From: a virus
Length of the DNA: 64,000 nt
IMG/VR virus record: IMGVR_UViG_3300033149_001989
Coordinates: 1 to 64,000 of that record
Strand: one strand, 5' to 3'
In this document: positions 1-64,000 of the stretch, piece by piece
Numbering within the stretch: position 1 is the first letter of the stretch
How the letters are laid out: the number at the start of each line of letters is the position of its first letter
The notes under the pieces: model-generated
Seen by the model: the letters and a program-made list of their open reading frames with translations, nothing else
What the model was told of the DNA's origin: nothing
Databases searched by the model: none
Made by a program: the position numbers and the translations under genes

Positions 1-2171
1 CCAAGTGACCTTGCTAACGCTGTTAACCCCCCTAACCTACCAAGCTGTTCCCTGTATGCTTGGATAGTTTCAGCACCTACCAATCTAACTTGAGTTGGTC
101 TTTGAAACTCAGCACCTACACGGGCATATACTCCTGTCCTCCTAGCCTCAATTTCCCTCTGTAAAATATCAGCTATATATTGATTAACTCTTTCAATAGC
201 TTTTTGATACTTCTCTTCACCAGTAGATTCGTACAGGTCTTCTAATGCCTCTCTTACACTATCAATATCATCAATAGTAGCATCAACGTTCGCAAGCTTC
301 AAAATCTCTGGAAAATCGACTTTGAACTTATCAACAGCATCATTAAGCCCTTGTAATGTCTGATATGACTCAACAATTCTTGTGGCTAGTGTTGGGTCCC
401 ACCTTTGAATCAGTAACCACTTGTCTTCTGGTATTCTATCTACCGTTATTCCAAACTCTTCAAGTATTGGTCTCAACCTCTCTACAGCTTCAACGTGAGC
501 GGCATAACCATAAGAAACACCAAGCAACACATCATACCAAGCTTTAAAATCTTCGGATGTCTTATTAACCTGCTGACGCAATAATTCGTGAACTTTGGTT
601 TGTTCCCATTCCTTGAGACCTACACCACTAATAACAGCACCAGTCTCCGTCATCAACTCTCTAATTCTTGCTTGGGATTCGCTATACCTATTGTTAATAG
701 CCGCAAGGTCTCTTTTCCTCTCAACCTGCTCAGGAATCGCCTCAGCTATAGCTTCAAAAACTGCTTTTTCTTCACCAAGGGCTACATTCACTCCACGAAT
801 TGCTGTCATATATGCCTTTGCTTCATCAGAAAGTTCCTGCCAAGCAATGTAATCTTCTTTCTTAGCCGCTCTGTACTCTTCAATAGTAATAACGCCGTCC
901 ACAAGAGCTTGATTCAATTCATTAAGAGCACCAAGACCTTTCTTCCATTCTTCCTCACCTGGGCGACCAAACGGAGCAAACGCCGCTCCACCACCAAATG
1001 TCCATCCTAATCTAGCTTCACCAAGTTGAACACCAGACAGCAATCTTTTCCAAAATGGTTGTGCTTCTGCTACCCTTGCTTCAGGAAACTGGGGTGCCGC
1101 TAACACCGCCGCTCTTCTCGCTTCATCTACTGTTTTTTCAGCTTCATCAAAGAATCTGCTCATAACATCTTCCATATCAAGTGTAAAATCTTCTGCCATT
1201 TCCTGGAAAACTTTACGCAGTCTATCCTCTTGTGATATGAAAGCATCAGCCATTGTATGACCAATAAGCGTACCAATACCAGCACCTACAACCATACCAA
1301 TAGGACCAAACGCACCACCGATAGCAGTACCTATGCCCGCACCAATGGCAGATTGCCACTCACCAGTTAGACCATACGCCGCCGCACCAGCACCCACAGC
1401 ACCAATAGCTCTACCCATTCCACCAATAGGTGAGACCATTGCTCTTCCGACTCTTCCCCAAGTCATAGGAATAAAGGGTTGACCGCCAACAGAAGGTACA
1501 GGAGCAAACCTACCAGCCGCAGTTCTCCAAGCTCCACCTTTCCACATTATATTTTGAAGCTCTGGAACTCTACCAAATACCCTTGCTCTCATAAATCCTG
1601 GTAAAAGACCCGTCAACCCCAACATACCAACACGTGCCGCAACCCCTGGAGCAATGATACCAATACCTGCCGCTCCTGCTTCCGCCGCCGTTGTAAACCC
1701 TCCCGCTTGGATAGCTCTTATAGCCGCAGGTGAGTGAGCAACAGCCGCAGGAGCGATACCGCCGAAACGTCCTAACATAGACCCAACTCTTGGGCCTACA
1801 CCTAGCCACCCCATAGCAAGAGAAGCAATCTTAAGTGCTCCTAAAGTTCCCACCAAGAACATAATGGCTCTTCCAAGATTCCACACAATATCGGGTGCAC
1901 TTGAAAGCCTATCAAACACATTAGTAAGCCCTTGCAGTACCCCTGTCAAATCCTCAATAGCCCCTGTTTGCCGACCGAGAGTAAATAATGCTTTATTCTG
2001 AGCCGCTGTAAATTTATCAAATGTATTAGTCAAGGTCTCAACGATTTTTTCGTTAGCATCCATCGCTTGACCTTGAGCCTCCATACTGATATTTGAAACC
2101 CGCATTGCCGCATCCCAGTTATTTAGCAAAGCCAAGAACTGAGCATAACGCCTCTGACCAGCACCAGCCGC
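1..2171 (-). CDS. Tape measure protein, C-terminal part (downstream frame, runs off the window)
   Basis: An uninterrupted minus-strand reading frame runs from about 2171 to the left edge with no start codon of its own and no stop. It has about 723 codons and begins in frame with an Ala-Ala-Gly-Ala-Gly-Gln stretch. It continues the tape measure N-terminal part encoded just upstream in another frame. The middle (roughly 1260-1850) is rich in Gly and Ala and hydrophobic, as in the membrane-like segments of tape measure proteins. The distal part is charged and helical. The protein would set tail length and take part in DNA injection. A single -1 shift or a one-base sequencing error at 2172-2175 joins the two parts into a protein of at least about 1039 residues. 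Confidence 0.8.
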
Positions 2172-3118
2172 TTTTCCAACCAGACAGCTTCATCTAAAAC
2201 TCCAGCCATCTTCATAGCGGAAAGCTGAGTCATAACTTCCCAAAAACTCCGAACTTCACCTGTAGTATTTCTAACAGCAACACCATACTTCTGTAGAAGG
2301 TTAATTGAGCTTGGGTTATATAGAGTTGACATAATAGCCCTGATAGCATTACCTACCTGAACAGGACCCAAAGTAACAGTTTCACTCAAAGCCGCAATCA
2401 AACCATTAATCTGGTCAATAGTAAGACCAGCCGCTCTACCAGCATCCGCCATAATAGCAAAACCTTGTGATAGGTCATTAACAGACACCGCAGCATTCTT
2501 AGCCACCGCTACCCACTTATCAAGCAAGTCAATACCTCTATCAAGAGTTAGACCAGTCTGCCTCAAAGAACCAACCAGAATGTCAATAGCCTTCCCATAT
2601 TGCATACCAGTAATATTAGCAAGAGCAGATGCAGACTCCAACAAGCTAATAGCAGTTGCCGTCCTCTTTGCACCAGTACCAAGGTCAGCAGTAGCACGCA
2701 ATGCTAAATCCATACCTGTTAATGTTTCCTGAATAGGCATACCAAACTTAATAGCTACATCGGCTACTTGCATAAAGTATTGCTGTAGCTTTGAACCAAG
2801 GGCTTCCGTTGTGATACTAATCCTTGCAAGAGTTACTTCAAAGTCTCGCCAAACCTGGATAGTCTCGCTGAATTTACGGATAGCCCCGTAAACAGCCATA
2901 ATAGCTAACTGCCAAACAAGAACTTTTCTAGTAGCATTGTCAAACGTTCTACCAAGGTTCTCAAGCGTAATCCTACCACGCCCAGTAGCATCGGCAAAGG
3001 TTATCGCCGTCCTAGACGCATTTGCCATAGCCACATCCCACTGCTGTGTCGCCTTTGTAGCCTCACTAATCTTTTGAGCGTCAAAAGCCGCCTTTGTGGT
3101 TGGAATTCCTAATGCCAT
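2123..3118 (-). CDS. Tape measure protein, N-terminal part
   Basis: This 331-residue frame looks like the N-terminal region of TP901-type tape measure proteins: helical, with runs such as ITGMQYGKAIDILVGSLRQT, and with repeated hydrophobic segments that include FAIMADAGRAAG. It follows the tail assembly chaperones, which is the usual order. The last residues before the stop at 2123 do not look like the family. The family-like sequence continues in the -1 frame from the AAAA run at 2172-2175. True coding in this frame is therefore probably 2172-3118 (about 316 codons). The start ATG at 3118 follows the chaperone frame closely, with a GAGATAGAGATA-type purine-rich leader. Confidence 0.85.
   Translation of the reverse strand: MALGIPTTKAAFDAQKISEATKATQQWDVAMANASRTAITFADATGRGRITLENLGRTFDNATRKVLVWQLAIMAVYGAIRKFSETIQVWRDFEVTLARISITTEALGSKLQQYFMQVADVAIKFGMPIQETLTGMDLALRATADLGTGAKRTATAISLLESASALANITGMQYGKAIDILVGSLRQTGLTLDRGIDLLDKWVAVAKNAAVSVNDLSQGFAIMADAGRAAGLTIDQINGLIAALSETVTLGPVQVGNAIRAIMSTLYNPSSINLLQKYGVAVRNTTGEVRSFWEVMTQLSAMKMAGVLDEAVWLEKRLVLVRGVMLSSWLC
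2171..2176 (-). other. Apparent -1 frameshift point in the tape measure gene
   Basis: On the minus strand the sequence here is GAAAAG, read as GAA AAG in the upstream frame. Slipping back one base after AAG, or adding one A to the run, gives Glu-Lys-Ala-Ala-Gly-Ala-Gly-Gln and an open frame of more than 700 codons. The heptamer G GAA AAG is only a weak match to an X XXY YYZ slippery site, so a homopolymer sequencing error or a real mutation is at least as likely as programmed frameshifting. Confidence 0.6.
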
Positions 3119-3122
3119 ATCT

Positions 3123-3398
3123 CTATCTCTCTATTTCATCTTCATTCACAGGAAGACTAAATTCTATTTGTTTTTTACCATCGGAGAATGCTCTGTCGAA
3201 CCACTCATCAAGTTCAGAAGGTTTATCCCAAATAGAACGTGGGGGACGTTTATCTTCTGGAAGTTCTAAGTATGAATCAATCTGCATTCTCCTTTTAATA
3301 ACATAGTTTATTGAATGGGGATACTCTGATACTGATAATACACGTAAGCTCTCGTGGAGAGGGTATTTAAGCTCCTTGACAATGCGCCATACCCCCAC
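3123..3398 (-). CDS. Tail assembly chaperone, second component (gpT-like position)
   Basis: This 91-codon frame sits between the first tail chaperone and the tape measure, the position of the lambda GT extension. It has acidic and aromatic features such as SELDEWFDRAF near its C-terminus. The only in-frame start near its head is a GTG at 3398 without a clear Shine-Dalgarno site. The protein-like sequence continues upstream, through Leu-Ala-Glu-Asp-Asn-Ala-Phe-Val, to a slippery A-AAA-AAC heptamer at 3419-3425, and before that in another frame as Leu-Thr-Gly-Glu-Glu-Leu. I infer that it is normally made by frameshifting. The real N-terminus cannot be fixed from this sequence. Confidence 0.6.
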   Translation of the reverse strand: MGVWRIVKELKYPLHESLRVLSVSEYPHSINYVIKRRMQIDSYLELPEDKRPPRSIWDKPSELDEWFDRAFSDGKKQIEFSLPVNEDEIER

Positions 3399-3415
3399 AA
3401 ACGCATTGTCCTCCG

Positions 3416-3425
3416 CTAGTTTTTT
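3416..3425 (-). other. Canonical slippery heptamer A-AAA-AAC followed by TAG
   Basis: In the frame GGT GAA GAG TTA AAA AAC TAG (minus strand) the heptamer A AAA AAC lies directly before a TAG stop. A -1 slip enters CTA GCG GAG GAC AAT GCG, which is exactly the frame of the second chaperone component. The arrangement and position match the programmed -1 frameshift known between tail chaperone genes. The frame holding the heptamer is open only from 3460, so how ribosomes enter it from the first chaperone is unexplained. Confidence 0.55.
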
Positions 3426-3449
3426 AACTCTTCACCTGTAAGTTCAAGA

Positions 3450-4106
3450 TTAACACGCCTTTAACAGTTGATTTTTCAACTGAGGAGCACACTCTTCAAA
3501 TTCCTCATAAGAATCAAAAGCGGGTTGGGTGAACTTAGCATCATTAAATGTTCCTTTATAAACCTGATACTCCCTAAATACTCTAGTAAACTCTTCGACA
3601 CACTTCATATTTATAACAGAGTGAGTATACATTTCACGAAGTTTGCCTATATCCTCAATCTTATCTAGCTCCGCTCTCCTCTCTTCTGCCCTATTCTCAA
3701 TAAAATCAGATATAAACTTGGTACGTTCGTTTCTTATTTCTTCTAACTTGGTCTCGTAATTTTCTTGTTGTTCTAATGTTGGATTATCGGGAAGTTCTGG
3801 AAGACCCTTTTCAGGGGCTTGAAGCAAAGCTTCATCTCTGTAATCTGGAAGTTCACCAAAGCTAATCCCCATTATTAACTCATCCCTTGTTAATGAATCT
3901 ATATCCAAGAAATTTGATTTGTGCTCCTCCGAATTGGGGTCTCTTAGCCTTATCCTTAATTCTTTGCTTCTCCTAAGTGCAACACTTTTTGCTTCCTGAA
4001 AATCGGCATCACCGACCAGCCTCACGTAAACAGTTGCTAAAGTGCTGTCACCTTCCGTTATATCTACTTTCCTATGCCAACGAAATAATTTTGATAATTT
4101 TCCCAT
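3450..4106 (-). CDS. Tail assembly chaperone, first component (gpG-like position)
   Basis: A 218-residue soluble, highly charged protein lies between the tail tube gene and the tape measure, where the tail assembly chaperone is expected. It would bind the tape measure protein and recruit tail tube subunits. No enzymatic motif is visible. There is a Pro- and Glu-rich linker near EKGLPELPDNPTLEQQ and a helical segment after it. I start it at the ATG at 4106, preceded by GAGGAGAGGAAA, rather than at an upstream codon that has no ribosome site. Its function rests on synteny and on the frameshift signal just downstream. Confidence 0.65.
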   Translation of the reverse strand: MGKLSKLFRWHRKVDITEGDSTLATVYVRLVGDADFQEAKSVALRRSKELRIRLRDPNSEEHKSNFLDIDSLTRDELIMGISFGELPDYRDEALLQAPEKGLPELPDNPTLEQQENYETKLEEIRNERTKFISDFIENRAEERRAELDKIEDIGKLREMYTHSVINMKCVEEFTRVFREYQVYKGTFNDAKFTQPAFDSYEEFEECAPQLKNQLLKAC

Positions 4107-4234
4107 TTTCCTCTCCTCACTGTAAAAATAAAGGGAAGCCTTCATAACATAATATGCCATTAAAGACTTCCCTAATAACCTGGTGCGTACACCAAATTCC
4201 TTTTAAATCTTTGTTTAAGTTTTTAATTAATTGC

Positions 4235-5404
4235 CTAGCTTGAGGCACCACTGTAAACAATGCACTGTGCGTCATTACTCATAAATGAGAATGTTTGAGT
4301 CAACTGACCCCCCACATTAGCAGTTGTTCCATCTGAAGTAATCCTCATATTAGGAATTCTAACTGTCTTTCGAATTGTTGTATTGTCCGCAGGGTCTTTC
4401 AGCTGTACTTCCAGAGCCAATGTTCTCTCTTCGTACTCGCTAACCCCGTACTCACCGTAACCATCACTGTCATCCTTGCTACCAGTAGTAAGCAAGGCTA
4501 CTATTTCATTATCAGTATCAAGAACAGTAATATCACCACTAATATCTGGTGGGTCAACAACGTAACCAACCACTGAGATATTACCCATCTCCACAACCTT
4601 AGTGTTAGGAAAGGTTCCCCTAATAGTAACACTCTGTACTCTGTACATATGCTCAACACCAATTGTTACAGGAACGTTCTTACCTCTAATAGCCACAGGA
4701 ACGGTTGAGTCACTAATATCAGACCAACTTAACACACCGCTCTGAGTATGATATACGGCTAAGATAGTCTCAGTAGTACCACCACTTACCGTAACCGTAG
4801 TACCAGAAACACTATACTCCGCTCCCTCCTCTAACCAATCTCCATCAACGATACAACTTAACAAGTAGTCGTTATTCTTTAACTGATTTGGGTTGTAGGT
4901 CAAAGAGAATGTTCCGCCACTCAGGTTACCAGAATCAACTACAACATCGTACGCAAAATATCTCTTCTCACTGCCAGCACAACTGTATTCTTCAGTACTC
5001 TCACCGTCAACACTATAAGTATAAGTAAAATCAGTGATTCTCATATACTTAGCGTGAATACACTTAAGCATCTCAGCCACACTTGCTTCCTTAACATAAG
5101 CAATAAGGTCACAAAATCCAAGATTACTTACATCCACACCAGCAACTGGGTAAGCATCTGGGTCTTCACCAACCAAATATGAGAAAATCTTGTGTGACAC
5201 ATCAAACGCTTGGAATGTGGCAGTAATTTCTGGAATATCAGTAATGACACCAGCGTGCTGCGAGTTACCAAGCTCGTTGATTGTAGTATTTGGCAAGTTA
5301 GCAGGTATATCTAACCTTTGAACACGGTGTGCATAAAAGTCAGCAGAAGGACCAACAATTCTAAGCTTTACCTCTTTATACGGTACTGCTACCCTCTTTG
5401 TCAT
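4235..5404 (-). CDS. Major tail (tube) protein
   Basis: This 389-residue protein is rich in beta-strand-forming residues, Thr, Val and Gly. It lies between the tail terminator-like gene and the tail chaperones, the usual place of the major tail tube subunit. The middle section (about 140-240) looks like an inserted Ig-like or domain-of-unknown-function module rich in Ser, Gly and Thr, including VSGTTVTVSGGTTETILAVY. Its length is greater than that of minimal tube proteins, consistent with such an insertion. There is no sheath gene next to it in the window, so a long non-contractile tail is plausible, but the window does not show the rest of the tail genes. Confidence 0.65.
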   Translation of the reverse strand: MTKRVAVPYKEVKLRIVGPSADFYAHRVQRLDIPANLPNTTINELGNSQHAGVITDIPEITATFQAFDVSHKIFSYLVGEDPDAYPVAGVDVSNLGFCDLIAYVKEASVAEMLKCIHAKYMRITDFTYTYSVDGESTEEYSCAGSEKRYFAYDVVVDSGNLSGGTFSLTYNPNQLKNNDYLLSCIVDGDWLEEGAEYSVSGTTVTVSGGTTETILAVYHTQSGVLSWSDISDSTVPVAIRGKNVPVTIGVEHMYRVQSVTIRGTFPNTKVVEMGNISVVGYVVDPPDISGDITVLDTDNEIVALLTTGSKDDSDGYGEYGVSEYEERTLALEVQLKDPADNTTIRKTVRIPNMRITSDGTTANVGGQLTQTFSFMSNDAQCIVYSGASS

Positions 5405-5580
5405 CGTATCTCCTCAATCCAATCTCTCAAATAAACCGTTTTACCAGTTAACCCATAATCCACGATAAATCCACACCTTTAATTAACCCGAATTTCGTTC
5501 TTCCACACCGAGAGATTTATTAACCTTTTAATTTTATTCCTAATCCAATCCAACCTTACAACCTTGCCCACCTTCTCCAA
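5401..5580 (-). pseudogene. Possible small ORF interrupted by one TAA
   Basis: The gap between the tail tube gene and the tail terminator-like gene holds one frame of about 57 codons plus a single internal TAA at 5479-5481. It starts at a TTG at 5580 preceded by GGGAG, and ends in a TGA overlapping the ATG of the tail tube gene. Its second half (Val-Asp-Tyr-Gly-Leu-Thr-Gly-Lys-Thr-Val-Tyr-Leu) reads as protein and has its own GTG with an upstream AAAGGTG. It may be two tiny genes, a broken gene or chance. Confidence 0.3.
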
Positions 5581-5588
5581 ACCACTCC

Positions 5589-6092
5589 CTAACTCGCTTG
5601 AGTAGAAACAGTTTCAAAAGAAACCGTAGACCTCCAATACTTAATCTTAGAATAGAAATTGAATGCGTGTGTAGGTCGTATTGTCCGATTTTCTGGATTC
5701 ATATATTCAACTATACTTAATTCAGTTCCAGCCAAACTTAAACCTGTTGCTTTCCTATACCCAGAAGAATAATCTCTAATCGGAATAGCCACATCAAGAG
5801 CATTAAATATTTTGTCAGCTAAATCATCCCTCTGAACATCGTTATTAGCAAAAACGTCAATTGACCAACTACGTCTGTACCAATTAGCCCCTAATTCACC
5901 AGGTTCTTCAGATGTCAACATTACTTCTATAGCCACAGTTGGTAAAGTTAAAGTTCCTTCTTCAATATCATTGTAAGGATAACCATCTACAACCCTTGCT
6001 ATATCACCAATTGTAGTACTATCGTCAACCTCAATACTTTTGATGAAGAAGTAAACACTTAAATCTTCATTATGAAACTTACCTGTAGCCAT
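5589..6092 (-). CDS. Tail terminator / tail completion-like protein
   Basis: This 167-residue protein lies immediately upstream, in the direction of transcription, of the tail tube gene. That position belongs to tail terminator proteins that cap the tail tube and join it to the head. It combines predicted beta strands with a segment like IDVFANNDVQRDDLADKIFNAL, a short motif pattern common in tail completion proteins that contain a ferredoxin-like fold. There are no enzymatic motifs. The ATG at 6092 has a GGAAAGG-type site. The function comes mainly from gene order. Confidence 0.55.
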   Translation of the reverse strand: MATGKFHNEDLSVYFFIKSIEVDDSTTIGDIARVVDGYPYNDIEEGTLTLPTVAIEVMLTSEEPGELGANWYRRSWSIDVFANNDVQRDDLADKIFNALDVAIPIRDYSSGYRKATGLSLAGTELSIVEYMNPENRTIRPTHAFNFYSKIKYWRSTVSFETVSTQAS

Positions 6093-6105
6093 TTTTCACC
6101 TTTCC

Positions 6106-6366
6106 TTACGTAAATATCAAAGCCATTATAACCGATACAGCAATAGCAACTGTAACACCGATAGTTCTACTAAAACACTTTCTTATGTCCTTAGCCAATC
6201 CATTCACTTCTTCAGAAGTAGCCAGACCACCATTAAAAGACAGCGAACCAAAGGATGCCAAAATAACATCCTTAGTAGTGCAATTCTCGATTCCTTTTTC
6301 GGCTATTTTAGTAATCGCTTTTTGTATAGCACTCGCTAAAATACCATTTTGCTCTCTTGATTCCAT
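6106..6366 (-). CDS. Small protein with a C-terminal membrane segment
   Basis: An 86-residue protein has a soluble helical N-terminus and one hydrophobic segment at the very C-terminus (about residues 67-85, TIGVTVAIAVSVIMALIF). A tail-anchored protein in the neck region is unusual; holin-like or inner-membrane roles are possible but unsupported. It starts at an ATG preceded by TAGGAGAAAATT and lies in the late operon between two structural genes. I do not recognise the family. Confidence 0.65.
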   Translation of the reverse strand: MESREQNGILASAIQKAITKIAEKGIENCTTKDVILASFGSLSFNGGLATSEEVNGLAKDIRKCFSRTIGVTVAIAVSVIMALIFT

Positions 6367-6375
6367 AATTTTCTC

Positions 6376-7242
6376 CTATCTCGGAAGCCAACCGTGCCAG
6401 GTCTTCAAAACATCTCCTGTTGGTGAAAGAACATAACCAGAACCAAAGGGTAATCTATTTCTAGTAGTAAGAGATTTTTTAAGAACAAAGATAATATTAC
6501 CCTTCCGTGACACCCACGAGAAACCACTAACTAATGTACCAGCCACAACAACCTGCGATTCCACCATCCGTTCAACAATCATATATGACCTTACCAGCGG
6601 TTCAACCTTAACCATAACTCTATGAAAAGCCGCTCTCATTTCCCTATTATAATAAGGTTTCATTGTTTCCAACGTATGCTTTCCAGAATGCGTTGGATAC
6701 GCTGGATACATATCATTACCAGTTTCAATTAACTCAGCAAAGGGTGCAATACTCTGACTTGCCATCATTGATAATCTCTGTTGAAGAGTATCACCAATTC
6801 TATCATCCTCTCCACGACGCCATCTATTATAAAAAGAAACCCACGCTCCTAAATTACCCGTTCCTCTAGGATACACTGCGTGCTGTATTTCTTGCAATTC
6901 TCGTAATCCACCAAGAGCGTCAGTATCAATAAACTTAGCCTGCACCAACTTAGGACCCCACTTAACTCCAATATGTATAGGAGATGATAAAGCCGCCTCC
7001 AAGACTGACCAATAATTAAGTACAGAATACTCTTCAATATCAAATATATCCTTGCGAAATTGTTGTTTAACTATAGAATTTAAATTTTTGGCTGCAATCA
7101 ATACATCTGCTTCAATAATAGTCATCACCAAGGTAATAAGCCTAGGATAACTCTTCATTGTTGGATTGGCACCAAAATAATGCAAAATCGCTTGTGGATA
7201 AAACAATGATATATTATGAGTAAATCTAGGACCCCAACCCAT
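6376..7242 (-). CDS. Neck/tail structural protein of unknown function
   Basis: A 288-residue protein has no recognised motif. It contains mixed helical and strand regions and several Trp-rich segments. Its neighbours are neck and tail completion genes, so it is likely a virion or assembly protein. The ATG at 7242 follows GAGGAGGACTA and overlaps the end of the preceding small gene, which indicates translational coupling. The middle part (near residues 120-145) has an Arg- and Trp-rich stretch, FYNRWRRGEDDRIGD. I cannot assign a specific function. Confidence 0.65.
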   Translation of the reverse strand: MGWGPRFTHNISLFYPQAILHYFGANPTMKSYPRLITLVMTIIEADVLIAAKNLNSIVKQQFRKDIFDIEEYSVLNYWSVLEAALSSPIHIGVKWGPKLVQAKFIDTDALGGLRELQEIQHAVYPRGTGNLGAWVSFYNRWRRGEDDRIGDTLQQRLSMMASQSIAPFAELIETGNDMYPAYPTHSGKHTLETMKPYYNREMRAAFHRVMVKVEPLVRSYMIVERMVESQVVVAGTLVSGFSWVSRKGNIIFVLKKSLTTRNRLPFGSGYVLSPTGDVLKTWHGWLPR

Positions 7243-7466
7243 TAGTCCTCCTCAATACCTTCCACACTAATTCCTACGATAGTGAACATACTCCTTGTAT
7301 AACTATTTATATTATCCAGAAAAATCTTTCTTACTGATTTAAACAACTCTTGGTCATCAATTATTTCTTCAAGGTCGTTAAGTGCAATAGCGCAGTACCT
7401 CTTTTTCTTCTTCTGGATAAGTTTTATAATTTCTAATTCCTCTAAACCTTGAAAATCTTTTCCCAT
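7242..7466 (-). CDS. Small neck-region protein, unknown
   Basis: This 74-residue charged protein has a Lys-rich stretch, KLIQKKKKRYCAI, near the start and an acidic C-terminus. The start is taken at the ATG at 7466, which has GGAGTAAAGGA upstream, and it lies four bases after the stop of the previous gene. It is coupled to the next gene by overlap. Its function is unknown. Confidence 0.6.
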   Translation of the reverse strand: MGKDFQGLEELEIIKLIQKKKKRYCAIALNDLEEIIDDQELFKSVRKIFLDNINSYTRSMFTIVGISVEGIEED

Positions 7467-7470
7467 TCCT

Positions 7471-7926
7471 TTACTCCTTACCCCACTCTTTACAAACAAA
7501 CCTTATACGGTCTCTACTTGGAACTCCCCTATAAATCGTTCTATAAACTTGTAGCCTACGTGAATCGGCTCTCACTTCTTTTATCTTTGCAATGTTAGCC
7601 TCAGATAAATCATTTATATTAATAGTTATAGTACAATCACCTTCTGGAATTTCTCCACCAACCGTATAATCAGGTTCATCCTGTCTCCTCCATCTTACGT
7701 GTGCAACAACCCCAGACAGAACGTCAGACGAATCTAACCAATATCTACCCTCACAAGTTGGGCAATACGGATTCAAGCTTGACTCATTAACACCATCATA
7801 TAGATTGGCACCACTACAAACAGGACACGCTGTGGGGTCACCTTCCAATACAAAAGTTACTGTTTGCCCGATTGCGCTCCTAATTTCATCTTTAATCACC
7901 TTAGTTGAGGGAAACTTTATTATCAT
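7471..7926 (-). CDS. Head completion/neck protein with zinc-binding motif
   Basis: A protein of about 151 residues carries two Cys pairs, CPVCSG and CPTCEG, separated by about 18 residues. This is a typical structural zinc ribbon. It lies in the order expected of head-closure or neck proteins, between adaptor-type genes and tail genes. The C-terminal half is predicted beta-rich and charged. Two starts are possible: a GTG at 7938 or an ATG at 7926, and I prefer the ATG. The head-closure role is inferred from position only. Confidence 0.6.
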   Translation of the reverse strand: MIIKFPSTKVIKDEIRSAIGQTVTFVLEGDPTACPVCSGANLYDGVNESSLNPYCPTCEGRYWLDSSDVLSGVVAHVRWRRQDEPDYTVGGEIPEGDCTITININDLSEANIAKIKEVRADSRRLQVYRTIYRGVPSRDRIRFVCKEWGKE

Positions 7927-9214
7927 CTCTTTGTTCACCAGCGGCTGATAGTTTATCTGCCTCTTCAGAGGATTCTGGTATTTCTTTCATTATTTTCTCA
8001 TCAACAGAGAACTTCTTGGATAATGATTCGTTACCAGCATTTAGAACCTCATTAATCATAATATCAAACTGATTAGCAATATACTCCCAAGTAAACTCGT
8101 TACGATGAACATATTCATACGCTTTCTGAGCATACGTATCCAATTTATCTCTATGATGGTAAAGGTCATCAAGTATTGCCACCATACTTTCCAAATCAAT
8201 AACACCACCCTCAGTATTAATACCACCAGTTAAAACTTCCCAACGAGCAATGTCAATAAGTGGTGCCTTGCCTTCCCACAACTCCTTAGTAGCCGAGTGA
8301 TTAGGAACAACCTGCGCCACCCCACACGCTGCACTCTCAAACGGGCTTAGCCCAAAACCCTCCCCCATAGATGTCATAATATGAACATCGGCGCAATTGT
8401 AAATTTTACATAACATGGATAGTGGTACACCACGTGCAGGTGTCATACTGCTTTGGTCTGTAATAAGAAACCTATCATCAATACCCCACCTCTTAGCAAG
8501 AGATATTAAATTCCAGCCAACGTCCCTTAAAGTACCATGATAATATAACCTTATATTGTCCCTATCCGATTTAGGTAGTCTATCAAGCCAAATCTGCATT
8601 CCTTTAAGAAACAGGTCTAATCTTTTTCGTGGTTGATTTCTATTTACATTCTGAACTACGAAGGAATCTTCTGGAATATTAGCCAAGAACCTTCTAGCAT
8701 CATCCATCTGATAGAACTCGTCAGTGTCTACACCGTGACCCACCACATCAATCTTAATATCACTATTAGCATCTAGTATACCACGCTTTGCAAATTGCGT
8801 ATATGTAGTAACACGAGCGTTAACTTTTTCCAAGTTATCTACCCATACCTTATCAACAGGTAACGCATCCACTGGAGAATACGTGATAATTCTATTATTC
8901 TCTGGAATGAACTTAATGTATTCTGATAAAATCCACAAATCATTAAGTAGAATAATAACATCAGGTTTTTCCCTTGCAATTACCTCTTCAACCCTATCAA
9001 ACCCATAAATATTACCCCTCGCTCTGGCGGGGTAAATTCTAATCATACCCTCATAGCGGTGCGGGTCACCTATCGGATGATTTATTCCTAAAACCGATAC
9101 TTGATAATTCCCCGTCTGTATCAACCCTTCTAAAATACCTTGAGCAACTCTTCCGAAACCCGTAGTAACGGCTGGCGAATCTCCAATCCAAAGAAGTTTA
9201 ATTTTTCCACTCAT
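7901..9214 (-). CDS. GT4-type glycosyltransferase (GT-B fold)
   Basis: A 437-residue glycosyltransferase. It starts with KLLWIGDSPAVTTGFGRVAQ, a Gly-rich N-terminal loop typical of GT-B enzymes. It carries the GT4 hallmark region SMGEGFGLSPFESAACGVAQ, the E-x7-E nucleotide-sugar phosphate site, at about residues 280-300. The acidic C-terminal tail after about residue 390 is extra. It is clearly related to the glycosyltransferase at 14699-15850. The gene sits inside the head-to-tail operon and overlaps the next gene. It probably transfers a sugar from an NDP-sugar to a cytoplasmic acceptor, possibly a virion protein. There is no membrane segment. Confidence 0.88.
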   Translation of the reverse strand: MSGKIKLLWIGDSPAVTTGFGRVAQGILEGLIQTGNYQVSVLGINHPIGDPHRYEGMIRIYPARARGNIYGFDRVEEVIAREKPDVIILLNDLWILSEYIKFIPENNRIITYSPVDALPVDKVWVDNLEKVNARVTTYTQFAKRGILDANSDIKIDVVGHGVDTDEFYQMDDARRFLANIPEDSFVVQNVNRNQPRKRLDLFLKGMQIWLDRLPKSDRDNIRLYYHGTLRDVGWNLISLAKRWGIDDRFLITDQSSMTPARGVPLSMLCKIYNCADVHIMTSMGEGFGLSPFESAACGVAQVVPNHSATKELWEGKAPLIDIARWEVLTGGINTEGGVIDLESMVAILDDLYHHRDKLDTYAQKAYEYVHRNEFTWEYIANQFDIMINEVLNAGNESLSKKFSVDEKIMKEIPESSEEADKLSAAGEQRDDNKVSLN

Positions 9215-9425
9215 AATCCAATCCCTTCCTTATTTTTCTTATATCTTTTCTAAATAGCACTTCAAGGTTGTGTGTTAAAGAAAACTCACTTGTTTTATAT
9301 TCTTTATCATTATAATCACACTTTATTTCTATCCACTTATCAAAGTTTGGAAGATAAAAGTCTGGTATATAATAACAATTAGTTAATTTGAAGACTATTG
9401 GTTCATATAACCAATTTTCCACCAA
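9198..9425 (-). CDS. PD-(D/E)xK-type nuclease domain fragment
   Basis: A 75-codon frame with the pattern YYIPDFYLPNFDKWIEIK matches the PD-x(n)-E-x-K core of small phage nucleases of the very-short-patch or homing type. It starts only with a TTG or GTG, inside the end of the preceding zinc-ribbon gene. The zinc ribbon plus this core is the domain order expected for one protein. A one-base change near GTGGAAAATTGG (about 9415-9426) would fuse them, so this may be the second half of a frameshifted nuclease. Confidence 0.5.
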   Translation of the reverse strand: MVENWLYEPIVFKLTNCYYIPDFYLPNFDKWIEIKCDYNDKEYKTSEFSLTHNLEVLFRKDIRKIRKGLDYEWKN

Positions 9426-9543
9426 TTACTGCACCACGTGCCTTTTGATACCACTCCCGTGAACAATACTTAAACGATTGGTTAGGATTAGCATATACTT
9501 CTTTAGTTTTACCACAATGTTCACAAGTAACTGTTACTTTCAT
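9403..9543 (-). CDS. Small zinc-ribbon protein (possible N-terminal part of the nuclease)
   Basis: A 46-residue protein with CEHCGKTKEV and a later YCSREWYQKA resembles the Cys-rich N-terminal ribbon that often precedes small phage nucleases. The ATG at 9543 has a GGTAACAA-type leader. Its last codons overlap, in another frame, the PD-(D/E)xK-like frame that follows. Alone it has no evident function. Confidence 0.5.
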   Translation of the reverse strand: MKVTVTCEHCGKTKEVYANPNQSFKYCSREWYQKARGAVIGGKLVI

Positions 9544-9547
9544 TTTG

Positions 9548-10249
9548 TTACCACGCTGTCCTTTTTGCTCTAATAACACGTGGAACATTTACTATCTCGT
9601 GATTAGGTTTAATCAAAATAAGCATATAACACGCATTACCGTGATACTTTAATGATACACAAGAAAAAGCATTAGGAAATTGTGATTTTGGTTTCTTATA
9701 TTTATGATACAACCTAATTGGATTATGAAGATGCCCAAAATATACCGCCCTAAGATTATTACTCAAGCAAACTTCATTTTCACGGGGTTCTATAGCATAT
9801 GGGTGATGTGAAAATACTAAGTGATACTTATCATTAGATTTAAATCTATCAATTAACCACTCATACTGCTCTGGGTCTTCTTTTTTCAGAACATCGTTCC
9901 AACCAACTGCGAACCTATGCTTCATAAATGATGTATCTAAGAAGTCAATACAATACCCATTTAAATCGAGCGATTTCAAACGTACCACTCCAAAGTATCC
10001 ATTAAAAAGTTCACCATTATCGTAATCACCAGGAAGAACAACAGTCCTATGCCTAATCTTATTTAATGTGTTACTTGCCACCTTGTATAATTCATTATCA
10101 TTAAAATGAACTGTATCACCAGTGACCACAACCAGGTCAACATCCTCGCTGTTAATCGAATCAACCATCGGAGCCAACAAATTGCTGTGTGGTTTAATGT
10201 GTAAATCAGATATTTGAAGTATCTTCAAAGCGAATCCTTCCCTATCCAT
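9548..10249 (-). CDS. Calcineurin-like metallophosphoesterase
   Basis: A 233-residue protein carries the metallophosphoesterase signature in order: ISDLHI (D and H ligands), VVVTGDT (bridging Asp), PGDYDN in place of the usual GNHD, FSHHP, and GHLHN near residues 170-175. The family hydrolyses phosphomono- or diesters using two metal ions. The GNH triad has become GDY, so the catalytic Asn-His pair is altered and activity on standard substrates is uncertain. It lies with a glycosyltransferase among structural genes. Similar enzymes occur among the glycosylation genes of some actinobacterial phages. The start ATG has TAGGAGATAATTT upstream. Confidence 0.85.
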   Translation of the reverse strand: MDREGFALKILQISDLHIKPHSNLLAPMVDSINSEDVDLVVVTGDTVHFNDNELYKVASNTLNKIRHRTVVLPGDYDNGELFNGYFGVVRLKSLDLNGYCIDFLDTSFMKHRFAVGWNDVLKKEDPEQYEWLIDRFKSNDKYHLVFSHHPYAIEPRENEVCLSNNLRAVYFGHLHNPIRLYHKYKKPKSQFPNAFSCVSLKYHGNACYMLILIKPNHEIVNVPRVIRAKRTAW

Positions 10250-10362
10250 AAATTATCTCCTAAACAATTAATGCAGTAGCAAGGACTTTCTCCCTGGTAC
10301 TGTAAGATATTTTATTAGACATTATTTAATTGATGCCTTACACACCAATAATTAGCACTACA

Positions 10363-10848
10363 TTAGTCCCACTCATGTTTCCAGCCATAAAGTCTGCCAT
10401 ATTTAGGCTTCGCTAACTTGATTGGGAACAATGCATTTAACTCATCAATATCATCTTGTAATGTGGAGCTTCTCTGTCTTGCTGATTGAACATTAGAGTA
10501 AGAAATCTCTTCATCACGCCAGGTAACAGCATTACCAGACTCATTCCACTTGGTGCTACTTTTCAAAATAATGGACGCCTGCAACACTAAAGCCCGTTCA
10601 TCCTGATACTGGATGACAGGTGGTTCAGAAAATTCAAATATCTCTTCATCACCACTACGAATAATTAAATCCTCTACACCATCTACTGTTGCAACACGGT
10701 ACTTATTATGCCACCTATTCCCCAACGCTTTAACGGCATCAAACAAGAAACCAGATAATGTGGCATCTGTATACGTATAAGGAGTATCATAATCACTTAT
10801 ATGCCGCCTAAGTTGTGGAATAAGATACGCTAACGTTGTTGTTTCCAT
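10363..10848 (-). CDS. Head-tail adaptor (connector) protein
   Basis: A protein of about 161 residues begins TTTLAYLIPQLRRHISDYDT and has a helical N-terminal half with aromatic and Trp residues. The pattern is typical of gp6-type head-tail connector subunits that bind the portal ring. It follows the capsid cluster and precedes the neck genes. I start at the ATG at 10848, which has GGTAGGTGTT before it, rather than at a TTG 15 bases upstream. No enzymatic motif is present. Confidence 0.6.
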   Translation of the reverse strand: METTTLAYLIPQLRRHISDYDTPYTYTDATLSGFLFDAVKALGNRWHNKYRVATVDGVEDLIIRSGDEEIFEFSEPPVIQYQDERALVLQASIILKSSTKWNESGNAVTWRDEEISYSNVQSARQRSSTLQDDIDELNALFPIKLAKPKYGRLYGWKHEWD

Positions 10849-10878
10849 AACACCTACCAACAAGAACAGTTCTAGAAA

Positions 10879-11379
10879 TTACCCCGAATTGCTTACTTTC
10901 ACACCGTCTAAGTTAGCTGTACTAGGTGCCACTGAAGTATCAAATTTCCTTAAGGTATTCTTCAAAAATTCTATTGTTTTATAAGGTTTATCCGCCTCTA
11001 TAGCAAACTTTAAGATTCTAGATACAGGAACTGGAGAAGTAAACTTGTCTACCCTACTCTTCATCTTAGCATAAGGTTCCTTCAACAAATCTTTCAAGAA
11101 ACCATCGGTTACCGCATTAACTTCATCAAGCTCCATCTCGTAACCCTCTGTTATCTCAAGCAAGTAACCATTTACAATGGCATTCTTATTATGCTTAAGG
11201 AAAAATTTCTCCGTCTCTTCATCGGCTATCTCAACTGTTATCTTCTCTATGGGGGATGACACTGGGTCTCCCTTCAACAAAAACTCCTCCTCAATATACG
11301 CATCCCCACGCTTTGTTAGTATTTTGCCACCAACAGCACACTTTACAGCTTTCTTAAAAACTCTAGGATATGTCTTCAC
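10879..11379 (-). CDS. Head-associated protein of unknown function
   Basis: A 166-residue protein lies directly downstream of the major capsid gene. The N-terminal half is Lys-rich, and the C-terminal third ends in a Ser- and Thr-rich tail. It may be a minor head or head-completion protein. I do not recognise a family. It is preceded by a strong hairpin after the capsid stop, so it may be expressed less than capsid. Start at ATG 11379 with GAGGAGAATTAAAG upstream. Confidence 0.6.
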   Translation of the reverse strand: MKTYPRVFKKAVKCAVGGKILTKRGDAYIEEEFLLKGDPVSSPIEKITVEIADEETEKFFLKHNKNAIVNGYLLEITEGYEMELDEVNAVTDGFLKDLLKEPYAKMKSRVDKFTSPVPVSRILKFAIEADKPYKTIEFLKNTLRKFDTSVAPSTANLDGVKVSNSG

Positions 11380-11444
11380 TTTAATTCTCCTCTGTTATTT
11401 TTATACTGAGTTTCTGAGCCTCTCTTCCACCCAGATAGTAGTTT

Positions 11445-11471
11445 GGGGGAAGGCATCAAAGCACTTCCCCC
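11445..11471 (-). terminator. Strong hairpin downstream of the capsid gene
   Basis: Perfect 8-bp arms GGGGGAAG and CTTCCCCC flank an 11-base loop between the capsid stop and the next gene. It has no T-run on either strand, so it is more likely a partial terminator or an mRNA 3'-end stabiliser that raises capsid yield than a full intrinsic terminator. Confidence 0.5.
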
Positions 11472-11478
11472 TCAATTA

Positions 11479-12393
11479 TTATGTAGCATCGGTTCTTATG
11501 ATACCAACATTCTCCATACGGTCAAACAAAAGACCAAACTGCTGATAGATTCTTAGATGCCAAGTTGGAGGTGCAGTGCCCATATCTGTCCACTGGTCCT
11601 CCCTTACATCACCGTAAGAGATAAACTCTCCACAGTTATCACCTATCACAACAATAAGGTCATCTTGTATTAGACCATTTCTGTCGTATGGGTTATCATA
11701 AACCTGCTCTAAGGATATAAAGTTGGCTCCGTAGTAAACACCAAACCAACCTGTTCTCCTTATCTCCTCCAAAGCACTTGGTACAGGAACGGCGTAGCCT
11801 GTTTCACCAGCACCAACACCAACTCTGTAACCAGCAAACTTTGTAATAGGAGCAAGAGTAGGTCTCCTACCAACCACAGCTTTCACTGAACCTGCAACAT
11901 CGGCAATACTATCAATAGCATCCTCTAGTATACTTCTAGTTAATGATGTCTCATACCAAAAGTTGGTACTATCATCAATAGTAGCCAATGTGTACAATGC
12001 GTTCATAACCTTTACAACGTAAAAGTCGGAAAGCTTAGCAATCATTTCACGTCTTATCTCGTCAACTGTGCCAATCTCGCCAGACTCTACTTCCCACTCA
12101 TTATGTGAAACTTCCGCATACGCAGTATCAAGGTTGAAGTGAACCGTTTCCTTTACTGTGATTTGGCTCGCAAGTGTATCTTGTCCAGGTACTAATTGTC
12201 TAACTTCGATTCCCCTACGCACTTTCTTCACAAGAGCATCGCCAGGATTCAATGCCCTAGTAGTTAGGAACATACCAACAATGTCCTGAGTTATGTGTTT
12301 AGGGTCAATATACTCAACAATAAGTTCGGACAAGGCACTCTTATCAGTTTTAGCAACTTCGGCTAAAGCTTCTTTAAATTTCTTCTCGTCCAT
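11479..12393 (-). CDS. Major capsid protein
   Basis: A 304-residue protein follows protease, scaffold and decoration genes in the order typical for capsid subunits. It fits an HK97-type fold: an N-terminal arm, a long helix-containing region around DEIRREMIAKLSDFYVVKVM, and a C-terminal strand domain ending in a hydrophobic segment. Its gene is flanked by hairpins on both sides, as often seen for the most expressed late gene. The ATG at 12393 has AGGTAAAATAA upstream. The assignment rests on order, size and fold-like pattern rather than a unique motif. Confidence 0.75.
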   Translation of the reverse strand: MDEKKFKEALAEVAKTDKSALSELIVEYIDPKHITQDIVGMFLTTRALNPGDALVKKVRRGIEVRQLVPGQDTLASQITVKETVHFNLDTAYAEVSHNEWEVESGEIGTVDEIRREMIAKLSDFYVVKVMNALYTLATIDDSTNFWYETSLTRSILEDAIDSIADVAGSVKAVVGRRPTLAPITKFAGYRVGVGAGETGYAVPVPSALEEIRRTGWFGVYYGANFISLEQVYDNPYDRNGLIQDDLIVVIGDNCGEFISYGDVREDQWTDMGTAPPTWHLRIYQQFGLLFDRMENVGIIRTDAT

Positions 12394-12405
12394 TTATTTT
12401 ACCTC

Positions 12406-12450
12406 TAGGGAGGGGGTAGAACACTCATTAACGGTCACCCTCCTCCCCTA
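12406..12450 (-). terminator. GC-rich hairpin between decoration and capsid genes
   Basis: TAGGGAGGGGGT pairs with ACCCTCCTCCCCTA across an 18-base loop. The stem lies just before the capsid ribosome site and could end or pause some upstream transcripts, or protect the capsid mRNA 5' end. Confidence 0.45.
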
Positions 12451-12457
12451 AATTACT

Positions 12458-13063
12458 TTAGGCTGTTATGCCTGTCTTAATAGTTAGCGTGTTCTTTGTA
12501 GTATTCTGCTCGAACACAATACCAACTTTACCGTCACTTGACGCATACCATATACCGTTAGTCTTAACACTAATAGCAGCACCAATAGTGTATGTACCAG
12601 CTTCGAAGCAACCACTTGTTACAGTGTATATACCCGCATCGTAAGCAAGCATCGGTGCACCTGAAGGAATGATAGCACTCTCTTTCAGTCTCGGTACAAC
12701 CATTCTAAGAGTAACATCTTGAGGTAGATTTTCATCACCAGCCTCAAACTCCCTCAAAGTGTAAGGGATACTAACACTACTTTCATTCTCAGAAGCGAGG
12801 TCATCGTAAATTGGAGGTTTCTCGTTGTAAACCCTAAATGCCGCAACGTATCTAGCATCCTGGTCATTATCTGAAGTAGGTAATGATGCCCCCTGTGTCA
12901 CGCTGAAAATGCCCCCCTGCAAACGAGGGTCGGTATCTGGATTACCCAACAGCACCTTCGGAGAATTTGAAGCTGCTCCAAGTTTAACAGCAAGACCTGC
13001 TGTTATATCTTGTTGTGCAATACAAGGTATGGCGGTTCCTCTTAATCTAATTTCTACTCCCAT
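12458..13063 (-). CDS. Head decoration-like protein
   Basis: A 201-residue beta-rich protein precedes the capsid gene. Its ending, around GIVFEQNTTKNTLTIKTGI, and Gly-rich turns such as AGLAVKLGAA resemble the DUF2190 family and similar phage head decoration proteins. These bind the outside of HK97-type capsids as trimers. The N-terminal start MGVEIRLRG has a GAGGTAAATTAG leader. There is no signal peptide. If virions are glycosylated, this exposed protein would be a natural acceptor, but that is only speculation. Confidence 0.6.
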   Translation of the reverse strand: MGVEIRLRGTAIPCIAQQDITAGLAVKLGAASNSPKVLLGNPDTDPRLQGGIFSVTQGASLPTSDNDQDARYVAAFRVYNEKPPIYDDLASENESSVSIPYTLREFEAGDENLPQDVTLRMVVPRLKESAIIPSGAPMLAYDAGIYTVTSGCFEAGTYTIGAAISVKTNGIWYASSDGKVGIVFEQNTTKNTLTIKTGITA

Positions 13064-13074
13064 CTAATTTACCT

Positions 13075-14022
13075 CTATTTGTCTCCCCTGTTTTTCTTAA
13101 TTTCCTTAAGACCTTCTGAAGCAATTGACTTTGCGTCAGTATCACTTCTATTAAGGCGAGGGACTTTTATACTTGCTGAAGCAGTCTCTGAATCAGCTTC
13201 TTTCTTAGCCTTAAGCCTCTCAATAATCTTATCAAGATTATCGTCGGACTGACTCAACCAGAAATCAGGGTCGGCATCTACATCATCATCAACGTTAGCT
13301 TCTTCAAGCTTAGCCTTGATGTCATTCAGTTTCTGCTCTCTCTCTGCGGCTTCATCAGTATCCTGCTTGAACTTCCTAAGAGACTCAAGCTCTTCTTTCT
13401 GCTCATTAAGCTGAGTTGTTAAACTTTCCAGCTCCGTTGATTTAGCCTCAAGTTCGGTCTTTGTATTACCAAGTTCCTCCTTGACACTTTCAAGCTCAGA
13501 AGTTGCCGCAGTTAGGTCGTTCTTAACTTTATCGAAATCTTCTTGCTTTATTTCACTCATAATTTCCTCTCTAGTGGCGTCATCTTCAAGTTCAATGAAA
13601 TCACAACGCTCACCCATCGTTTCACCATCATAGTATTCTACAAAGGCTTTTTCCCAGTCAATAAGTTCCGCTTCACCAGATTCTAATTCAAGGTTGTAGT
13701 GGCTTTTAGCATAACTCTTAATCTTGCTAACAATTTTAGACCATTTACTACCTAGAATAGTTTTATTCTTTTGCTGATGAACATATCTCCATGCCGCCAA
13801 ACATCTTGACTTTGTATTAAGCGGGTATCTATAACATTCTGGGTCTGCGTATTCTGATTTTTCTTTTGGATACCCTTTTGGCGGACTCTTATGACAAAGA
13901 TATGACTTATTGTCAGCGGCATCACCATCCTTCTCCGCTTGAGCAGTTACACCAGCGGTTAAAACCTTACGGATGGTTAACAACTGCGAACTGGAAATGC
14001 CACTCAAGTCTAATGTTTTCAT
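13075..14022 (-). CDS. Capsid scaffolding protein with long coiled coil
   Basis: A 315-residue protein. Residues about 165-230 form a long Glu/Leu heptad coiled coil (for example ELESVKEELGNTKTELEAKS), as in scaffold proteins. The N-terminal part has a compact Cys-containing module, SYLCHKSPPKGYPKEKSEYA, of a type seen in phage head genes (DUF6582-like). The C-terminus is basic, as in scaffold regions that contact capsid. It lies between the head protease and the decoration and capsid genes, and starts three bases after the protease stop. It would shape the procapsid and then be removed by the protease. Confidence 0.75.
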   Translation of the reverse strand: MKTLDLSGISSSQLLTIRKVLTAGVTAQAEKDGDAADNKSYLCHKSPPKGYPKEKSEYADPECYRYPLNTKSRCLAAWRYVHQQKNKTILGSKWSKIVSKIKSYAKSHYNLELESGEAELIDWEKAFVEYYDGETMGERCDFIELEDDATREEIMSEIKQEDFDKVKNDLTAATSELESVKEELGNTKTELEAKSTELESLTTQLNEQKEELESLRKFKQDTDEAAEREQKLNDIKAKLEEANVDDDVDADPDFWLSQSDDNLDKIIERLKAKKEADSETASASIKVPRLNRSDTDAKSIASEGLKEIKKNRGDK

Positions 14023-14024
14023 AA

Positions 14025-14600
14025 TTACACCACCTCACGCTCTTTGAGTTCTTCATCTATCAATTCTATTAAATCTTTCGCACTAATAGAAATCAAAGGT
14101 GTTCTTCCGTCATATGCAGGATGTTTAACTGCTGTCACTGCTTTAGTAGTTACTCCTTTAAGCCACTCAATACCATCTTTTTCTTCCGAATCTTTATATC
14201 TTATCTCCCAAGAAAAATCTACACTACCACCATCCACCATCTCACTCTTGAAGAACTCAACAACTTCGGGATACTCATCATTAAACAAAGCACCAATAGC
14301 CACAATTTTATTAGCCTGCTGTTGCCCTGCTTTAATAACACCAATTACGTGAGCATTAGAATGACCCTGAATCCCAAAATCTGAATCAAAATTAGCCTTA
14401 ATGGGCATATATGACATAGACTTCAGCAGGTTCGGAAACTCATCCTGACTAATACCTTGATTATTTGCATTTGGTTCATCATCAGTAAATACGAACTTTA
14501 CCCAAGTTAATAACGGATTTCTATATTCCTCTGGAATTCCAGCCTTAGCAAAATCTTCTACTAATCCTAAACTAACATTAAAAATACTGATATTTTCCAT
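14025..14600 (-). CDS. Prohead maturation protease-like protein
   Basis: A 191-residue protein sits directly before the scaffold and capsid genes. It has IKANFDSDFGIQGHSNAHVI followed by GALFNDEYPEVVEFF and SVDFSWEIRY. This spacing of a conserved His and a Ser within beta strands resembles phage head maturation proteases of the U35/U9 type that cleave scaffold and capsid. I cannot prove the catalytic residues. The likely pair is His near residue 80 and Ser near residue 126. The start ATG is preceded by a weak GGTGAATT leader and, further up, by a TATAAT sequence. Confidence 0.6.
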   Translation of the reverse strand: MENISIFNVSLGLVEDFAKAGIPEEYRNPLLTWVKFVFTDDEPNANNQGISQDEFPNLLKSMSYMPIKANFDSDFGIQGHSNAHVIGVIKAGQQQANKIVAIGALFNDEYPEVVEFFKSEMVDGGSVDFSWEIRYKDSEEKDGIEWLKGVTTKAVTAVKHPAYDGRTPLISISAKDLIELIDEELKEREVV

Positions 14601-14642
14601 AATTCACCTATTTGGGGCAAAACAAAGCCCATGCCCTCTACT

Positions 14643-14692
14643 ATTATACTATCATTTTTTGCCAATTTTGACCAGTTTTTTGCGAAAATTGG
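14643..14692 (-). promoter_or_regulatory. Hairpin and TATAAT element before the head protease
   Basis: CCAATTTT (14662-14669) and AAAATTGG (14685-14692) form an 8-bp inverted repeat just after the upstream glycosyltransferase gene. A perfect TATAAT (minus strand, 14643-14648) follows, with only a poor -35 sequence 17 bases upstream. It may end transcription from the sugar island and restart it for the head genes. Evidence is moderate for the hairpin and weak for the promoter. Confidence 0.4.
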
Positions 14693-14698
14693 TAAAAA

Positions 14699-15850
14699 TT
14701 AATCAACAAAACTTAATCTACCACCATTCGCTGATGAAATGGCGTGAAAGACCTTGTTAGAAACAGTTCGCCAATCAAATTTGGTATGGTTAACCGCAGC
14801 CAGTGCATCCTTTTTTCTATCCGCCAAGTAATTTCTATCAGAATATAACAAATTTAGCTTTGCCACAAAATCGTCAACACTTATAACACTACCCTTAAAT
14901 AAAGTACCAGCCATATACTCAGAACGTTCTATTTCTATATAATCAGCAGCGTTTCCCCAAATATCAAACAAATTACCGTGTCGTGGACATAGTATTGGAA
15001 TACCTGCCGCAGCACCTTCAACTAGAGATAAGCCAAACCCCTCACCTAAAGATGTATTAACATTAACATCCATAGTGTTATAAAGAATATTAATCTTATC
15101 AACAGTTAAAACTTTAGTACTAAGAATAAGTTTATCAGAAATACCGAAGTCATCAGCCAACGTTGGTAAATCATACGATATATCCTGATTAATAGAATGA
15201 ATTAGACATTTAACATCATCCTTATCTTTAGCAAATTGAGAAAAACCATCAAGAAACAGGTCAAGTCGTTTCCTATAACTATTTGAATTTATATTACCAA
15301 CTACAAAATATTTACTAAGACCAAACTGTTCCTTGACACCATCAATAGGTACAAATATACCCTTATCAACACCGTGATAAATTGCAGAAACATTTATAGT
15401 CGGATTAATTTCTAGTATCTTACTTTTAGAAAAATTGGTATATGTAAGTATCTCTTTTACACCAAAAGTACTAAGTGACAAAACATCATCCTTACTAATT
15501 GGTAAATTATTAATTGGAAATATCACCACAAACCTGGTATTACTTTCATAACCGCTAATTGTATTCTTAATATACTCAAGATACCTTATAACAATTGGTA
15601 AATCATTAAAAATGACCGCAACATCTGGATTTTCTCTCAAAACTAGATTTGCCGCAAAATCAAAAGAATATATATCCCCAGGAACACACCCAGGGTATAT
15701 GTAGTAATTACACGGATGCCTCATCCTTCCATCATAATTAATACCAAAAACACTCAAATCGCACTTGTTACAAAGATAATTACATATATTATGTGTTACT
15801 ACAGCAAACCCAGTTTGTTTTACAGCGTCTCCAATCCACAGTACCTTCAT
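14699..15850 (-). CDS. GT4-type glycosyltransferase (GT-B fold)
   Basis: A 383-residue glycosyltransferase starting KVLWIGDAVKQTGFAVVTHN, homologous to the start of the enzyme at 7901-9214. It has the GT4 donor-site block NTSLGEGFGLSLVEGAAAGI near residues 265-285 and a SYRKRLDLFLDGF segment also shared with that paralog. It is the last gene of the sugar island, next to the head protease. The shared N-terminus and RKRLDLFL block suggest that the two enzymes act on related substrates or in sequence. No membrane segment is present. Confidence 0.88.
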   Translation of the reverse strand: MKVLWIGDAVKQTGFAVVTHNICNYLCNKCDLSVFGINYDGRMRHPCNYYIYPGCVPGDIYSFDFAANLVLRENPDVAVIFNDLPIVIRYLEYIKNTISGYESNTRFVVIFPINNLPISKDDVLSLSTFGVKEILTYTNFSKSKILEINPTINVSAIYHGVDKGIFVPIDGVKEQFGLSKYFVVGNINSNSYRKRLDLFLDGFSQFAKDKDDVKCLIHSINQDISYDLPTLADDFGISDKLILSTKVLTVDKINILYNTMDVNVNTSLGEGFGLSLVEGAAAGIPILCPRHGNLFDIWGNAADYIEIERSEYMAGTLFKGSVISVDDFVAKLNLLYSDRNYLADRKKDALAAVNHTKFDWRTVSNKVFHAISSANGGRLSFVD

Positions 15851-15858
15851 TAGTCTCC

Positions 15859-16350
15859 CTATCCTGTTATATTACCATAGGTGATAACTCTATTCTTACC
15901 TCTAGACATCCTTGGAACTTTAGGTGATTCTTCTGATTCGCTTACAGGTTCATAAGTAGTTACACGCTCAACCTCGATTGCACTACTCCAATCCACAGTA
16001 ACATCATCACCTTGCATACTCCAATTAAGTTTATAAAGTTTGTTATCTTTCTCAACGATTGCAAAATCGTCAAACACGTCAGCAACCCAAGGACTACTCT
16101 GCACCTCATCCACTCTAGGTCCATTAATTGCTTCACGTATTTTCTTCTCCAGTTCCCAAAGCTCTTCCCCCATACTTAACTCACTTTCTGAGTCACTAGG
16201 AACCTTCCAATTCATTTTCTTTAATTGAGCCTTGCATATAGCAATTGCTCTTGATTCCTTATATTTTGGATTTTGCTTCATTACAGAACTAACACACTTT
16301 TCCATCCAAGCCGTTTGCTTGGGTGTTTCATTTTTTATTCCATATGGCAT
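15859..16350 (-). CDS. Phage head-region protein with acidic middle
   Basis: A protein of about 163 residues. The first 45 residues form a basic helical module, TPKQTAWMEKCVSSVMKQNP followed by YKESRAIAICKAQ, a pattern seen in many phage head proteins near the protease. The second half (VADVFDDFAIVEKDNKLYKL) is predicted beta-rich, and the C-terminus is Ser/Glu-rich. The ATG at 16350 lies one base after the stop of the preceding methyltransferase-like gene and has GTGGAGAAAG upstream. It is a structural-type gene stranded among sugar genes, which suggests that the island was inserted around it. Confidence 0.6.
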   Translation of the reverse strand: MPYGIKNETPKQTAWMEKCVSSVMKQNPKYKESRAIAICKAQLKKMNWKVPSDSESELSMGEELWELEKKIREAINGPRVDEVQSSPWVADVFDDFAIVEKDNKLYKLNWSMQGDDVTVDWSSAIEVERVTTYEPVSESEESPKVPRMSRGKNRVITYGNITG

Positions 16351-16351
16351 T

Positions 16352-16846
16352 TTACTTTCTCCACACTTCAAATATTCTTTTACTATGGTCTAAGTTACAA
16401 ACATCTTCATTAAGTATATCTAGATTAATAGACAAATATTTATAAAAACCACACGATTCAACTACAAATCCTAATTTAGTAAGTATCCTAGAGGTGGTAT
16501 CCCACCGAGAGGCTTCTATAACCACAACTCTAGCGTCAGATAAAAGACCAAAAAACTCCCCAATAACTTGATTTGTATTTCTTCTTAAGTCTACTCCGAG
16601 GGCAACTATAGCATCAAAACTACCATAATTAGGTTGTTCCCCCAGTTTACGTCTATACAACTTAACCGTATCAGTAATTAGTGGTTCCACATTAGGGTCA
16701 ACACCAACAAATAGGTCATAACTATCCAAGTAATTATATAGAGGATTATTTCCGCACCCAACCTCAAATATCCTGCGATACCCTTTAACATAATAAGCAG
16801 CCAGTGCTTGACGAACACTAAAAATATCTTTATCTAAGTAGTGCAT
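16352..16846 (-). CDS. Methyltransferase-like (Rossmann) protein
   Basis: A 164-residue protein with the SAM-binding motif I RIFEVGCGNNPLYNY at about residues 25-39 and an acidic motif II, FVGVDPN. It is shorter than standard class I methyltransferases and lacks a clear C-terminal substrate domain. It overlaps the end of a second methyltransferase gene by 13 bases. It may act as a small methyltransferase or a partner of its neighbour. Substrate unknown, probably a sugar intermediate, as inferred from the neighbours. Confidence 0.7.
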   Translation of the reverse strand: MHYLDKDIFSVRQALAAYYVKGYRRIFEVGCGNNPLYNYLDSYDLFVGVDPNVEPLITDTVKLYRRKLGEQPNYGSFDAIVALGVDLRRNTNQVIGEFFGLLSDARVVVIEASRWDTTSRILTKLGFVVESCGFYKYLSINLDILNEDVCNLDHSKRIFEVWRK

Positions 16847-17484
16847 TTTCTTGCCTTAATTCTTAATAAACATTTTGGAAAACCCGCTTTGTAACCGACC
16901 TTAGAAGCCAAACTTTTTGAGACTTCTAACCACCCGTGCACCTCACAAACAACATAATTCTCATCCTCAATCTCAAAGCCATCAAACAATCTGTTGATAC
17001 GGTTAGTATCATAAACCCTATAAAAAGGTTTACCTTTTGAGTTATTAACAATATAAGGAATACCAAAAGGTATTTGAGCTAAAATAACACCACCATTCTT
17101 AAGAACCCTTGAAAAGTGCTTAATACCCACTAAATCACCGTCTACAGCAAAACCACCACCATAATGCCCCAACCCCAAATGCTCTAGTAAAGATGGGCTG
17201 AAAACAACGTCAAAAAAGGAATCATCAAACGGCAAATCAAGAAGTTCACATTGTTTATATTCAAAATTATCTGCTCGCCACACATACTTCCAATTACCTC
17301 TGTCAGCACCATACACGGTAAAACCATAATCGCACAGCACTTTGGTAATCATATTATGACTAATAAATCCAGTATCTAATACTACATTACCCTCTATATT
17401 CTTCAAAAACCAAGGATAGTCTATATACCACTCTGTCTTTGGCTTAAAAAATTCCTTGTAATTAAAGTCAGTTACTGTTCTCAT
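16834..17484 (-). CDS. Class I SAM-dependent methyltransferase
   Basis: A 216-residue methyltransferase. It has a weak motif I (VVLDTGFISHNMITKVL), the motif IV region FDVVFSPSLLEHLGLGHYGG, and post-motif LKNGGVILAQIPFG, typical of Methyltransf_11-type enzymes. Motif I has lost the usual Gly-x-Gly. It overlaps genes on both sides by a few bases, so it is translated with the sugar island. It may methylate a sugar hydroxyl or carboxyl group. Confidence 0.75.
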   Translation of the reverse strand: MRTVTDFNYKEFFKPKTEWYIDYPWFLKNIEGNVVLDTGFISHNMITKVLCDYGFTVYGADRGNWKYVWRADNFEYKQCELLDLPFDDSFFDVVFSPSLLEHLGLGHYGGGFAVDGDLVGIKHFSRVLKNGGVILAQIPFGIPYIVNNSKGKPFYRVYDTNRINRLFDGFEIEDENYVVCEVHGWLEVSKSLASKVGYKAGFPKCLLRIKARKCTT

Positions 17485-18380
17485 AATTGATATTTCCTTA
17501 AAAAATCAACAATCCTCTTTTTATCTATCTTGTCACCCACACTAAATGTCATTTTTCTATCACCAACCCAACTTGGATGCGTTTTGGTTATACTATTATT
17601 ACCAACTTCTCTAAGCCAGCACCTTTCATCCCCTGGATTAGCCTGCCATACCATACCAACCTCAATAATAGGAATATCTGGTATATGGAATGCAAAACAT
17701 CTAGGGCCAGAATGCCCACCGACAATAAGAGAACAATTGCGTACCAACCTAGTGAACTCATCTATATTATTATACATCATAGGTATTACTTTGTCAAACT
17801 CACTATCTATATCCGACGGTTCTCCCATTTTCCAATACTCATACTTATCACCAAGATGGTTACGCACAATATCATATACTTTATTAATATCATTAATAGA
17901 AGTAATTCTATCCCTCGCTCTCACACCAAGTTTATTATTTCTATTCTGAAATATAATATACGATTTTAGCACTTTTTCACGCCTCAAGTACAACACTGGC
18001 AATCCCTTACCATATTTCAGATAGTACAAATCGAAGTATTGATAAATATAACGACACGTGTGCTGCACACCAGGGAAACCTGGATATAAAGAATTTGGTT
18101 GGCTAGTGTCAATTACTTTGTCCCAATTCTTATCATTTATATCCTTGTTGCGTGGATAATATTTCCAAGGAAGATAATAAGTTTGCTGCCAATTCCAATC
18201 GTCAACACTTAACTTCCATCTTTTAGACTCATAACCAAGAGGTGGAAAAACAATGTACACTTTATCATACCCCATATTTCTTGCTTTAAAATAGCAAGCT
18301 AATGAGTATCTAAAAATATCTGCAAACCCGATTGTACGTTTTGGTAGTTTTTCATACCCTCTAAACAATATTGTCTTCAC
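17481..18380 (-). CDS. GT-B-like glycosyltransferase, possibly GT9-related
   Basis: A 299-residue protein. Near residue 220 it has CSLIVGGHSGPRCFAFHI, which resembles the donor-binding loop of heptosyltransferase-type GT9 enzymes. An Arg-rich middle segment surrounds YLRREKVLKSYIIFQNR. The N-terminal half is Tyr- and Trp-rich and not recognisable. Given the heptose-type kinase in the same island, a heptosyltransferase-like role is attractive but unproven. It overlaps both neighbours by single codons. Confidence 0.6.
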   Translation of the reverse strand: MKTILFRGYEKLPKRTIGFADIFRYSLACYFKARNMGYDKVYIVFPPLGYESKRWKLSVDDWNWQQTYYLPWKYYPRNKDINDKNWDKVIDTSQPNSLYPGFPGVQHTCRYIYQYFDLYYLKYGKGLPVLYLRREKVLKSYIIFQNRNNKLGVRARDRITSINDINKVYDIVRNHLGDKYEYWKMGEPSDIDSEFDKVIPMMYNNIDEFTRLVRNCSLIVGGHSGPRCFAFHIPDIPIIEVGMVWQANPGDERCWLREVGNNSITKTHPSWVGDRKMTFSVGDKIDKKRIVDFLRKYQL

Positions 18381-19507
18381 TACATAATCCCCATTGGAAG
18401 TATTATTGATTTTGGATTCGACTTCAATAGCTTATCAACAATAGGTCTTGAAAAATTTATTGCAGTAACTACAACGTCCATCCCATCAACAGCATATTCA
18501 TTCGTTATAGAAATAGGTAAATTAACAAAATATTTTTTATCTTTACTAACGTCATCATCAACAATATACTTCATATTTAACAAAGATGGCATATAATATG
18601 TTAAAACAGGTAATTGTAACGCTGCTCCATAACCAATTAGATTGCCACTTGGTAGTTCTTCCGACATGATGCCCATCCTGCTGATAAAGAAATTAAACTT
18701 CCTTATAATCTCCTCAGATTCAATTGGTTTAAAGGAATATGTTATACCGTTTAACTTAGATAATAAAACCATAAAAGTGCCCCAATACTGCATATTAAAG
18801 TCAAAACCCATAATACCAAAACCAAATTTTTTAGCAAGATAAGCAATAGACCTCATAGAAAAGTATTGACAGTGATGAGTATATACTTGGTCAAATCTAC
18901 CATACTTTACCAACGCATCCAAGCAGGGGAATTCCAACGCTATAATAGACTTATCATCCAATTGTTGCAACGATTCCATTAAAATACACGGTTCTTCTAT
19001 ATGTTCTAAAACGTGGCTACTAACAACCAAAGAATTCCTGAATTTACTAAAATCAACATTTTCGTAAAAATCGCCAATTATTGTAACACCAGGAAAATAA
19101 CCCTCTTTCAGTATTGGGTCAATTGCCGTAATATTCTCACCAAATTGTGATAACAAACCTAATGTCCCTAAATCGTTGGCACCAATCTCAACAACGTTTT
19201 TAAACGCTCTATCTCCAATAATTTCCCGCATAAACTGATAGAACCTTTTCTTATGTTTAATAGAACTATCACTCCTAGATGTTCTAAACGCATAGTTGTC
19301 ACCATATAAAACCGCAGGGTCTGGTAATGCCCCAACCTGAACGTGAGAACACTTTGGGCATCTCTGTAATTGTTGGTCTACGAACATATCAGAATCACTA
19401 GGTTTCTCATCTGTAAGCATATCAGTTAGCGGAAAACTGGGTAAATCCCTTATAATACTTACACTGCTACCACAAATGCAACATTTATCCCTATGTCTCG
19501 TAATCAC
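18380..19507 (-). CDS. Sugar C-methyltransferase-type protein with N-terminal zinc motif
   Basis: A protein of about 375 residues with N-terminal CCICG and CPKCSHVQ, then VVEIGANDLGTLGLLSQFG (SAM motif I), VVSSHVLEHIEEP and a C-terminal domain with GYGAALQLPVL. This is the Methyltransf_13/14 layout of NDP-hexose C-methyltransferases and related enzymes. I choose the GTG at 19507, with AAGGGGAG five bases upstream, instead of an upstream GTG at 19561 that lies deep inside the previous gene. It overlaps that gene by 17 bases. The product would be a branched or methylated deoxysugar. Confidence 0.85.
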   Translation of the reverse strand: MITRHRDKCCICGSSVSIIRDLPSFPLTDMLTDEKPSDSDMFVDQQLQRCPKCSHVQVGALPDPAVLYGDNYAFRTSRSDSSIKHKKRFYQFMREIIGDRAFKNVVEIGANDLGTLGLLSQFGENITAIDPILKEGYFPGVTIIGDFYENVDFSKFRNSLVVSSHVLEHIEEPCILMESLQQLDDKSIIALEFPCLDALVKYGRFDQVYTHHCQYFSMRSIAYLAKKFGFGIMGFDFNMQYWGTFMVLLSKLNGITYSFKPIESEEIIRKFNFFISRMGIMSEELPSGNLIGYGAALQLPVLTYYMPSLLNMKYIVDDDVSKDKKYFVNLPISITNEYAVDGMDVVVTAINFSRPIVDKLLKSNPKSIILPMGIM

Positions 19508-20339
19508 AATTTCTCCCCTTAAGATAACCATATAAAGCATCTTGCCAACTACGACTATCACGAAGTTTCTCCGATGCCAGAGCCGTAAATCTTGGTTTTA
19601 AATTATACTCATCAAATTCATCATGATTCGCAGGTTCAATTTCAGTATCGCTTCCGATTATATGTGCAATTTCCGTAGCAAAATTATATAAACTGGTGTA
19701 ACCGCTATTTGTTATATGGTAGACACCATAATCTATATCCGCAATGGTACGGTATATACCATATGCCACATCACCAATATAAGATGGAGAATCGAACTTA
19801 TCAACCGCCATTCTAATTTTATCTTTAGTATTTAGCCACTCGATTATCTTTTCAACAATACCAGGTGCGCCGCCATGCCTCTTACCATAACAGATTGGTA
19901 AGCGAAAGATATAATACTTCGAGCAAATATTTTGTACAACCAACTCAGCCGCATATTTAGACACACCATATATACACCTTGGGTTAGGAATATCACTCTC
20001 CACATACGGTTTAGTAGCATAACCATCAAAGACGGTTTCCGAACTTATCTGTGCCAAGGTAATATTATTATCATAACATATTCTAGCCAGTTTGCTAGTA
20101 AAGACAGTGTTAATTTCAAACGCCTTAACAGGATATTTCTCACAAGGTTCTACACTATTAAGAACTGCACAATTAATAATAACTTCTGGATTATACTGCT
20201 TTATAAAATCAACAAGGTCATCAAACTGTGTCACATCGAAGTCATCACTACCAACACTAGCAACCTTCCACTTATTTAAAACAAATTCCTTGGTAATTCC
20301 AGTACCAACCAAACCAGTTCCGCCAAAAATCAATATCAT
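19491..20339 (-). CDS. RmlD-type NAD(P)-dependent sugar reductase
   Basis: A 282-residue short-chain dehydrogenase. It has the nucleotide-binding loop FGGTGLVGTGI at residues 5-15, a Ser-Ser-Glu-Thr-Val-Phe-Asp-Gly catalytic block, and Tyr-x3-Lys in YGVSKYAAELV. The family includes dTDP-4-dehydrorhamnose reductase, which reduces C4 keto groups of nucleotide sugars. No rmlA, rmlB or rmlC is visible, so the exact substrate is not rhamnose by context. It is embedded between a radical SAM gene and a methyltransferase gene. Confidence 0.87.
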   Translation of the reverse strand: MILIFGGTGLVGTGITKEFVLNKWKVASVGSDDFDVTQFDDLVDFIKQYNPEVIINCAVLNSVEPCEKYPVKAFEINTVFTSKLARICYDNNITLAQISSETVFDGYATKPYVESDIPNPRCIYGVSKYAAELVVQNICSKYYIFRLPICYGKRHGGAPGIVEKIIEWLNTKDKIRMAVDKFDSPSYIGDVAYGIYRTIADIDYGVYHITNSGYTSLYNFATEIAHIIGSDTEIEPANHDEFDEYNLKPRFTALASEKLRDSRSWQDALYGYLKGRNCDYET

Positions 20340-20348
20340 ACTTAACTC

Positions 20349-21452
20349 CTAAACAAAATTTATGTGTGGTGGAGGGTTTTTTAAAGTATATAAAAAGTCA
20401 TTTATATAGTGATGTAAACAGTTGGTCTCGCATTCCTTATTAACATTAAGCGTCTGAACTTTTCTTTGAACTTCCCAATATCTATCACCTTCCACAATGT
20501 CACTGAATGAAGTTTCTTTTATATTACCCATATAAAACTCATCTTTCCGATAACCAAGCAAATGCCCGCACGGTGCAACATCACCATTGGCATTGATTGT
20601 CATATTAAATTGAGTACCATAACAAACCTTGAAGTCATTTTTACCCATATTAAGTAACTTATTTCTTTTCATCACTACGTCATACTCATTAGTAGCCAAC
20701 TTCTCAGCCTCACGTAAGATTGGTTCTAATTTGTAATACTCCTCGTGCTTCACATTAAGCTTACCATCTGGGGTATCAGAACAAGGTTTCGCCACAAAAT
20801 AATCCACCCCCAAATCTTTGCTCAGCCGTGCTAATGGAAATATTTGAAACATATTATCTCTAATAATAACCATCTGGGTGCCAATAGTGACAGGTAAATT
20901 ATATTCCTTTTTTAGTTCAACAGACTTTCTTATAATATCAATAACATGGCCAAATCTGTCCTTACCGTGAACAATTTTATAAATATCCCTATTCGCTGCG
21001 CCAATACTAAACCTAACCCACACAAACGATTCCAAAAACTCAAGAAGCCGAGATTCTTTTAAAGCAATTCCATTAGTAGCTATACCAAAATCAATATTAC
21101 TCTTCCTGCAACACTCAAGCATATCATATAAATCTGGATGTATTGTATTTTCTCCTTCACCGACAAGACTAATCGACCTAACACCAAGTGACTCAGCATC
21201 TTTAAGTAATTCACAAAATACATTCTTTGGTAGGAGAACCTGCTCACCAATAGATGTCTTACCAATTACAGTACCATAACAATACTTACAAGCCAAGTTA
21301 CACCCACTAGCAACCCCCATTTCTATATGAAGCGGAGCAACTCTTTCGCCACGTTGCCAAGCCTGTAATCTATCCAAATGCCACAATAATTTGTGACCAG
21401 TCATATTAAACCTATCCACTACTCTTTTCCCAAACTTATTATTGCTGGACAT
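20349..21452 (-). CDS. Radical SAM/SPASM enzyme, copy 2
   Basis: A 367-residue radical SAM protein. The CNLACKYC motif (Cys 51, 55, 58) binds the catalytic 4Fe-4S cluster. A C-terminal SPASM-like set includes CYGTQFNMTINANGDVAPCG and CETNCLHHYIND. It is paralogous to the protein at 22610-23671: both end LKNPxPxxN and share VAPLHIE/VPMYIE before the cluster. Such enzymes in surface polysaccharide clusters act on sugar or amino-sugar intermediates. The reaction here is unknown. Only the last base-pairs overlap the transketolase gene upstream. Confidence 0.87.
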   Translation of the reverse strand: MSSNNKFGKRVVDRFNMTGHKLLWHLDRLQAWQRGERVAPLHIEMGVASGCNLACKYCYGTVIGKTSIGEQVLLPKNVFCELLKDAESLGVRSISLVGEGENTIHPDLYDMLECCRKSNIDFGIATNGIALKESRLLEFLESFVWVRFSIGAANRDIYKIVHGKDRFGHVIDIIRKSVELKKEYNLPVTIGTQMVIIRDNMFQIFPLARLSKDLGVDYFVAKPCSDTPDGKLNVKHEEYYKLEPILREAEKLATNEYDVVMKRNKLLNMGKNDFKVCYGTQFNMTINANGDVAPCGHLLGYRKDEFYMGNIKETSFSDIVEGDRYWEVQRKVQTLNVNKECETNCLHHYINDFLYTLKNPPPHINFV

Positions 21453-21886
21453 TCCTTAAAATATGAATCCATAACAGCTTCTCTAGTTTCTTGAGAACTT
21501 TTCGGGAAATAACTTTTAATATTCACAAAATGTTTAAAAATCTCATCACTAGCAATGGTGTGTGAAGGTCCCAATGTAGGATAATAAGCATAACCAACAA
21601 TTTTAACATTAAGATTTTGTGAGTCTATATCAAGTTTTATCTGCTCAAACGGTCTCTCTAATATAAAAGGGGTAATCGAATAGATATATGGTTTGTACCC
21701 TTCCAATGCCATACCAGCAGCCATACCAACGATTGTTTGTTCACAAATACCAACATTAATTATTTTGTTAGGAAATGATGATTTAATATTATCGAAAATA
21801 CCATACCCAATGTCACCGAGTAGAAGAACAATCTTATCATCCCTAAAAACTAATTCATATAATACCTGCCCGAACTCTTTTCTCAT
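21419..21886 (-). CDS. Transketolase pyrimidine-binding subunit, truncated
   Basis: A protein of about 155 residues matching the middle (pyrimidine-binding) domain of transketolase. It has INVGICEQTIVGMAAGMALE, in which the Glu activates the thiamine diphosphate ring, and later GPSHTIASDEI. The C-terminal domain of normal transketolases is missing; the frame ends about where this domain would begin. It follows the separate N-terminal subunit with a short overlap. I choose the ATG at 21886 (GGAG upstream). The split two-subunit form is common in polysaccharide clusters, but loss of the third domain is notable. Confidence 0.85.
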   Translation of the reverse strand: MRKEFGQVLYELVFRDDKIVLLLGDIGYGIFDNIKSSFPNKIINVGICEQTIVGMAAGMALEGYKPYIYSITPFILERPFEQIKLDIDSQNLNVKIVGYAYYPTLGPSHTIASDEIFKHFVNIKSYFPKSSQETREAVMDSYFKECPAIISLGKE

Positions 21887-22607
21887 AACTGTCAAGCTCC
21901 TTCATTGCCATATCAATTTCCTCATCGCTTGATTTGCGAGCGTGCCACTCTGGTTTATTCTCCATAAAACTAACACCAAGCCCCTTAGTAGTATTACATA
22001 TTATAACTAGTGGATTATTGGTCTCCAAGGATAAACGCTGTAACTCGTTAAAATTATTTCCATTAACTCTAACAACAGAAGCACCAAACGCCACAAACTT
22101 GCTAGATAAATCGCCGAGGGAACAAATATTCTCGACAAAATCCAATGATTGTAATTTGTTATTATCTATAAACACTACCAAATTGTTAAGGTTGTGATGA
22201 GACGCAACCAACATAGACTCCCAAGTTGTACCCTCTTGACATTCACCATCTCCAATTAGGAGAAATATCCTGCCACCAACATTAAATATTTTACGAGACA
22301 ACGCCGCACCAACTGCTATTGGTAAGCAGTGACCAAGACTGCCTGCGTGACAATATATTCCATTATCTGGGTCTCTATGAGTACAACCCATTAACTGCGG
22401 GTCAAAACCACGTTCCCTAAGCATAACATAGTAACCAAGACATCCGTGACCCTTACCGTAAATAAACACGTCATCATCCTCAAGGTTGTCGAAGATAAAC
22501 CTCAAAATTTCTACAGAAGATAGTGCCGATGGAATGTGTGCTTCACCACTGGTGTAAGCCAGTTTGATAATCTCTTTTCTTAGTCTTATACTTTCTGTGT
22601 CTAACAT
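21855..22607 (-). CDS. Transketolase thiamine-diphosphate-binding subunit
   Basis: A 250-residue protein matching the N-terminal domain of transketolase. The thiamine diphosphate motif GDGECQEGTTWESML through to FIDNNKLQ lies at about residues 119-150, and HIPSALSSVEIL and GSLGHCLPIAVG come before it. With the following gene it would form a heterodimeric transketolase moving two-carbon units between ketose and aldose phosphates. This could supply a heptose or other long-chain sugar to the island. It starts at an ATG two bases after the upstream radical SAM stop and has no strong ribosome site, so it is probably coupled. Confidence 0.9.
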   Translation of the reverse strand: MLDTESIRLRKEIIKLAYTSGEAHIPSALSSVEILRFIFDNLEDDDVFIYGKGHGCLGYYVMLRERGFDPQLMGCTHRDPDNGIYCHAGSLGHCLPIAVGAALSRKIFNVGGRIFLLIGDGECQEGTTWESMLVASHHNLNNLVVFIDNNKLQSLDFVENICSLGDLSSKFVAFGASVVRVNGNNFNELQRLSLETNNPLVIICNTTKGLGVSFMENKPEWHARKSSDEEIDMAMKELDSYEKRVRAGII

Positions 22608-22609
22608 AT

Positions 22610-23671
22610 CTATATATAATTATCGTATGGTTGAGGATTTTTTAACCTCCATAAGTATAAGTTGATTTTATCCATTCTACAATTGCTGCGACATTGCTGA
22701 ACATCAAGCTCCTCAATCATCTTTTTAACTTTCTTCCTACGATTAGAATGCCAAATGGTAGAAAAACTATCCTTATTTATATTACCATAAATAAATTTAT
22801 CATTACCAATAAAAGAACTACACGCCCACAAATTTCCATTAGAATCCAAAAACGACCAAAAATTACACGCATTGCATTGCGAATAACCCTTCTTAGCATT
22901 AAGTTGCTTCATTGTATTATACCTAAAAATAATCTTAAAATCATCTGTCTCACACTTTGATAATTCTTCGGCTATTGAATAATAACTTTCATAGGATATA
23001 TCCTTGTACGCCTTATTATTACTCATAGGATGCTGAGAGTATGGTTTGATAACCAAATAGTCAACACCAATGTCCCGAACAATATTTGCCAATTGAACAA
23101 CCTCTTTCGAATTCTCAGGAATTAGTAACAATTGAGCACCAATTGTGCAACCAATTTCGTTACTTTCCCTAAATTTTACAGCATAGTCTATATTTTTAAG
23201 CAATCGTTCAAAGTCGTCTTCCTTAGTGCCGTGAATTAATGAATATGATTTCTTATTGCTCGCATCAACACTAAATTTAATCCAAGTTAGCAGCGGGAGT
23301 ATTTGAGACGCTAAAAGAGGTTTAAGTAAAACACCATTAGTTCCTAAAGCCGTATCAATATTAACCTTTTTGGCTACCAATATTAGTTTAGCAATATCTT
23401 TATGAATAAGCGGTTCCCCTTCTCCAGCAAACAGCATACTCTTAACACCCATCAATTTCATATCCGATACGGCAGACGTAAAATTACTGACATTTAAGGA
23501 GTCAGCCTTATAGTTCAAGTAGTCAAACGCACAAAATACGCAACGATGATTACATAATTTTGTCGGTGACACTTCAATATACATCGGAACTATATCCTCA
23601 CCACTCAACCACCTATAAACTTCGTGAGGATGGTACATGAGTTTCTGTGCATCTATTTGATACTCATCCAT
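22610..23671 (-). CDS. Radical SAM/SPASM enzyme, copy 1
   Basis: A 353-residue radical SAM protein with CNHRCVFC (Cys 40, 44, 47) and a C-terminal SPASM-like Cys set around CNACNFWSFLDSNGNLWACS and CRSNCRMD. The AGEGEPLIHKD motif is the usual GGE-type SAM-binding loop. It is a paralog of the enzyme at 20349-21452; the two flank the split transketolase. Family members often act on peptides or on sugars in surface clusters. Substrate unknown. The start ATG overlaps the stop of the kinase/nucleotidyltransferase gene. Confidence 0.88.
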   Translation of the reverse strand: MDEYQIDAQKLMYHPHEVYRWLSGEDIVPMYIEVSPTKLCNHRCVFCAFDYLNYKADSLNVSNFTSAVSDMKLMGVKSMLFAGEGEPLIHKDIAKLILVAKKVNIDTALGTNGVLLKPLLASQILPLLTWIKFSVDASNKKSYSLIHGTKEDDFERLLKNIDYAVKFRESNEIGCTIGAQLLLIPENSKEVVQLANIVRDIGVDYLVIKPYSQHPMSNNKAYKDISYESYYSIAEELSKCETDDFKIIFRYNTMKQLNAKKGYSQCNACNFWSFLDSNGNLWACSSFIGNDKFIYGNINKDSFSTIWHSNRRKKVKKMIEELDVQQCRSNCRMDKINLYLWRLKNPQPYDNYI

Positions 23672-25170
23672 TATTTAAATAACCCCTCAATAAATTTGCA
23701 AATTTTGTCATGTTCTATACTTACTTTATTACCGATATAAGTAGTCGCAATAGAAGCAAACACGCTTCCACAAAATAGAACAATTTCTACTGGAGCATTA
23801 TTACACGCTAAAGGAGCGACCACAGAAAGAAACGCATCACCTGCCCCAACTGGGTCTATAACATTATTAACCATTGCAGGTACAGTAGCAACTCTACCAC
23901 CTATCTTACCAACACAACCATTAGGACCCCTAGTAACAATTATGTCACCAGGAAATTTCTCTACCGCCTCATCAATACTATGATAATCCTCTAATTGCTC
24001 GTGCATCGCCAATATAAATTCACGTTCATTAACACAGAATAATTGATTTCCCTTCCTCTTAAAGTATTTACGTAAAGAATGGCGACCAGTGTTACCTGCA
24101 TTCATTTGCGTATTAACAGCCAAGTATTTAGACTTTTTAATCAGATAACTTCGTGCCTCTTTATTTAGCATACCGTGTCCAGAATCACAAACCAATACTA
24201 AATCATACTTGGCCGCATCATCGAAAGAAGAATTAATCAAACCGCTACGAACTGGACTAGAATCAAATTCGTAAACTTCAAACACGCTTCCAATTGGGTA
24301 CTCATTAACATAACGACGTTTAGTAATAGTATTGGCACCCTGTCTTATAACTGGTAAAAACTTAACCCTATTGTCTAAACCATCCTCTATCACCTTTTCC
24401 CAATCATTTCCAACCATAGCAACTAACTTAACATTATCACAAAACCCAGAAAGATTATTAGCAATATTAAGCGGTACACCTGCATGCCGCTCAACTCGGT
24501 CAGTACTAAATACTAGCATTGGTGCTTTGTTTGACTTACCAATAGTTCTACCATAACAATACTCATCAATAACAGCTTCACCGATAATAAGGATACTCAT
24601 ATCTCTTATATTATCAAGAAATGATACAACGTCAGCACCTGTATAATTTTCCGATAACACGTCAATATATGATAAAGCCTCATCTGTAATAGCAGACATA
24701 TACCTATTTATAAGGCGAGTAGAACTAAAAGTAAGTTCATCAGTAGTAACAAATTTACCACCGCAAGAAGTTACTGCTTCCTCTTCACGCTTTAGTGCGT
24801 CCATATAAGTTTTACTTGCGTCTATACTACGTTTACCTTTAGCATACACGTCTGGCTTAATATATTTAATAGTCTTAACCGCATCACTCCACTGGTTTAC
24901 AGCAACATAATCAACATAAACTAAAGACGCAATTGCTTCAGCACGTATATGTTCATTAAATGCTGGTCTATTATAACCCTTATTAACAAACCTGTCTGGG
25001 GTTACTGTAACCACTAAAATATCACCCAATTTGCTGGCTGCCTCCAAATGACGTAAATGACCAATATGAAGGAGGTCAAAAACTCCATGACACAACACCA
25101 CAGTACTACCATTACTTCGCCAGTCTACTCTTAGCTTAGATAGTGTTTCTAAATCAGTTATCTTACTCAT
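23671..25170 (-). CDS. Bifunctional nucleotidyltransferase-kinase, HldE-like with reversed domain order
   Basis: A 499-residue fusion. Residues 1-150 are a cytidylyltransferase-type domain with LCHGVFDLLHIGHLRHLE (HIGH at 35-38). Residues about 190-499 are a PfkB/RfaE-type sugar kinase with ILIIGEAVIDEYCYGRTIG, RHAGVPLNIANNL and DPVGAGDAFLSV (catalytic Asp). In HldE, which phosphorylates and then adenylylates D-glycero-D-manno-heptose 7-phosphate, the kinase comes first. Here the order is reversed. The product is probably an NDP-activated heptose or similar sugar. The gene overlaps both neighbours. Confidence 0.87.
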   Translation of the reverse strand: MSKITDLETLSKLRVDWRSNGSTVVLCHGVFDLLHIGHLRHLEAASKLGDILVVTVTPDRFVNKGYNRPAFNEHIRAEAIASLVYVDYVAVNQWSDAVKTIKYIKPDVYAKGKRSIDASKTYMDALKREEEAVTSCGGKFVTTDELTFSSTRLINRYMSAITDEALSYIDVLSENYTGADVVSFLDNIRDMSILIIGEAVIDEYCYGRTIGKSNKAPMLVFSTDRVERHAGVPLNIANNLSGFCDNVKLVAMVGNDWEKVIEDGLDNRVKFLPVIRQGANTITKRRYVNEYPIGSVFEVYEFDSSPVRSGLINSSFDDAAKYDLVLVCDSGHGMLNKEARSYLIKKSKYLAVNTQMNAGNTGRHSLRKYFKRKGNQLFCVNEREFILAMHEQLEDYHSIDEAVEKFPGDIIVTRGPNGCVGKIGGRVATVPAMVNNVIDPVGAGDAFLSVVAPLACNNAPVEIVLFCGSVFASIATTYIGNKVSIEHDKICKFIEGLFK

Positions 25171-26113
25171 TAATCTTTATCACCACTGACTTAATACCGC
25201 TTGGTCTTTTAGCATTACCAATACCAAGATATTCAAATGACCTATTAAACTCTGTAACAAATTCTTGCAACGCTCTATATTCATGGTCCATCCATCCTCC
25301 ACCAAAAACATCATAACCACAAAATTCGTCAAAACATATGATAGTCCCAGGTACAATACAATTATTTATATTAAACAACACATCTCTAGTTGATGAATAC
25401 AAGTCACAATCAATATGTATAAACGAAAGTTTGGTATTAAAACGACTAAAATTTGGAACAGTATTCTTAAACATTCCTATCCAAAGTTTAGTTCCATCAC
25501 CAAAATCGGGAATCTCATCAACCCTGTACTTACCCTTCTTATTATCCATAAGAGTTCTATTGCCCGATATTTTCCAGTCCTCTGGTAGTCCTTCAAAACT
25601 ATCAAACAAGTGCAACGTTACTCCTGCTGGTAGGTACTGTAGTATCTTCTTAGTTGATGTGCCACTGCTCACACCAAATTCCGCCCAATCACCATCAATA
25701 GCGAGATTACGAAGCGCAAAATCTAAAGCCTTATCATCAAATGCTTTTGATACCATATATTCTAAACTATCCTTACTAACAGGGCTAATTTTACCACTAG
25801 GAAGCTTACGAAATACATCATTATCACTGTGATGCGTAGAAATTTCCAAAATTTTTACAGGAGAAATACTCCTAAATGAGTGGTAAGTATTCGGTTTTAT
25901 TGTTATTGGTTCATCATAAGGTAACAATGGAATATCTACATTCTCATATTTAAGAATCCCACCACCTTCAACACAATAAAAAGTTTCATACTTCTTTTTA
26001 TGACAATGATAACTTGAAGTGTACCCTCCAGATAACTCTAAGAATTTACCGCAGTACAAATCATTATTAACAATCCAAACTTCTCTTCCCCAATCCTTAA
26101 AAACTATCTTCAT
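25163..26113 (-). CDS. Cupin-TylF-type methyltransferase fusion
   Basis: A 316-residue two-domain protein. Residues 1-100 are a cupin (YHCHKKKYETFYCVEGGG, then PNTYHSF), as in mannose-6-phosphate isomerase type II and sugar isomerase-like cupins. Residues about 125-316 are a TylF/MycF-type O-methyltransferase with DWAEFGVSSGTSTKKILQYL (SAM site), LHLFDSFEGLPEDW and FIHIDCDLYSSTRDVL (metal Asp). The fusion would bind a sugar or isomerise it, and methylate a hydroxyl. It lies between NeuB and the kinase gene. The pairing of these two domains is uncommon as far as I know. Confidence 0.85.
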   Translation of the reverse strand: MKIVFKDWGREVWIVNNDLYCGKFLELSGGYTSSYHCHKKKYETFYCVEGGGILKYENVDIPLLPYDEPITIKPNTYHSFRSISPVKILEISTHHSDNDVFRKLPSGKISPVSKDSLEYMVSKAFDDKALDFALRNLAIDGDWAEFGVSSGTSTKKILQYLPAGVTLHLFDSFEGLPEDWKISGNRTLMDNKKGKYRVDEIPDFGDGTKLWIGMFKNTVPNFSRFNTKLSFIHIDCDLYSSTRDVLFNINNCIVPGTIICFDEFCGYDVFGGGWMDHEYRALQEFVTEFNRSFEYLGIGNAKRPSGIKSVVIKINE

Positions 26114-26935
26114 TTAATACCTCCTGAGCTTCTTAATTATAGGAAGCTCAGAGTCATACACCACCTTCTTTCCATCACCAAGAGCAAATTGAATATTTTT
26201 AACGTAACGACCAATACGAAACATATCTTCTGGTTCTATGCTTGCTGCTTGGTCTGTACCATACATTGCCCTATCAAGGGTAACGTGAAATTCAACCGCC
26301 TCAGCCCCAAAAGCCACCGCAACGGGAATATAAACAATATCTGGTGAGTGATTAGAAAATCCTATTTTATGTTCAGGATATTTTTTAACTAGTTTCGGTA
26401 TATAACTAAGATTAATTTCATTTGGTGAACAAGGGTAAGTAGACGTACAGTGAAGAATGTATTTTATTTGCTTACCAAAAAATTTCACAACATCATCAAT
26501 TTCTTTCTCTGTACTCATTCCAATTGAAACTATCAATGGAATTCTAAGACTTTTTAGCTTCTCCAGAAGTTCTTTATAAGTTATAAGAGCAGAGGGTATT
26601 TTCATAAATTCTGGGCTAAATTCAGCAATCATGTCTGCTGACTTAACATCCCACACCGAGGCAATCCATTTAATACCAATTGCCCGACAATATCTATCTA
26701 TTTCACAATAAGCATCAAAATCCAGCTCGAGACCCTCTTTTTGTGCCCTATTTGTAGTCCCCCAAGGGGATTCTCTATACTTATCAAGCTCCTCTCTACT
26801 ATATACCAAATCAATAGTTCTTTTTTGGTATTTAACATAATCCATACCAGCACTTTTAGCCAAAGCCATAAGTTTTTTCGCTATTTCTAAATCACCATTA
26901 TGGTTTATGCCAATTTCCGCAATTTTAATTACCAT
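26114..26935 (-). CDS. NeuB-family nonulosonate synthase lacking the SAF domain
   Basis: A 273-residue synthase of the sialic acid/legionaminate/KDN type. It condenses phosphoenolpyruvate with a six-carbon sugar. Visible motifs are EIGINHNGD (8-15), KYQKRT, SIGMSTEKE, HCTSTYPCSP (162-171), IGFSNHSPD and EFHVTLDRAMYGTDQAAS, including the metal-binding His residues. Usual members have about 340 residues with a C-terminal antifreeze-like SAF domain. Here the frame ends at KKLRRY, just before that domain. I start at ATG 26935 (GGGAGGAAGA upstream). With the CMP transferase and phosphatase nearby, it points to a nine-carbon keto acid sugar. Confidence 0.9.
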   Translation of the reverse strand: MVIKIAEIGINHNGDLEIAKKLMALAKSAGMDYVKYQKRTIDLVYSREELDKYRESPWGTTNRAQKEGLELDFDAYCEIDRYCRAIGIKWIASVWDVKSADMIAEFSPEFMKIPSALITYKELLEKLKSLRIPLIVSIGMSTEKEIDDVVKFFGKQIKYILHCTSTYPCSPNEINLSYIPKLVKKYPEHKIGFSNHSPDIVYIPVAVAFGAEAVEFHVTLDRAMYGTDQAASIEPEDMFRIGRYVKNIQFALGDGKKVVYDSELPIIKKLRRY

Positions 26936-27620
26936 TCTTCCTCCCAACAATATATATCACGCCAGCCCCATGATAATTAATATCTAATGTCTCACAATAC
27001 ACAACCTCTAAGAATAACTTATTAAACAAGCGAGTTAAAGTTTTATCAGTAAAGTAAGAAACGTGGTCATTCTCTAGTGCCCGTTTCTTTTCATAAATTT
27101 TACCAAAATTTGGCACCTCAACAAATAAAACTCCATTAGTCCTTAATAACGAAACCCAAATTTGTAATACCTGTGTTGGATTGGGAACGTGCTCTACTAC
27201 GTGAGAAGCATAAATCAATTCCCAACCAGAACCAACAACGGTAATCAAATCTTTACTAGTAATATCCGCCTTTACAATGCTAAATCCCCTATCTCCAGCC
27301 AGTCTTATAAATTGATTATTTAAATCAACCGAAGTTACATCAATAGTAGTATTAGACAAATATGACTCCAAACACGCTGGACCCGAACCAAGGTCTAATA
27401 CTTCCTTATTAGTAAACTTGGACAAAATCTTCCAATTATATTCTAATTTACGATGATAATTCTTTCGGTGGCTAAACTTTTGAAATTCATATTCCGAATT
27501 TGCCTTGCTGTAATCCTGCTGTACAAACCCGCACTTTAAGCACTTATACAATTCAACTTCACCACCATGAAACGTCCTACCCCACTCTTCAAGATGCCCG
27601 TTACAAAGTTCACAATTCAT
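26925..27620 (-). CDS. Class I methyltransferase with N-terminal zinc ribbon
   Basis: A 231-residue enzyme with N-terminal CELCNG and CLKCGFVQ forming a zinc ribbon, then VLDLGSGPACLESYL (SAM motif I), VTSVDLNNQF and YASHVVEHVPNPTQVL. This is the layout of Methyltransf_23-type proteins in polysaccharide clusters. It overlaps the cytidylyltransferase upstream and NeuB downstream. It probably methylates an intermediate or the final glycan. Substrate unknown. Confidence 0.85.
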   Translation of the reverse strand: MNCELCNGHLEEWGRTFHGGEVELYKCLKCGFVQQDYSKANSEYEFQKFSHRKNYHRKLEYNWKILSKFTNKEVLDLGSGPACLESYLSNTTIDVTSVDLNNQFIRLAGDRGFSIVKADITSKDLITVVGSGWELIYASHVVEHVPNPTQVLQIWVSLLRTNGVLFVEVPNFGKIYEKKRALENDHVSYFTDKTLTRLFNKLFLEVVYCETLDINYHGAGVIYIVGRKNGN

Positions 27621-28266
27621 ACCCGCCCCTTAAAATAATTTCCGTTAGTTTCAAATCATCAATCGTATCAATATCTATTGCTTCTGCTAAACTTGTCTCA
27701 AGCATATAAGCCTTATCGATTAAACGACAACTACCAGCAACAAGTTCCCCAGTTAAAATACCATATATTGCACCAGTTTCGAAATAATCGTGTCCAGAAA
27801 AAGTATGCTTAAGTGGTCTATTACATGGGTCATAATTCTTAGCACTACCATTAGCCCACCAAAATTTGTCAAATTTACATACAGACAAACCACTCTTGCA
27901 ACCAGATTGTTCAAACCCCTTAACAAACGAGTTAACAGTATCCACTCTTAGCAGGGGGACAGTGCATTGAACTAGATAAGAATACTTGGCACCAACTTTC
28001 TCAGCAGCATTTTTATACACAATATCAAGATTAAAGTTATCTGTAGCAGTATTTGGGTCTTGGCTAATCACTCTTGCCCTGCAACCCCAAGCCACATCCT
28101 TAATATCATCACTATCTGATACAACATATACACTATTACCAAATACACTTCTCCGCAAAGTTGATATAACATATGATATAAGCGGTTTGCCATTCAGTAG
28201 GTATATGTTTTTATTCTTTAATCTCTTACTACCACCACGTGCAGGTACAAAAACCGCCCTATCCAT
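27610..28266 (-). CDS. CMP-sugar synthetase (acylneuraminate cytidylyltransferase type)
   Basis: A 218-residue enzyme beginning VFVPARGGSKRLKNKNIYLL, the CTP-binding motif of NeuA/PseF/LegF-type enzymes. It also has VYVVSDSDDI, VQCTVPLLRVDTV and a terminal IDIDTIDDLKL metal-binding motif. It activates a nonulosonate or related keto sugar as a CMP derivative. The length fits a single-domain enzyme. It overlaps the methyltransferase and glycosyltransferase genes on either side. NeuB, this enzyme and the KdsC-like phosphatase together complete a plausible CMP-nonulosonate route. Confidence 0.9.
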   Translation of the reverse strand: MDRAVFVPARGGSKRLKNKNIYLLNGKPLISYVISTLRRSVFGNSVYVVSDSDDIKDVAWGCRARVISQDPNTATDNFNLDIVYKNAAEKVGAKYSYLVQCTVPLLRVDTVNSFVKGFEQSGCKSGLSVCKFDKFWWANGSAKNYDPCNRPLKHTFSGHDYFETGAIYGILTGELVAGSCRLIDKAYMLETSLAEAIDIDTIDDLKLTEIILRGGYEL

Positions 28267-29221
28267 TCTCGTCCAACTCCATCAGTACATTTGCTATTCT
28301 CTCTGCTGAATGTCCATCCAAAACGATTTTCTTCGCTACCCACGCTTGCTGCTCTGCTAAATAGGTGTCCAAGTGAGTTGTAAAATCAACTAAGTGACGT
28401 TCATCACGTAAAAACCACTTCTCTGGAATAGCAGTGTGTGCCCGCTTTTCAGTACTCCAAAACAAAGTCGGTACTCTAGCACACAAACAAGTTAGAAAAG
28501 TGCTTATACTAGATGCCACCAGCGCAAAATCTACATCCTTTATTAAATTCTCAGGAAAATCAATGCCTACTTTTGGATACGCAATTCTATTAAAAACGTT
28601 TTGGACTTTAGTGAATCTACTGGCTCTAGGATGACTCGAAACTAAAATCTCTCTTGGTTCGAGAATTTTTATGATTCGCCACCATCTTTTGTACCTCTCA
28701 ACAGCCTGACTTTTATCTCTTGGATACGACTTATCATAATGAATAGTAAAAGTATCAAAAATCATCACTCTACCAGGTTTGGGAGTTCTTATAGTATTAA
28801 ACGCTGCATCATAACGTGGATTACCAGTTAAATGCCAAGTTGGAGGAATAACACCAAACCCTGCGTAATCAACTTCAAGCATTCCAGCAACAAACATATG
28901 ATATTTAACACATCTTTTGGCATCCAATGATTTTATATCAACTAAATCCTCAGAAATAGTACCAAAATGAACACCTTTATCTATCAACCGTTTCAAGTCG
29001 TTCTCATATCTACTGTGAAACGCAGATACAACAACGTCCCCACGATGAACATCATCCACATTCTTAACTATCTTGCTCCCCCCATCACTGTGTTGAACAG
29101 TAATATATTTAGCCGCTTGTGATGTACTACCAGCAGTAAAAATAAACCTCTTTTTTAAATGTTTAGCCACCTCGTTGAGCACCCTACCTTGATGCTCGTG
29201 ATAAGCATTAAGATATATCAT
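28259..29221 (-). CDS. GT-B-like polysaccharide biosynthesis protein
   Basis: A 320-residue protein of the UDP-GlcNAc 2-epimerase / CDP-glycerol transferase superfamily. It has HLTGNPRYDAAF near residue 132, ILVSSHPRASRFTKV and DFALVASSISTFLTCLCARV near residue 232, which are the donor-site signatures of this superfamily. It could be a transferase or an epimerase-like enzyme. In its context next to the CMP-sugar synthetase, a transferase is more likely. The start ATG follows AAGGAGAGGAATT. The last residues overlap the cytidylyltransferase start. Confidence 0.72.
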   Translation of the reverse strand: MIYLNAYHEHQGRVLNEVAKHLKKRFIFTAGSTSQAAKYITVQHSDGGSKIVKNVDDVHRGDVVVSAFHSRYENDLKRLIDKGVHFGTISEDLVDIKSLDAKRCVKYHMFVAGMLEVDYAGFGVIPPTWHLTGNPRYDAAFNTIRTPKPGRVMIFDTFTIHYDKSYPRDKSQAVERYKRWWRIIKILEPREILVSSHPRASRFTKVQNVFNRIAYPKVGIDFPENLIKDVDFALVASSISTFLTCLCARVPTLFWSTEKRAHTAIPEKWFLRDERHLVDFTTHLDTYLAEQQAWVAKKIVLDGHSAERIANVLMELDENG

Positions 29222-29672
29222 AATTCCTCTCCTTTAGTCTTAAAACAGCCTCCAGAACGCAACCACAACCGCCACCACGCTTCAAAACAAAATCTGCCTC
29301 CTTTTTTACCTCTGGAAGAGCATCAGATGGTACAAATGACACAGCACATTTCTTGAATACTGGTATATCATCAAAGCAATCCCCAATGTAAGCAGTCTCC
29401 TCTAAATTAACTATACTTGATAACCCTTCATGTTTCTTCATAAAAGGAATGTAGTGGTACTCTATTCCAATCTCATCGGCACGCAACTTTTTAGTAATTT
29501 TATCACTACCAGAACTGACCATTATTACTCTCAAACCACTATCCTTAGCAAACCAACACCCAACAGAATCATTTGCGTGGAATGCTATACACAGTTTACC
29601 TTGCTTAGAATAATAAAGTCTGCCATCGGTTAAAACACCATCGCAGTCAAAAACCAAATTCTTAATCTTCAA
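29208..29672 (-). CDS. KdsC-type HAD phosphatase
   Basis: A 154-residue HAD subclass C phosphatase. It has FDCDGVLTDG (nucleophile and acid Asp at 9 and 11), MVSSGSDKIT, a Lys near 63, and GDCFDDIPVF (97-106). The C-terminal RGGGCGCVLEAV resembles the substrate-covering tail of KdsC tetramers. The family removes phosphate from KDO-8-phosphate, or from nine-carbon sugar 9-phosphates. It is the first gene of the sugar island, starts with a TTG inside the end of the portal gene, and is therefore coupled to late head-gene translation. Confidence 0.88.
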   Translation of the reverse strand: MKIKNLVFDCDGVLTDGRLYYSKQGKLCIAFHANDSVGCWFAKDSGLRVIMVSSGSDKITKKLRADEIGIEYHYIPFMKKHEGLSSIVNLEETAYIGDCFDDIPVFKKCAVSFVPSDALPEVKKEADFVLKRGGGCGCVLEAVLRLKERNYDIS

Positions 29673-31164
29673 CGTCCTTTATCTCTTCATTAGGATTACT
29701 AGGAGCACCAATCTTAGGTGATGAAAATGGCATCGGTGGGGCACCAGGTAGATTCTTTTCCTTATAAATATCCTGCTCCTGCTCCATACGCTCAACCTCT
29801 TCATCAAGATTATAACCAACAGCCTCCATCCTGCTACGTCTTGAAATGTTACCCTCTTGATACATTGCTTGACCAATAATATTAATATCCATAAGTCTGT
29901 ATAGCCTCACTGGAGCAAATGTTGGAATAGGTTTATTCTTAAATTTATTTTTAACTCTTATTTCCTCATATAAACCTTTGGTCCACTCAATAAGAATATC
30001 TCTAATAGTTTCCATAGTTGCGAGCGGGGAAAAGGCAGCAAAATCCGAGCCACCCTGAACGTTTGACCTCAGTGTTTCACCAGTAATCAATGTTCTAGGA
30101 AACCCAAATCCAGAAATAATATCATCATTAACGGCACGATACTTCTCCTCATTAAGCATCGCTTCCGTATCTGGAAACACCCACGTAATCTTTAAAGTAT
30201 GGTTAGCAAATAGTTGGAATATTCTCTCCGCCTGACCAGCAGTAGTCTGAAGATTCATTTGTTCTTTAATATGTTCAAAGTCTGCTTCATCAGTACAAGG
30301 ATAATCATCACTGCCTAACTGAATTAACTGAATGGCTGATATAACCCTAGCAGCAATTGAGTAATCCATTTTTCTCATATTTCTCTTATGAATAAGGGAT
30401 TCAAGAGCATTGCTCATATAAGGAGTTGGATAATCATCTTCTGGCAATGTTCTACCAAATATAGGTCTTATACCTTCCAGTTTAACTTCTAACTGCGTTC
30501 CCTTCAAATTCCTAACTGCTTCAACAAACTCTGGGTAGTTCTTAACTAACTCCTCATAAGTTTCCTTATCAACAGTACCATCTCTAAGTTTACCTTTCCT
30601 TTTAATGAACTCTATCAACTCATAATCTACTTTAGCGTAGACATACTTCTTGTTAGGAATTGGTGAATTCCTAATTATAATAGTAGCAGGGTCTCTAAAC
30701 CATATATTATCTGGAACCATAAACCTTGTTCTTGAATTTAATTTAGGAGACAAATCACTACCCTTATATCTAGACCATTCATAATGGGGAACTACCAACC
30801 CCGACAGCAAGAACTCCAGACACACATTCCTATAAAACTCTTGTAGCATTTCAGCGAGAGAATTATACACTTCAAATTCTATGTCGGTGCATTCTGCTTT
30901 TCTATTCTTTAGTGGAGTAATGGCACAATCCACCATTTTATTAATAACTGTTCCAGCAACTGGGTCACGCTTATAAAAGAACCTACAAACTTCAATTAGT
31001 TTATGATACTTCTTAGGTATTTCCATCTTGTCTGTACTAGATGTAAACAAAAGTGAAGTTTGTGTAGGGTCATTTAATAAGTTAGCAGTTGCGTTCGCTA
31101 ACTTACCAGACTTTTTACTTACCGCCGTAGCCTTCTTGCTAGATTTCTTATCACCAGTAGCCAC
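29662..31164 (-). CDS. Portal protein
   Basis: A 500-residue protein after the large terminase. It has the size and composition of phage portals: a basic N-terminus, an alpha/beta body, a segment such as EKYRAVNDDIISGFGFPRTL followed by TGETLRSNVQGGSDFAAFSP typical of portal wing/stem regions, and a C-terminal helical, Pro-rich tail. It would form the dodecameric DNA channel. It starts with a GTG at 31164 after GAGGTAAAGAATGTA. In most phages protease and capsid follow at once; here about 15 kb of sugar genes intervene. Confidence 0.85.
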   Translation of the reverse strand: MATGDKKSSKKATAVSKKSGKLANATANLLNDPTQTSLLFTSSTDKMEIPKKYHKLIEVCRFFYKRDPVAGTVINKMVDCAITPLKNRKAECTDIEFEVYNSLAEMLQEFYRNVCLEFLLSGLVVPHYEWSRYKGSDLSPKLNSRTRFMVPDNIWFRDPATIIIRNSPIPNKKYVYAKVDYELIEFIKRKGKLRDGTVDKETYEELVKNYPEFVEAVRNLKGTQLEVKLEGIRPIFGRTLPEDDYPTPYMSNALESLIHKRNMRKMDYSIAARVISAIQLIQLGSDDYPCTDEADFEHIKEQMNLQTTAGQAERIFQLFANHTLKITWVFPDTEAMLNEEKYRAVNDDIISGFGFPRTLITGETLRSNVQGGSDFAAFSPLATMETIRDILIEWTKGLYEEIRVKNKFKNKPIPTFAPVRLYRLMDINIIGQAMYQEGNISRRSRMEAVGYNLDEEVERMEQEQDIYKEKNLPGAPPMPFSSPKIGAPSNPNEEIKDVED

Positions 31165-31178
31165 TACATTCTTTACCT

Positions 31179-32780
31179 CTATTGAATTTTAACCACATTC
31201 CAATTTGGTCTGGCTAAATCACTATACTTGCCCTTACCTTTAGGTTTTTCTGGGGAATAGTATTTATAGTAATAACCATATATCCAAGTTAGTAATGAGG
31301 CTAATAAATGGTCCTCTCCTCTTTGACCACCTTGAGGTGAATATACAAAGAACTTAGGCTCTCCAACTAAGTCCCTAGTAAATCCTACACGCTCAAGTTC
31401 CGATATGACATCATCATCCTTAACTGAAAATGCTATTATTTGGTCATTCTGACTCCACTTTTGCAGAGTTTGGATTGTAAACTTACGCACTCTTTCCTTA
31501 ATTTCTCTTCCATCCTCATCATAACCAGTGGTCACACTAGCACCAAAATCAACGGGTACTAATCTTTTAGAGAAGTGCTTATGTTTAAAATCTCCCTCAT
31601 CGTCCTGAAGTATTTGACACAAAGCAAGACCTGAGTGACCAGCATCTATACATAGCATATTAAACCTGTAAATATTATCAAGCCAATCAATAATTTTAGC
31701 CTGCATAGGATATTTGATTCTTCGTAACTCAAACCTTACAAATTCACGCCATATTTTAGTTTCCCTATCACGCCATAATATAGTCATAATTGTTGGGTCA
31801 TTAGAAAAACCAGCATCTATACCAACCACCAATAAGTCATGTTTCTTCTCAATATCGTGAGGTAATTCTGGTGCTCTCAATATTTCATTAAAATTACCGT
31901 CATGCTGGTCAAGAGTAACATTGTTAAGAATAGAAATCATAACGTCATAATCTTCTATCCTCATTAATTTTCTATCAAACACAGAAAATGCGGGAGAACC
32001 GTGTTCACCAAGAACCAAGTGAACGTAATCATCGCCCTGCTCACCACCATATTGTTTTAGGTCGGCTTTGTGTTGCTGCTTGGTATATCTGACGCTCCTT
32101 AGACGAGTAACGTTATGTCTTGAAAATTTATCATCAACTTGGTCACATTCATAAAGAACATTTTTCTCTCTCAAACCATTTGGTACACCGCTAACCCACA
32201 ATTGAAAGTTGTCATCCCAGGTCGTGAGACACTGCATTAAGGAGTTCCAAGCAGTATAATTAAATACCTGAGCCTCATCAACAAAAATACAAGGAACGTG
32301 CAGCCCGATAACATTACTGTCGGCGGTAGAACCAACGATACGACAACGAATAGTACAACCATTCAGCAGACGAATTTCGTGATTAGACATATTAACACTG
32401 TTTCTATCTACGTAATGCTTAAATAGAAAATGACGTCTGAAGAAATTAATCAACCTAAGAAAGATTGGTTCTAATTGTGCCTTGTTCTGAACAACTAACA
32501 ATATTTCATTGGCACTAGCTTTTCTATACTTGTTAGCCGAAGAATACCACAATATTTTAGTTTCCATACTAACTGTTTTACCAGTAGTACGCCCAGTACA
32601 TATACTAATATGAGGTGAAGAATCTACTAACATTTCTCTTTGATAATTATCAAAATGCCATCCTTTACCTTCCTCTATTTCTTCATCGGTACTTCTAACA
32701 AATTCCCCAAAAAATACTGGGTCATCAAGAATCTCAAGAAGTGCCCAATCCCCTTCGCTTAGTACAACTTTTTCCTTCAT
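31179..32780 (-). CDS. Terminase large subunit
   Basis: A 533-residue packaging motor. The ATPase domain has CTGRTTGKT (Walker A-like, 61-69) and CIFVDEAQ (Walker B, 164-171). The C-terminal RNase H-like nuclease has VGIDAGFSNDPTIM, MLCIDAGHSG and GEDHLLASLL with the three expected Asp residues. It cuts concatemers and drives DNA into the prohead. It overlaps the gene before it by four bases (ATGA). Its C-terminus is Lys-rich. Confidence 0.93.
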   Translation of the reverse strand: MKEKVVLSEGDWALLEILDDPVFFGEFVRSTDEEIEEGKGWHFDNYQREMLVDSSPHISICTGRTTGKTVSMETKILWYSSANKYRKASANEILLVVQNKAQLEPIFLRLINFFRRHFLFKHYVDRNSVNMSNHEIRLLNGCTIRCRIVGSTADSNVIGLHVPCIFVDEAQVFNYTAWNSLMQCLTTWDDNFQLWVSGVPNGLREKNVLYECDQVDDKFSRHNVTRLRSVRYTKQQHKADLKQYGGEQGDDYVHLVLGEHGSPAFSVFDRKLMRIEDYDVMISILNNVTLDQHDGNFNEILRAPELPHDIEKKHDLLVVGIDAGFSNDPTIMTILWRDRETKIWREFVRFELRRIKYPMQAKIIDWLDNIYRFNMLCIDAGHSGLALCQILQDDEGDFKHKHFSKRLVPVDFGASVTTGYDEDGREIKERVRKFTIQTLQKWSQNDQIIAFSVKDDDVISELERVGFTRDLVGEPKFFVYSPQGGQRGEDHLLASLLTWIYGYYYKYYSPEKPKGKGKYSDLARPNWNVVKIQ

Positions 32781-33349
32781 CCTTCAGTCAACACAATGTT
32801 CTCGTTGGATTCCTCTGCCACAGAGTGAACACCTTTTTTATGGCACTTCCAACACTCACATCTAATCGTATACTTGTAAGGTTCAACTGGTACAATTTCA
32901 CTTTCTATAGAACCTTCCTCACCCTTCTCAGTAACATAAATAAAATATTTGGCTAAAACTTGACCACATTTAGGACATACCAACCTCTTTAAACGACTGT
33001 CTAAAAACTTAGAAGCCATATTCTGCAAATTCTCAATATGCTGGATTGGGCTTTCCTCAGTCTCGCTCTGCCTTTTCGCTCTATGAATTCCAAGTTTTTC
33101 CTGCAATTGAGCATAATTCTGGGTAGCATCACGCAAGGCACTATTCAACTCTCTAACCTTCTTAGAATCACTAACCTTGTCTTTTATTTTGTCAAGAGAT
33201 TCATTAATATCTTCAATATTTATTTCGAGGTGGCACAACTGCTTAAGAGAAGCCATATCATTAGCCTCATTCATTTCATCCAGTTCATAAGTCTCAAGAT
33301 ACTTCTCTAGTTTTTCCTGAAGTCGTGCCCCCTTCTTTTTCCTACCCAT
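32777..33349 (-). CDS. Putative terminase small subunit with zinc ribbon
   Basis: A 190-residue protein translationally coupled to the large terminase. The first 100 residues are helical and charged, as expected for a DNA-recognition/oligomerisation domain. The C-terminal part has CPKCGQVLAKYF and CECWKCHKKG, forming a zinc ribbon. Small terminases commonly lie here and vary widely in sequence. The zinc ribbon is not a universal feature, so the name is based mainly on position. Confidence 0.55.
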   Translation of the reverse strand: MGRKKKGARLQEKLEKYLETYELDEMNEANDMASLKQLCHLEINIEDINESLDKIKDKVSDSKKVRELNSALRDATQNYAQLQEKLGIHRAKRQSETEESPIQHIENLQNMASKFLDSRLKRLVCPKCGQVLAKYFIYVTEKGEEGSIESEIVPVEPYKYTIRCECWKCHKKGVHSVAEESNENIVLTEG

Positions 33350-33617
33350 CTGTCTCTATACCCCCTAAAACTACATTATAGTCAGTATCAACATCCCACT
33401 TAGTACCAAGATAATATAATTTAGGACGTATCCCTCTTTTTAGAAACCTTCTCATACGGTCACGTCTTTTATGCTCCACATTTTGCAAATACCGAACCCA
33501 CCGTTCCCTACCTCTTATTTCTTTTTTCCACGTTCTAAAGCAAGTGGAACAAAAAAAGCTGCGCCCCCTTTTTCCACGAGAAATCTCTCTTAAACAAATC
33601 GAACAATAATATTTCAT
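33342..33617 (-). CDS. Small basic zinc-ribbon protein
   Basis: A 91-residue basic protein with YYCSICLREISRG and FFCSTCFRTW (four Cys, two pairs) followed by an Arg-rich helix. The composition suggests nucleic acid binding. It lies between the ribonucleotide reductase and terminase genes and overlaps the next gene by eight bases. It could be an HNH-type or packaging accessory protein, but no nuclease core is visible. Confidence 0.6.
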   Translation of the reverse strand: MKYYCSICLREISRGKRGRSFFCSTCFRTWKKEIRGRERWVRYLQNVEHKRRDRMRRFLKRGIRPKLYYLGTKWDVDTDYNVVLGGIETDG

Positions 33618-33624
33618 AGTTTAC

Positions 33625-36600
33625 CTAAGATAGAGAACACGAATCCCCATCACACTCCAAGCACAATTCCAAAACCTGCTGTTGCCTACTCCTATTGCGA
33701 AAAACAGTAAGACCTTTCAAATTAAGGTCATAAGCAAGTTTCAATATTTTTTCAACATCCTCAACAGTCGCACCAAATGGCATATTAATTGTTTTAGAAA
33801 TAGAATTGTTAACATGCCTCTGAAAAGCCGCTTGCATCCTGACATGGTTCTCTGGTAACACTTCCAACGCTGTTCTAAACACCCTCTGCCACTTTTCAGG
33901 AACCTCATCTAAACCAGTAACTCTACCACCATTTTTGATAATCTTATTAACAAGTATTTGAGAGAACCACCCCTCTCGCTTGGCGATAATCTCAAAAATC
34001 GGGTTCACCTCAAAAAACGTCTGGTTTTCAAGAATATTAGTTTTCTGATAAACAATAGCAAATGCTGGTTCAATACCACTTGATGTTTCAGCAATGATAG
34101 AAATAGAACCTGTTGGAGCAATGGTAGTCAAAGTTGCATTCCTTTGTGGTGCTGTTAGTATAGAATCATTAATACTAGGAAAACTACCCCTGTCCTCAGC
34201 CAACTTAATCGATGCCTTACGAGCTTCAACATTAATAAAGTCCATCACCTCTTCCGCAATTACCTCAGCCTCTTTAGAATCGTATGGAATACCGAGCATA
34301 AATAACATATCAGCAAATCCCATTACTCCAAGCCCAATCTTTCGATTTAACTTAACTCGCTTCTCTATAACCTCAAGCGGATAACTAGAAGTATCAATAA
34401 CATCGTCAAGAAACCTGACAGCGTGGTGAACAACCTTCCTTAATGAATTATAAACAATTTGTCCATCCTCAACAAACTTAGACAAATTAATTGAACCAAG
34501 AACACACGCCTCATATGGTAACAAGTCTTGCTCACCACAATTTGACACCACTATACCATTAACAATCAAAGAATGGGTAGTATTAGCAACGACCTCAAAA
34601 ACCTTATCTTCGCCATCGGGCTCAACAGACACCACTTCGGCAGTTTCAGTCCCACCTGCTTTATAATTACTCCAAGTATTAGCAATATTATCTTTTTGTG
34701 GAGACAAGTAAAAGCCGATAATATCTCTAAAAGCCAAGGCATCTCTACCAGTAATATTTAGCATCCAAGCCTGTGAAAAATTACTAACCTTATCCCCATA
34801 TTTTACACCCCTTTTACAACTATGAGCATAGATACTTGACTTGATACCAAAATAGCTCAACATTAATTGGACACGCTCTATTTTATTTTTATTTATAGAA
34901 GTGAGATTTATCACCCTATTTTTCTTGTTTGCTGAACCGTCCGCAGAGAACAACCCTTGTAGTATTCCCTTCATAATAGAAACATTCTTTAATAAGCAAT
35001 CAGGAATATCTCTATCACAACTCAACACACCAAAGTAGTCTCTAGCTTTAGCATTACCCACCTGCATCGTAAATATATTACCTTTTTGCTTATGAAAATG
35101 AACGTTGCCCAACCTAGAACAGTACTTTTCCAAGAACCTCATTGCAAATACTTCTTCACTATTACAAATAAAAGTGTACGAAGCGGGTTCACGCTTACTT
35201 ATATTACCATCGCCTAGCAACCACCCAATAACCCTACCATAATCAAGAGCAGACTCATCAATATCAAAAACGTTTATCGGTGCAATTGTTTGAATACAAA
35301 TTTTATCACCTTTTTTAAGCCCATCTGCTCTTACAAACTGATAAGAATCATAGCCAAAACTTTCTCTACAACCACCAACATCTACCAAAACCTTATGATT
35401 AGCCGTAAGACGTAACGATTGACCAGTGTTCAATATTACTTTATAAACAGGCTCTACACCTTGTGGTATAACTGTAAGTAATGTGCTCGTAACACCATTA
35501 GAATGAACAGAACGCAAATCTGTCAAAACGGGTACTTCACCAATATCTTCTATATTATAAATACCAGATGTAGTAAAAACTTTAGTACCTCTAGCCAACG
35601 CTAAATTTTTTATTAAATGTCCTTGCTTCGGTGTAGGGTTATCTTGTTCTATTTTATCCCAAAAAACAAAACCAGGTTCACCATTTCGCCACGCAGACTC
35701 AGCAATGAACCTAAATAAATGACGAGCATTAACTTTCTTAACAACTTTACCATCCTTTGGATTAAGCAACGAAAAGTCACTATCATTTTTTACTGCTCTC
35801 ATAAATTCATCTGTAATCGCTACAGATATATTAAAATTACTTAAATCGCCCTCTTCCATCTTGCATTGAATAAATTCTATAATGTCTGGATGATTAATCA
35901 ATAACAATCCAAGATTGCCACCACGACGTATGCCACCTTGCTTAATAACATCGCTAATGGTATTAAATATCCTCATAAAAGTAACAGGCCCACTAGCAAT
36001 TCCTTGTGTACTTTTAACAAAGTCTCCTGTTGGTCTTAGTTTAGAGAAGTTGAGACCGACACCACCTCCTGACTTCTGAACCATGCCACAATCCTTAGCT
36101 GTTCGTAAAATCTCCTCCATCGAGTCACCAATTTCAAAGGCATAACAAGCAAACAAATAATTCAGGTCACTATTACCAGCATTAGCAAGGCACGGAGTAT
36201 TCGGCAAGAATATTTGGTTAGCCATCAAATTATAGAAAACTTTACTCCAATAATCTGGATTACTACCATATTGCTTTTCTGCCGATGCCACGTGCTTCGC
36301 CACCCGCTTGAATAATTGCGAAGGTGTTTCTTTAGAACCATTAATATTTTTAAGATACCTCTGTTTCAGGAGTGCCAAGGCATTTACGCCAAGTTTCAAA
36401 TCGTCATCAACACCGATAGCCTCTCTGAAACCACGAATTTCCGCTCTTTTTGCTCTATAGAGAATATATGTCTTGGCAAGCTTAGTTCTACCAGAATTTA
36501 TTAAAACATCCTCTACCTTATCCTGTATTTCCTCTACAGAAATTTCTCTGCTACCATTTATAGTACTAGATACTCTTTCTGCAACCTCCTTAGCAAACCT

Positions 36601-36702
36601 CTCATCAACATCACCAATAGATGCCATCGCCCTGCTAACCGCAGTTACAATCTTATCTGAATTAAACTTTGCTATTCTACCATCACGTTTAATAATTCTC
36701 AA
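33625..36702 (-). CDS. nrdJ: Class II (B12-dependent) ribonucleoside reductase with intein
   Basis: A 1025-codon gene. Residues 1-90 are an ATP-cone ([20 protein letters not shown]). The reductase has [11 protein letters not shown] (Cys171), [33 protein letters not shown] (radical Cys722), [13 protein letters not shown] and a Cys-rich end, CLECDGDSC, for reduction by thioredoxin-like proteins. No small subunit gene is present, which fits a cobalamin enzyme. Residues 368-721 are an intein inserted directly before the catalytic Cys, so splicing is required for activity. The start is a TTG after AAAGGAGTGGTTTAAA. The enzyme makes deoxynucleotides for phage DNA synthesis. Confidence 0.9.
34540..35601 (-). 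mobile_element. Intein with LAGLIDADG endonuclease in nrdJ
   Basis: Codons 368-721 (354 residues) interrupt the reductase between Asn-Leu and the catalytic Cys-Gly-Glu-Gln. Block A is [13 protein letters not shown], so the first residue is Ala instead of Cys or Ser. Block B has LTANHKVLV. The endonuclease motifs are [10 protein letters not shown] and [10 protein letters not shown]. Block F/G reads [20 protein letters not shown] then Asn, with Ser where the penultimate His is usual. The Ala1 start is known from KlbA-type (class 2) inteins, which let Cys+1 attack directly. The missing penultimate His makes its splicing mechanism uncertain. Confidence 0.87.
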
Positions 36703-36703
36703 T

Positions 36704-37423
36704 TTAAACCACTCCTTTAACTAGTCTATTCATGCCTCTAAAAGCACCATTTGGTGTTATTAGATTTGATAAACCAGAAGCACGTACAGTAACCCAAGTA
36801 GCTCCATGTATAGTGCCGTCATTATCATTTTCCGTTGCATCGTAAGCGGTTGCTCCTGAGCCTTCGTCAAGATACCACAAGCCAACCGTGTGCTCATCAA
36901 GAGGGAATGGCCTTCCTTTACCACCATTCCAGTTAGCCGTTATTTCTTCTTGAGTCCTAGCTTTGTTGGAGATGCGAACTTGCGCTATAATACCAGTAAA
37001 AGACCCCCCTCCTGTTCCTGCTAAGTTATCACCAATATAGCATTTTCCATCGTTAGTATTGATGGCAATTGACTGATTGTCCTCGTTTGTGCTGTTGACA
37101 TAAAGGATTGTTACTCCCTCACTATGGACAAAGGCAAAGTAATACTCGTTTCCGTAGGAGACATAGTAATTAAATGTTACTATCGGACTGGAATATGCTG
37201 AATGGAAGGGCTGGCTACTACTTCTGATACCTACTCCTGACTGCTTTCCTGCTGAATTGTTGCCAATACTAGCTATGTATCCGTAAGATTTTTCCTGTTG
37301 TTTTGGTAAATAGACCCAAGCCTCAATGGTGTGGTCTCCACTTCCCACATTGAAGACCTCGTCATTGCCACAATTCACATAATCATTATCTCCATCGAAG
37401 CTGAGAGCAAATTCTGTAACCAT
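36704..37423 (-). CDS. LamG/concanavalin A-like lectin domain protein
   Basis: A 239-residue protein. Residues about 5-195 form a LamG-type jelly-roll: FALSFDGDNDYVNCGND at the start, IEAWVYLPKQ, GIIAQVRISNKARTQEEI and LWYLDEGSGATAYDATENDN at the end. Such domains bind glycans and are common in phage tail or head fibres and decorations. It sits with a small structural-type gene between dUTPase genes and nrdJ. It may be a virion adhesin or head decoration that binds host polysaccharide. No signal peptide. Confidence 0.8.
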   Translation of the reverse strand: MVTEFALSFDGDNDYVNCGNDEVFNVGSGDHTIEAWVYLPKQQEKSYGYIASIGNNSAGKQSGVGIRSSSQPFHSAYSSPIVTFNYYVSYGNEYYFAFVHSEGVTILYVNSTNEDNQSIAINTNDGKCYIGDNLAGTGGGSFTGIIAQVRISNKARTQEEITANWNGGKGRPFPLDEHTVGLWYLDEGSGATAYDATENDNDGTIHGATWVTVRASGLSNLITPNGAFRGMNRLVKGVV

Positions 37424-37425
37424 TA

Positions 37426-37857
37426 TTAAACACCCTCAGTTACTAATAGTGTCATTCCCCCGCTTGCACAAATCCCCGCTATCGCTGCTGTACTAAGATT
37501 ACCTAATTTTGAACTCATTTCGTAACTTCCACCACTGGCAGGAATTCTTATTCCTGTGTTAACAGCAGCAGTGCCACCAATATTAATATAGATTTCCTCT
37601 GACGAATCATTAATCAAACAAAGATACTTTCTATTTGTATTTGCTGCTATAACTAGTGTTGAAGAAGCACCAATCTCTGGTGCTGTATGAGTCATGGTAA
37701 CTGTAGAATCAACAACAATATTACCATCAGAGTCAACCTTAACTACTTGATACTCATCGTCACCAACCTGGCCGACAAGCAGCGTTACCTTGCAGTTATC
37801 GTTAAAACTGAGTTCTTTTATTAAATCTCCTAATTGCGCTAATGTATATGTTGCCAT
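37426..37857 (-). CDS. Small structural-type beta protein
   Basis: A 143-residue protein rich in Thr, Val, Gly and Ser with strand-turn patterns such as YICLINDSSEEIYINIG-like segments near residues 78-95. The style is that of phage decoration or fibre base proteins. It is two bases from the LamG gene and probably cooperates with it. I do not recognise a named family. Confidence 0.6.
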   Translation of the reverse strand: MATYTLAQLGDLIKELSFNDNCKVTLLVGQVGDDEYQVVKVDSDGNIVVDSTVTMTHTAPEIGASSTLVIAANTNRKYLCLINDSSEEIYINIGGTAAVNTGIRIPASGGSYEMSSKLGNLSTAAIAGICASGGMTLLVTEGV

Positions 37858-37864
37858 AATTTAA

Positions 37865-38335
37865 CTACCTCTTATCATGTACTCCCTCACCGTTCCAATA
37901 CTTATTCCAATGAACAAGCACCTCTACAGCACTATCAAAATCGGGGACAATGCGAGTAGCATAATACTCTAACCACCCACCAACATGGTTTTTGGCAATA
38001 ACAAGAGTTGGTTTAGGACAAATCCAAGTGGCATAATAAAACTCGCCAGCGGTCCCCCAACTGGCATCATCACCAGTTAACACAACTACAGCATCAACGT
38101 TACGAACATCATTTAAATCACGATTAATACACTCTTGAATTGTTAACCCATTCTTAAATACGCTATTATCAATCGTCTTACAACTAGTTAAATGCTGCTT
38201 ACCACGCATTGGGTTCCGACATTTAATACCAACCGCATTAAGTTTATCCGTAAGTATGTCTCTTTCTCTTATTGCCTCTTTATAACTTAAGTTGGCAACA
38301 CGACCAGAAAGATAGACTTCGTATTCCTTTTCCAT
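37865..38335 (-). CDS. Nucleoside 2-deoxyribosyltransferase-like protein
   Basis: A 156-residue protein. It begins with a strand ending YEVYLSGRVANLSYKEAIRE and continues with DAVVVLTGDDASWGTAGEFY near residue 100, the pattern of the nucleoside 2-deoxyribosyltransferase-like superfamily (Rossmann-like, with a catalytic Glu in the second motif). It could act on phage nucleotides or a modified base. I start at ATG 38335, preceded by AGGAGGAAAGGG. It follows dut by ten bases, so both belong to a nucleotide metabolism block. Confidence 0.72.
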   Translation of the reverse strand: MEKEYEVYLSGRVANLSYKEAIRERDILTDKLNAVGIKCRNPMRGKQHLTSCKTIDNSVFKNGLTIQECINRDLNDVRNVDAVVVLTGDDASWGTAGEFYYATWICPKPTLVIAKNHVGGWLEYYATRIVPDFDSAVEVLVHWNKYWNGEGVHDKR

Positions 38336-38345
38336 CCCTTTCCTC

Positions 38346-38777
38346 CTATTTTCCTGTAGAACCAAAACCTCCAGCACCACGCTCAGTAGTAGATAATTTA
38401 GTTACCACCTTAAACCCTGTAGGTTCGTTCCGCACTAATCTACATTGTGCAATTCGATGACCAACCTCAAAAATCTCGTGGTTATTCATACAAACACCGT
38501 AGAGTAGTACCATAATTTCACCACGATAATCAGCATCAATAATCCCAGGTGAATTTAAAACTACAATACCTTTGGATGCCATACCACTCCTTGGATATAT
38601 CTCAACGTGATACCCTTTTGGAATCTCAAAGATAAGCCCAGTCCCAGCCTTCTTGAAATAACCATTATAAAGAACAAATCGTTCACACGTATGCAAATCG
38701 AAACACGCCGCATCTTTGGTAGATATTTTCGGTATAATTGCTTTAGAGTTTACCCTTTTTACATTTATAATAGCCAT
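38346..38777 (-). CDS. dut: dUTP diphosphatase
   Basis: A 143-residue trimeric-type dUTPase with all five motifs in order: DAACFDLHT, PRSGMASKG, GIIDADYRGE, GHRIAQC and the Gly-rich C-terminal RGAGGFGSTGK. It hydrolyses dUTP to dUMP, protecting phage DNA from uracil and giving dTMP precursor. Its start codon overlaps the ClpP-like gene stop. Length matches the family. Confidence 0.95.
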   Translation of the reverse strand: MAIINVKRVNSKAIIPKISTKDAACFDLHTCERFVLYNGYFKKAGTGLIFEIPKGYHVEIYPRSGMASKGIVVLNSPGIIDADYRGEIMVLLYGVCMNNHEIFEVGHRIAQCRLVRNEPTGFKVVTKLSTTERGAGGFGSTGK

Positions 38778-39352
38778 TATTCCTCTATCCTATCTACTAG
38801 TCCCATTTCTAAGCATTCTTCACTCTGGTACCACTGAGGAGTATTATCTCTAAGAACTTCATACCAAAAATTAGGATTGCTCCACTGAGTACCGTCCTTA
38901 CATCTCATCGCCATCAAATTAGCAAACTGCTCGTGCCAGTATTCTAACAATTTCCGCTCGGCATCCATATTTTTCATGTCACCAGTAAAACCTGTAGTAA
39001 CTCCGTGAGCCATCTGGACACACAACCGCCCCATCGTCCTCTCGTCACAACACTGCAAAATAAAAAAAGCCATAGAGCAAGCCTGACCGTGAACTTGTCC
39101 AATAACTCTTATACCACGACGTTGTGCTATCCTGATTCCCCTGATTATAGACAATCCAGAAAAAATGTTACCGCCTGGCGAAGCAATAATAATTACAATT
39201 GGTTTCTCAGAATTGCTCAGAAGAATCATATGAATATCTTCAATAAACTGAGCCGCAGTCCCAGACTCTATCTCACCACTTAATAAAATTATCCTTTTGT
39301 CCCTTAATTGTCGTCTTTCGTATTCCGCAATAACGATAACATCTTCACACAT
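38777..39352 (-). CDS. ClpP-type serine protease
   Basis: A 191-residue ClpP homologue. It has VIIIASPGGNIFSGLSII, the nucleophile region GQVHGQACSMAFF (Ser93) and RLCVQMAHG (His116). A likely catalytic Asp lies in the LRDN segment near the C-terminus. I start at ATG 39352, which has CGGAG upstream and overlaps the previous gene by eight bases; an earlier ATG at 39406 lacks a ribosome site. It may process head proteins or adjust host proteolysis. No Clp ATPase gene is visible, so it would need a host partner or act alone. Confidence 0.9.
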   Translation of the reverse strand: MCEDVIVIAEYERRQLRDKRIILLSGEIESGTAAQFIEDIHMILLSNSEKPIVIIIASPGGNIFSGLSIIRGIRIAQRRGIRVIGQVHGQACSMAFFILQCCDERTMGRLCVQMAHGVTTGFTGDMKNMDAERKLLEYWHEQFANLMAMRCKDGTQWSNPNFWYEVLRDNTPQWYQSEECLEMGLVDRIEE

Positions 39353-39494
39353 CAAGCCACTCCGTCTTTTCCAAAATATCTTTTGCAATTTTTTTGTCTC
39401 GCTCATTCATTTGCGAATAAACTGCTTTTATAACTCTACGAATAAGTTCCTGCTCGTAATAGGAAAACCCAGGGGCTGTTAACTTAGCCGTCAT
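39345..39494 (-). CDS. Small charged protein, first gene of the late operon
   Basis: A 49-residue helical protein starting MTAKLTAPGFSYYEQELI. I choose the ATG at 39494, with AGAAGG upstream, because the earlier ATG at 39530 overlaps the -10 box of a consensus promoter and would lie before the transcript start. It ends in an overlap with the ClpP gene. Function unknown. Confidence 0.5.
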   Translation of the reverse strand: MTAKLTAPGFSYYEQELIRRVIKAVYSQMNERDKKIAKDILEKTEWLDV

Positions 39495-39528
39495 ATCCCG
39501 AAGCCTTCTTAAACTTTCCTCTAACTTC

Positions 39529-39557
39529 ATTGTAACACACCAACACCGACTTGTCAA
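39529..39557 (-). promoter_or_regulatory. Consensus sigma70-type promoter for the late operon
   Basis: TTGACA, 17 bases, TACAAT on the minus strand, in the gap between two small genes. The expected transcript start is near 39522, ahead of a ribosome site and the ATG at 39494. It is the clearest promoter upstream of the ClpP-dut-nrdJ-terminase-structural gene run. Confidence 0.75.
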
Positions 39558-39559
39558 GC

Positions 39560-39823
39560 CTACCTGTTACGACAGCGACTACAAGTTCGGAAAATATCAT
39601 CAAGGTCTCTTCCTGATATTTTAGTTACTATTTCGGCATACCTGGGAAACTTACCCACCATATATTCTCTCTTCTTGGGGTCCGCCATATCAGCAATGTG
39701 AAGACAACACCACATACAAATTTGCTTTGTCAGTACTGGGCAAGTAAATAAAATACCCGCATAACCTGATTTTGTCATTTTTGCATGTTCTTCTTTTAAT
39801 TCATTTGCTAAAGCGCACTTCAT
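39560..39823 (-). CDS. Small cysteine-containing protein, unknown
   Basis: An 87-residue protein with ICMWCCLHIADMA in the middle and RTCSRCRNR at the end, which suggests metal binding. Overlaps the gene before it by four bases. I do not recognise it, but its Cys content matches many small genes in this region. Confidence 0.55.
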   Translation of the reverse strand: MKCALANELKEEHAKMTKSGYAGILFTCPVLTKQICMWCCLHIADMADPKKREYMVGKFPRYAEIVTKISGRDLDDIFRTCSRCRNR

Positions 39824-40032
39824 TTTTTCCTATCCCTCCTATGAAAATAATTATAGAGGTCAATTTCTATGTTTGTCAAATTATTAAACAGTGTAAACAA
39901 TTCCGAAACAATAGCAAACCTGGCAACCCTATTTGTTCTAGCATCAGAACCAAGTAACTCAAGATTATCTATAATGGTTTGCATCCTATCCTTCTCTATA
40001 TTAAGAGCCTTTATCAATTTTCTTAGTTGCAT
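39820..40032 (-). CDS. Small helical protein, unknown
   Basis: A 70-residue helical protein, started at ATG 40032 with GGAGTTGTGGGTTCG upstream. No motif recognised. It is preceded by an AT-rich region with an inverted repeat, which may control it. Confidence 0.5.
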   Translation of the reverse strand: MQLRKLIKALNIEKDRMQTIIDNLELLGSDARTNRVARFAIVSELFTLFNNLTNIEIDLYNYFHRRDRKK

Positions 40033-40050
40033 CGAACCCACAACTCCGAT

Positions 40051-40105
40051 GTACAAAGTACGTACTATTATCAATTAATAATATATTATATAGTACTTAT
40101 TGTAC
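40051..40105. repeat. Imperfect inverted repeat flanking an AT-rich core
   Basis: GTACAAAGTAC (40051-40061) and GTACTTATTGTAC (40093-40105) are imperfect inverted repeats about 31 bases apart. The core is almost only A and T, and the left arm also contains the palindrome AGTACGTACT. It lies between genes and may be an operator or a long hairpin. Confidence 0.45.
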
Positions 40106-40134
40106 ATAAATTTTGGTATCTCATTTTTGGTGTT

Positions 40135-40725
40135 TTATACACGAGGTTTCCTAACAGAATTTCCTAACACCTTCTTTTTTGACACAGTTTTATCCATCTC
40201 TCTTTTTAAATGCTCAACATCGGAATCTGTGTACAAAATAAGTTTACCGCAGCGTTTACCTTTATTCAAATCCATTGGCAAATCCAGATGAGTTCCCCTG
40301 AACTTGTGCCGTCCATTTTTTATTTCACGCCAGTATTTACCACTCTCTGTATTTACAAATGCATGAATATTGAATTTGAACCCTCGGTAATAAATAACAT
40401 AATCTACCCCGCAAATATCAATTTTTTCGTCATACAAAACCTTCTTGAAATGTTTTCTAAGGATATATCCTAAATGATATTCCCGAACATATGACAAATA
40501 AGCTCTTTTTAATCTTGAGGTCAATCCTTTTAATTTTATTTTGGGATAAGTAGATTTGAACTCGTTTATAAATTCTTCTTGGGTTGGTGGAATTTCATCT
40601 TTAATTAAATTTCTAAATGTTGTTAACATAAAAGGAAGGGATTTATTTTCTACCTCAGACCCACGAAATTTCGGCTTGCTTATCTTGTACTTTGAAAGGA
40701 CAACCTCTAATTCCTCGATGTCCAT
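40135..40725 (-). CDS. Putative TaqI-like restriction endonuclease-fold protein
   Basis: A 196-residue protein. Its C-terminal half has DICGVDYVIYYRGFKFNIHA, YWREIKNGRHKF, a DLPMDLN segment and LILYTDSDVEHLKREM. This is the style of the TaqI-type endonuclease C-terminal region, with a D-x(n)-K-type core, seen in some phage proteins. I start at ATG 40725 (CGGAGAAAGTT upstream). Its assignment is tentative. It could be a stand-alone nuclease or an effector without activity. Confidence 0.5.
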   Translation of the reverse strand: MDIEELEVVLSKYKISKPKFRGSEVENKSLPFMLTTFRNLIKDEIPPTQEEFINEFKSTYPKIKLKGLTSRLKRAYLSYVREYHLGYILRKHFKKVLYDEKIDICGVDYVIYYRGFKFNIHAFVNTESGKYWREIKNGRHKFRGTHLDLPMDLNKGKRCGKLILYTDSDVEHLKREMDKTVSKKKVLGNSVRKPRV

Positions 40726-41005
40726 AACTTTCTCCGATAGGCACAAAAAACCCGCAAGTAAACTGTCTTTGTTTACTAGGGTCACCTTCATCTTCTTCTG
40801 GATAACCTTTAGTGACACCTCTTGTGTCACAGTCATCGCATTTCCAAACTGACCTGTTAGAAGCAATGTGTGTGTATAGGTATCTCATCGGTTTCTTACA
40901 AACAGGACATCTCGGAACATTGCTAAATCTAATTGCTTTATTTTCCACTGGTCCCTTATGGGCGGTATCATTCTTGTTTTTTGGCCTTTTCTTTATATAA
41001 ATCAT
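40655..41005 (-). CDS. Zinc-ribbon protein, unknown
   Basis: A 116-residue protein with PRCPVCKKPMRYLY and WKCDDCDTRG (a four-Cys zinc ribbon) and later QFTCGFFVPIGESYG and GCPFK. It may contain two metal sites. Its 3' end overlaps the following gene by about 70 bases in another frame, which is long but consistent with clear starts for both. Function unknown. Confidence 0.6.
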   Translation of the reverse strand: MIYIKKRPKNKNDTAHKGPVENKAIRFSNVPRCPVCKKPMRYLYTHIASNRSVWKCDDCDTRGVTKGYPEEDEGDPSKQRQFTCGFFVPIGESYGHRGIRGCPFKVQDKQAEISWV

Positions 41006-41153
41006 CCCGCTGCTCAGGCGTTAGTTTCCTGAATGCTTCGAAACAATTATTTTTGGTAAAACACGAAAATCTAAATAGGCACTTGTTGCACAGATTCGTG
41101 CCGAGAAAAGGTTGGTCTCCCCTTAGTAATGCTGCGTTGTTCATTTGAACCAT
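40968..41153 (-). CDS. Small protein with the C-x2-C-x5-C motif
   Basis: A 61-residue protein with LCNKCLFRFSCFTKN (about 21-35), one of the recurring Cys motifs of this genome. The rest is helical and charged. It overlaps genes at both ends. Function unknown. Confidence 0.6.
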   Translation of the reverse strand: MVQMNNAALLRGDQPFLGTNLCNKCLFRFSCFTKNNCFEAFRKLTPEQRDDLYKEKAKKQE

Positions 41154-41352
41154 TCCTTAATCGCCAACGTTTCTCCCTTAGCGTCTTAACTCTTTTATTA
41201 ATACCCTCTGCGGGAAAGGTAATTACTAAATCGCCATTTGACGTATAACATTTATATCTCAAAGCGCACCCATCACAATTAGTACAGTCGCACCAGAAAG
41301 AATCGTATTGTTTACCATTTGTATCTCGGATGAGTATTTGTCTACACTTCAT
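41071..41352 (-). CDS. Small protein with the C-x2-C-x5-C motif
   Basis: A 93-residue protein. Residues about 20-40 contain CDCTNCDGCALRYKCYTSNG, the shared Cys motif with one or two extra Cys before it. The C-terminal half is Arg-rich. I start at ATG 41352, which begins inside the end of the upstream gene. Function unknown; metal or Fe-S binding is plausible. Confidence 0.6.
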   Translation of the reverse strand: MKCRQILIRDTNGKQYDSFWCDCTNCDGCALRYKCYTSNGDLVITFPAEGINKRVKTLREKRWRLRNGSNEQRSITKGRPTFSRHESVQQVPI

Positions 41353-41813
41353 TGGTTTCTGTGTCGGCAGCACTCACTAACATCAATAAATGGAATCTCG
41401 TCAACTAAACCATTATATCCGTGAATAAGTTCTTGTAATTGGTCTTCATTCATATTCGATAATTCAGCAGAATCAATCATATGTATAATATTATCACGCA
41501 ATTCCCTGGCTTCTAAATAAATCTGATGAATACGGGTATCTTTCCAAGGTGCTATATCATTTAATAGTTTTTCTTGGTAAGATTTAATATCATTTATTTT
41601 ACCCTCATCGAATAAGGATACCGCAACGTTATGTGCCCACCTATTATCATTAAATCTACTTGATTGTGCAGGATAGTGTAGTAGCGTTGTCTCTTCAACA
41701 AATTTTACTTTGTGGCGACGGTGCATATTGCTTATCGCTTGAAACGTAGCGTAGGTACGTCTCTTCAATACAGAGTCAGGTCTACCGAATAATTTCATTG
41801 TTTTCCTTTTCAT
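41349..41813 (-). CDS. Helical protein of unknown function
   Basis: A 154-residue basic-then-acidic helical protein, ending SECCRHRNQ. The ATG at 41813 has AGGAGATATA upstream. It lies right after the tmRNA gene in the direction of transcription. No motif is recognised. Confidence 0.6.
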   Translation of the reverse strand: MKRKTMKLFGRPDSVLKRRTYATFQAISNMHRRHKVKFVEETTLLHYPAQSSRFNDNRWAHNVAVSLFDEGKINDIKSYQEKLLNDIAPWKDTRIHQIYLEARELRDNIIHMIDSAELSNMNEDQLQELIHGYNGLVDEIPFIDVSECCRHRNQ

Positions 41814-41824
41814 TATATCTCCTG

Positions 41825-42164
41825 TGGAGGTGGGGAAGGGTCGAACTTCCCGTCCAATATGTCTCCCATTATAATTTCTACAGGTTTAGTTACTTTTTCA
41901 ATTTTCGAAAGGTTTTAGAAAGCAACATCTAAAACTCTCTAGCTTAATTATTTTTACAGTCTTATTAAGCAGCGACTGGTTCTGCTGAGAAACTTTCTTC
42001 TATAACAGCCTCAGCGTCACCGTTGTAGAAGAGTAGCCCTTCATCGAGAACTACGATAAGTACTGATTTCTCAGTTATTTTTTGTGGGCTGTTTTTAATC
42101 TGTTCCCACCTAAGATTACCTGCTTATATAATAAGCCAACACATTGTCGAATCCATGCACCCCC
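41825..42164 (-). ncRNA. ssrA: Phage-encoded tmRNA (transfer-messenger RNA)
   Basis: The 5' end GGGGGTG (42164-42158) pairs with CACCTCC at 41832-41826 (one G-U), giving a 7-bp acceptor stem and discriminator A at 41825. The conserved tmRNA sequence GGATTCGAC follows at 42154-42146. The 3' end has the T-arm GGAAG-TTCGACC-CTTCC, preceded by GGAC. A long-range helix 2 is supported: CAATGTGT (42146-42139) with ACATATTG (41862-41855), 8 bp with one G-U. An internal frame ends Ser-Ala-Glu-Pro-Val-Ala-Ala then TAATAA (41962-41967), the usual form of a degradation tag. CCA is not encoded. It lies between phage genes. It would rescue stalled ribosomes together with SmpB, which is not seen here. Confidence 0.9.
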
Positions 42165-42187
42165 GTGTTATCTATGCTCTGCTAAGG

Positions 42188-42217
42188 TATCCCGAACTAT
42201 TTTAAAATAACGGGATA
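42188..42217. repeat. 30-bp dyad upstream of the tmRNA gene
   Basis: TATCCCG and CGGGATA flank the near-palindrome CTATTTTAAAATA. It lies 24 bases before the tmRNA 5' end and after the previous gene. It may be a terminator hairpin, an operator or a processing site for the precursor RNA. Confidence 0.5.
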
Positions 42218-42311
42218 GGACATTTCTGCATTTCTTATTTCAAAAATATTTTTATTTTTACCCCTATATATACTATATCAGTTTTATCCGACTTTGACCA
42301 GTTTAAACTAG

Positions 42312-42719
42312 TCATAAATTAACAAATTTCTTTTGTTTCGTGCTTTTTTCTCGCCAAACGTTTATCAAGTCTATGTCATCTGGTTTTAAACTAAAGATAA
42401 AGTCGAAAAGTAACATATCAAATTCGTTTGAGACATAAATGTCGGGCAAAGCAAGTACATCTGTCCCGACATCCAGCACGGGTTCCTTACTTTCAGGACC
42501 ATCAATGTAAATACCTATACAATTCTTTCTAATGACTATTTCAGCCTTAAATTGATAGTTTTTTTGTAATGGCTCAATTGGAATTGGTAAGAACATCTCA
42601 CCACTCCAGGGAAGACGTTTTAGAGTACGTTGAGCTATTGTTACTTCGTTAAGTAATTTATCATCAATGGTTAATTTATAGGGTTCACCAAAAACCCCAC
42701 ACACAAATAATGTTTTCAT
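42312..42719 (-). CDS. Unknown soluble protein
   Basis: A 135-residue protein of mixed strand and helix character with no recognised motif. Its ATG overlaps the stop of the Cys-motif gene before it (ATGA), so both are co-translated. A near-palindrome, GACCAGTTTAAACTAGTC (42294-42311), lies immediately after the stop and may be part of the transcript end. Confidence 0.6.
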   Translation of the reverse strand: MKTLFVCGVFGEPYKLTIDDKLLNEVTIAQRTLKRLPWSGEMFLPIPIEPLQKNYQFKAEIVIRKNCIGIYIDGPESKEPVLDVGTDVLALPDIYVSNEFDMLLFDFIFSLKPDDIDLINVWREKSTKQKKFVNL

Positions 42720-42913
42720 TTTCTTCTAGCCTTCTCAACTATAATACCGATGTCACCAATCTTCTTACATTTAAACCACTCTCTAGCTGTGACAAATATG
42801 TATTTGTCACGACACGTCATACACCGAAAACGAAGCAAGCAAGAGGCACACTCACCGTGACACCAAGAATAACTGATGTATTTATCATCTTCAGTAACTA
42901 ATCTTCTAATCAT
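42716..42913 (-). CDS. Small protein with the C-x2-C-x5-C motif
   Basis: A 65-residue protein with CHGECASCLLRFRCMTCRDK, the shared Cys motif with an upstream Cys-x3-Cys extension and one Cys after. A consensus promoter ends about 12 bases before its ATG, so its mRNA leader is only a few bases, containing GGGAAG. Function unknown. Confidence 0.65.
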   Translation of the reverse strand: MIRRLVTEDDKYISYSWCHGECASCLLRFRCMTCRDKYIFVTAREWFKCKKIGDIGIIVEKARRK

Positions 42914-42925
42914 CTTCCCATTATA

Positions 42926-42954
42926 ATTATATCATACGAAGGCAAAGTTGTCAA
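42926..42954 (-). promoter_or_regulatory. Consensus sigma70-type promoter
   Basis: TTGACA, 17 bases, TATAAT on the minus strand: a perfect match in both hexamers and spacing. It drives the Cys-motif gene at 42716-42913 and probably the tmRNA operon. Confidence 0.85.
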
Positions 42955-43028
42955 GCCTTAAACGTAGGTTTTTATATATAAGTGCCGACATTACGGAACG
43001 AAGTTTGAAAAAATTTTTATAATTTTGG

Positions 43029-43052
43029 GAATGGGACGGCAAGTTTAAAAAT
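43029..43052. repeat. 24-bp dispersed repeat, copy 1
   Basis: GAATGGGACGGCAAGTTTAA followed by AAAT. It recurs at 47901-47925 with one extra A. Both copies are intergenic and end close to the same relative position in AT-rich DNA. Confidence 0.6.
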
Positions 43053-43093
43053 TGTTCTTATTGCGTGAGATGACCACAACAACGTGAAGATGT

Positions 43094-43130
43094 GCCACCC
43101 GCCCTATTTTTTAACGCTGGGGCGGGCGGC
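43094..43130 (-). terminator. Strong GC-rich hairpin
   Basis: GCCACCCGCCC and GGGCGGGCGGC form an 11-bp stem with one mismatch around a 15-base loop, just downstream of the small gene ending at 43135. It is by far the most GC-rich element nearby. It probably ends or stabilises the transcript, although it has no T-run after it. Confidence 0.55.
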
Positions 43131-43134
43131 TATC

Positions 43135-43266
43135 TCAGTTCCAAGTATCATATAAGTCTTTACCGTCAATACGTAGGTAAAGATTTAAGGTGTCAACGTA
43201 ATAGGTATGCTGTTTTGTGATTAAGTCACAAAGTAATGTTAGGTAATCAAAAGTAGACAAAAACAT
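43135..43266 (-). CDS. Tiny protein (43 residues), unknown
   Basis: A 43-residue frame from ATG 43266, with GGGGGTGATTT upstream, starting MFLSTFDYLTLLCDLITKQH. It begins four bases after the stop of the previous small gene and ends just before a strong hairpin. These features support real translation. Function unknown. Confidence 0.5.
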   Translation of the reverse strand: MFLSTFDYLTLLCDLITKQHTYYVDTLNLYLRIDGKDLYDTWN

Positions 43267-43269
43267 AAA

Positions 43270-43380
43270 TCACCCCCGTTTTTTGGTTTTACTTTGTCGC
43301 ATAGCATTTAAATCCTCTACTTGCTTTTTGTGAATTATACAAGTATTGCAATTCTTGTGTTTGCAATCTAAACAAGACAT
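43270..43380 (-). CDS. Tiny Cys-rich protein (36 residues)
   Basis: A 36-residue frame starting MSCLDCKHKNCNTCIIHKKQ at ATG 43380, with GAGAGGTGCTTT upstream. Four Cys and two His in 18 residues suggest a metal-binding micro-domain. It is related in spirit, not in exact spacing, to the recurring Cys motif. Function unknown. Confidence 0.6.
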   Translation of the reverse strand: MSCLDCKHKNCNTCIIHKKQVEDLNAMRQSKTKKRG

Positions 43381-43402
43381 AAAGCACCTCTCATTTTTTA
43401 TT

Positions 43403-43433
43403 GCTAGTTTCATTTTATAGTCTCGAAACTAGC
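43403..43433 (-). terminator. Hairpin after the 208-residue gene
   Basis: GCTAGTTTC and GAAACTAGC form a perfect 9-bp stem with a 13-base loop, starting 18 bases beyond the stop at 43452. It has an A-rich rather than T-rich tail on the minus strand, so it is a possible transcript end or pause site. Confidence 0.45.
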
Positions 43434-43451
43434 AAACTGTGACTATAGAGG

Positions 43452-44078
43452 TTAGCTAGGTTCGTCTTGGTTTTCAGCTAGGATGCGAGCTTGCGCATCA
43501 GTATCACTTTTTAATTTAATCTCAGGTGTATCAAGACTATCGTCACGGTATCCTGACCGTTTACTTATAGGTATCTTCCTTGGTGAATACTGATAACGCA
43601 ATTTTTTGCTTCCATCTTCCCATCCAGCTATGTGGACTGATAGTAATTTGGGTTTTGACTTGTCTACCACATGGGGAGAATGAATCATCGTCATCCCACC
43701 AATACCATCAAAAGCTGATATTAAATTGTCTGTTAGGGTAGTTGCGGTTTTAGCAACTTCTTTGAAGAGTACTATCATTTGTTTTGAAGACAATTTAACA
43801 TCACCCCGTTGAAATTTAATTGCTGTATTGATGGGTGCAAGAAAATCTTGCGTTTCGATAATTAAATTGTCTCTTGTTTGCTGGTCTTGCTCTCTCTTAC
43901 CACTATTAGATGGTTTATTGAGAGCACTGATAGCATTAAGGTACTCTTCGAACTCAATTCCGAAAATTTTAGCATCTTCAGCTTGACGCTTGGTAATATC
44001 AGCTTCAGTAACCCCGTCAATCTTTGCTAGGTTTTCGTATTCTTTGCGTTTTCTACCTAGTGTTGACTTGCTTATCAT
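43452..44078 (-). CDS. Charged helical protein, unknown
   Basis: A 208-residue protein. The first 65 residues are basic and helical (SKSTLGRKRKEYENLAK, then DITKRQAEDAKIFGIEFEEY). The C-terminal part is Lys- and Ser-rich. I start at ATG 44078 with CGGAGAGGTAATAAA upstream; a GTG at 44132 extends it but has no site. It could be a DNA-binding or small terminase-like protein. I make no assignment. Confidence 0.6.
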   Translation of the reverse strand: MISKSTLGRKRKEYENLAKIDGVTEADITKRQAEDAKIFGIEFEEYLNAISALNKPSNSGKREQDQQTRDNLIIETQDFLAPINTAIKFQRGDVKLSSKQMIVLFKEVAKTATTLTDNLISAFDGIGGMTMIHSPHVVDKSKPKLLSVHIAGWEDGSKKLRYQYSPRKIPISKRSGYRDDSLDTPEIKLKSDTDAQARILAENQDEPS

Positions 44079-44132
44079 TTTATTACCTCTCCGTTTAGTT
44101 TTATCAATTTTACTACTTTGGTAGTCATTCAC

Positions 44133-44249
44133 CTAGCATTGATTTACTAGCTTGGTACCAGTATAGCAAACTGGACTCAGTATCTCTACTGATAGCTTTA
44201 TGTTGCTTACTCTTACCTTTGCAACTAGGTTTATTGTTTTATCATTCAT
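44133..44249 (-). CDS. Tiny protein (38 residues)
   Basis: A 38-residue frame from ATG 44249 with ATATGGAGT upstream, starting MNDKTINLVAKVRVSNIKLS. It lies directly after a perfect consensus promoter (leader about 19 bases) and its stop abuts the next frame. It may be a real small protein or a leader peptide. Confidence 0.45.
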   Translation of the reverse strand: MNDKTINLVAKVRVSNIKLSVEILSPVCYTGTKLVNQC

Positions 44250-44274
44250 ACTCCATATTTTTTATTCTACTCCA

Positions 44275-44303
44275 ATTATAAAGGATAATTCTTAATTTGT
44301 CAA
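44275..44303 (-). promoter_or_regulatory. Consensus sigma70-type promoter
   Basis: TTGACA, 17 bases, TATAAT on the minus strand, ahead of the genes at 44249-43135. Several GGCA-N4-TGCC palindromes lie upstream of it. Confidence 0.85.
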
Positions 44304-44432
44304 GTGGTTTTTAGGGTTTTTTGGACTAATTTTAAAAAATTCGCTAAAAATCTAGCAAGGAGTAGCTGCTGGTTTTATACATATTTTCGTATGTCAAATT
44401 GGTACAAAAGCCATGGTATAGAACAACGAACA

Positions 44433-44745
44433 GGCAAAAATGCCCGAACCAGAACAACCAAACAGAACTGGCACCCCCTCTCGGCTAGTCGGCTATTGTC
44501 GGCTTCATGCTGAGTAGCAAAAATGCCGTAGATGATAAAAAATATGGCAAATATGCCAATGGTTGAACGGAAACAAACTATCAAGACTAGACTGTATTTT
44601 CAGGCTCAAATCTATTTATTTACACCCAAAAAACACTTCGCACAAAAAATTGCTACATCATGCTCTTCTACAAATTCGCCGTTTTCAATAATAGCAAAAT
44701 TGCCTGAGCTAGAATAACCAAGTTTTACTATATGGCAATTCTGCC
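44433..44745. repeat. Intergenic region with GGCA-N4-TGCC palindromes
   Basis: The gene-free stretch 44304-44811 holds exact copies at 44433-44444 (loop AAAA), 44546-44557 (AATA) and 44734-44745 (ATTC). Copies with AGCA in place of GGCA lie at 44516-44527 and 44693-44704. GAACAG/GAACAA sequences are scattered between them. No gene with a convincing start was found here. Confidence 0.7.
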
Positions 44746-44811
44746 AGATTGTAGAACAGCAGAGGGCAATGAGTTTTCGTACTACCCTCTAACTTTGTGG
44801 TGATTTTTTAT

Positions 44812-45102
44812 TTACTTACTTACCCAAAATTCACATTCCGCATCATCATCTATCCATTCTAGTGGTAATACCCAGACATAACCTTGCTTGTCAAATAGGA
44901 TTAGGTTATTAGAGTCATCAAATGTAGCACAACGTTTACGAGAGTTACATTTTATCTCCGCATTTATGATGGTATTAGGAAGATACGGAATTTTACCTTG
45001 CTCATACCAAAGTTTTGCTACTTTGTCACATTCTATATTGTTTTTGCAATTGTGACACTGACCTGACTCCTTTCTGGTAAATTTACTGTCTATGTAGTCC
45101 AT
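44812..45102 (-). CDS. Small protein with a degenerate C-x2-C-x5-C motif
   Basis: A 96-residue protein with QCHNCKNNIECDKVAK, which keeps the C-x2-C-x5-C spacing but lacks the Arg-aromatic pair and following Thr. Two more Cys occur later (KCNSRKRCATF). ATAGGAGGTGTAGTA precedes the ATG. It follows a perfect promoter. Function unknown. Confidence 0.65.
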   Translation of the reverse strand: MDYIDSKFTRKESGQCHNCKNNIECDKVAKLWYEQGKIPYLPNTIINAEIKCNSRKRCATFDDSNNLILFDKQGYVWVLPLEWIDDDAECEFWVSK

Positions 45103-45127
45103 TACTACACCTCCTATATTTTCTTAC

Positions 45128-45156
45128 ATTATACCATAGTACATAATATTTGTCAA
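45128..45156 (-). promoter_or_regulatory. Consensus sigma70-type promoter
   Basis: TTGACA, 17 bases, TATAAT on the minus strand, about 25 bases before the ATG of the 96-residue gene. Two GGCA-N4-TGCC palindromes lie 40 and 65 bases upstream of the -35 box. Confidence 0.85.
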
Positions 45157-45195
45157 GTTAAATTTGTGGCATACTTTCGGCTATTGATTATCAGA

Positions 45196-45232
45196 GGCAA
45201 TAATGCCTAATTGCAGTAAGGGCAAATATGCC
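45196..45232. repeat. Tandem pair of GGCA-N4-TGCC palindromes
   Basis: Exact copies at 45196-45207 (loop ATAA) and 45221-45232 (loop AATA), 25 bases apart centre to centre, on about the same face of the helix. A GAACGGCA and a GAACAGGCA element lie just beyond. The surrounding 45157-45318 has no gene. Confidence 0.7.
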
Positions 45233-45318
45233 TGGAGATGAACGGCATTCAATTTAAATTTGGGTACTATTGCCAAAGGGCTGAACAGGCAATATGGGAT
45301 TGGCGCCTTGGGCACTAA

Positions 45319-45341
45319 GAAAGGGGCGAAAAGCCCCTTTC
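45319..45341 (-). terminator. Hairpin terminator candidate
   Basis: GAAAGGGGC and GCCCCTTTC form a perfect 9-bp stem with a 5-base loop. It lies about 70 bases downstream of the small gene ending at 45409. The terminal CTTTCTT on the minus strand is a weak T-rich tail. Confidence 0.55.
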
Positions 45342-45408
45342 TCAAACCCAATATATCTTTACTTAATCGGCGGAACTCACCTCCCTTCTACTAGCAGTCA
45401 GGTGCCGC

Positions 45409-45612
45409 TTACTTGACCTTCACCACAACACCGTCACGTACCTCTACCTGAGCATACCAACGGTGTGGCTCTGGATAGTGAGGACCTTCCACAAATTCGA
45501 TACCGTTCTCTTTGGGGGTTCCTAAGCCAGGAGCATACAAAGTAATCTTGTCCCCACGTGCCACAGCTTCCTTGAATGCTTTTTTGTTTTTGAAGTTAAT
45601 GCTTGTATACAT
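45409..45612 (-). CDS. Small conserved-looking protein, unknown
   Basis: A 67-residue protein starting with YTSINFKNKKAFKEAVARGD and ending in a beta-rich Val segment. The pattern is familiar from small phage and plasmid proteins, but I cannot name it. ATG 45612 follows GAAAGGAGTTATAAA. Confidence 0.6.
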   Translation of the reverse strand: MYTSINFKNKKAFKEAVARGDKITLYAPGLGTPKENGIEFVEGPHYPEPHRWYAQVEVRDGVVVKVK

Positions 45613-45628
45613 TTTATAACTCCTTTCT

Positions 45629-45841
45629 TCATTTAATGTGGTCTGCCATAAAATCCCAATGCTCTTTGAAGACTTTACTGCCAGCTTTGTGCTTGCGGTT
45701 GCATTTGGTACAGAAGTAGGATTTAATAGCAGGTTTTGCCCTCTCTTCTGCTATCGCTTTGTCAACCTGAGCCTGACGCTCTGCAAGCATCTCTTTGGTC
45801 GGGTGTGCCGCATACCAATCTTCCTTCTTCCAGATCCTCAT
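45629..45841 (-). CDS. Small zinc-finger-like protein
   Basis: A 70-residue protein with CTKCNRKHKAGSKVFKEH near the C-terminus, a possible C2H2-type finger. The consensus promoter's -10 box ends about 10 bases before the ATG, and no ribosome site is visible, so the mRNA may be leaderless or nearly so. Function unknown; nucleic acid binding is plausible. Confidence 0.6.
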   Translation of the reverse strand: MRIWKKEDWYAAHPTKEMLAERQAQVDKAIAEERAKPAIKSYFCTKCNRKHKAGSKVFKEHWDFMADHIK

Positions 45842-45851
45842 TGTTACTTAC

Positions 45852-45880
45852 ATTGTAACATATAGCCCGAAATTTGTCAA
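45852..45880 (-). promoter_or_regulatory. Consensus sigma70-type promoter with almost no leader
   Basis: TTGACA, 17 bases, TACAAT on the minus strand. The expected start point is only about four bases before the ATG at 45841. Confidence 0.8.
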
Positions 45881-45911
45881 GTCCCACTTGAATGCCAGGA
45901 GCTGTTATTAG

Positions 45912-45948
45912 GACAAAATTGCCAGACCAAATAAAAGGCAATAGTGCC
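45912..45948. repeat. GGCA-N4-TGCC palindromes upstream of a promoter
   Basis: An exact copy at 45937-45948 (loop ATAG) and a variant GACA-AAAT-TGCC at 45912-45923. CTGAACAG follows at 45953. The variant lies 32 bases upstream of the -35 box at 45875-45880. Confidence 0.65.
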
Positions 45949-46020
45949 CAGGACTGAACAGGAGATAGGCTCCGCTTTCCAGCTCTCTGACTGGATTAAA
46001 GCAAATCCTATCTTCAAGTG

Positions 46021-46176
46021 CTAGGCTTTTGTGACAGTTAACTTTATCTTATCAGGGTTGCCAAGCTCAGCGACTTCCGTCTTAAGGAGATAAAGCTGTT
46101 TAGGATGACCGTCTGACTGTTCGGCAAACCTGATGGTATTCTTGGTTACTTTGTCTTTGTATAGTATAACTTCCAT
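46021..46176 (-). CDS. Small protein (51 residues), unknown
   Basis: A 51-residue frame from ATG 46176 with AAGGAAGGAGTTAG upstream. It starts MEVILYKDKVTKNTIRFAEQ and ends PDKIKLTVTKA. The layout (YKDKVTKNTIRF, then LYL, then G-x-P-x-x-I-x-V/L-T) is one I have seen in small phage and plasmid proteins of unknown role. It overlaps the 3' end of the next gene upstream in another frame. Confidence 0.65.
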   Translation of the reverse strand: MEVILYKDKVTKNTIRFAEQSDGHPKQLYLLKTEVAELGNPDKIKLTVTKA

Positions 46177-46291
46177 CTAACTCCTTCCTTGCCAGTGAGT
46201 GACAGGTGGGATAGCAATTACACCATTCACCACAGTAATGACACCCAAGCGGGCAATTATTGACTGGTGTTGCGTTTTTAATAATTTTCAT
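46100..46291 (-). CDS. Small Cys-rich protein
   Basis: A 63-codon frame with CPLGCHYCGEWCNCYPTC, six Cys in 18 residues, from ATG 46291 with CGGGGGTTAAA upstream. Its last 25 codons overlap the start of the 51-residue gene. A metal-binding role is likely; nothing more can be said. Confidence 0.55.
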   Translation of the reverse strand: MKIIKNATPVNNCPLGCHYCGEWCNCYPTCHSLARKELDGSYTIQRQSNQEYHQVCRTVRRSS

Positions 46292-46330
46292 TTTAACCCC
46301 CGATAACTCCGATTGCTAATGGTGCCTCCC

Positions 46331-46525
46331 TTACAAAGATTTCAACACTGACTTGAGAGCATCAGCATCTTTGCACGCCTGAGCAATTGCTTGCTGCTTA
46401 TGCTGGAGACTACAAAAGTTAAAACCATTTGGCTCATTATGAATAGCAAGACCAAGTATGGCTCTAACACTGATAGTCAACTTGTTGAGCGTGCCGTTAA
46501 GAGCAAGTTCATCGTTATTAGTCAT
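46331..46525 (-). CDS. Small helical protein, unknown
   Basis: A 64-residue helical protein from ATG 46525, with GGAAAGGAGGAAGCC upstream. It includes HKQQAIAQACKDADALKSVL. No motif recognised. Confidence 0.6.
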   Translation of the reverse strand: MTNNDELALNGTLNKLTISVRAILGLAIHNEPNGFNFCSLQHKQQAIAQACKDADALKSVLKSL

Positions 46526-46601
46526 TGGCTTCCTCCTTTCCCTATGTTATTTATCACACCGTAAAATATCACAGTAAATAGCGACAACTAACAACAAATA
46601 T

Positions 46602-46913
46602 CTACGAAATCGGCGCATTTTTCTTCAACTCCTGACAAATTTTACAATGGCGAGATAAATTCTTCTCCCGTTTCAGGCGTATCTCCCGATAACGTGCTTC
46701 CTGTTTTGTGGGATAGGTTTCTACTAGTCCTATCTGAAAGTCACATCCCTTATCAAGAGCATATCTGACTAACATTGAACCTGTCCCGTTACGATGTTTC
46801 TTGATACGCTCACTAACACCTAAACTGGTATATCCTATATAGTGTCTAGCATTACTCCAATAACGTTTATCAAAATGTAGAATATAGACCTGATTTTCTC
46901 GTGGCTTATTCAT
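46602..46913 (-). CDS. GIY-YIG nuclease
   Basis: A 103-residue stand-alone GIY-YIG domain: VYILHF, then HYIGYTSLGVSERIKKHRNG with the catalytic Tyr and Arg, then a Glu-bearing helix, EARYREIRLKREKN. A short CKIC follows. The fold is shared by UvrC, homing endonucleases and small phage nucleases. The length fits a free-standing domain. It may be a homing-type or DNA-processing enzyme. ATG 46913 follows GGAGTTAGACAA. Confidence 0.8.
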   Translation of the reverse strand: MNKPRENQVYILHFDKRYWSNARHYIGYTSLGVSERIKKHRNGTGSMLVRYALDKGCDFQIGLVETYPTKQEARYREIRLKREKNLSRHCKICQELKKNAPIS

Positions 46914-46989
46914 TTGTCTAACTCCTTCTATGCTTGCTGGCTCGGTTTCACCTGACCATCTGGTTTGCTCGGCACCAAACTAGCCGAAA

Positions 46990-47070
46990 TCACACATCCC
47001 CAGCAGTTTCCCGATTATCACACCATTTCTTTGCCCCCCAATCAGTAAGGTCATTGGAATTAGTCCACAA
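46990..47070 (-). CDS. Possible leader peptide (26 residues)
   Basis: A TTG-started frame with GAGGTG upstream lies in the unusually long (about 170-base) leader between the promoter at 47096 and the GIY-YIG gene. It reads WTNSNDLTDWGAKKWCDNRE. Support is weak. The remainder of 46914-47095 shows no other gene. Confidence 0.25.
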   Translation of the reverse strand: MWTNSNDLTDWGAKKWCDNRETAGDV

Positions 47071-47095
47071 TCTTCACACCTCTATATTCTCCCTT

Positions 47096-47124
47096 ATCCT
47101 ATCACAATGCCATAGATTTGTCAA
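47096..47124 (-). promoter_or_regulatory. Sigma70-type promoter
   Basis: TTGACA, 17 bases, TAGGAT on the minus strand. It would give a roughly 170-base leader ahead of the GIY-YIG gene. Confidence 0.7.
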
Positions 47125-47154
47125 GTACAACTTACACGCCCACCAAATTCGTTT

Positions 47155-47166
47155 GGCAAAATTGCC
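47155..47166. repeat. GGCA-N4-TGCC palindrome
   Basis: An exact copy with loop AAAT lies 31 bases upstream of the -35 box at 47119-47124. CTGAACAG follows at 47231. The intergenic stretch 47125-47327 contains no gene. Confidence 0.65.
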
Positions 47167-47327
47167 CCACAAAATGAGACGGTTCGAAGGCAAAAACACC
47201 GAGCAAATTTTATGGCTTTAATGCCAAAGACTGAACAGCACCTCGGTTCTTGGCTTTGTAAGAACTCCATCACAGTTTCGGCTGTTTTTGTAATGTTATC
47301 TAGTAAACATCTTATGCCTCCCTGTAT

Positions 47328-47624
47328 CTATTTAATTTTGTAATAGGCTATGTCTCCCTGTCTATTAACATTTATCATCGTAAGCCTGCTATTCTTAGCC
47401 CCCGATAAAATACTCACAACATCATCTTGCCTTAATGTCTTGAAGTTAGCATAACCTAGCGGTGATTTAGTCTTCTTCCAATGAGATATAGCCCTTGGAG
47501 TTAGTTCAAGGTTATTGGGAATGTCTGCCCAATCGAAGCAGAATTTAGTATCCCAATTACGAGACAAACCATGAGCATATTTGTGCCCCCTCTTTATTAT
47601 TACAACTTTACTCCACCGCTTCAC
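47328..47624 (-). CDS. Basic protein of unknown function
   Basis: A 98-residue basic protein started at a GTG with GGGAGGTTTAAAAAGAA upstream. It contains ELTPRAISHWKKTKSPLGYA, a possible helix-turn-helix-like segment, so DNA binding is possible. No family recognised. Confidence 0.55.
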   Translation of the reverse strand: MKRWSKVVIIKRGHKYAHGLSRNWDTKFCFDWADIPNNLELTPRAISHWKKTKSPLGYANFKTLRQDDVVSILSGAKNSRLTMINVNRQGDIAYYKIK

Positions 47625-47658
47625 TTCTTTTTAAACCTCCCTTATCGCTTTAACATAC

Positions 47659-47687
47659 ATATTACCACAAGCCATTAAATAAGTCAA
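47659..47687 (-). promoter_or_regulatory. Sigma70-type promoter
   Basis: TTGACT, 17 bases, TAATAT on the minus strand, ahead of the 98-residue gene. Confidence 0.65.
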
Positions 47688-47724
47688 GTTATATTTTTAA
47701 GCCTTCTTAAATACTCATCCTTAC

Positions 47725-47925
47725 GGCAAAATAGCCATATAGAACAGGACTTAGAACCTGGCTTTTTACAATAGAGTAACTACGTGGCAATAATGTTAGA
47801 ACCGAACAAGCACGTGGGGCAGTAGTGTTATCTTTCTTCTTGTCCCCTAGGCAATAGTGTTGTATAGTAGAACAGCATATGTATTAGAATGGAACGTCAA
47901 GAATGGGACGGCAAAGTTTAAAAAT
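47725..47925. repeat. Degenerate palindromes and 25-bp repeat copy 2
   Basis: This gene-free stretch holds GGCA-AAAT-AGCC (47725 on), then GGCAATAATGTT, GGCAGTAGTGTT and GGCAATAGTGTT, each followed by GAACAG/GAACAA sequences. GAATGGGACGGCAAAGTTTA plus AAAAT lies at 47901-47925, the second copy of the repeat at 43029. These look like decayed members of the GGCA-N4-TGCC set. Confidence 0.5.
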
Positions 47926-47954
47926 GACTCTCCACGAGGAGAAAACGTTGCTAG

Positions 47955-48167
47955 TCATACCCTATAAGGTGCCCTCTTTTGCCTATTATTACACGTCTTA
48001 CACAATACTCTGAAGCCGTTCTTATATGTAATACCATTAACGGTGTAATCATTAGGATAATTATTATCTCTAAGCCATCTATAAAAAGCAGCACTATCAC
48101 CATGTTTTAATTCTTCCCTATGTTGCTTGCCATATGCGTATTTATAGGGGTAGGATGGAATGCCAAT
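47955..48167 (-). pseudogene. HNH endonuclease remnant (C-terminal half)
   Basis: An open minus-strand frame of about 70 codons without any ATG, GTG or TTG near its head. It reads KYAYGKQHREELKHGDSAAF, then YRWLRDNNYPN, then GFRVLCKTCNN. This is the C-terminal half of a common phage HNH protein family in which DHINGG, an FYRWL block and RVLCxxCN follow an N-terminal zinc ribbon. That N-terminal part is missing. It may be a decayed gene, or it may use an ATT start. Confidence 0.6.
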
Positions 48168-48204
48168 TTACAAAACCAAATCCCACGACGGCTAGAACCT
48201 GTGC

Positions 48205-48233
48205 TTGACACTTTTCAGGCTTTATGATAAGAT
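48205..48233 (+). promoter_or_regulatory. Consensus sigma70-type promoter, first of the rightward genes
   Basis: TTGACA, 17 bases, TAAGAT on the plus strand, ending about 33 bases before ATG 48267. It marks the switch from leftward to rightward transcription. No gene occupies 48168-48266. Confidence 0.8.
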
Positions 48234-48266
48234 ATATATGAAACTGAGGAAGGGAGATAATACCAA

Positions 48267-48680
48267 ATGGCACGAAAAGGTAAGCAATCTGAGATATACC
48301 ATTGTGACGGTTATTACTATCACAAGGTATGCCCCTCTCGTGGGGAAGAAGACCCTGCCGACATCCGTATTGACAGTCAAGGATGGGTTCGGCGTTCCCG
48401 TTGTATCTGTAAGACATTAGGACTGTCACCATTCTCTACACCAAAATACGAAATGTGCCCCCACTGTGTTGAATTCAAAAAATACTTTCGACACGCACCC
48501 GCTCATGACCGAGCCACTCTCATTGAGCGGACACCGTTCAAGGCAATCAGTTCGGATTACAAAGTGCAACGGGCGTGGAAAACCCAAAGGTCATTAGTGA
48601 AGTTTTTGGCAGACCATCCTACCTGTCATGGTGTAAATGTAAATACAGGACAAATTATCTATGCTAAAACAGTGGTGTAA
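48267..48680 (+). CDS. Cys/His-rich protein, unknown
   Basis: A 137-residue basic protein. Cys pairs occur as RSRCICKTLG and EMCPHCVEFKK, with several His nearby, so it probably binds zinc. AGGGAGATAATACCAA precedes the ATG. It is the first gene of the rightward operon. No family recognised. Confidence 0.65.
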   Translation: MARKGKQSEIYHCDGYYYHKVCPSRGEEDPADIRIDSQGWVRRSRCICKTLGLSPFSTPKYEMCPHCVEFKKYFRHAPAHDRATLIERTPFKAISSDYKVQRAWKTQRSLVKFLADHPTCHGVNVNTGQIIYAKTVV

Positions 48681-48707
48681 AAAAGAAGAAGAAAGGAGAT
48701 AGCCAGA

Positions 48708-49055
48708 ATGACCTGTAAGATATGCGGGGTGGGCTCCACGTCTATGTTATGTGGTGCTTGTGAGGCTAACAAAGACGAAATGGATAACTACTCTGGGCAG
48801 AACCATGATACTCTTATCAGCAGGATAATGAATATGCCAGACGATTTATTCTTCTATGGTTTAAAAAAGCATATTCTACTCAAGGACACAAATGGCACCC
48901 CTCTTGTTGATTATCTCTGCAAGGTAGATAATGGAACTATCTGGGAGAGGCTCAAGGGGTATCGTGGTAGTCGTGGCGTGTCATATCAATCTGACACCAA
49001 TTCTTGGGCAAATCCATATGATAGATATGATACTAACCCGATAAAATACTGGTAG
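48708..49055 (+). CDS. Zinc-ribbon protein, unknown
   Basis: A 115-residue protein starting TCKICGVGSTSMLCGACEAN, a compact four-Cys ribbon. The C-terminal half is Tyr- and Asn-rich. GAAAGGAGATAGCCAGA precedes the ATG. Function unknown. Confidence 0.65.
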   Translation: MTCKICGVGSTSMLCGACEANKDEMDNYSGQNHDTLISRIMNMPDDLFFYGLKKHILLKDTNGTPLVDYLCKVDNGTIWERLKGYRGSRGVSYQSDTNSWANPYDRYDTNPIKYW

Positions 49056-49064
49056 AGGTGAGTT

Positions 49065-49529
49065 ATGACCGAAGCCAAAGCAAAAGCGGAGAGAGTGGAT
49101 AATAGCATCCGCCAAGAACAAGATGAAGTCGCTGAACAGCGCCGTAGGGGTAATTTGGCTTGGAGAATAGCAAGGGAAATTGATACGCTATCCTTTGATA
49201 AGGATGGTATTATTTTTATCACTGATTGTAAATTCTCCGATAATGACATCTTCTACATAGACAGCAATGACATTGCCAAAGGGTTGGATACTGCAATATC
49301 AATTCAGAATTGTGTAGATAGGTATGGTGTCCCAGTACAGTTTAGAGTTGATATGCACTTTCGTCGCCACAGGTCACGTAATCGTAAGTATATCGTCATT
49401 ACTGAAGCAGATAGAGGCTATTCAATCAAAGTTACCAGAGCTAAAAGAATTAGCACACAAAGAGTAAGCAAAGCAACGGAAGCGTCAAAGTCAGAGAATA
49501 AATTAGAAAGGAGGCACCAAATGAAATGA
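49065..49529 (+). CDS. Charged protein, unknown
   Basis: A 154-residue protein with a charged helical first 35 residues, a strand-rich middle and an Arg/Lys-rich end. GTAGAGGTGAGTT precedes the ATG. Its stop overlaps the start of the kinase-like gene, so translation is coupled. No motif recognised. Confidence 0.65.
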   Translation: MTEAKAKAERVDNSIRQEQDEVAEQRRRGNLAWRIAREIDTLSFDKDGIIFITDCKFSDNDIFYIDSNDIAKGLDTAISIQNCVDRYGVPVQFRVDMHFRRHRSRNRKYIVITEADRGYSIKVTRAKRISTQRVSKATEASKSENKLERRHQMK

Positions 49530-50203
49530 AGGCAAAAGTGATTTTGGAAGGGAAATCAATAAGCCCACCTCCAGGTACCCCTGTTGCTTCATCTCTAGAC
49601 AGCAGGTATGGTGGTGGCAGAAAAGGTAAAATTCTTGGTGTTCCAGTATGGCTTAAAGGAATTTCACCCACTTGCGAGAAGCTAAATTATGACCGTTCAC
49701 CATATTATGAAAGAGCGGCATATATTATTAGTGAAATGCTTGGTCTAAACCTTGTCCCGCCGACAATACTTTACTTACTAGAAGGCGAAGTAGTATCTGC
49801 TATGAAGTGGATGACTAGGGCAGAGGCTGCGTGGGATAGAGCAGAGGAAACCGACCCCCAGTGGAAACTGCGACTTGATGTATTTGATTATCTTATTGGT
49901 AACACTGACAGACATTGTGGCAACTGGTTAATCACGAAAACAGGTAGGGTGTGGGCGATTGATAATGCTTATGCTTTTAACTTTGCAAGTTATGATAATG
50001 GGCGTGGATATGGAGACGAATTTGACTTGAGAAAGGGAAGCAAATTGCCTACGAAGATTGTTCTAAAGATGCGGCAAACAGTGGAAAATCCAGATTACTT
50101 TCGTAGCCAACTGAATGGGTTGATAGATAAAGAAATAATAGAGGCTATCTTAAAAAGGATGGAGAAGATAGTAAAGAAAATAGAGAAAGGAGGTGCCGAG
50201 TGA
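49526..50203 (+). CDS. Kinase-fold protein (HipA / PI3-4-kinase-like)
   Basis: A 225-residue protein. VWLKGIS (Lys44) and the Glu near 62 resemble the ATP-binding Lys-Glu pair. FDYLIGNTDRHCGNWLI (119-135) carries the catalytic D-R-H-x-x-N motif. RVWAIDNAYAF (Asp146) is the metal-binding segment. This is the pattern of HipA- and PI3/4-kinase-like enzymes that phosphorylate proteins or lipids. It is short, so it probably has only the core. Targets unknown; a host protein is possible. It lies in a cluster of small zinc proteins. Confidence 0.8.
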   Translation: MKAKVILEGKSISPPPGTPVASSLDSRYGGGRKGKILGVPVWLKGISPTCEKLNYDRSPYYERAAYIISEMLGLNLVPPTILYLLEGEVVSAMKWMTRAEAAWDRAEETDPQWKLRLDVFDYLIGNTDRHCGNWLITKTGRVWAIDNAYAFNFASYDNGRGYGDEFDLRKGSKLPTKIVLKMRQTVENPDYFRSQLNGLIDKEIIEAILKRMEKIVKKIEKGGAE

Positions 50204-50499
50204 AAACCTATAAAGCAGTCCTATTTAGCCCAGACGGAGATTGGGTGGTGGATTATGGAAATTGCGAAACAAAAGAACAAGTCATTGACAGGCTGGCAAA
50301 CCGAGGTTCAAGATGGTATTTCTTTCCGTTTGAGGGTATCATTTTGGATAAGGGCGGACTAACTACCGCAAATCAGCGATTGCTCGATGTGGCTCCAAAC
50401 TTACCAAGAGAGTTAGTTGGTAAGTCAATCAAGACAGTCAAGCGGTGGTTTGAGAGGCAGACTGATACTGACTTATACTATTATTTAACAGGTGGGTAA
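50200..50499 (+). CDS. Small protein, unknown
   Basis: A 99-residue protein, started at a GTG overlapping the kinase stop, with GAAAGGAGGTGCCGA upstream. It has RGSRWYFFPFEGIILDKGGL in the middle. It may be co-expressed with, and perhaps regulate, the kinase. No family recognised. Confidence 0.6.
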   Translation: MKTYKAVLFSPDGDWVVDYGNCETKEQVIDRLANRGSRWYFFPFEGIILDKGGLTTANQRLLDVAPNLPRELVGKSIKTVKRWFERQTDTDLYYYLTGG

Positions 50500-50656
50500 T
50501 GTTTATATTTGGCTACCAGATATAAATTGGAAGTTCTGGCGTAAAAAGAAATTAGTTCCCATAGTGGGATTGGTGCCACTGGAGAGTGGAAAAAGGGGAC
50601 TGAACGACGGAAACCAACATCTGGACAGCGACTCGTGGCAACTGAACAGAACTTGA
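50492..50656 (+). CDS. Possible small ORF (54 residues)
   Basis: A GTG-started frame with VYIWLPDINWKFWRKKKLVP near its start. It has no ribosome site and overlaps the previous stop and the next promoter. Protein-like but weakly supported. Otherwise 50500-50652 holds only GAACAG-type sequences. Confidence 0.3.
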   Translation: MGNVYIWLPDINWKFWRKKKLVPIVGLVPLESGKRGLNDGNQHLDSDSWQLNRT

Positions 50657-50681
50657 CAGAGAATAGGCTCTGTGGTAAGAT
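50653..50681 (+). promoter_or_regulatory. Consensus sigma70-type promoter
   Basis: TTGACA, 17 bases, TAAGAT on the plus strand, ending 28 bases before the ATG at 50710. Confidence 0.8.
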
Positions 50682-50709
50682 GATAATAGGGAGAACAGAG
50701 AAGGAAAAG

Positions 50710-50922
50710 ATGGTATTAAAGGTAATCCCAATAGACGAACTAGAAAAGGCGGCGGAGAATAGGAAAAGAATAGAGGAACAACGCCGAAAAGAACCTTACT
50801 ACTGGTGGGAATATCCTGATGTTGAGTATAAACAAGAAGCCAGTAATCCAAGAGGGTTAGCACAAACTCGTAAAGAATTAAAAGAGAGAAATGAAAGGAG
50901 TAAAAATGGCAGAAATACGTAG
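50710..50922 (+). CDS. Small charged protein, unknown
   Basis: A 70-residue highly charged helical protein starting MVLKVIPIDELEKAAENRKR, with a WWEYPD segment in the middle. I start at ATG 50710, downstream of the promoter, with GAGAAGGAAAAG upstream. It overlaps the ATPase gene. Confidence 0.55.
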   Translation: MVLKVIPIDELEKAAENRKRIEEQRRKEPYYWWEYPDVEYKQEASNPRGLAQTRKELKERNERSKNGRNT

Positions 50923-52267
50923 ATTAACTGTTGAAAGTTCTTATTGTAAGAACTGGACTGTTGTTGATGCCCTGCGGGAACTGATACAAAATGCTTTAGA
51001 TACGAAAACAAAAGTTACTTTTAATAATTGCGGCAGTAAATTGTGGGAGATTAGAGATAGAGGTCAGGGATTAAAGTTAACAGACTTTCTAATTGGTAGG
51101 AGTTCAAAACAGTCAAATGACGGAGTAATTGGGCAGTTTGGTGAGGGTGCTCCTATTGGATGCTTAGTTCTTGCTCGTAATAACCGTAAGGTAACGGTGC
51201 AGTCACTGGGCAAACAGTATTCATTCTCCCTCCAGTATGATAACCAGTGGGAAACTGACTTGCTGACTATCAGTATTGACACTTGTGATACTGGTAGAGG
51301 GACAGGCGTATTTGTAGAGTGTAGTGAAGAGGAGATAAATTCGGCGAAACATTTATTTATGAAATTAAACCCACCACTTGTATTGCACAAAGTGAGGGCT
51401 TCTACATTCAAAGCAGATATTCTGGACTGCCCCAAAATTATATATGTTAACGGATTAGTCGTAACGCAAGTTGACTCTATGTTTGGTTACAATTTCTATG
51501 ATAAGTCTCTTGTAAACAGGGATAGAGCGGCAATCGGTTATGATGCTGTTAGAGGGCAAGTCGAGGCTACATTAAGTAACTTAACTAATCAATATTTAAT
51601 TGAGAAATTACTCAAAAGTGCGGTGGGTAATTCTGATAGTTCTTTTATTGAATTTAATGTTAATTTTAACCCACGAAGAAACGTTTGGCTTAGAGTAATT
51701 AGAGAATGTTTTGGTGATAGAGTATGTTTGAGTAGCAATCCAAAGGATGATTTAAGAGCTACAGAAGATAACTGGTCTGTCCTTAAAGTACCACTTAATT
51801 TTTGCTTTTCACTTGATTTTATTCTACCGTATTCTACTAAGGTTGGTGGCAAAGATAAAAAAATAATACCACAAAAAGATTTATCAATATCAGAAAAAAC
51901 TCTTCTTGCTAGAGGCAAAGCAATTGCGGATGAGGTGGCGAAAGAAGTTGGTTTAGATACATTTCCTATTAAAATATTTGAGGATACTATCTCGCAAGAT
52001 ATAAAACGATTTGACTGGAGAGGATACTATCATAATGGCACAGTCGGGGTAGCGTGGGAGTTGCTAAAAACTGGCAGTATTAGCGATGTGGTTAAAACTA
52101 TCCTACACGAGTACATTCACGGTACAAATGGACACGAAGATAATTCTAGGGCATTTGAAAATGACCTGTGCGATGTTATTGCAACTTTAGCCCTAACTTG
52201 GATAGCAGAGAAAAACAATAAAGCCAGATGGAGTGGATTAAACTATGCGTTACGAGATATGTCATAA
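50906..52267 (+). CDS. GHKL ATPase fused to a zincin-like HExxH domain
   Basis: A 453-residue protein. The N-terminal GHKL domain has LRELIQNALD (23-32, catalytic Glu and Mg-binding Asn), IRDRGQGL (G1 box) and GQFGEGAPIG (76-85, G2 box). The middle is unrecognised. The C-terminus has TILHEYIHGTNGHEDNSRAF, with HEYIH at 401-405 and possible third ligands His410 or Glu418. This combines an ATP-gated dimerising domain with a putative metalloprotease. I start at ATG 50906 (AAAGGAGTAAAA upstream). The combination suggests an ATP-controlled protease or effector; a role in host interaction is inference. Confidence 0.78.
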   Translation: MAEIRRLTVESSYCKNWTVVDALRELIQNALDTKTKVTFNNCGSKLWEIRDRGQGLKLTDFLIGRSSKQSNDGVIGQFGEGAPIGCLVLARNNRKVTVQSLGKQYSFSLQYDNQWETDLLTISIDTCDTGRGTGVFVECSEEEINSAKHLFMKLNPPLVLHKVRASTFKADILDCPKIIYVNGLVVTQVDSMFGYNFYDKSLVNRDRAAIGYDAVRGQVEATLSNLTNQYLIEKLLKSAVGNSDSSFIEFNVNFNPRRNVWLRVIRECFGDRVCLSSNPKDDLRATEDNWSVLKVPLNFCFSLDFILPYSTKVGGKDKKIIPQKDLSISEKTLLARGKAIADEVAKEVGLDTFPIKIFEDTISQDIKRFDWRGYYHNGTVGVAWELLKTGSISDVVKTILHEYIHGTNGHEDNSRAFENDLCDVIATLALTWIAEKNNKARWSGLNYALRDMS

Positions 52268-52541
52268 ACTAGCAATAGCATTTGTCGGGCTTAATGCTCT
52301 GGATGCGTTCCTGACATTAAAGATACTAGAACAGAACGGAACAGAACTAATGCCCCTTGCTAGAACAGTTATAGAACAACCATTGTTATTCTGGTCATTT
52401 AAAATAGGTGGCAGCACATTAGCGGCTTACCTTGTGCTTAGGCTGAACAATAGAAAATTTAGGTCTGCGAGTATTTTGGGGATACTGGTAATGGTTATGG
52501 TAGGTATTTGTATGTTTAACCTAGTAGGTATGCTAACTTGA
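52245..52541 (+). CDS. Small membrane protein (DUF5658-like)
   Basis: A 98-residue membrane protein with three hydrophobic segments, about residues 8-28, 48-66 and 74-96. It includes GLNALDAFLTLKILEQNGTE, a pattern of the small DUF5658 family. It overlaps the end of the ATPase/zincin gene by 23 bases and may work with it at the membrane. Function unknown. Confidence 0.7.
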   Translation: MRYEICHKLAIAFVGLNALDAFLTLKILEQNGTELMPLARTVIEQPLLFWSFKIGGSTLAAYLVLRLNNRKFRSASILGILVMVMVGICMFNLVGMLT

Positions 52542-52566
52542 CATCATTCTTGGCATATAATAAAAT
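52538..52566 (+). promoter_or_regulatory. Sigma70-type promoter
   Basis: TTGACA, 17 bases, TAAAAT on the plus strand. Its position rules out a start codon at 52538 for the next gene and points to GTG 52595 instead. Confidence 0.75.
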
Positions 52567-52594
52567 AAAGACATTGAGAAAATGGGAGGAAACC

Positions 52595-53278
52595 GTGCTT
52601 AGTAACAGCGAAGTAGCTAACCAATTTGCACTTGGCAAAACACGTGGTAAAAGCAATCGTATGACGATTGAGGGTGATACTCTCTACTCTTACTCGGCAC
52701 CGATTGCGATTAGAGATGGTGAGAAATTTATTATCTCGAATAGAGCGTCATTTCTAGGGGGATGCCCCTATTCAATGACTACCTCTCATCATATATCTTG
52801 CGTTTACTATGCTTGTAAAGGAAAGGGCACGATAAGGCTGGTTGATGGTTGGGCAGAGCGTGGTAAACCTGAGTTTTATATTCCTCAATTACCTAGTTAC
52901 AAGACAGTCAGTGGGCTTATAAGAGGGTTTGTTACCCATCCATATTGGAATGGCACATGGACAGGAATATGGCACCCCGACACAGGAACTAAGGAAGTCC
53001 ATTGGCGAACAAAGAACGACCAACTTATCTCGCCAGAGGGTGATGTAGTAGCATTTCGTGAGTATATAAGACAGCCTTGTAATAAGGACTGTGATAATTG
53101 CCTTGCTCGGTTTCTTTGTCTGTCTAATAAAGAATTATTTAATGGGTATGTTGTAACAATTATAAAGGATAGCCCATACTTCGAAAAAGTAAATTATCAC
53201 ATTCAGAAAGCATACAAGTCTTATCGGTGTAAGTATCCCTCTAACGATTTGATGCTAGTTAGAAATACATATAAGTAA
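52595..53278 (+). CDS. Protein with the C-x2-C-x5-C motif, unknown
   Basis: A 227-residue protein. Near residue 168 it has CNKDCDNCLARFLCLSNKEL, the recurring Cys motif with an extra upstream Cys. The N-terminal part is Arg- and Ser-rich, with a Cys-containing middle (ISCVYYACKGKGTIRL). I start at GTG 52595, which has GGAGGAAACC directly before it. Function unknown; the motif places it in the same family as many small proteins here. Confidence 0.7.
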   Translation: MLSNSEVANQFALGKTRGKSNRMTIEGDTLYSYSAPIAIRDGEKFIISNRASFLGGCPYSMTTSHHISCVYYACKGKGTIRLVDGWAERGKPEFYIPQLPSYKTVSGLIRGFVTHPYWNGTWTGIWHPDTGTKEVHWRTKNDQLISPEGDVVAFREYIRQPCNKDCDNCLARFLCLSNKELFNGYVVTIIKDSPYFEKVNYHIQKAYKSYRCKYPSNDLMLVRNTYK

Positions 53279-53344
53279 GCAATCTGCGGGTCTGGCAGAG
53301 AATTGTAAATTCAGTATGAGGCTAAGCCTCAGAAGGAGAACAAA

Positions 53345-54127
53345 ATGGAAGATTATCTAGTAGAGGCAGAGGAACATCGGGGGCACAAGATTAAAATCTA
53401 TCAAGATATTGACCCACCTAATCCGAGAGAGTGGGAAGAAAATCTTGGCAAGATGGTATGTTTTCACAAGCGGTATAGTTTAGGTGATAAACACGACTTT
53501 CTCGATGCCAGAGACCTTATGGACTTCGTAGCAAGTGGGGATGTTGTATCCTTGCCCTTATTTTTGATTGACCATTCTGGACTGGCGATGAATACTGGTA
53601 GTTTCAGGCATTGTGACCCTCAAGGGTGGGATTGGGGGCAAGTTGGATTTATCTATGCCGACAAGGATGCTTTACGTAATGAGTATGGTGTCAAGCATAT
53701 TACAAAGAAAATCCGAGAAAAAGCCTTAACAGTTCTGCAAAACGAGGTTGAACGGTATGATAAGTTCCTGCGTGGCTGGGTTTATGGTTACTTGATTGAA
53801 GACGCCGATGGAGAGCAATTAGACTCCTGTTGGGGCTATTTTGATGAACCTTCTGATATAATCAAGGAATGTAAGTCAATAATAGACCACCACGTTGAGA
53901 AGAAGAATAAGCATTATCCTAAAGTAGAAGTGTTTGTAACTAAAGGAAACAAGTTCAGGGCACGTATTCGTGAAAGTATAACTGAACCTACTTATGAGGT
54001 AACAATTGGTGGTGAGGAGTGGCAGAAGGGTAAGGGGCGAAATCATTGGCAAAGAATAGAACTGTTGATGGATAAAATCCTGAAAGGGTTAGGTGAGGAA
54101 TACGGCAAAGCAATTAACAGAATTTAG
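53345..54127 (+). CDS. Conserved-type phage protein, unknown
   Basis: A 260-residue protein with LPLFLIDHSGLAMNTGSF and WDWGQVGFIYADKDALRNEY in the middle, then GWVYGYLIEDADGEQLDSCW. I know this sequence style from a widespread phage and plasmid family whose function is not established. CAGAAGGAGAACAAA precedes the ATG. A short GAGGC-GCCTC hairpin lies just before the ribosome site. Confidence 0.7.
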   Translation: MEDYLVEAEEHRGHKIKIYQDIDPPNPREWEENLGKMVCFHKRYSLGDKHDFLDARDLMDFVASGDVVSLPLFLIDHSGLAMNTGSFRHCDPQGWDWGQVGFIYADKDALRNEYGVKHITKKIREKALTVLQNEVERYDKFLRGWVYGYLIEDADGEQLDSCWGYFDEPSDIIKECKSIIDHHVEKKNKHYPKVEVFVTKGNKFRARIRESITEPTYEVTIGGEEWQKGKGRNHWQRIELLMDKILKGLGEEYGKAINRI

Positions 54128-54148
54128 ATAAATCCTTTTGATATAAAG

Positions 54149-54559
54149 GTGAAGGAAGTGGTTACCCTTGACGAAGTTCTTGGCATATGCGATAATAAAG
54201 ATAATGAGGAAGCACTCAAAAAACTGTTGGAAGCCACGAGAGGGGGAGTAAATATGCGACACGCTAAAGCAAAGAAGTATGAGGTCGGCAGAAATAGACC
54301 GACAGAAAATCGGGCTAGTAATGCTATGCTTAATGAGAGCATTAACGAATGGGTAAATAAGGTGAGAGACGCTGGCAAGATGCAAGAGGGTGATGGGGTA
54401 CAGAGTATTGGGGATAGGGTTGCTGGTGTACTAGTAAATCTGATTGGAGAGATTAAAGCTGGCAGAATACAGAGAGAGGTAATATCAGGGGTTGTAGAAC
54501 GGTTGGGGTTACATAATTCATTGATTAAAGCCCAAGAAATCTTGGAGAGGAGAAAATAG
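54149..54559 (+). CDS. Helical protein, unknown
   Basis: A frame of up to 136 residues. A GTG at 54149 or 54158 is possible, but the ATG at 54254 has the best ribosome site (GAGGGGGAGTAAAT) and gives 101 residues. The C-terminal half (VAGVLVNLIGEIKAGRIQRE) is helical. No motif recognised. Confidence 0.55.
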   Translation: MKEVVTLDEVLGICDNKDNEEALKKLLEATRGGVNMRHAKAKKYEVGRNRPTENRASNAMLNESINEWVNKVRDAGKMQEGDGVQSIGDRVAGVLVNLIGEIKAGRIQREVISGVVERLGLHNSLIKAQEILERRK

Positions 54560-54561
54560 GA

Positions 54562-54726
54562 ATGTCGCTGGCAAAGGGAGTTAAAGGTAAAAATAGAAAA
54601 TTACTCGTTTTCTTACATAGACAATCTAAATTTGAGGAAGCCTTTAATAGATACCTAAATGGCGAAGTTTCGGCTGAATATGTGGGGGAACGTGCAAAAA
54701 AACTAAAGAACATCAAGGGGAAATGA
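54562..54726 (+). CDS. Small basic protein (54 residues)
   Basis: A 54-residue Lys-rich helical protein starting MSLAKGVKGKNRKLLVFLHR. GAGAGGAGAAAATAGGA precedes the ATG. It overlaps the next gene by ATGA. Function unknown. Confidence 0.6.
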   Translation: MSLAKGVKGKNRKLLVFLHRQSKFEEAFNRYLNGEVSAEYVGERAKKLKNIKGK

Positions 54727-54920
54727 GAAAAAGAGGCAAAGTTAAAATGAAAGATATGCGGAGAATAAACGAAGTCTGGCAAGCGTGTAACCATTTGGGC
54801 GAATGGTTTACGTATGCACGTGTTGGAAGTAGCAAGAATGCTTTCATTACTACATTGGCTGTTGGTGCGATGGCAGACCGTTATCAACATTTAGTTGGAA
54901 AGAGGTATTCAAATGGCTGA
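54723..54920 (+). CDS. Small basic protein, unknown
   Basis: A 65-residue protein translationally coupled to the gene before it by ATGA. It includes NHLGEWFTYARVGSSKNAFI. No motif recognised. Confidence 0.55.
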   Translation: MRKRGKVKMKDMRRINEVWQACNHLGEWFTYARVGSSKNAFITTLAVGAMADRYQHLVGKRYSNG

Positions 54921-54940
54921 AATGGTGTGGTGTAACTGAG

Positions 54941-55291
54941 ATGGCTAAAATAACTCAGGCGCAAATTGAACAACGAGAAGATTATCTTGCTAAGCAAGAG
55001 TATGGTATACCCTTTGAGGACTTGCCACCCGATATAAAACAGAAAGTGCATAATGCGGCACTTGATTATTTGGGGGTGCGTATGGTATTTAAGTTTAAGT
55101 GCTTGGATTGTGGTACTGTGTATGAAGAGGAAATAGACAGAGAATTGGCAACTATATACACGGAGATACAATCTGAGACTAACAAACATATAATCGAGAG
55201 TGTATGCCCATTCTGCTTGGATAAACGGAATGGAACAGAAATTGAACGAGAGGTAGACGAATGGGCGAGGAAGTCAGAAAGCGTTATATAG
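54941..55291 (+). CDS. Zinc-ribbon protein, unknown
   Basis: A 116-residue protein with FKCLDCGTVYEEEIDREL and SVCPFCLDKRNG forming a four-Cys zinc ribbon. The remainder is acidic and helical. It overlaps the next gene by 31 bases. Function unknown. Confidence 0.65.
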   Translation: MAKITQAQIEQREDYLAKQEYGIPFEDLPPDIKQKVHNAALDYLGVRMVFKFKCLDCGTVYEEEIDRELATIYTEIQSETNKHIIESVCPFCLDKRNGTEIEREVDEWARKSESVI

Positions 55292-55506
55292 AAGTTGATG
55301 GCAAGATATATTCCGCTTGGGTGTGTCCACGTTGTGTCGGTGGAACGATGGTGATATGTCAGGATAAAGCCAATAGTCGACCCTACTTTTGCTGTGTTGC
55401 TTGCGGTAAAAAAGTTAGAATTAGTGAAAAGTTTGAGAAAAAGAGAGAAGATGCCCCCAAATTTGTGCGTAAAACAGGTAAAAAGGGCAAAAATAAGGAT
55501 AAATAA
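55261..55506 (+). CDS. Small zinc-ribbon protein
   Basis: An 81-residue protein with WVCPRCVGGTMVIC and FCCVACGKKVRI (a zinc ribbon) and a Lys-rich C-terminal tail of about 30 residues, as in nucleic acid binding proteins. Function unknown. Confidence 0.65.
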   Translation: MGEEVRKRYIEVDGKIYSAWVCPRCVGGTMVICQDKANSRPYFCCVACGKKVRISEKFEKKREDAPKFVRKTGKKGKNKDK

Positions 55507-55534
55507 ATGGTAATAAAATACAGTTTTTGGCAAA

Positions 55535-55548
55535 TTACGCAAGCGTAA
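55535..55548. repeat. Palindrome TTACGC-AA-GCGTAA upstream of the ligase gene
   Basis: Perfect 6-bp arms around AA. The surrounding 85-base gap also has three spaced AATAAAAT sequences. It may be an operator. No promoter fits the consensus here. Confidence 0.4.
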
Positions 55549-55591
55549 AGGTGCAATAAAATGTCATTTTGGCAATAAAATATGAGGACTG

Positions 55592-56506
55592 ATGATAACT
55601 TACCAAGATAAAAATCATTCACTATACGAAGGTTTGCCATTTATGGAAATTCGGGGGAATAGGATACCATTTCCCTGTTTTGCTGAGGTTAAACTCGATG
55701 GCGAATTTCAATACGTTATAAAAAATAAAGGTAAGGTATTCTTATTGAACAAAAGGGAGCACGGCAGAATACGAGAGGGTATGCCAATTACCAAGTTAGA
55801 TATTCCAGATAACACGATACTGTTAGGAGAATTAGTTTGGGGAGCAGGCAAATTCTTTTATGATTTTGCTAAACATAAATTGTCTCCAGATAACAATTTG
55901 GGAATATTTGGGTGCCTGCGGTGGGATGGTGAGGATATTTGGAAAACTAAAAATTATTTGGATGTTAGGAAATTTCTGGAAAGCCAGAAGTTTTATAATA
56001 GCAAAGTTGCTCTGACACCAAAAGCGATATGCCGAAACCAACAGGAACTAGATGGCTTTTTCAACAAAGTAGTTACTGCTGGTTATGAGGGGATTGTAAT
56101 TATAGACCCATATTCAAAGTTTGTAAATGGGGTAACAGTAAGACGAGCAAAGAAAAAGTTTGTTGCTGATAATGACTTTGTTATCATCGGCTTCCAAAAT
56201 GAAACGAAGCGAGCAAAAACACTTTCGGTTCTGGTGGGGCATAGAGTAAATGGTAAAGTTAAACGTTTATGCTATGTTGGTGGTGGGTTCACTTTAGAGC
56301 AAAAAAATACTTTATTAAGGGTTCTAAAGGATATGATTATCGCAAAGAATGGCGAAGAGTATTTAGTAGACCCCAAAATTATCATAACAGTAAAGCATTA
56401 TGGAATAATTAGGAATGATAAAGGTGAAGTTCACTCTTTACGCCATCCTCAATTCAAATGTTTTAGGTTAGATAAAGCAGTAAACCAGATAGATACAATT
56501 AGGTGA
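55592..56506 (+). CDS. ATP-dependent polynucleotide ligase
   Basis: A 304-residue ligase of the covalent nucleotidyltransferase superfamily. Motif I is EVKLDGEF (adenylated Lys34). Motif III-like GELVWG holds Glu80. Motif IV is AGYEGIVII, and motif V is in RAKKKFVADNDFVIIGF. An OB-fold follows to the end. The usual KxDGxR has Glu in place of Arg. It seals DNA or RNA nicks using ATP. With the Ku gene at 58217 it could join double-strand ends. ATG 55592 has TGAGG upstream. Confidence 0.83.
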   Translation: MITYQDKNHSLYEGLPFMEIRGNRIPFPCFAEVKLDGEFQYVIKNKGKVFLLNKREHGRIREGMPITKLDIPDNTILLGELVWGAGKFFYDFAKHKLSPDNNLGIFGCLRWDGEDIWKTKNYLDVRKFLESQKFYNSKVALTPKAICRNQQELDGFFNKVVTAGYEGIVIIDPYSKFVNGVTVRRAKKKFVADNDFVIIGFQNETKRAKTLSVLVGHRVNGKVKRLCYVGGGFTLEQKNTLLRVLKDMIIAKNGEEYLVDPKIIITVKHYGIIRNDKGEVHSLRHPQFKCFRLDKAVNQIDTIR

Positions 56507-56534
56507 CATAAAATACAAACGTAGATGGCATTGG

Positions 56535-56810
56535 ATGAAACCAAGAGGCGACACAAATTGTAATGATTGTCCAAGACGTTTTGAGTGCTTTACTGGTAAA
56601 GGTGAAGCTTGCCCGACTATAAATGGTAGTGAGATAACCTATTGTTATCCTTGCTACAATAATGTTTGTATTGGGCTTAGTAAAGATGATACTAATGTAT
56701 TTTGGAAATATAGAATAACACCCGACCAAATGCTAAAGTTGGTACAACGAGCTAAGTTTCGCACTTACAAGAAATATAATAGAATTTATTTAGAGGTATT
56801 AGATGAGTAA
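56535..56810 (+). CDS. Small protein with the C-x2-C-x5-C motif
   Basis: A 91-residue protein with NCNDCPRRFECFTGKGEACP, a textbook copy of the recurring motif, at residues 8-27. Further Cys pairs (YCYPCYNNVC) follow. It overlaps the next gene. Function unknown. Confidence 0.65.
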   Translation: MKPRGDTNCNDCPRRFECFTGKGEACPTINGSEITYCYPCYNNVCIGLSKDDTNVFWKYRITPDQMLKLVQRAKFRTYKKYNRIYLEVLDE

Positions 56811-57132
56811 AGGCAGTGTTGTAAATCCAAAAGATGTTGTCATCAAAGTTACTGAGATAGAAGATGAAAAAGGTAAGCCAATTGTAGTAGTACTTCCTGT
56901 TGCTGCTGGTGGCAGGAAAGAATTGTGGATAATGTCTGATGTTCGTTGTATGGATAAGGACACCGATGTTTGTAATAAATGCCGTCTGCGTTATCAATGT
57001 TATAGTGGTAATGTTCTCAAGATAGATTATCTTGATACATTTGACCCCAATGATTTAACTCCTTTGAGCAGGAAGATTGAAGCACATTTAAGACGGTACA
57101 AACCAGAGGTTGACAGTAAGCAGGGCAAGTGA
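56803..57132 (+). CDS. Small protein with the C-x2-C-x5-C motif
   Basis: A 109-residue protein with DVCNKCRLRYQCYSGNVL near residue 56. The N-terminal half is strand-rich (KPIVVVLPVAAGG). It is followed by a promoter for the next gene inside its own 3' end. Function unknown. Confidence 0.65.
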   Translation: MSKGSVVNPKDVVIKVTEIEDEKGKPIVVVLPVAAGGRKELWIMSDVRCMDKDTDVCNKCRLRYQCYSGNVLKIDYLDTFDPNDLTPLSRKIEAHLRRYKPEVDSKQGK

Positions 57133-57138
57133 TATAAT
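57110..57138 (+). promoter_or_regulatory. Consensus sigma70-type promoter
   Basis: TTGACA, 17 bases, TATAAT on the plus strand, inside the 3' end of the previous gene. The ATG at 57147 lies nine bases after the -10 box, so the leader is nearly absent. Confidence 0.8.
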
Positions 57139-57146
57139 TAGGTAGA

Positions 57147-57860
57147 ATGAAGTTTTATTGTAATCGCTGTAAATCTGCATTTACCACTTTCAGTAAAGAG
57201 GGTGGTGAAGCCAAGAGGAAAGAAAGGGAGTTTGCCTTTTCTCACGGAATTGAGAATAAAATGAGATGCCCAAAGTGTGGTGCATCTAATCCGCCCACAA
57301 GACTTGCTAACCCAAAGTATCAAAAACACTACCGCACAAGGTACCAACCGAAGCCAAGATATGCTACTGGTGAAGAAGATTATACTCCACCAACGATTAT
57401 CTTGCATCCAGATTGTCAAAAACGGATAATTAGTTCGGTGGGCAGTATTGGTGGTATGAAGGTTGTTTGTGAAGGATGCCCCCAAGTATTTAACTGCTGG
57501 ACTGGAAATGTTGATGATGGGTTGTGTAGCGAAATAAAGGCACCCGATGCGGACAAGGTAAAAGAAGCAACCAAAGCAATTGTTGAGCAAGATAAAATTT
57601 TGCTACAACTACAGAAGCAGCGAGCAGTATTTGGCAAAGTGAAATTCGGTTATGAAAGCAGAAACGGTTGCTGGTATTGTCGATTCGGGGGTACAGTTTG
57701 GAAGTTAGATACTAGTGACATTGAAGCGATAAAGAGTGGTAATTTTGGCACAAAAAAGACCACAATCATCAGGAATTCCCTGAAAAATAAGAAATTATCA
57801 CTAGCTGCGGTTACGTCACTACTGTTATTAGAGATGGAAGTGGCATCAAGTGGGCGTTGA
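57147..57860 (+). CDS. Multi-zinc protein with a variant C-x2-C-x5-C motif
   Basis: A 237-residue protein. It starts with FYCNRCKSAF and MRCPKCGASN (a zinc ribbon), then VVCEGCPQVFNCWTGNVD (motif variant with Val in place of Arg) near residue 110. Its C-terminal half has GCWYCRFGGTVWKLDTSDIE and a basic helix. The mRNA appears almost leaderless. Function unknown; nucleic acid binding is likely from the composition. Confidence 0.68.
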   Translation: MKFYCNRCKSAFTTFSKEGGEAKRKEREFAFSHGIENKMRCPKCGASNPPTRLANPKYQKHYRTRYQPKPRYATGEEDYTPPTIILHPDCQKRIISSVGSIGGMKVVCEGCPQVFNCWTGNVDDGLCSEIKAPDADKVKEATKAIVEQDKILLQLQKQRAVFGKVKFGYESRNGCWYCRFGGTVWKLDTSDIEAIKSGNFGTKKTTIIRNSLKNKKLSLAAVTSLLLLEMEVASSGR

Positions 57861-57886
57861 CATCTGCCCAAGGCTCGTGATATAAT
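57857..57886 (+). promoter_or_regulatory. Consensus sigma70-type promoter (18-base spacer)
   Basis: TTGACA, 18 bases, TATAAT on the plus strand, ending 11 bases before ATG 57898, directly ahead of the Cys-motif gene and Ku. Confidence 0.8.
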
Positions 57887-57897
57887 GTAAGTGTAAA

Positions 57898-58230
57898 ATG
57901 AAAACCAGAGAAAATGATTTTGAGCATTATGTAAAGTGTCATTGTGGCTGGGAAGGGTTCTCCGCATGGATGATACACGGTTATGAGGGGTATGGGCACG
58001 GTGAAGATTGTGATGTTGAACCGATGGATTACTGCCCAAAATGTCGCACACCAGAAATAATGGTTGAGGCAATAGTTGAATGTCACGGTGATTGTCTGAA
58101 TTGCTCAGATAGGTTTCTATGCTTGACTGTGTTCGACAAGTTGCCTGTCCTACGGAAACATTATGACGAAGACTCTCGTCAAAAAAGCAATACCAAATTC
58201 TATAAAGGAGAGGATAATGGCAAGAAGTAG
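57898..58230 (+). CDS. Protein with the C-x2-C-x5-C motif, upstream of Ku
   Basis: A 110-residue protein with KCHCGWEG and YCPKCRTPE (a zinc ribbon) and CHGDCLNCSDRFLCLTVF (the recurring motif with extension) near residue 63. Its end overlaps the Ku gene by 14 bases, so the two are coupled. Function unknown. Confidence 0.68.
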   Translation: MKTRENDFEHYVKCHCGWEGFSAWMIHGYEGYGHGEDCDVEPMDYCPKCRTPEIMVEAIVECHGDCLNCSDRFLCLTVFDKLPVLRKHYDEDSRQKSNTKFYKGEDNGKK

Positions 58231-58972
58231 GGGATTTAAAATGTCTATTGCTGTTGGTGGAATGTTTTTAATTCCTGTTAGATTAGATAAAACCACCAGT
58301 GATAGCAAAATCAGCCTCCACGAATATCATAAAGATGATATGGGTAGCAGTGGTCGCAAGGCTTACTGTAAGTCTTGTGGTAAAGACCTAACCTCAGCTG
58401 ATATTGTTAAGGGTATTGAGGTAACGAAGGGGCAAGTGGTAACATTCTCTAAAGAGGAACTGGAAAGCCTACCACTAAGTACCACCAAGAATATTGAAGT
58501 TGACGGGTTTGTTAAGGCTGAGGAAATAAATCGTCTTGCTCTCGGCACTTCTTATTACCTTAGCCCTGATGAAACAAGCTCTCAGGCGTATAATCTGTTC
58601 GCACACGGGTTGAAGAAAATGGGTAGAGTTGCGGTGGGAAAGGTTGCTTTACGTAATCGTGAGAACTTGTGTATTGTCTATCCGATGAGTGGTGGTTTGG
58701 TACTTTCTATGATGTGCTGGCACGATGAATTCAAGGATAATCCATCAATTCCCAAGACAGAAATTACCGACACTCAGGCAGACCTGATGGATGTTATCAT
58801 CAAGAAGTATTCTAAACCATTTGACCATAGCGTGTATAGTGACCAGTATAATGATGCTTTAAAGAAGATGGCTGAACAAAAACTTAATGGTGATATTATC
58901 ACAATCAGCACTCCACAGGAACAGCAACCTCAAAATATTGAGGACGCCCTGAGAGCATTGGCTGCAGCATAG
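58217..58972 (+). CDS. ku: Ku-family DNA end-binding protein
   Basis: A 251-residue Ku core. It starts MARSRGFKMSIAVGGMFLIP, has CKSCGKDLTSADIVKGIEVT, FSKEELESLPL, IEVDGFVKAEEINRLALGTS, YYLSPDETSSQAYNLF and GRVAVGKVALRNRENLCIVY, which are the conserved blocks of the bacterial Ku beta-barrel. It ends in a short Gln/Pro-rich tail rather than a long basic one. It binds double-strand ends as a homodimer and recruits a ligase. I start at ATG 58217 (AAAGGAGAGGATA). Ku has been described in a few actinobacterial phages, where it aids genome circularisation. Confidence 0.92.
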   Translation: MARSRGFKMSIAVGGMFLIPVRLDKTTSDSKISLHEYHKDDMGSSGRKAYCKSCGKDLTSADIVKGIEVTKGQVVTFSKEELESLPLSTTKNIEVDGFVKAEEINRLALGTSYYLSPDETSSQAYNLFAHGLKKMGRVAVGKVALRNRENLCIVYPMSGGLVLSMMCWHDEFKDNPSIPKTEITDTQADLMDVIIKKYSKPFDHSVYSDQYNDALKKMAEQKLNGDIITISTPQEQQPQNIEDALRALAAA

Positions 58973-59014
58973 ATAATGTCTGAAAAGTTCAGATACCTCT
59001 GGTGAGGAGTAAAT

Positions 59015-59383
59015 ATGAATAGTAAAATAGGTAGAGCAGTTAGTTTTGTAACGGCACTTGCTATCTTTGCTGGTGTTTTGGCTGGAATGTCGGCATTGTT
59101 TATGCTTGCGTGGAATGTAGTAATGGTACAGGCAACAAATGCTGAACCACTTACATTTCTGCAAACATATGGGGGTGTAACTCTTGTGTTTGGCGGTATT
59201 GCTTTAGTTAAATTCATCCATAGTTATTTAGAAGGAACTAGGGAACGAATAAGAGCGAAGGTGGCTAAGGAGGCGATGGAAGGGTTAATGAACGAAATGG
59301 AGAAGATGAACGCCGAAATGGAAAAGACGAAGGGTGATGATGAGCTACCAGATGATGACAGTGTATTTCGGCACTTTATGTAA
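59015..59383 (+). CDS. Membrane protein with C-terminal coiled coil
   Basis: A 122-residue protein with two hydrophobic segments (about residues 10-33 and 52-68), then a charged coiled coil with Met-Asn-Glu-Met-Glu-Lys-type heptads. It may anchor cytoplasmic partners at the membrane. TGGTGAGGAGTAAAT precedes the ATG. Function unknown. Confidence 0.65.
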   Translation: MNSKIGRAVSFVTALAIFAGVLAGMSALFMLAWNVVMVQATNAEPLTFLQTYGGVTLVFGGIALVKFIHSYLEGTRERIRAKVAKEAMEGLMNEMEKMNAEMEKTKGDDELPDDDSVFRHFM

Positions 59384-59725
59384 ATGAAGAATTTACCAAA
59401 AATTTTAAAAGAACATATAGCAAACCAAAATAGTATGCTTGGTTCAACTGCGAAGTCAGGTGAGTTGAATAATTGGTTGAACGGTCAATTAAAAGAATTA
59501 AAGACGGCAAACCCCGAACTTTACGATTATATTATAAGTAGGAGTAAGTCATTTGCTAATGGTATAATGATGGTGCGTGACCCATATTCGATAGCCGTTT
59601 CATTATCATTAGAATATGTTTTGCTTTTGCGACTACTTGACATCGGCTTTGGTAAAGAGGCTAGTTTAAAGAAATTTACTGATATGATGGATAAGTGGGG
59701 GTTAGAGGGGCTGAATGGTTTATAG
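59384..59725 (+). CDS. Helical protein, unknown
   Basis: A 113-residue helical protein that starts directly after the stop of the membrane protein gene. It includes IAVSLSLEYVLLLRLLDIGF, an amphipathic or membrane-associated helix. It overlaps the next gene. No family recognised. Confidence 0.6.
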   Translation: MKNLPKILKEHIANQNSMLGSTAKSGELNNWLNGQLKELKTANPELYDYIISRSKSFANGIMMVRDPYSIAVSLSLEYVLLLRLLDIGFGKEASLKKFTDMMDKWGLEGLNGL

Positions 59726-60230
59726 GAAAGGCTACGGTTTTACTGCTGTTGACAAGGAAGAAGTCAGAAGCAAGTTTCTTGCCGTTCCAGAGAATAAGAA
59801 ATTATGGGATAGGTTAGAAGAAACAGTTAACCGTTTGCCTTGGACACGTTATTTAGTTGATAGTCTCAAAGATTGGATAGACCATCACGGCAGTTTAACC
59901 GCCAATCAAAAGTCACTGGTTACTAAATTATATTTGGATTGTTGTATTACTACTGAGGATAGATTGGCAGAGCAAAGGACTACACGAAAACTTTGTTATC
60001 GGCTGAATGAATTGGAGTTGGGCAAGTTACAAGTATTTATTAGTGATGTTTTATACAAAACTAATACAAGACCGTTTACGTCGGGACAAATAAACGCACT
60101 AAACAAGATTGCCCAAAGACACCAAAAAAAGTTGGCAGAAATTCCTGAGATACTTGATGAAAATTTCGATGGGTGGTTTTTCATAGAGCCTGATAAGTCC
60201 GAAGTTGACAATTCGGAAGGCATATGGTAA
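59715..60230 (+). CDS. Soluble protein, unknown
   Basis: A 171-residue helical protein with SLTANQKSLVTKLYLD and later TSGQINALNKIAQRHQKKLA, two copies of a similar helix pattern. It might bind nucleic acid. It ends at the next promoter. No family recognised. Confidence 0.62.
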   Translation: MVYRKGYGFTAVDKEEVRSKFLAVPENKKLWDRLEETVNRLPWTRYLVDSLKDWIDHHGSLTANQKSLVTKLYLDCCITTEDRLAEQRTTRKLCYRLNELELGKLQVFISDVLYKTNTRPFTSGQINALNKIAQRHQKKLAEIPEILDENFDGWFFIEPDKSEVDNSEGIW

Positions 60231-60233
60231 TAT
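60205..60233 (+). promoter_or_regulatory. Sigma70-type promoter for the MoxR/VWA genes
   Basis: TTGACA, 17 bases, TAATAT on the plus strand, overlapping the previous stop. The ATG at 60263 follows with AAAGGGGATAGCAA. Confidence 0.75.
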
Positions 60234-60262
60234 ACAAGAGAAAATAGTAAAGGGGATAGCAA

Positions 60263-61444
60263 ATGGAAAATATTGAACTCGTCAAATTATTGTTGCTTCA
60301 ATGCGGCAAAGTAGGAATTACACCAATGCTTTGGGGGCGTCACGGTATTGGTAAAAGTATGATTGTGAGGAGCATCTTTGAGGATGGGGGATATGAGGTT
60401 ATTGACCTTAGACTTGGACAGTTAGAAGTTGGTGACCTTATTGGTATGCCTGCTCAGGAATACTACTGTCCAAGTTGTAAAACAAAGTTTGGTTTTGCGG
60501 CTCGGTTCACTAATTGTCCTCTTTGCGAACAGAAAGGTGGTAAAGTTCCCATTTGCGGACAGACTGTTTGGTTACCCCCAAGTTGGTTTCCACAGCATGG
60601 CGAGAAGCGGTGCATCTTCTTTGACGAATTCAATCGTGGTCGGTTAGATGTTCAGCAGGCTGCTTTTCAGATTGTTCTTGACCGCAGAATACATACTCAC
60701 AAAATTCCTGATGATACCATTATCATTTGTGCCTGTAACCCACCATCAAGTGATGCAGGCACTGGTCAGGAATATAATGTTGAAGAACTTGACCCCGCCC
60801 TGCTAGACCGATTTGTGAATATTAAATTCACTTTAACTACTGATAACTGGTTACGGTGGGCACGAGAGAATAAAATCTTACAAGATATTATAGATTTTAT
60901 TGCTACTGAGCAGAAATTTCTCGGCAATGATGCAATAGATATTCCTATTGATATTACACCCTCTCCACGCTCCTACGAATTTCTGTCTAAACTGCTCTCT
61001 GGCGATACAATTCCTAAACGATACTGGACAGAGGTTGCTGAAACGGTAATTGGGTCAACTGCGGCTATTGCGTTTGTTCAATCCTTAAAGACTGATTTGG
61101 ATAAACCAATTAAGGCTAAAGACATATTTGACCATTTCGCTAAGGTTAAGAGTAAGGTTGAGGCTCAGGTTGGAACTGCGGATGATGGAAACGCTAGATT
61201 TGACTTACTCAGACTTACTCTTGATGAAATCACCCAATGTCTTGAGAATGATAAAAGCAGAAAGTATAATGAAAAACAACTTAATAATCTGGCTGATTTC
61301 CTTGTTATGCTTCCACAAGACTTGTCATTCTCTATGATTAAAGACTTGGCTACTAACCAAGATGTAAATGAGCGGCTGTTCCTTAATCGTGATGATTTGT
61401 TTACAATCCTAAAGACTGCTCGTAAAGGTGATATGAATGGCTAA
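60263..61444 (+). CDS. MoxR-type AAA+ ATPase with inserted zinc ribbon
   Basis: A 393-residue AAA+ ATPase. Walker A is LWGRHGIGKSM (23-33), Walker B is CIFFDEFNRG, and sensor 1 is IICACNPPSSD, followed by LDPALLDRFVNI. Between Walker A and B it has an insertion with YCPSCKTKFGF and NCPLCEQKGG (zinc ribbon). MoxR ATPases remodel protein complexes with a VWA partner, which is encoded next (overlap of eight bases). Its target in the phage cycle is unknown. Confidence 0.88.
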   Translation: MENIELVKLLLLQCGKVGITPMLWGRHGIGKSMIVRSIFEDGGYEVIDLRLGQLEVGDLIGMPAQEYYCPSCKTKFGFAARFTNCPLCEQKGGKVPICGQTVWLPPSWFPQHGEKRCIFFDEFNRGRLDVQQAAFQIVLDRRIHTHKIPDDTIIICACNPPSSDAGTGQEYNVEELDPALLDRFVNIKFTLTTDNWLRWARENKILQDIIDFIATEQKFLGNDAIDIPIDITPSPRSYEFLSKLLSGDTIPKRYWTEVAETVIGSTAAIAFVQSLKTDLDKPIKAKDIFDHFAKVKSKVEAQVGTADDGNARFDLLRLTLDEITQCLENDKSRKYNEKQLNNLADFLVMLPQDLSFSMIKDLATNQDVNERLFLNRDDLFTILKTARKGDMNG

Positions 61445-62969
61445 TAGTGAACTAATTGAGAGTGAAGTAATTGAACTATTGCTAGAGGGAAAGCACTTTT
61501 ATGGGCACTTCCTCCAGCAGTTTCGTAGACACGCTGTTAAAACAGGTATAGGTGAGGGCAATATCGTAGACACTCTTGGTGTTCTTATCAATGAGGATTT
61601 ACAACCTCACCTATACATAAATACTGATTTTTATAATAGTGGTGATTATGACCCAAAAAATCCTGCAAAACATAGTTGGGGGCTAACGCCAACTGAGAAG
61701 ATTGCTTTATTGGAACACGAAATACTGCATATTCTAAACAAGCATTTAATTCGCACCGAAAATCGTAATCACTATGTTGCTAATCTTGCCCAAGACCTAG
61801 CAATCAATCAGCATATCAAGGGGCTACCAAAGGGCGGTGGTTGTCCAAAGTGTAATGCTTTTGTAAGACTTACTCAGTTGGGACAGTTTAGAACTACTTG
61901 CCCTAGGTGTGGTGAGCTGCTTGACCCAAAGAAACATACATCAGAATGCCTCGATATTGGTAATTTTAAGATAGAGGGTAAAAAGTTAAATTTTGAACGA
62001 AACAAAGCGTTTGAGATTTATTACGATGCTCTCTGGAGTAAAATGCCAAAGTATATGGTAGAAATTGGAACTGCCATTACTGATAGTAAAGAAAAAGGTG
62101 CTAAAAGCAATATCAAGGGAGAATGTTCTGGTGGTACGGGTGATGGCACTTACAAGCAGAAAGAAGCTCAGGATAGTGAGAATAAGAATAAGGTTGGTTC
62201 AGGAAACAATGTTCAGATACAGGGTGTAGAAATACCAATGCCAATGGACAACCACGAAACTTGGGCTGCTGGTTCTGATAATCGGGAGATGGCTCACGAG
62301 AAAATAAAAGAAATGGCAAGGAAGGCGCTGCACAAAGCAAATGCTAAAAATCAGGGTAATATGCCAGGATGGTTGAAATCTCTTGTTGACCAATGCCTAG
62401 CACACAAGACAATCAGTTGGAAATCAGAACTGAAAAGGTTTTACGGTTTTCGGGAATTTTCGCACTTTGTCCCCACTCGAAAGAGGCTCAACCGCAGGTT
62501 TAGTATTGCATTCCCAGGCTACAAAGTTAAGCGGAAAGCACATATTGTCGTAGCGACGGATAGTTCGGGCAGTGTTTCTGATGAAGATTTTGCTAAATTT
62601 TGGGCAGAGATTATGACTATGTTCTCTGCTGGTGTTACCATAACTCACGTTGAATGTGATATGGATATTACTCACGTTCAACCATTCAAGAGAAAGCCAC
62701 CAAAAAATACTAAGATAAAGCGTTATGGATATGGTGGAACTACATTCAAACCACCATTTGAATTGGTAGAAAAAGGTCATTACAAGAATGGTAATGGTGA
62801 GGAATGGAAGTTAAAAACCAAAGTGGATGGTATCATCTATTGCACTGATGGTTATGGTGATTTTCCTAAGAAGATACCTTGTCCTACGATATGGGTTGTC
62901 ACGGCTGAACATAGCACTCACGGTTGGAGTCCAAAACTTGGTAAAATGATTGTGATGACAGAGGACTAA
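61437..62969 (+). CDS. VWA and HExxH putative metallopeptidase, MoxR partner (DUF2201-like)
   Basis: A 510-residue protein. The N-terminal part has IALLEHEILHILNKHLI (HEILH at 94-98) and a zinc-ribbon CPKC/CPRC insertion. A low-complexity Gly/Lys linker follows near 225-290. The C-terminal VWA-like domain has a metal site in VVATDSSGSVSDEDF and YGGTTFKPP and ends with IIYCTDGYGDFP. This is the layout of DUF2201-type putative metallopeptidases paired with MoxR ATPases. The two could form an ATP-driven chaperone/protease pair. Confidence 0.85.
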   Translation: MANSELIESEVIELLLEGKHFYGHFLQQFRRHAVKTGIGEGNIVDTLGVLINEDLQPHLYINTDFYNSGDYDPKNPAKHSWGLTPTEKIALLEHEILHILNKHLIRTENRNHYVANLAQDLAINQHIKGLPKGGGCPKCNAFVRLTQLGQFRTTCPRCGELLDPKKHTSECLDIGNFKIEGKKLNFERNKAFEIYYDALWSKMPKYMVEIGTAITDSKEKGAKSNIKGECSGGTGDGTYKQKEAQDSENKNKVGSGNNVQIQGVEIPMPMDNHETWAAGSDNREMAHEKIKEMARKALHKANAKNQGNMPGWLKSLVDQCLAHKTISWKSELKRFYGFREFSHFVPTRKRLNRRFSIAFPGYKVKRKAHIVVATDSSGSVSDEDFAKFWAEIMTMFSAGVTITHVECDMDITHVQPFKRKPPKNTKIKRYGYGGTTFKPPFELVEKGHYKNGNGEEWKLKTKVDGIIYCTDGYGDFPKKIPCPTIWVVTAEHSTHGWSPKLGKMIVMTED

Positions 62970-62970
62970 G

Positions 62971-63279
62971 TTGTCGAAGTTGCCAATTACTATTGAGGGG
63001 TATCTCGGTAATGATAACCAAGAAGTTGACCGTGACGAATACGGCAGAATTGTGGAGAATTTTTACTATCTTGGTTGTCCTAATCTGGATAGTGAGCATA
63101 AATTAGGTTGGTATGGACAACCAAGGTTTATCTATGATGTAGAGAAAGATATTACAGATATACTACAAAACAATCTCGGAAAGTATATTAGAATAACCAT
63201 TGAGGCAGTCGAAATCGGGGGCAGGGCGGAATGTGAGGTTTGTAAGCGGAGATTTGAATGTCTGACCAAAATAAAATAA
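62971..63279 (+). CDS. Small protein with a C-terminal C-x2-C-x5-C motif
   Basis: A 102-residue protein that starts with TTG and ends GGRAECEVCKRRFECLTKIK, the recurring motif at its extreme C-terminus. The rest is strand-rich and acidic. It begins just after the VWA gene and overlaps the next gene by 22 bases. Function unknown. Confidence 0.62.
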   Translation: MSKLPITIEGYLGNDNQEVDRDEYGRIVENFYYLGCPNLDSEHKLGWYGQPRFIYDVEKDITDILQNNLGKYIRITIEAVEIGGRAECEVCKRRFECLTKIK

Positions 63280-63740
63280 CTAGGCACAAAATTGTACTAT
63301 GCTCTAACTGCGGTTTTACGCACACAAATGTTAAACCGTATGCCACAGTAGATATGCGGGGCAATAATGCCGTTATGGTCATCAAAGCGTTATGCCCCGA
63401 ATGTCGAAAGGAGCAATTGAAGAACGAGACTCGTTTAGTAAATTGTGCTTATTGTGGATTAACGAAAGGAGAGAAACTACACCCAACTCTGATTGAACGG
63501 AGGGTGTTTGACGGGCAGAACACTTGCAATTTCTTTATTCAACTATGTGATGATTGCAAGAAGATACCTCATAACATAATTCGAGAAAAATTAGATAAAC
63601 AACTACAAAGCCTATGTAATAGTTGTGATGATAGGTTTAAATGCTTCACTGCACAACACACGGCTCCGATGAAAAGTTACCCCACAAGGGATGGGGTTCA
63701 CAGGAATACAAGGTCGAAGCGATTTAGGAGGATAGTATGA
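63258..63740 (+). CDS. Multi-zinc protein with the C-x2-C-x5-C motif
   Basis: A 160-residue protein. It has VLCSNCGFTH with LCPECRKEQ, then NCAYCGLTKG with LCDDCKKIP (two ribbons), then LCNSCDDRFKCFTAQH (the recurring motif) near residue 122. A basic tail ends the protein. Function unknown. Confidence 0.66.
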   Translation: MSDQNKITRHKIVLCSNCGFTHTNVKPYATVDMRGNNAVMVIKALCPECRKEQLKNETRLVNCAYCGLTKGEKLHPTLIERRVFDGQNTCNFFIQLCDDCKKIPHNIIREKLDKQLQSLCNSCDDRFKCFTAQHTAPMKSYPTRDGVHRNTRSKRFRRIV

Positions 63741-63886
63741 ACGAGGTAGAAATTTTAGAGGAAATGTTATCTATCTACAAACGATACTTTGAGGTAGTCC
63801 AAGAAATGGGGGCTATCACAATGTCAGAGGATGATAGTAAGCGACTGGCTGAACTGGAAACAAAGTTAGAGGCAATTCGGGATTAG
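63737..63886 (+). CDS. Small acidic protein (49 residues)
   Basis: A 49-residue acidic helical protein starting MNEVEILEEMLSIYKRYFEV. AGGAGGATAGT precedes the ATG, which overlaps the previous stop. Function unknown. From 63887 to 64000 I see no convincing gene, apart from a possible new ATG at 63982 with TTTAGG before it. Confidence 0.6.
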   Translation: MNEVEILEEMLSIYKRYFEVVQEMGAITMSEDDSKRLAELETKLEAIRD

Positions 63887-64000
63887 TTGAACATGGTGAG
63901 AAGAATAATTCTTAATAATAAGGAGAGGGGCAATAAGAATATAGTAAATCGCTACGAGAGTTAACTAAAATAAGATTTAGGATGGTAAAAAGTTTATTAT

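Follow-up and report, generated by a model that had tools for sequence, protein, structure and literature searches.

The window analysed here, a 64,000-nucleotide stretch from the 133.8 kb genome of an uncultured tailed phage, carries 16 tightly packed sugar-type genes on the minus strand (16352-29672), directly after the portal gene, and thereby raises the question of what such a set does among head genes. Virion glycosylation has been documented for a few actinobacteriophages. It is probable, in our assessment, that the interval represents a sugar-synthesis cassette that can be exchanged, occupies a constant position in the late head operon and serves virion glycosylation, and a sialic-acid-like sugar is probably used to coat the phage's own particle.

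The cassette is bounded by conserved head-module genes

The ORF map and comparison with relatives delimited the variable cassette to 16352-29672 (13.3 kb, minus strand). Its conserved left border is the portal gene (29662-31164, minus strand; phrog_2739, 2.8e-7), which shows 58-73% identity in 20 relatives, and its right border is a small conserved head-module gene on the same strand (15859-16350, start ATG at 16350) that matches a head maturation protease family (phrog_23555, 1.8e-6) and has homologues at 38-67% identity in all nine of the nine relatives whose sequence includes this border. The initial annotation had set the limits at 14699-29672, with 15859-16350 as a structural-type gene inside the island; these limits had to be redrawn, as this gene and the GT4 gene at 14699-15850 are conserved backbone outside the variable part. 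Of the flanking genes named there, the portal was confirmed, but the supposed head protease at 14025-14600 (minus strand; 56-76% identity in relatives) gave no protease family match, only phrog_3313 (unknown function), and the protease-like match falls in 15859-16350 itself. The approximately 16 tightly overlapping sugar genes were all recovered in place on the minus strand. ORFs across 14699-29672 overlap by 1-71 bp or are separated by gaps of <10 bp, the cassette genes are co-oriented with the late head genes, and motifs are unbroken in every cassette enzyme checked. The GC content of the cassette is slightly lower than that of the flanks (35.9% versus 37.7%).

The site is fixed and its contents are exchanged

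The locus keeps its place while its contents are exchanged, and so is no one-off insertion: every relative has a cassette there, and portal identity is uncoupled from cassette sharing. Relatives G008 and G012 have portals that are 89% identical and flanks that are 73-89% identical on both sides, and share none of their cassette genes (0/11 and 0/14, respectively), whereas the portals of G008 and G005 are only 64% identical, yet 9 of 11 cassette genes are common to both at a mean identity of 76%. Cassette types are scattered on the portal tree, with 9 changes where 5 would be the minimum. Conservation is seen at both borders but not in the contents between them, and within the lineage cassettes have passed from phage to phage. 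Non-backbone genes lie directly after the portal in 20 of 20 related portal-bearing IMG/VR records, with no empty site, which does not support the proposed insertion into an otherwise uninterrupted head operon. At least six mostly unrelated gene sets occupy the site among these 20 relatives and this phage, including dTDP-rhamnose-type, GDP-mannose/aminosugar, aminotransferase/CDP-glycerol-type and Maf-like sets and the NeuB type of this phage. Sugar pathways in the other cassettes include Rml-type, GDP-mannose dehydratase/aminotransferase and Maf-like ones; a DHQ-synthase-like enzyme occurs in one of type C, and for a Maf-like protein from G011 the PDB search gave matches to the GT2 part alone.

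The lineage consists of uncultured tailed phages whose genomes measure at least 134-153 kb. Its TerL had a single match among 50,697 records, to a non-T4 phage at 22%, and a T4-like backbone was not found. No prophage came up when GTDB species genomes were scanned with TerL, and no tail-fibre gene was recognised in the cassettes scanned. The same arrangement occurs in the unrelated phages S-CBS4, ctQWt234 and TJE1.

A nonulosonate enzyme trio is encoded together

A NeuB-family synthase, a 9-phosphate phosphatase and a CMP-synthetase are encoded in one cassette, and family matches and motifs support both the complex-sugar synthesis and the KDN-like trio proposed at the outset. The KdsC/KDN-9-phosphate-phosphatase-type HAD phosphatase (29208-29672, minus strand; NF058599, 4.7e-24; TIGR01670) carries the motifs DCDGVLTDG and GDCFDD, matches PDB chains of KdsC and KDN9P phosphatase, and has homologues (45-54%) in type E cassettes. 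The CMP-nonulosonate synthetase of NeuA/PseF type (27610-28266, minus strand; PF02348, 2.8e-18; TIGR03584, 1e-20) matches PDB NeuA chains and has the motif ARGGSKRLKNKN. The nonulosonate synthase (26114-26950, minus strand; PF03102, 5.8e-61 over residues 28-262), the only NeuB among 26 records, conserves the metal-binding His positions of SiaC, and a Pfam search found no SAF domain in it. All three fall below equivalog cut-offs (NF058599, 85 versus 180 bits; TIGR03569, 207 versus 400; TIGR03584, 74 versus 206). The missing SAF domain and the presence of the phosphatase are only suggestive of a KDN-type route, with mannose-6-phosphate as candidate substrate and KDN as candidate product.

KDN is one possible product. 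Since methyltransferases, radical SAM enzymes and heptose-type genes accompany the trio, the gene content points to a product that would be more elaborate than KDN. Pattern scans of viral contigs found no relatives of NeuB or the HldE-like protein, and no paper on phage-encoded nonulosonate synthesis was found in the part of the literature covered.

Other enzymes of the cassette

By family matches, the cassette encodes, besides the trio, a putative kinase/nucleotidyltransferase, transketolase, reductase, radical SAM enzymes and methyltransferases, all on the minus strand; the NeuB, CMP-sugar synthetase, KdsC-type, HldE-like, split transketolase, RmlD and two radical SAM assignments of the initial annotation were each supported in this way. 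The HldE-like protein (23671-25170; PF01467, 1e-15; PF00294, 6e-19; NF008454, 2.9e-33, below cut-off) has its nucleotidyltransferase domain first, followed by the PfkB kinase. Two radical SAM/SPASM enzymes were assigned, one at 22610-23671 (PF04055, 1.4e-16; PF13186; CNHRCVFC motif) and the other at 20349-21452 (PF04055, 4.8e-16; PF13186, 1.5e-11; CNLACKYC motif), and between them lie the two transketolase-like halves, N-terminal (TPP) at 21855-22607 (PF00456, 6.5e-17; GDG...NN motif) and pyrimidine-binding at 21419-21895 (PF02779, 1.1e-15; GICEQ motif). An RmlD-like NAD(P)-dependent sugar reductase is found at 19491-20339 (PF04321, 9e-57; TIGR01214, 4e-55, below cut-off).

Of the five methyltransferases or methyltransferase-like proteins claimed, four contain a methyltransferase domain: a SAM methyltransferase with an N-terminal Cys motif (26925-27620; PF13489, 3.9e-15), a cupin plus TylF-type sugar O-methyltransferase (25163-26113; PF05711, 1.2e-8; PF07883 below cut-off; homologue at 45% in relative G016), a sugar C-methyltransferase-like protein with zinc-binding and methyltransferase domains (18380-19561, start codon uncertain; PF13489, 5.3e-10; PF08421, 1.6e-5) and a DUF268/MT11 methyltransferase (16834-17484; PF03269, 3.6e-10; PF08241, 1.4e-6; homologues at 27-30% in type A cassettes). 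The fifth, encoded by the last gene of the variable cassette (16352-16846), is too divergent for a Pfam match, and its glycine-rich motif was seen by eye in the translation.

Glycosyltransferases and the candidate acceptor

Several glycosyltransferases had been counted in the interval; the sole family-supported one is the GT4 at 14699-15850 (minus strand; PF00534, 7.5e-13; phrog_2170, 2.8e-35), a glycosyltransferase encoded among virion genes and conserved in the head module (47-61% identity in relatives; missing at this spot only in G019). A second backbone GT4, its paralogue, lies at 7901-9214 (minus strand; phrog_2170, 9e-44), with homologues in the relatives whose sequence covers the region. 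The protein encoded at 28259-29221 (minus strand) is a candidate sugar transferase by position only: it had no match in Pfam, NCBIfam, PHROG or PDB, its profile comparison with a type A glycerophosphotransferase-like family gave nothing reliable, and its single-sequence structure prediction (pLDDT 35) was unusable. That encoded at 17481-18380 (minus strand) likewise had no family match, and its weak local profile match to a type B family is unreliable.

The candidate glycan acceptor is the probable major capsid protein (11479-12393, minus strand), the product of the module's most conserved gene (76-89% identity in relatives), a homologue of which occupies the capsid position in Bacillus phage Stills. 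A profile search of the PDB with its alignment gave no match, and the structure predicted from a five-sequence alignment was unusable (pLDDT 30).

Discussion

In the mechanism we propose, NeuB would join phosphoenolpyruvate to a sugar phosphate by condensation, the HAD-type phosphatase would strip the phosphate from the product, and the CMP-synthetase would activate the dephosphorylated product with CTP. The remaining cassette genes would produce or modify additional sugars through methylation and radical-SAM chemistry, and soluble glycosyltransferases, the backbone GT4s included, would attach the sugars in the cytoplasm to nascent virion proteins, in a manner that may be likened to flagellin glycosylation in some bacteria. 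Swapping cassettes would alter the particle glycan and leave the virion proteins unchanged. Virion glycosylation is favoured by the conserved GT4s in the head/tail module and by precedent in mycobacteriophages; against it, acceptor and linkage are putative and a NulO transferase is not among the family-assigned proteins.

The enzymes might instead change the LPS, the capsule or some other envelope glycan of the host through its lipid carriers and flippases, and so shut out competing phages or keep progeny off debris. The cassette enzymes could feed into pathways of the host even if no membrane protein is encoded with them, bacterial surface glycans typically involve HldE-like and NeuB enzymes, the variety of cassettes could mirror that of host O-antigens, and comparable pelagimyophage islands with glycosyltransferases and rfaE-type genes have been read as host O-chain modification (PMC7029224). 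This nevertheless appears unlikely to us. No multi-pass membrane protein was found among 153 cassette ORFs, and none credible in the 133.8 kb genome, in a search whose positive control worked; accordingly neither the gtrABC-type set (membrane flippase, bactoprenol glucosyltransferase, membrane Gtr) nor Wzx/Wzy or ABC export with an initiating transferase was found, and flippase, polymerase, GtrA/GtrB-like protein and initiating phosphosugar transferase are absent from all cassettes, with no credible candidate elsewhere in the genome. Cytosolic virion glycosylation is favoured over flippase-based modification of the host envelope for this reason, and membrane-type serotype conversion was rejected. 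A late head-operon position would also leave little time against competitors, and both the borders and the conserved GT4s sit within the head module. Of the two destinations first suggested for the sugar, the virion is thus the leading one, whereas the host surface by a classical route is disfavoured.

Sugars placed on modified phage bases against restriction, as in T4-type glucosylation or TET-linked glycosylation, would accord with the frequent action of phage glycosyltransferases on DNA and with the thymidylate-synthase-fold protein (PF00303) of three relatives, but this genome has no such protein and the neighbours of the cassette are head genes, not replication genes. Neither CMP-nonulosonate nor dTDP-rhamnose pathways are known to provide DNA-modification donors. 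TET/JBP (PF12851) had no match in this genome or its relatives, a weak point as that search matched no control genome either; overall, DNA hypermodification seems very improbable. We give similarly little credence to a small soluble or lipid-linked metabolite, such as a signal, an analogue of a nucleotide sugar or a compound that evades defences. The pair of radical SAM enzymes, the split transketolase, the many methyltransferases and the DHQ-synthase-like enzyme of a type C cassette recall natural-product clusters, but no export system was seen, conserved glycosyltransferases stand at the locus, and cassettes of types B and C encode ordinary pathways to deoxysugars. An assembly chimera, or a bacterial cluster of O-antigen type that was inserted once and has decayed, was rejected as exceedingly improbable. 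No evidence in its favour was found; genes overlap at the joint with the portal, 20 other records (contigs of 138-153 kb among them) show this architecture, motifs are unbroken throughout and the strand skew is continuous.

Virion glycosylation by exchangeable cassettes suggests a broader, tentative idea to which we give somewhat less than an even chance, namely that the site is a phage serotype locus, dedicated to cassette swapping, through which phages with near-identical protein shells would wear chemically different coats and the coat type would spread horizontally, uncoupled from the phage that carries it. If true, a lineage-wide site of unit-exchanged sugar pathways would mean that phages vary their surface chemistry as bacteria vary O-antigens, with testable predictions on how they adsorb, attach to biofilm or debris, and escape recognition. 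The locus also suggests that rare sugars (nonulosonates, branched and amino sugars) can be made by pathways that are compact and soluble, possibly with protein-directed transferases.

The Bacteroides KDN pathway consists of KDN-9-P synthase, phosphatase and CMP-KDN synthetase. The same three enzyme classes are predicted here, and the best curated model for the phosphatase is KDN-9-P phosphatase, although scores lie below equivalog level, many extra tailoring enzymes are present and the substrate is putative. Among phages, Synechococcus phage S-CBS4 has a GT4 homologue and a methyltransferase between portal and capsid, and podovirus ctQWt234 has radical SAM, GT, PhyH, methyltransferase, NodB-like and GT genes after the capsid gene; both sets are smaller, on unrelated backbones and without NeuB. 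Mycobacteriophages bear glycans on capsid and tail-tube subunits (Freeman et al. 2023, as cited in PMC12691614, PMC13313380 and PMC12619734) and, according to these citing papers, resemble this phage in that genes for glycosyltransferases and methyltransferases accompany their virion genes, but their systems comprise a few genes, whereas this lineage encodes and exchanges entire pathways of sugar synthesis. The pelagimyophage/cyanomyophage host recognition cluster (PMC7029224) is likewise a variable island in a structural region with glycosyltransferases and rfaE-type sugar genes; it differs in having a T4-like backbone, a size of 34-45 kb and, between VrlC and gp14, a content of tail-fibre and mixed genes, in contrast to a compact, sugar-dominated cassette after the portal of a non-T4 lineage. 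Megavirinae glycosylation clusters (PMC10117803) also specify rare bacterial-type sugars, used for virion fibrils, with 6-33 genes that differ between clades, but these belong to eukaryotic giant viruses and are clade-specific, with no exchange among near relatives at a single site. Bacterial O-antigen and capsule loci share with this one conserved flanks around an exchangeable centre of nucleotide-sugar genes, transferases and methyltransferases, whereas here Wzx, Wzy and an initiating transferase are lacking and the site is a phage head operon. Conserved borders, non-homologous contents and uncoupling from the backbone phylogeny, the marks of an O-antigen-like locus, were all found, and the locus may, though we rate this a little below even, be the phage counterpart of the bacterial O-antigen locus, working by a soluble mechanism free of lipid carriers.

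Borders and gene content of the variable locus

In the window, which comprises bases 1-64000 of a 133,760-base IMG/VR virus record, ORF calling and Pfam/NCBIfam scans bore out the minus-strand gene list of the initial annotation, and sequence motifs were intact in NeuB, the HAD phosphatase, the CMP-synthetase, both radical SAM proteins, both transketolase halves, RmlD and the HldE-like enzyme. NeuB, NeuA and the phosphatase had no PHROG family match. Neighbouring genes overlap or almost abut along the whole stretch between the portal (29662-31164) and 14699; terminator-like sites were not in excess, and strand skew showed no shift. Promoter-like sites as a whole were not in excess; one perfect sigma-70 consensus (TTGACA-17-TATAAT) lies within the cassette on the coding strand (17797-17769, minus strand).

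Relatives were gathered by searching with the terminase, portal and GT4, giving approximately two dozen records, four of them contigs of 138-153 kb. Directly after the portal, all 20 relatives with a full portal carry genes outside the conserved backbone of the lineage, mostly non-homologous to those of the window. The right border was present in nine records (two of them near-identical), where the cassette ends at a homologue (38-67% identity) of 15859-16350, which encodes a small protein matching the N-terminal part of the head-maturation-protease family phrog_23555. This gene is followed by a homologue of GT4 14699-15850 (47-61%) in all but G019, and a homologue of 14025-14600 follows wherever the sequence extends that far. 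This conserved gene order delimits the variable cassette to 16352-29672 and assigns 15859-16350 and GT4 to the backbone; the initial annotation had placed both within the island, the former as a structural-type gene. Cassettes with both borders range from ~4.0 kb (G015) to 13.3 kb (window). No empty site was found among the related records, so the earlier description of the island as inserted is wrong; the locus is almost certainly a fixed one that holds exchangeable sugar cassettes.

Cassette types and their exchange

Type A cassettes (G003, G013, G015, G020/G014 and partly G004, all related IMG/VR records) encode a CDP-glycerol glycerophosphotransferase-like protein, a MobA-like nucleotidyltransferase-GNAT fusion, a class-III aminotransferase and methyltransferases. 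Type B (G005, G008, G009, G017) carries GDP-mannose 4,6-dehydratase (6e-139), epimerase, NUDIX, DegT aminotransferase, FkbM methyltransferase and sugar C-methyltransferase genes, and a conserved family that is GT2-like by eye, without a Pfam hit. Within type C (G010, G011, G012), G012 has RmlA, RmlC, RmlD, an RmlB-like protein, four GT2-type proteins, radical SAM and DegT, and G011 additionally has MptE/Maf-like domains (one in a GT2 fusion), a DHQ-synthase-like enzyme and a 2-hydroxyacid dehydrogenase. Type D (G019) has epimerase-type genes, methyltransferases and a B12-binding radical SAM protein. Type E (G001, G002, G007, G016 and partly G006) has an SIS isomerase, GT2, nucleotidyltransferase and kinase, an MptE/Maf-like protein, and a phosphatase 45-54% identical to that of the window. 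PF01973 presumably takes in Maf flagellin-glycosylation proteins; a PDB search did not confirm the Maf assignment of the PF01973-type protein. Because several records are fragments, G004 and G006 were typed on one or two genes only.

Among the 26 records, NeuB was found in the window phage only. Outside the lineage, NeuB had a 45% match in a single-cell record of the Kyanoviridae and a 37% match in a phage of 484 kb, each surrounded by other sugar genes. Marine virus AG-345-L05 (MH319754.1, unannotated Kyanoviridae) has a sugar cluster of NeuB, DegT aminotransferase and nucleotidyltransferase type near psbA.

Portals can be 86-89% identical, yet the cassettes may have no genes in common: for G008 and G012 the overlap is 0 of 11 and 0 of 14 cassette genes, between flanks of 73-89% identity on either side. 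Conversely, portals only 61-64% identical can accompany a largely common cassette, as in G008 and G005 (9 of 11 genes, mean identity 76%; flanks 53-64%). Mapping the six types onto the portal tree takes nine changes (minimum five), and well-supported branches by themselves force at least three for type A and at least three for type B. Types were nevertheless clustered beyond random (2 of 200 shuffles equally low), as is expected with frequent, not constant, exchange. The evidence that cassettes are exchanged as units is direct.

Probable product and acceptor

Synthesis of a nonulosonate-type sugar by the window phage is probable. Its NeuB (278 aa) lacks the C-terminal SAF domain, whose arginine in meningococcal NeuB reads the N-acyl group of the substrate, making a substrate without an N-acyl group plausible. 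The adjacent KdsC/KDN-9-P-phosphatase-type enzyme suggests that substrate and product would be phosphorylated, as in the KDN route; KDN itself as the product is rather unlikely. The presence of an HldE-like enzyme and of transketolase halves points to a sugar derived from a heptose or another ketose, which would be either the substrate or a second component; RmlD, radical SAM/SPASM proteins and methyltransferases would tailor the sugar. By position only, 28259-29221, between the phosphatase and CMP-synthetase, is a candidate nonulosonate transferase.

In hydrophobicity scans, none of 153 cassette ORFs had two or more membrane-like segments, and genome-wide only four ORFs of at least 100 aa reached two and none three; the four are 17530-17949, antisense to a cassette gene, and three short ORFs. 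The five-helix control PsbA scored three. The scans thus gave no sign of GtrA/GtrB, of a flippase or polymerase, or of a multi-pass initiating transferase. Since the cassette also lies in the late head operon, attachment in the cytoplasm is favoured, with soluble proteins as acceptors and virion proteins encoded in the same operon foremost among them; we lean towards the virion as acceptor.

Other features of the phage and its relatives

Adjoining TerL, the ribonucleotide reductase large subunit (33625-36702, minus strand; 1025 aa) is interrupted by an intein bearing a LAGLIDADG endonuclease domain; those of relatives are 672-693 aa, apparently without an intein. Three further intein- or LAGLIDADG-bearing genes lie in the remaining pieces of the phage's genome (L048, L049, L050), encoding a uracil-DNA glycosylase (L048:11971-13476), a DruA-like (Druantia) protein (L050:1879-3924) and a metallophosphoesterase (L050:6916-8664). 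An array of 25 tRNA genes (L049:7595-16908) and one further tRNA (L050:5454-5526) were found, with RNA-ligase-like and CCA/poly(A)-polymerase-like genes a few kb from tRNA genes. An AAA ATPase adjoins a DUF2201 metallopeptidase/VWA-like protein (60263-62969, plus strand), like a MoxR-VWA pair. Partial thymidylate-synthase-fold proteins (~215 aa) in G003, G019 and G020, not in the window phage, are possibly base-modifying enzymes.

Comparison with known systems

TerL had no match above 22% in 50,697 phage records, which leaves the lineage without close described relatives. Similar arrangements occur in unrelated phages: S-CBS4 has a GT4 homologue and a methyltransferase between portal and major capsid; podovirus ctQWt234 (MW202801.1) has radical SAM, GT, PhyH, methyltransferase, NodB-like and GT genes directly after the major capsid gene; and Tetrasphaera phage TJE1 has nucleotidyltransferase, kinase, epimerase, methyltransferase and GT genes upstream of the terminase. 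Mycobacteriophage virions, according to Freeman 2023 as relayed by PMC12691614 and PMC12619734, have glycosylated capsid and tail-tube subunits, and the glycans impair recognition by antibodies. In pelagimyophages the structural region contains a hypervariable island of 45 kb that includes glycosyltransferases and was read as serving host O-chain modification (PMC7029224), and Megavirinae have clade-dependent clusters of 6-33 genes for bacterial-type sugars on fibrils (PMC10117803). Unlike these three cases, the locus described here is a compact, sugar-dominated cassette situated at one constant joint of this lineage, with direct evidence of exchange as a unit.

Follow-up and report, generated by a model that had tools for sequence, protein, structure and literature searches.

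A Ku protein and a compact ATP-dependent DNA ligase carried together by a family of large uncultured bacteriophages: a possible virus-encoded end-joining module

Ku-dependent end joining in phages, bacteria and archaea

Viral Ku proteins are represented in the cited literature by those of mycobacteriophages and one Streptomyces phage (PMC11936186). The Ku of Omega and Corndog reportedly recruits the LigD of the host (PMC7719229, PMC4351075, PMC3706429), and Corndog, whose genome has a fixed 4-base 3′ overhang, is thought to circularise using its Ku (PMC4351075; see also PMC3706429), while the Ku of Cluster J carries an Lsr2-like tail (PMC3706429). Among the C-terminal features of M. tuberculosis Ku, it is mainly the minimal C-terminus that stimulates break ligation, for which it is sufficient, and a Ku lacking the extended tail promotes the sealing of nicks by the ligase domain of LigD on its own (PMC9638933). 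In archaea, NHEJ with a separate ligase gene and Ku is established (PMC4797286).

The locus compared here with these systems lies in the window, i.e., the whole stretch of 64,000 nucleotides that was analysed (positions 1-64000 of the phage record G000, 133,760 bp), in which a ligase gene (55592-56506) and a Ku gene (58217-58972) are both encoded on the + strand. The mycobacteriophage Ku (Cluster J Omega/MiaZeal; Cluster O Corndog/Firecracker) is likewise bacterial-type, of similar size and about 28-31% identical, but it forms a lineage separate from the Ku of the present family. The mycobacteriophages also resemble these phages in that a phage-encoded polymerase or phosphoesterase has not been reported. 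An ATP-dependent DNA ligase was found in none of nine whole records of Ku-bearing mycobacteriophages (probably eight phages, two of the records being probably the same phage), where PF01068 was applied to MiaZeal and Firecracker, and phrog_114 to seven Cluster J contigs and Firecracker. The only well-known Ku phages have no such ligase and are reported to borrow that of the host, whereas here both halves of a minimal break-joining system are always carried. The contrast with phages relying on host LigD, which the original prediction had drawn, holds (PMC4351075, PMC3706429, PMC7719229), and it is the possession of a ligase together with Ku that sets this lineage apart from the classical viral NHEJ case.

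With the bacterial Ku-LigD system, the family shares a Ku that passes the Ku_bact equivalog cut-off and a ligase that is nearest to the model of the LigD ligase domain; it differs in that the phage ligase is stand-alone and far below the LigD-family cut-offs, and in that the phages have neither polymerase nor phosphoesterase. Across the five related records, no LigD phosphoesterase (PF13298) and no NAD-dependent ligase (PF01653) was detected, and no LigD-type primase-polymerase (PF21686) was detected in G000 and G002-G004, with a single sub-cut-off match of 11 bits in G001. The archaeal NHEJ of Methanocella paludicola, in which Ku, Lig, Pol and PE are separate genes, likewise has a stand-alone ligase alongside Ku, but the LigD-type Pol and PE are missing from the phages.

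The Ku and ligase genes of the phage family

The Ku of the window is a protein of 251 aa, consisting of the core and a conserved minimal C-terminal region without the basic extended tail. Its identity, position and strand agree with what had been predicted, as it matches PF02735 (E = 5e-38, 131 bits against a cut-off of 25), phrog_4873 (Ku, E = 1e-42) and TIGR02772 Ku_bact, whose curated cut-off of 150 is passed by the window protein with 196.9 bits, the other score in the family being 233.8 bits. A strong Shine-Dalgarno sequence, TAAAGGAGAGGATAATG, precedes the start at 58217, and the Ku proteins of the relatives share a conserved MA- start that matches this position; the longer ORF that begins at 58163 is accordingly regarded as spurious. 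The family Ku has no basic tail of the kind found in bacterial Ku, and in its minimal C-terminal region the conserved YxDxY and terminal N-x2-D-x-L elements are kept. With a structural model of moderate quality (pLDDT 60, TM about 0.45), the top Foldseek matches were the Ku proteins of B. subtilis and M. tuberculosis (E 6e-16). In the ML tree, the six Ku proteins of the family are monophyletic (100/100) and distinct from both the mycobacteriophage and the sampled cellular Ku proteins. Elsewhere in named phage records, the Ku matches all came from mycobacteriophages and one unannotated record of bacterial appearance. The gut record MT838252 was considered as a Ku phage and was rejected, since the remaining ORFs, when inspected, resembled bacterial ones.

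The ligase, which the original prediction had read as carrying motifs I-V, is a compact ATP-dependent DNA ligase of 304 aa with adenylation and OB domains only. It is recognised by PF01068 (adenylation domain, E = 3e-7) and PF04679 (DNA ligase OB domain, E = 1e-6), both above the gathering cut-off, and by phrog_114 ATP-dependent DNA ligase (E = 2e-20), and it matches solved archaeal-type DNA ligases with E of about 1e-14, or 1e-21 with the family profile. Motifs I and III-VI were recognised by eye, so that motifs I and III-V were confirmed and motif VI was added; the residues are K34 (I), E80 (III), E166 (IV), K187 and K189 (V), and R292 and K295 (VI). The positions of motifs I (KLDG), III, IV, V and VI (RxDK) are invariant across five homologues, and in motif IV only the window copy reads EGIVII, with Ile in place of the Lys of the EGxxxK found in the four relatives. 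Because the OB domain is present together with motif VI, the enzyme is considered to be of DNA type, and an RNA-only ligase is disfavoured by PF04679 and the same motif. The RNA-ligase-like enzyme is another nucleotidyltransferase, encoded at 84372-85499, whose PF09414 match is below the cut-off.

As for the affinity of the ligase, the top NCBIfam model in all three members tested was TIGR02779 NHEJ_ligase_lig (E 4e-18 to 2e-25), which describes the LigD ligase domain; the family ligases score 66-90 bits against its curated cut-off of 227.75 and are therefore not assigned to the LigD family. In the ligase tree, the family groups as a single long-branched clade separate from both LigB and LigE, and the tree does not discriminate between a placement with LigD, with LigC or with a Rhizobium phage ligase. 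The AlphaFold model of the ligase, with a pLDDT of 44, was unusable.

The phages of this family are large, uncultured bacteriophages. When viral contigs were scanned with the two proteins, four further members were obtained, G001 (152,753 bp), G002 (148,197 bp), G003 (66,524 bp) and G004 (138,618 bp). Relative to the window, Ku is, in this order, 59, 59, 56 and 44% identical in these records, and the ligase 60, 53, 56 and 56%. A sixth Ku, without ligase, was found on a short contig binned in a Rhodobacteraceae MAG (L054), and the ligase is missing there because the contig begins downstream of its expected position. No additional record was obtained when the G004-type Ku and ligase were used as scan queries, a nine-member broad Ku alignment intended for the viral scan had no stretch that was sufficiently conserved, and a near-identity search of named phages with the ligase-Ku region gave no match.

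Both genes are present, in one copy each, in all five related records, with identical order and strand and a spacing of 1.5-2.7 kb; the linkage first noticed in the window is therefore a conserved one, and its recurrence in four other virus records shows that the pair is not due to chance. The five records amount, in effect, to one evolutionary lineage, and the neighbourhood is syntenic as a whole, so that little weight can be given to the linkage by itself. In the closest pair, G002-G003, dN is 0.13 and dS 0.79 for Ku (dN/dS about 0.16), and dN is 0.08 and dS 0.93 for the ligase (dN/dS about 0.09); these low ratios indicate that Ku and ligase are maintained functional genes under purifying selection.

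A proposed end-joining module and the alternative explanations

It is proposed, with a probability of roughly 0.45, that Ku and the ligase constitute a virus-encoded two-component NHEJ module that rejoins breaks in phage DNA; that the two act together, and on which breaks they act, is what we infer from the features described above. A Ku homodimer would thread onto the double-strand ends of the phage DNA and bridge them, and the adenylation-OB ligase of the phage, stimulated via the Ku core and minimal C-terminal region, would then seal compatible or blunt ends. Since no LigD-type polymerase or phosphoesterase is available, the module should join clean ends, which might be produced by restriction enzymes, other defence nucleases or homing endonucleases, and dirty ends would be left to recombination. 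Such a two-protein joiner of clean breaks is mechanistically plausible, because a tail-less Ku with a minimal C-terminus adjoins a bare adenylation-OB ligase. More tentatively, the pair may be a self-sufficient minimal NHEJ (Ku plus a dedicated ligase) that serves as counter-defence and rejoins the genome after cleavage by host nucleases.

The points that speak for the module are the occurrence of the pair in 5/5 records, the purifying selection, TIGR02779 as the best NCBIfam model, the Ku C-terminal elements, the position of the ligase beside Ku and away from the replication genes, the lack of such a ligase in the Ku phages tested, and the separate-gene NHEJ of archaea (PMC4797286). The points that speak against it are the TIGR02779 scores below the cut-off, the long branch in the ligase tree, the Ile for Lys in motif IV of the window, the role of the enzyme as sole DNA ligase, the syntenic neighbourhood and the single lineage behind the five records. 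If the proposal is true, a separate phage lineage in which Ku is always paired with a ligase would be an example of NHEJ as a wholly viral function, and would provide a minimal two-protein end-joining system for study; the idea that phages turn NHEJ against restriction or CRISPR cleavage could then be put to the test.

The main rival explanation, which is compatible with the two-component module as the two readings are not exclusive, is that Ku recruits the LigD of the host, the compact ligase being an ordinary replicative nick sealer and the proximity of the two genes incidental. It follows the published precedent of phage Ku with host LigD (PMC7719229, PMC4351075, PMC3706429), and it agrees with the finding of exactly one ATP-dependent DNA ligase per record, which, being the only DNA ligase that these phages have, needs to be capable of serving replication as well. 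In addition, there are phages with an annotated compact ATP-dependent DNA ligase but without a Ku match by tblastn in their records, such as Aeromonas phage 4L372XY and Rhizobium phage RHph_N1_10, whose ligases are 23-26% identical to that of the family over the adenylation and OB domains. However, in all five records the two genes are neighbours and lie at a distance from the replication cluster, which in G000 (about 101-125 kb; DnaG-type primase, DnaB, DNA polymerase A, RecA and a RecB-like nuclease) is on the opposite strand and 45-70 kb away from the ligase and Ku. Furthermore, a host LigD cannot be assumed, as Ku was present in just 11 of the 60 genomes that were sampled from one bacterial phylum, and the MAG with the related phage contig shows a LigB-type ligase only, its sole Ku being that of the phage (binning is not host evidence). 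Overall, recruitment of host LigD with an incidental ligase is considered somewhat less likely than the two-component module.

The remaining two explanations concern the ends of the phage DNA. The family records align as rotations of a single circular map, and direct end overlaps were found in G000 (114 bp), G004 (97 bp) and G001 (193 bp, 191 matches), the three self-closing contigs breaking at three different map positions. When the ends of G000 are joined, a reading frame spans the junction and aligns with a tail gene of G001 except for the duplicated overlap. The records are thus circular-mapping, near complete and without a shared physical end, and the closing of the contigs at three different positions implies that there is no common cohesive end. 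This points, strongly but indirectly from assemblies, to a circularly permuted genome without a fixed cohesive end; the fixed ends with a short overhang that mark the Omega/Corndog type were, on the same indirect evidence, absent, and the family is therefore not assigned to that type. Homologous recombination would be the route by which permuted and terminally redundant DNA circularises, and RecA is available to the phages for this. Assembly from intracellular concatemers is a possible alternative source of varying closure positions. When terminases were compared for the packaging type, the nearest matches were just 22-25% identical, too distant to be informative.

If the linear phage DNA is permuted, it would have ends that need protection, and Ku could then be an end-protection factor like Gam of Mu, a Ku homologue that protects the Mu ends (PMC1378119), capping linear or broken DNA against RecBCD/AddAB-type nucleases without joining it; the RecA route of the phages fits this explanation. 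What makes it improbable is that the family Ku retains the C-terminal region tied to ligase stimulation (PMC9638933) and that a ligase always adjoins it. Least probable is the circularisation of the injected genome by Ku and ligase via short cohesive ends, as first suggested for this locus and as proposed for Corndog but with a self-encoded ligase, since, in spite of the precedent in the literature for a role of Ku in circularisation (PMC4351075, PMC3706429), three closure positions with overlaps of 97 to about 193 bp are not what a conserved cos site would produce, and RecA is encoded. Given their own RecA recombination and probably permuted packaging, break repair and end protection during infection are likelier for these phages than circularisation.

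Genes between the ligase and Ku

Four genes on the + strand lie between the ligase and Ku, all of them encoding proteins with Cys motifs. The first (56535-56810) is a small Cys-motif protein, CNDCPRRFECFTG, with a homologue detected in G002 only. The last (57898-58230), which overlaps the start of Ku, had been put forward as a further partner of the pair; its homologue was detected in G004 only, i.e., in one of the four relatives, and its Cys motif is common to about 33 proteins of the window's phage, which does not favour such a role. The second (56803-57132) is a Cys-motif protein of unknown function, whose homologue lies between ligase and Ku in 5/5 records. The same holds for the third (57147-57860), a Zn-ribbon-like protein with a Cys motif that is 38-46% identical in all four relatives and is the most consistent direct upstream neighbour of Ku.

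Genome ends and Ku in other records

The first 114 bp of the virus record (133,760 bp) are repeated at its end, that is, positions 1-114 correspond to 133647-133760, and this terminal overlap falls within the gene for the tail tape-measure protein. As a genome, the record is circular-mapping and complete or near complete. Ku is also carried by MT838252.1 (L024), which is deposited in GenBank as "Bacteriophage sp.", and this record was rejected as a phage, since its other ORFs make it look like an actinobacterial chromosomal fragment. PUNI01000206.1 (L054), a contig in a Rhodobacteraceae MAG, is a piece of a related phage, and a search of the same MAG bin found no further Ku.

Interrupted genes and RNA ligases

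In this phage, the DruA-like (DUF4338) protein is interrupted by intein and LAGLIDADG signals, and the metallophosphoesterase by a LAGLIDADG signal (record 102879-104924 and 107916-109664). An insertion resembling an intein also breaks the VWA protein of the related record G002 (13560-16313 of its stretch L007). Double-strand breaks could come from homing endonucleases.

The RNA repair set differs from member to member among the five records compared (G000, the present phage, and its relatives G001-G004). In G001-G003 the DNA ligase is preceded upstream by a gene for an RtcB-like RNA ligase (4785-5963 of L006, 6141-7327 of L007 and 4582-5745 of L009), which is absent there from G000 and G004; an Rnl-like RNA ligase is also present in G002-G004. 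At record 84372-86937 (L003 4372-6937), an RNA-ligase-like protein, which is a weak assignment with a PF09414 match below the cut-off, adjoins a CCA-adding/poly(A) polymerase.

Neighbouring genes and a recurrent Cys motif

Downstream of Ku, a MoxR-like AAA ATPase (phrog_1297) is followed by a DUF2201 metallopeptidase-VWA protein (60263-62969), whose PHROG label "HNH endonuclease" looks like a misannotation. Upstream of the ligase are a short kinase-like protein (49526-50203), matching PI3/PI4-kinase and HipA-type families, and a protein weakly similar to sacsin/MutL-type ATP-binding (GHKL) domains (50891-52267), which is conserved in G001, G003 and G004.

The motif C-x2-C-x3-[FY]-x-C (CxxCxxRFxC[FYW][TS]) recurs at 33 sites in the phage, at window 41090-64729 and at record positions as far as 116835, and at 54, 36, 24 and 50 sites in the related records, compared with 0-4 occurrences in the reversed sequences used as control. 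It occurs in many small proteins that are otherwise unrelated to one another.
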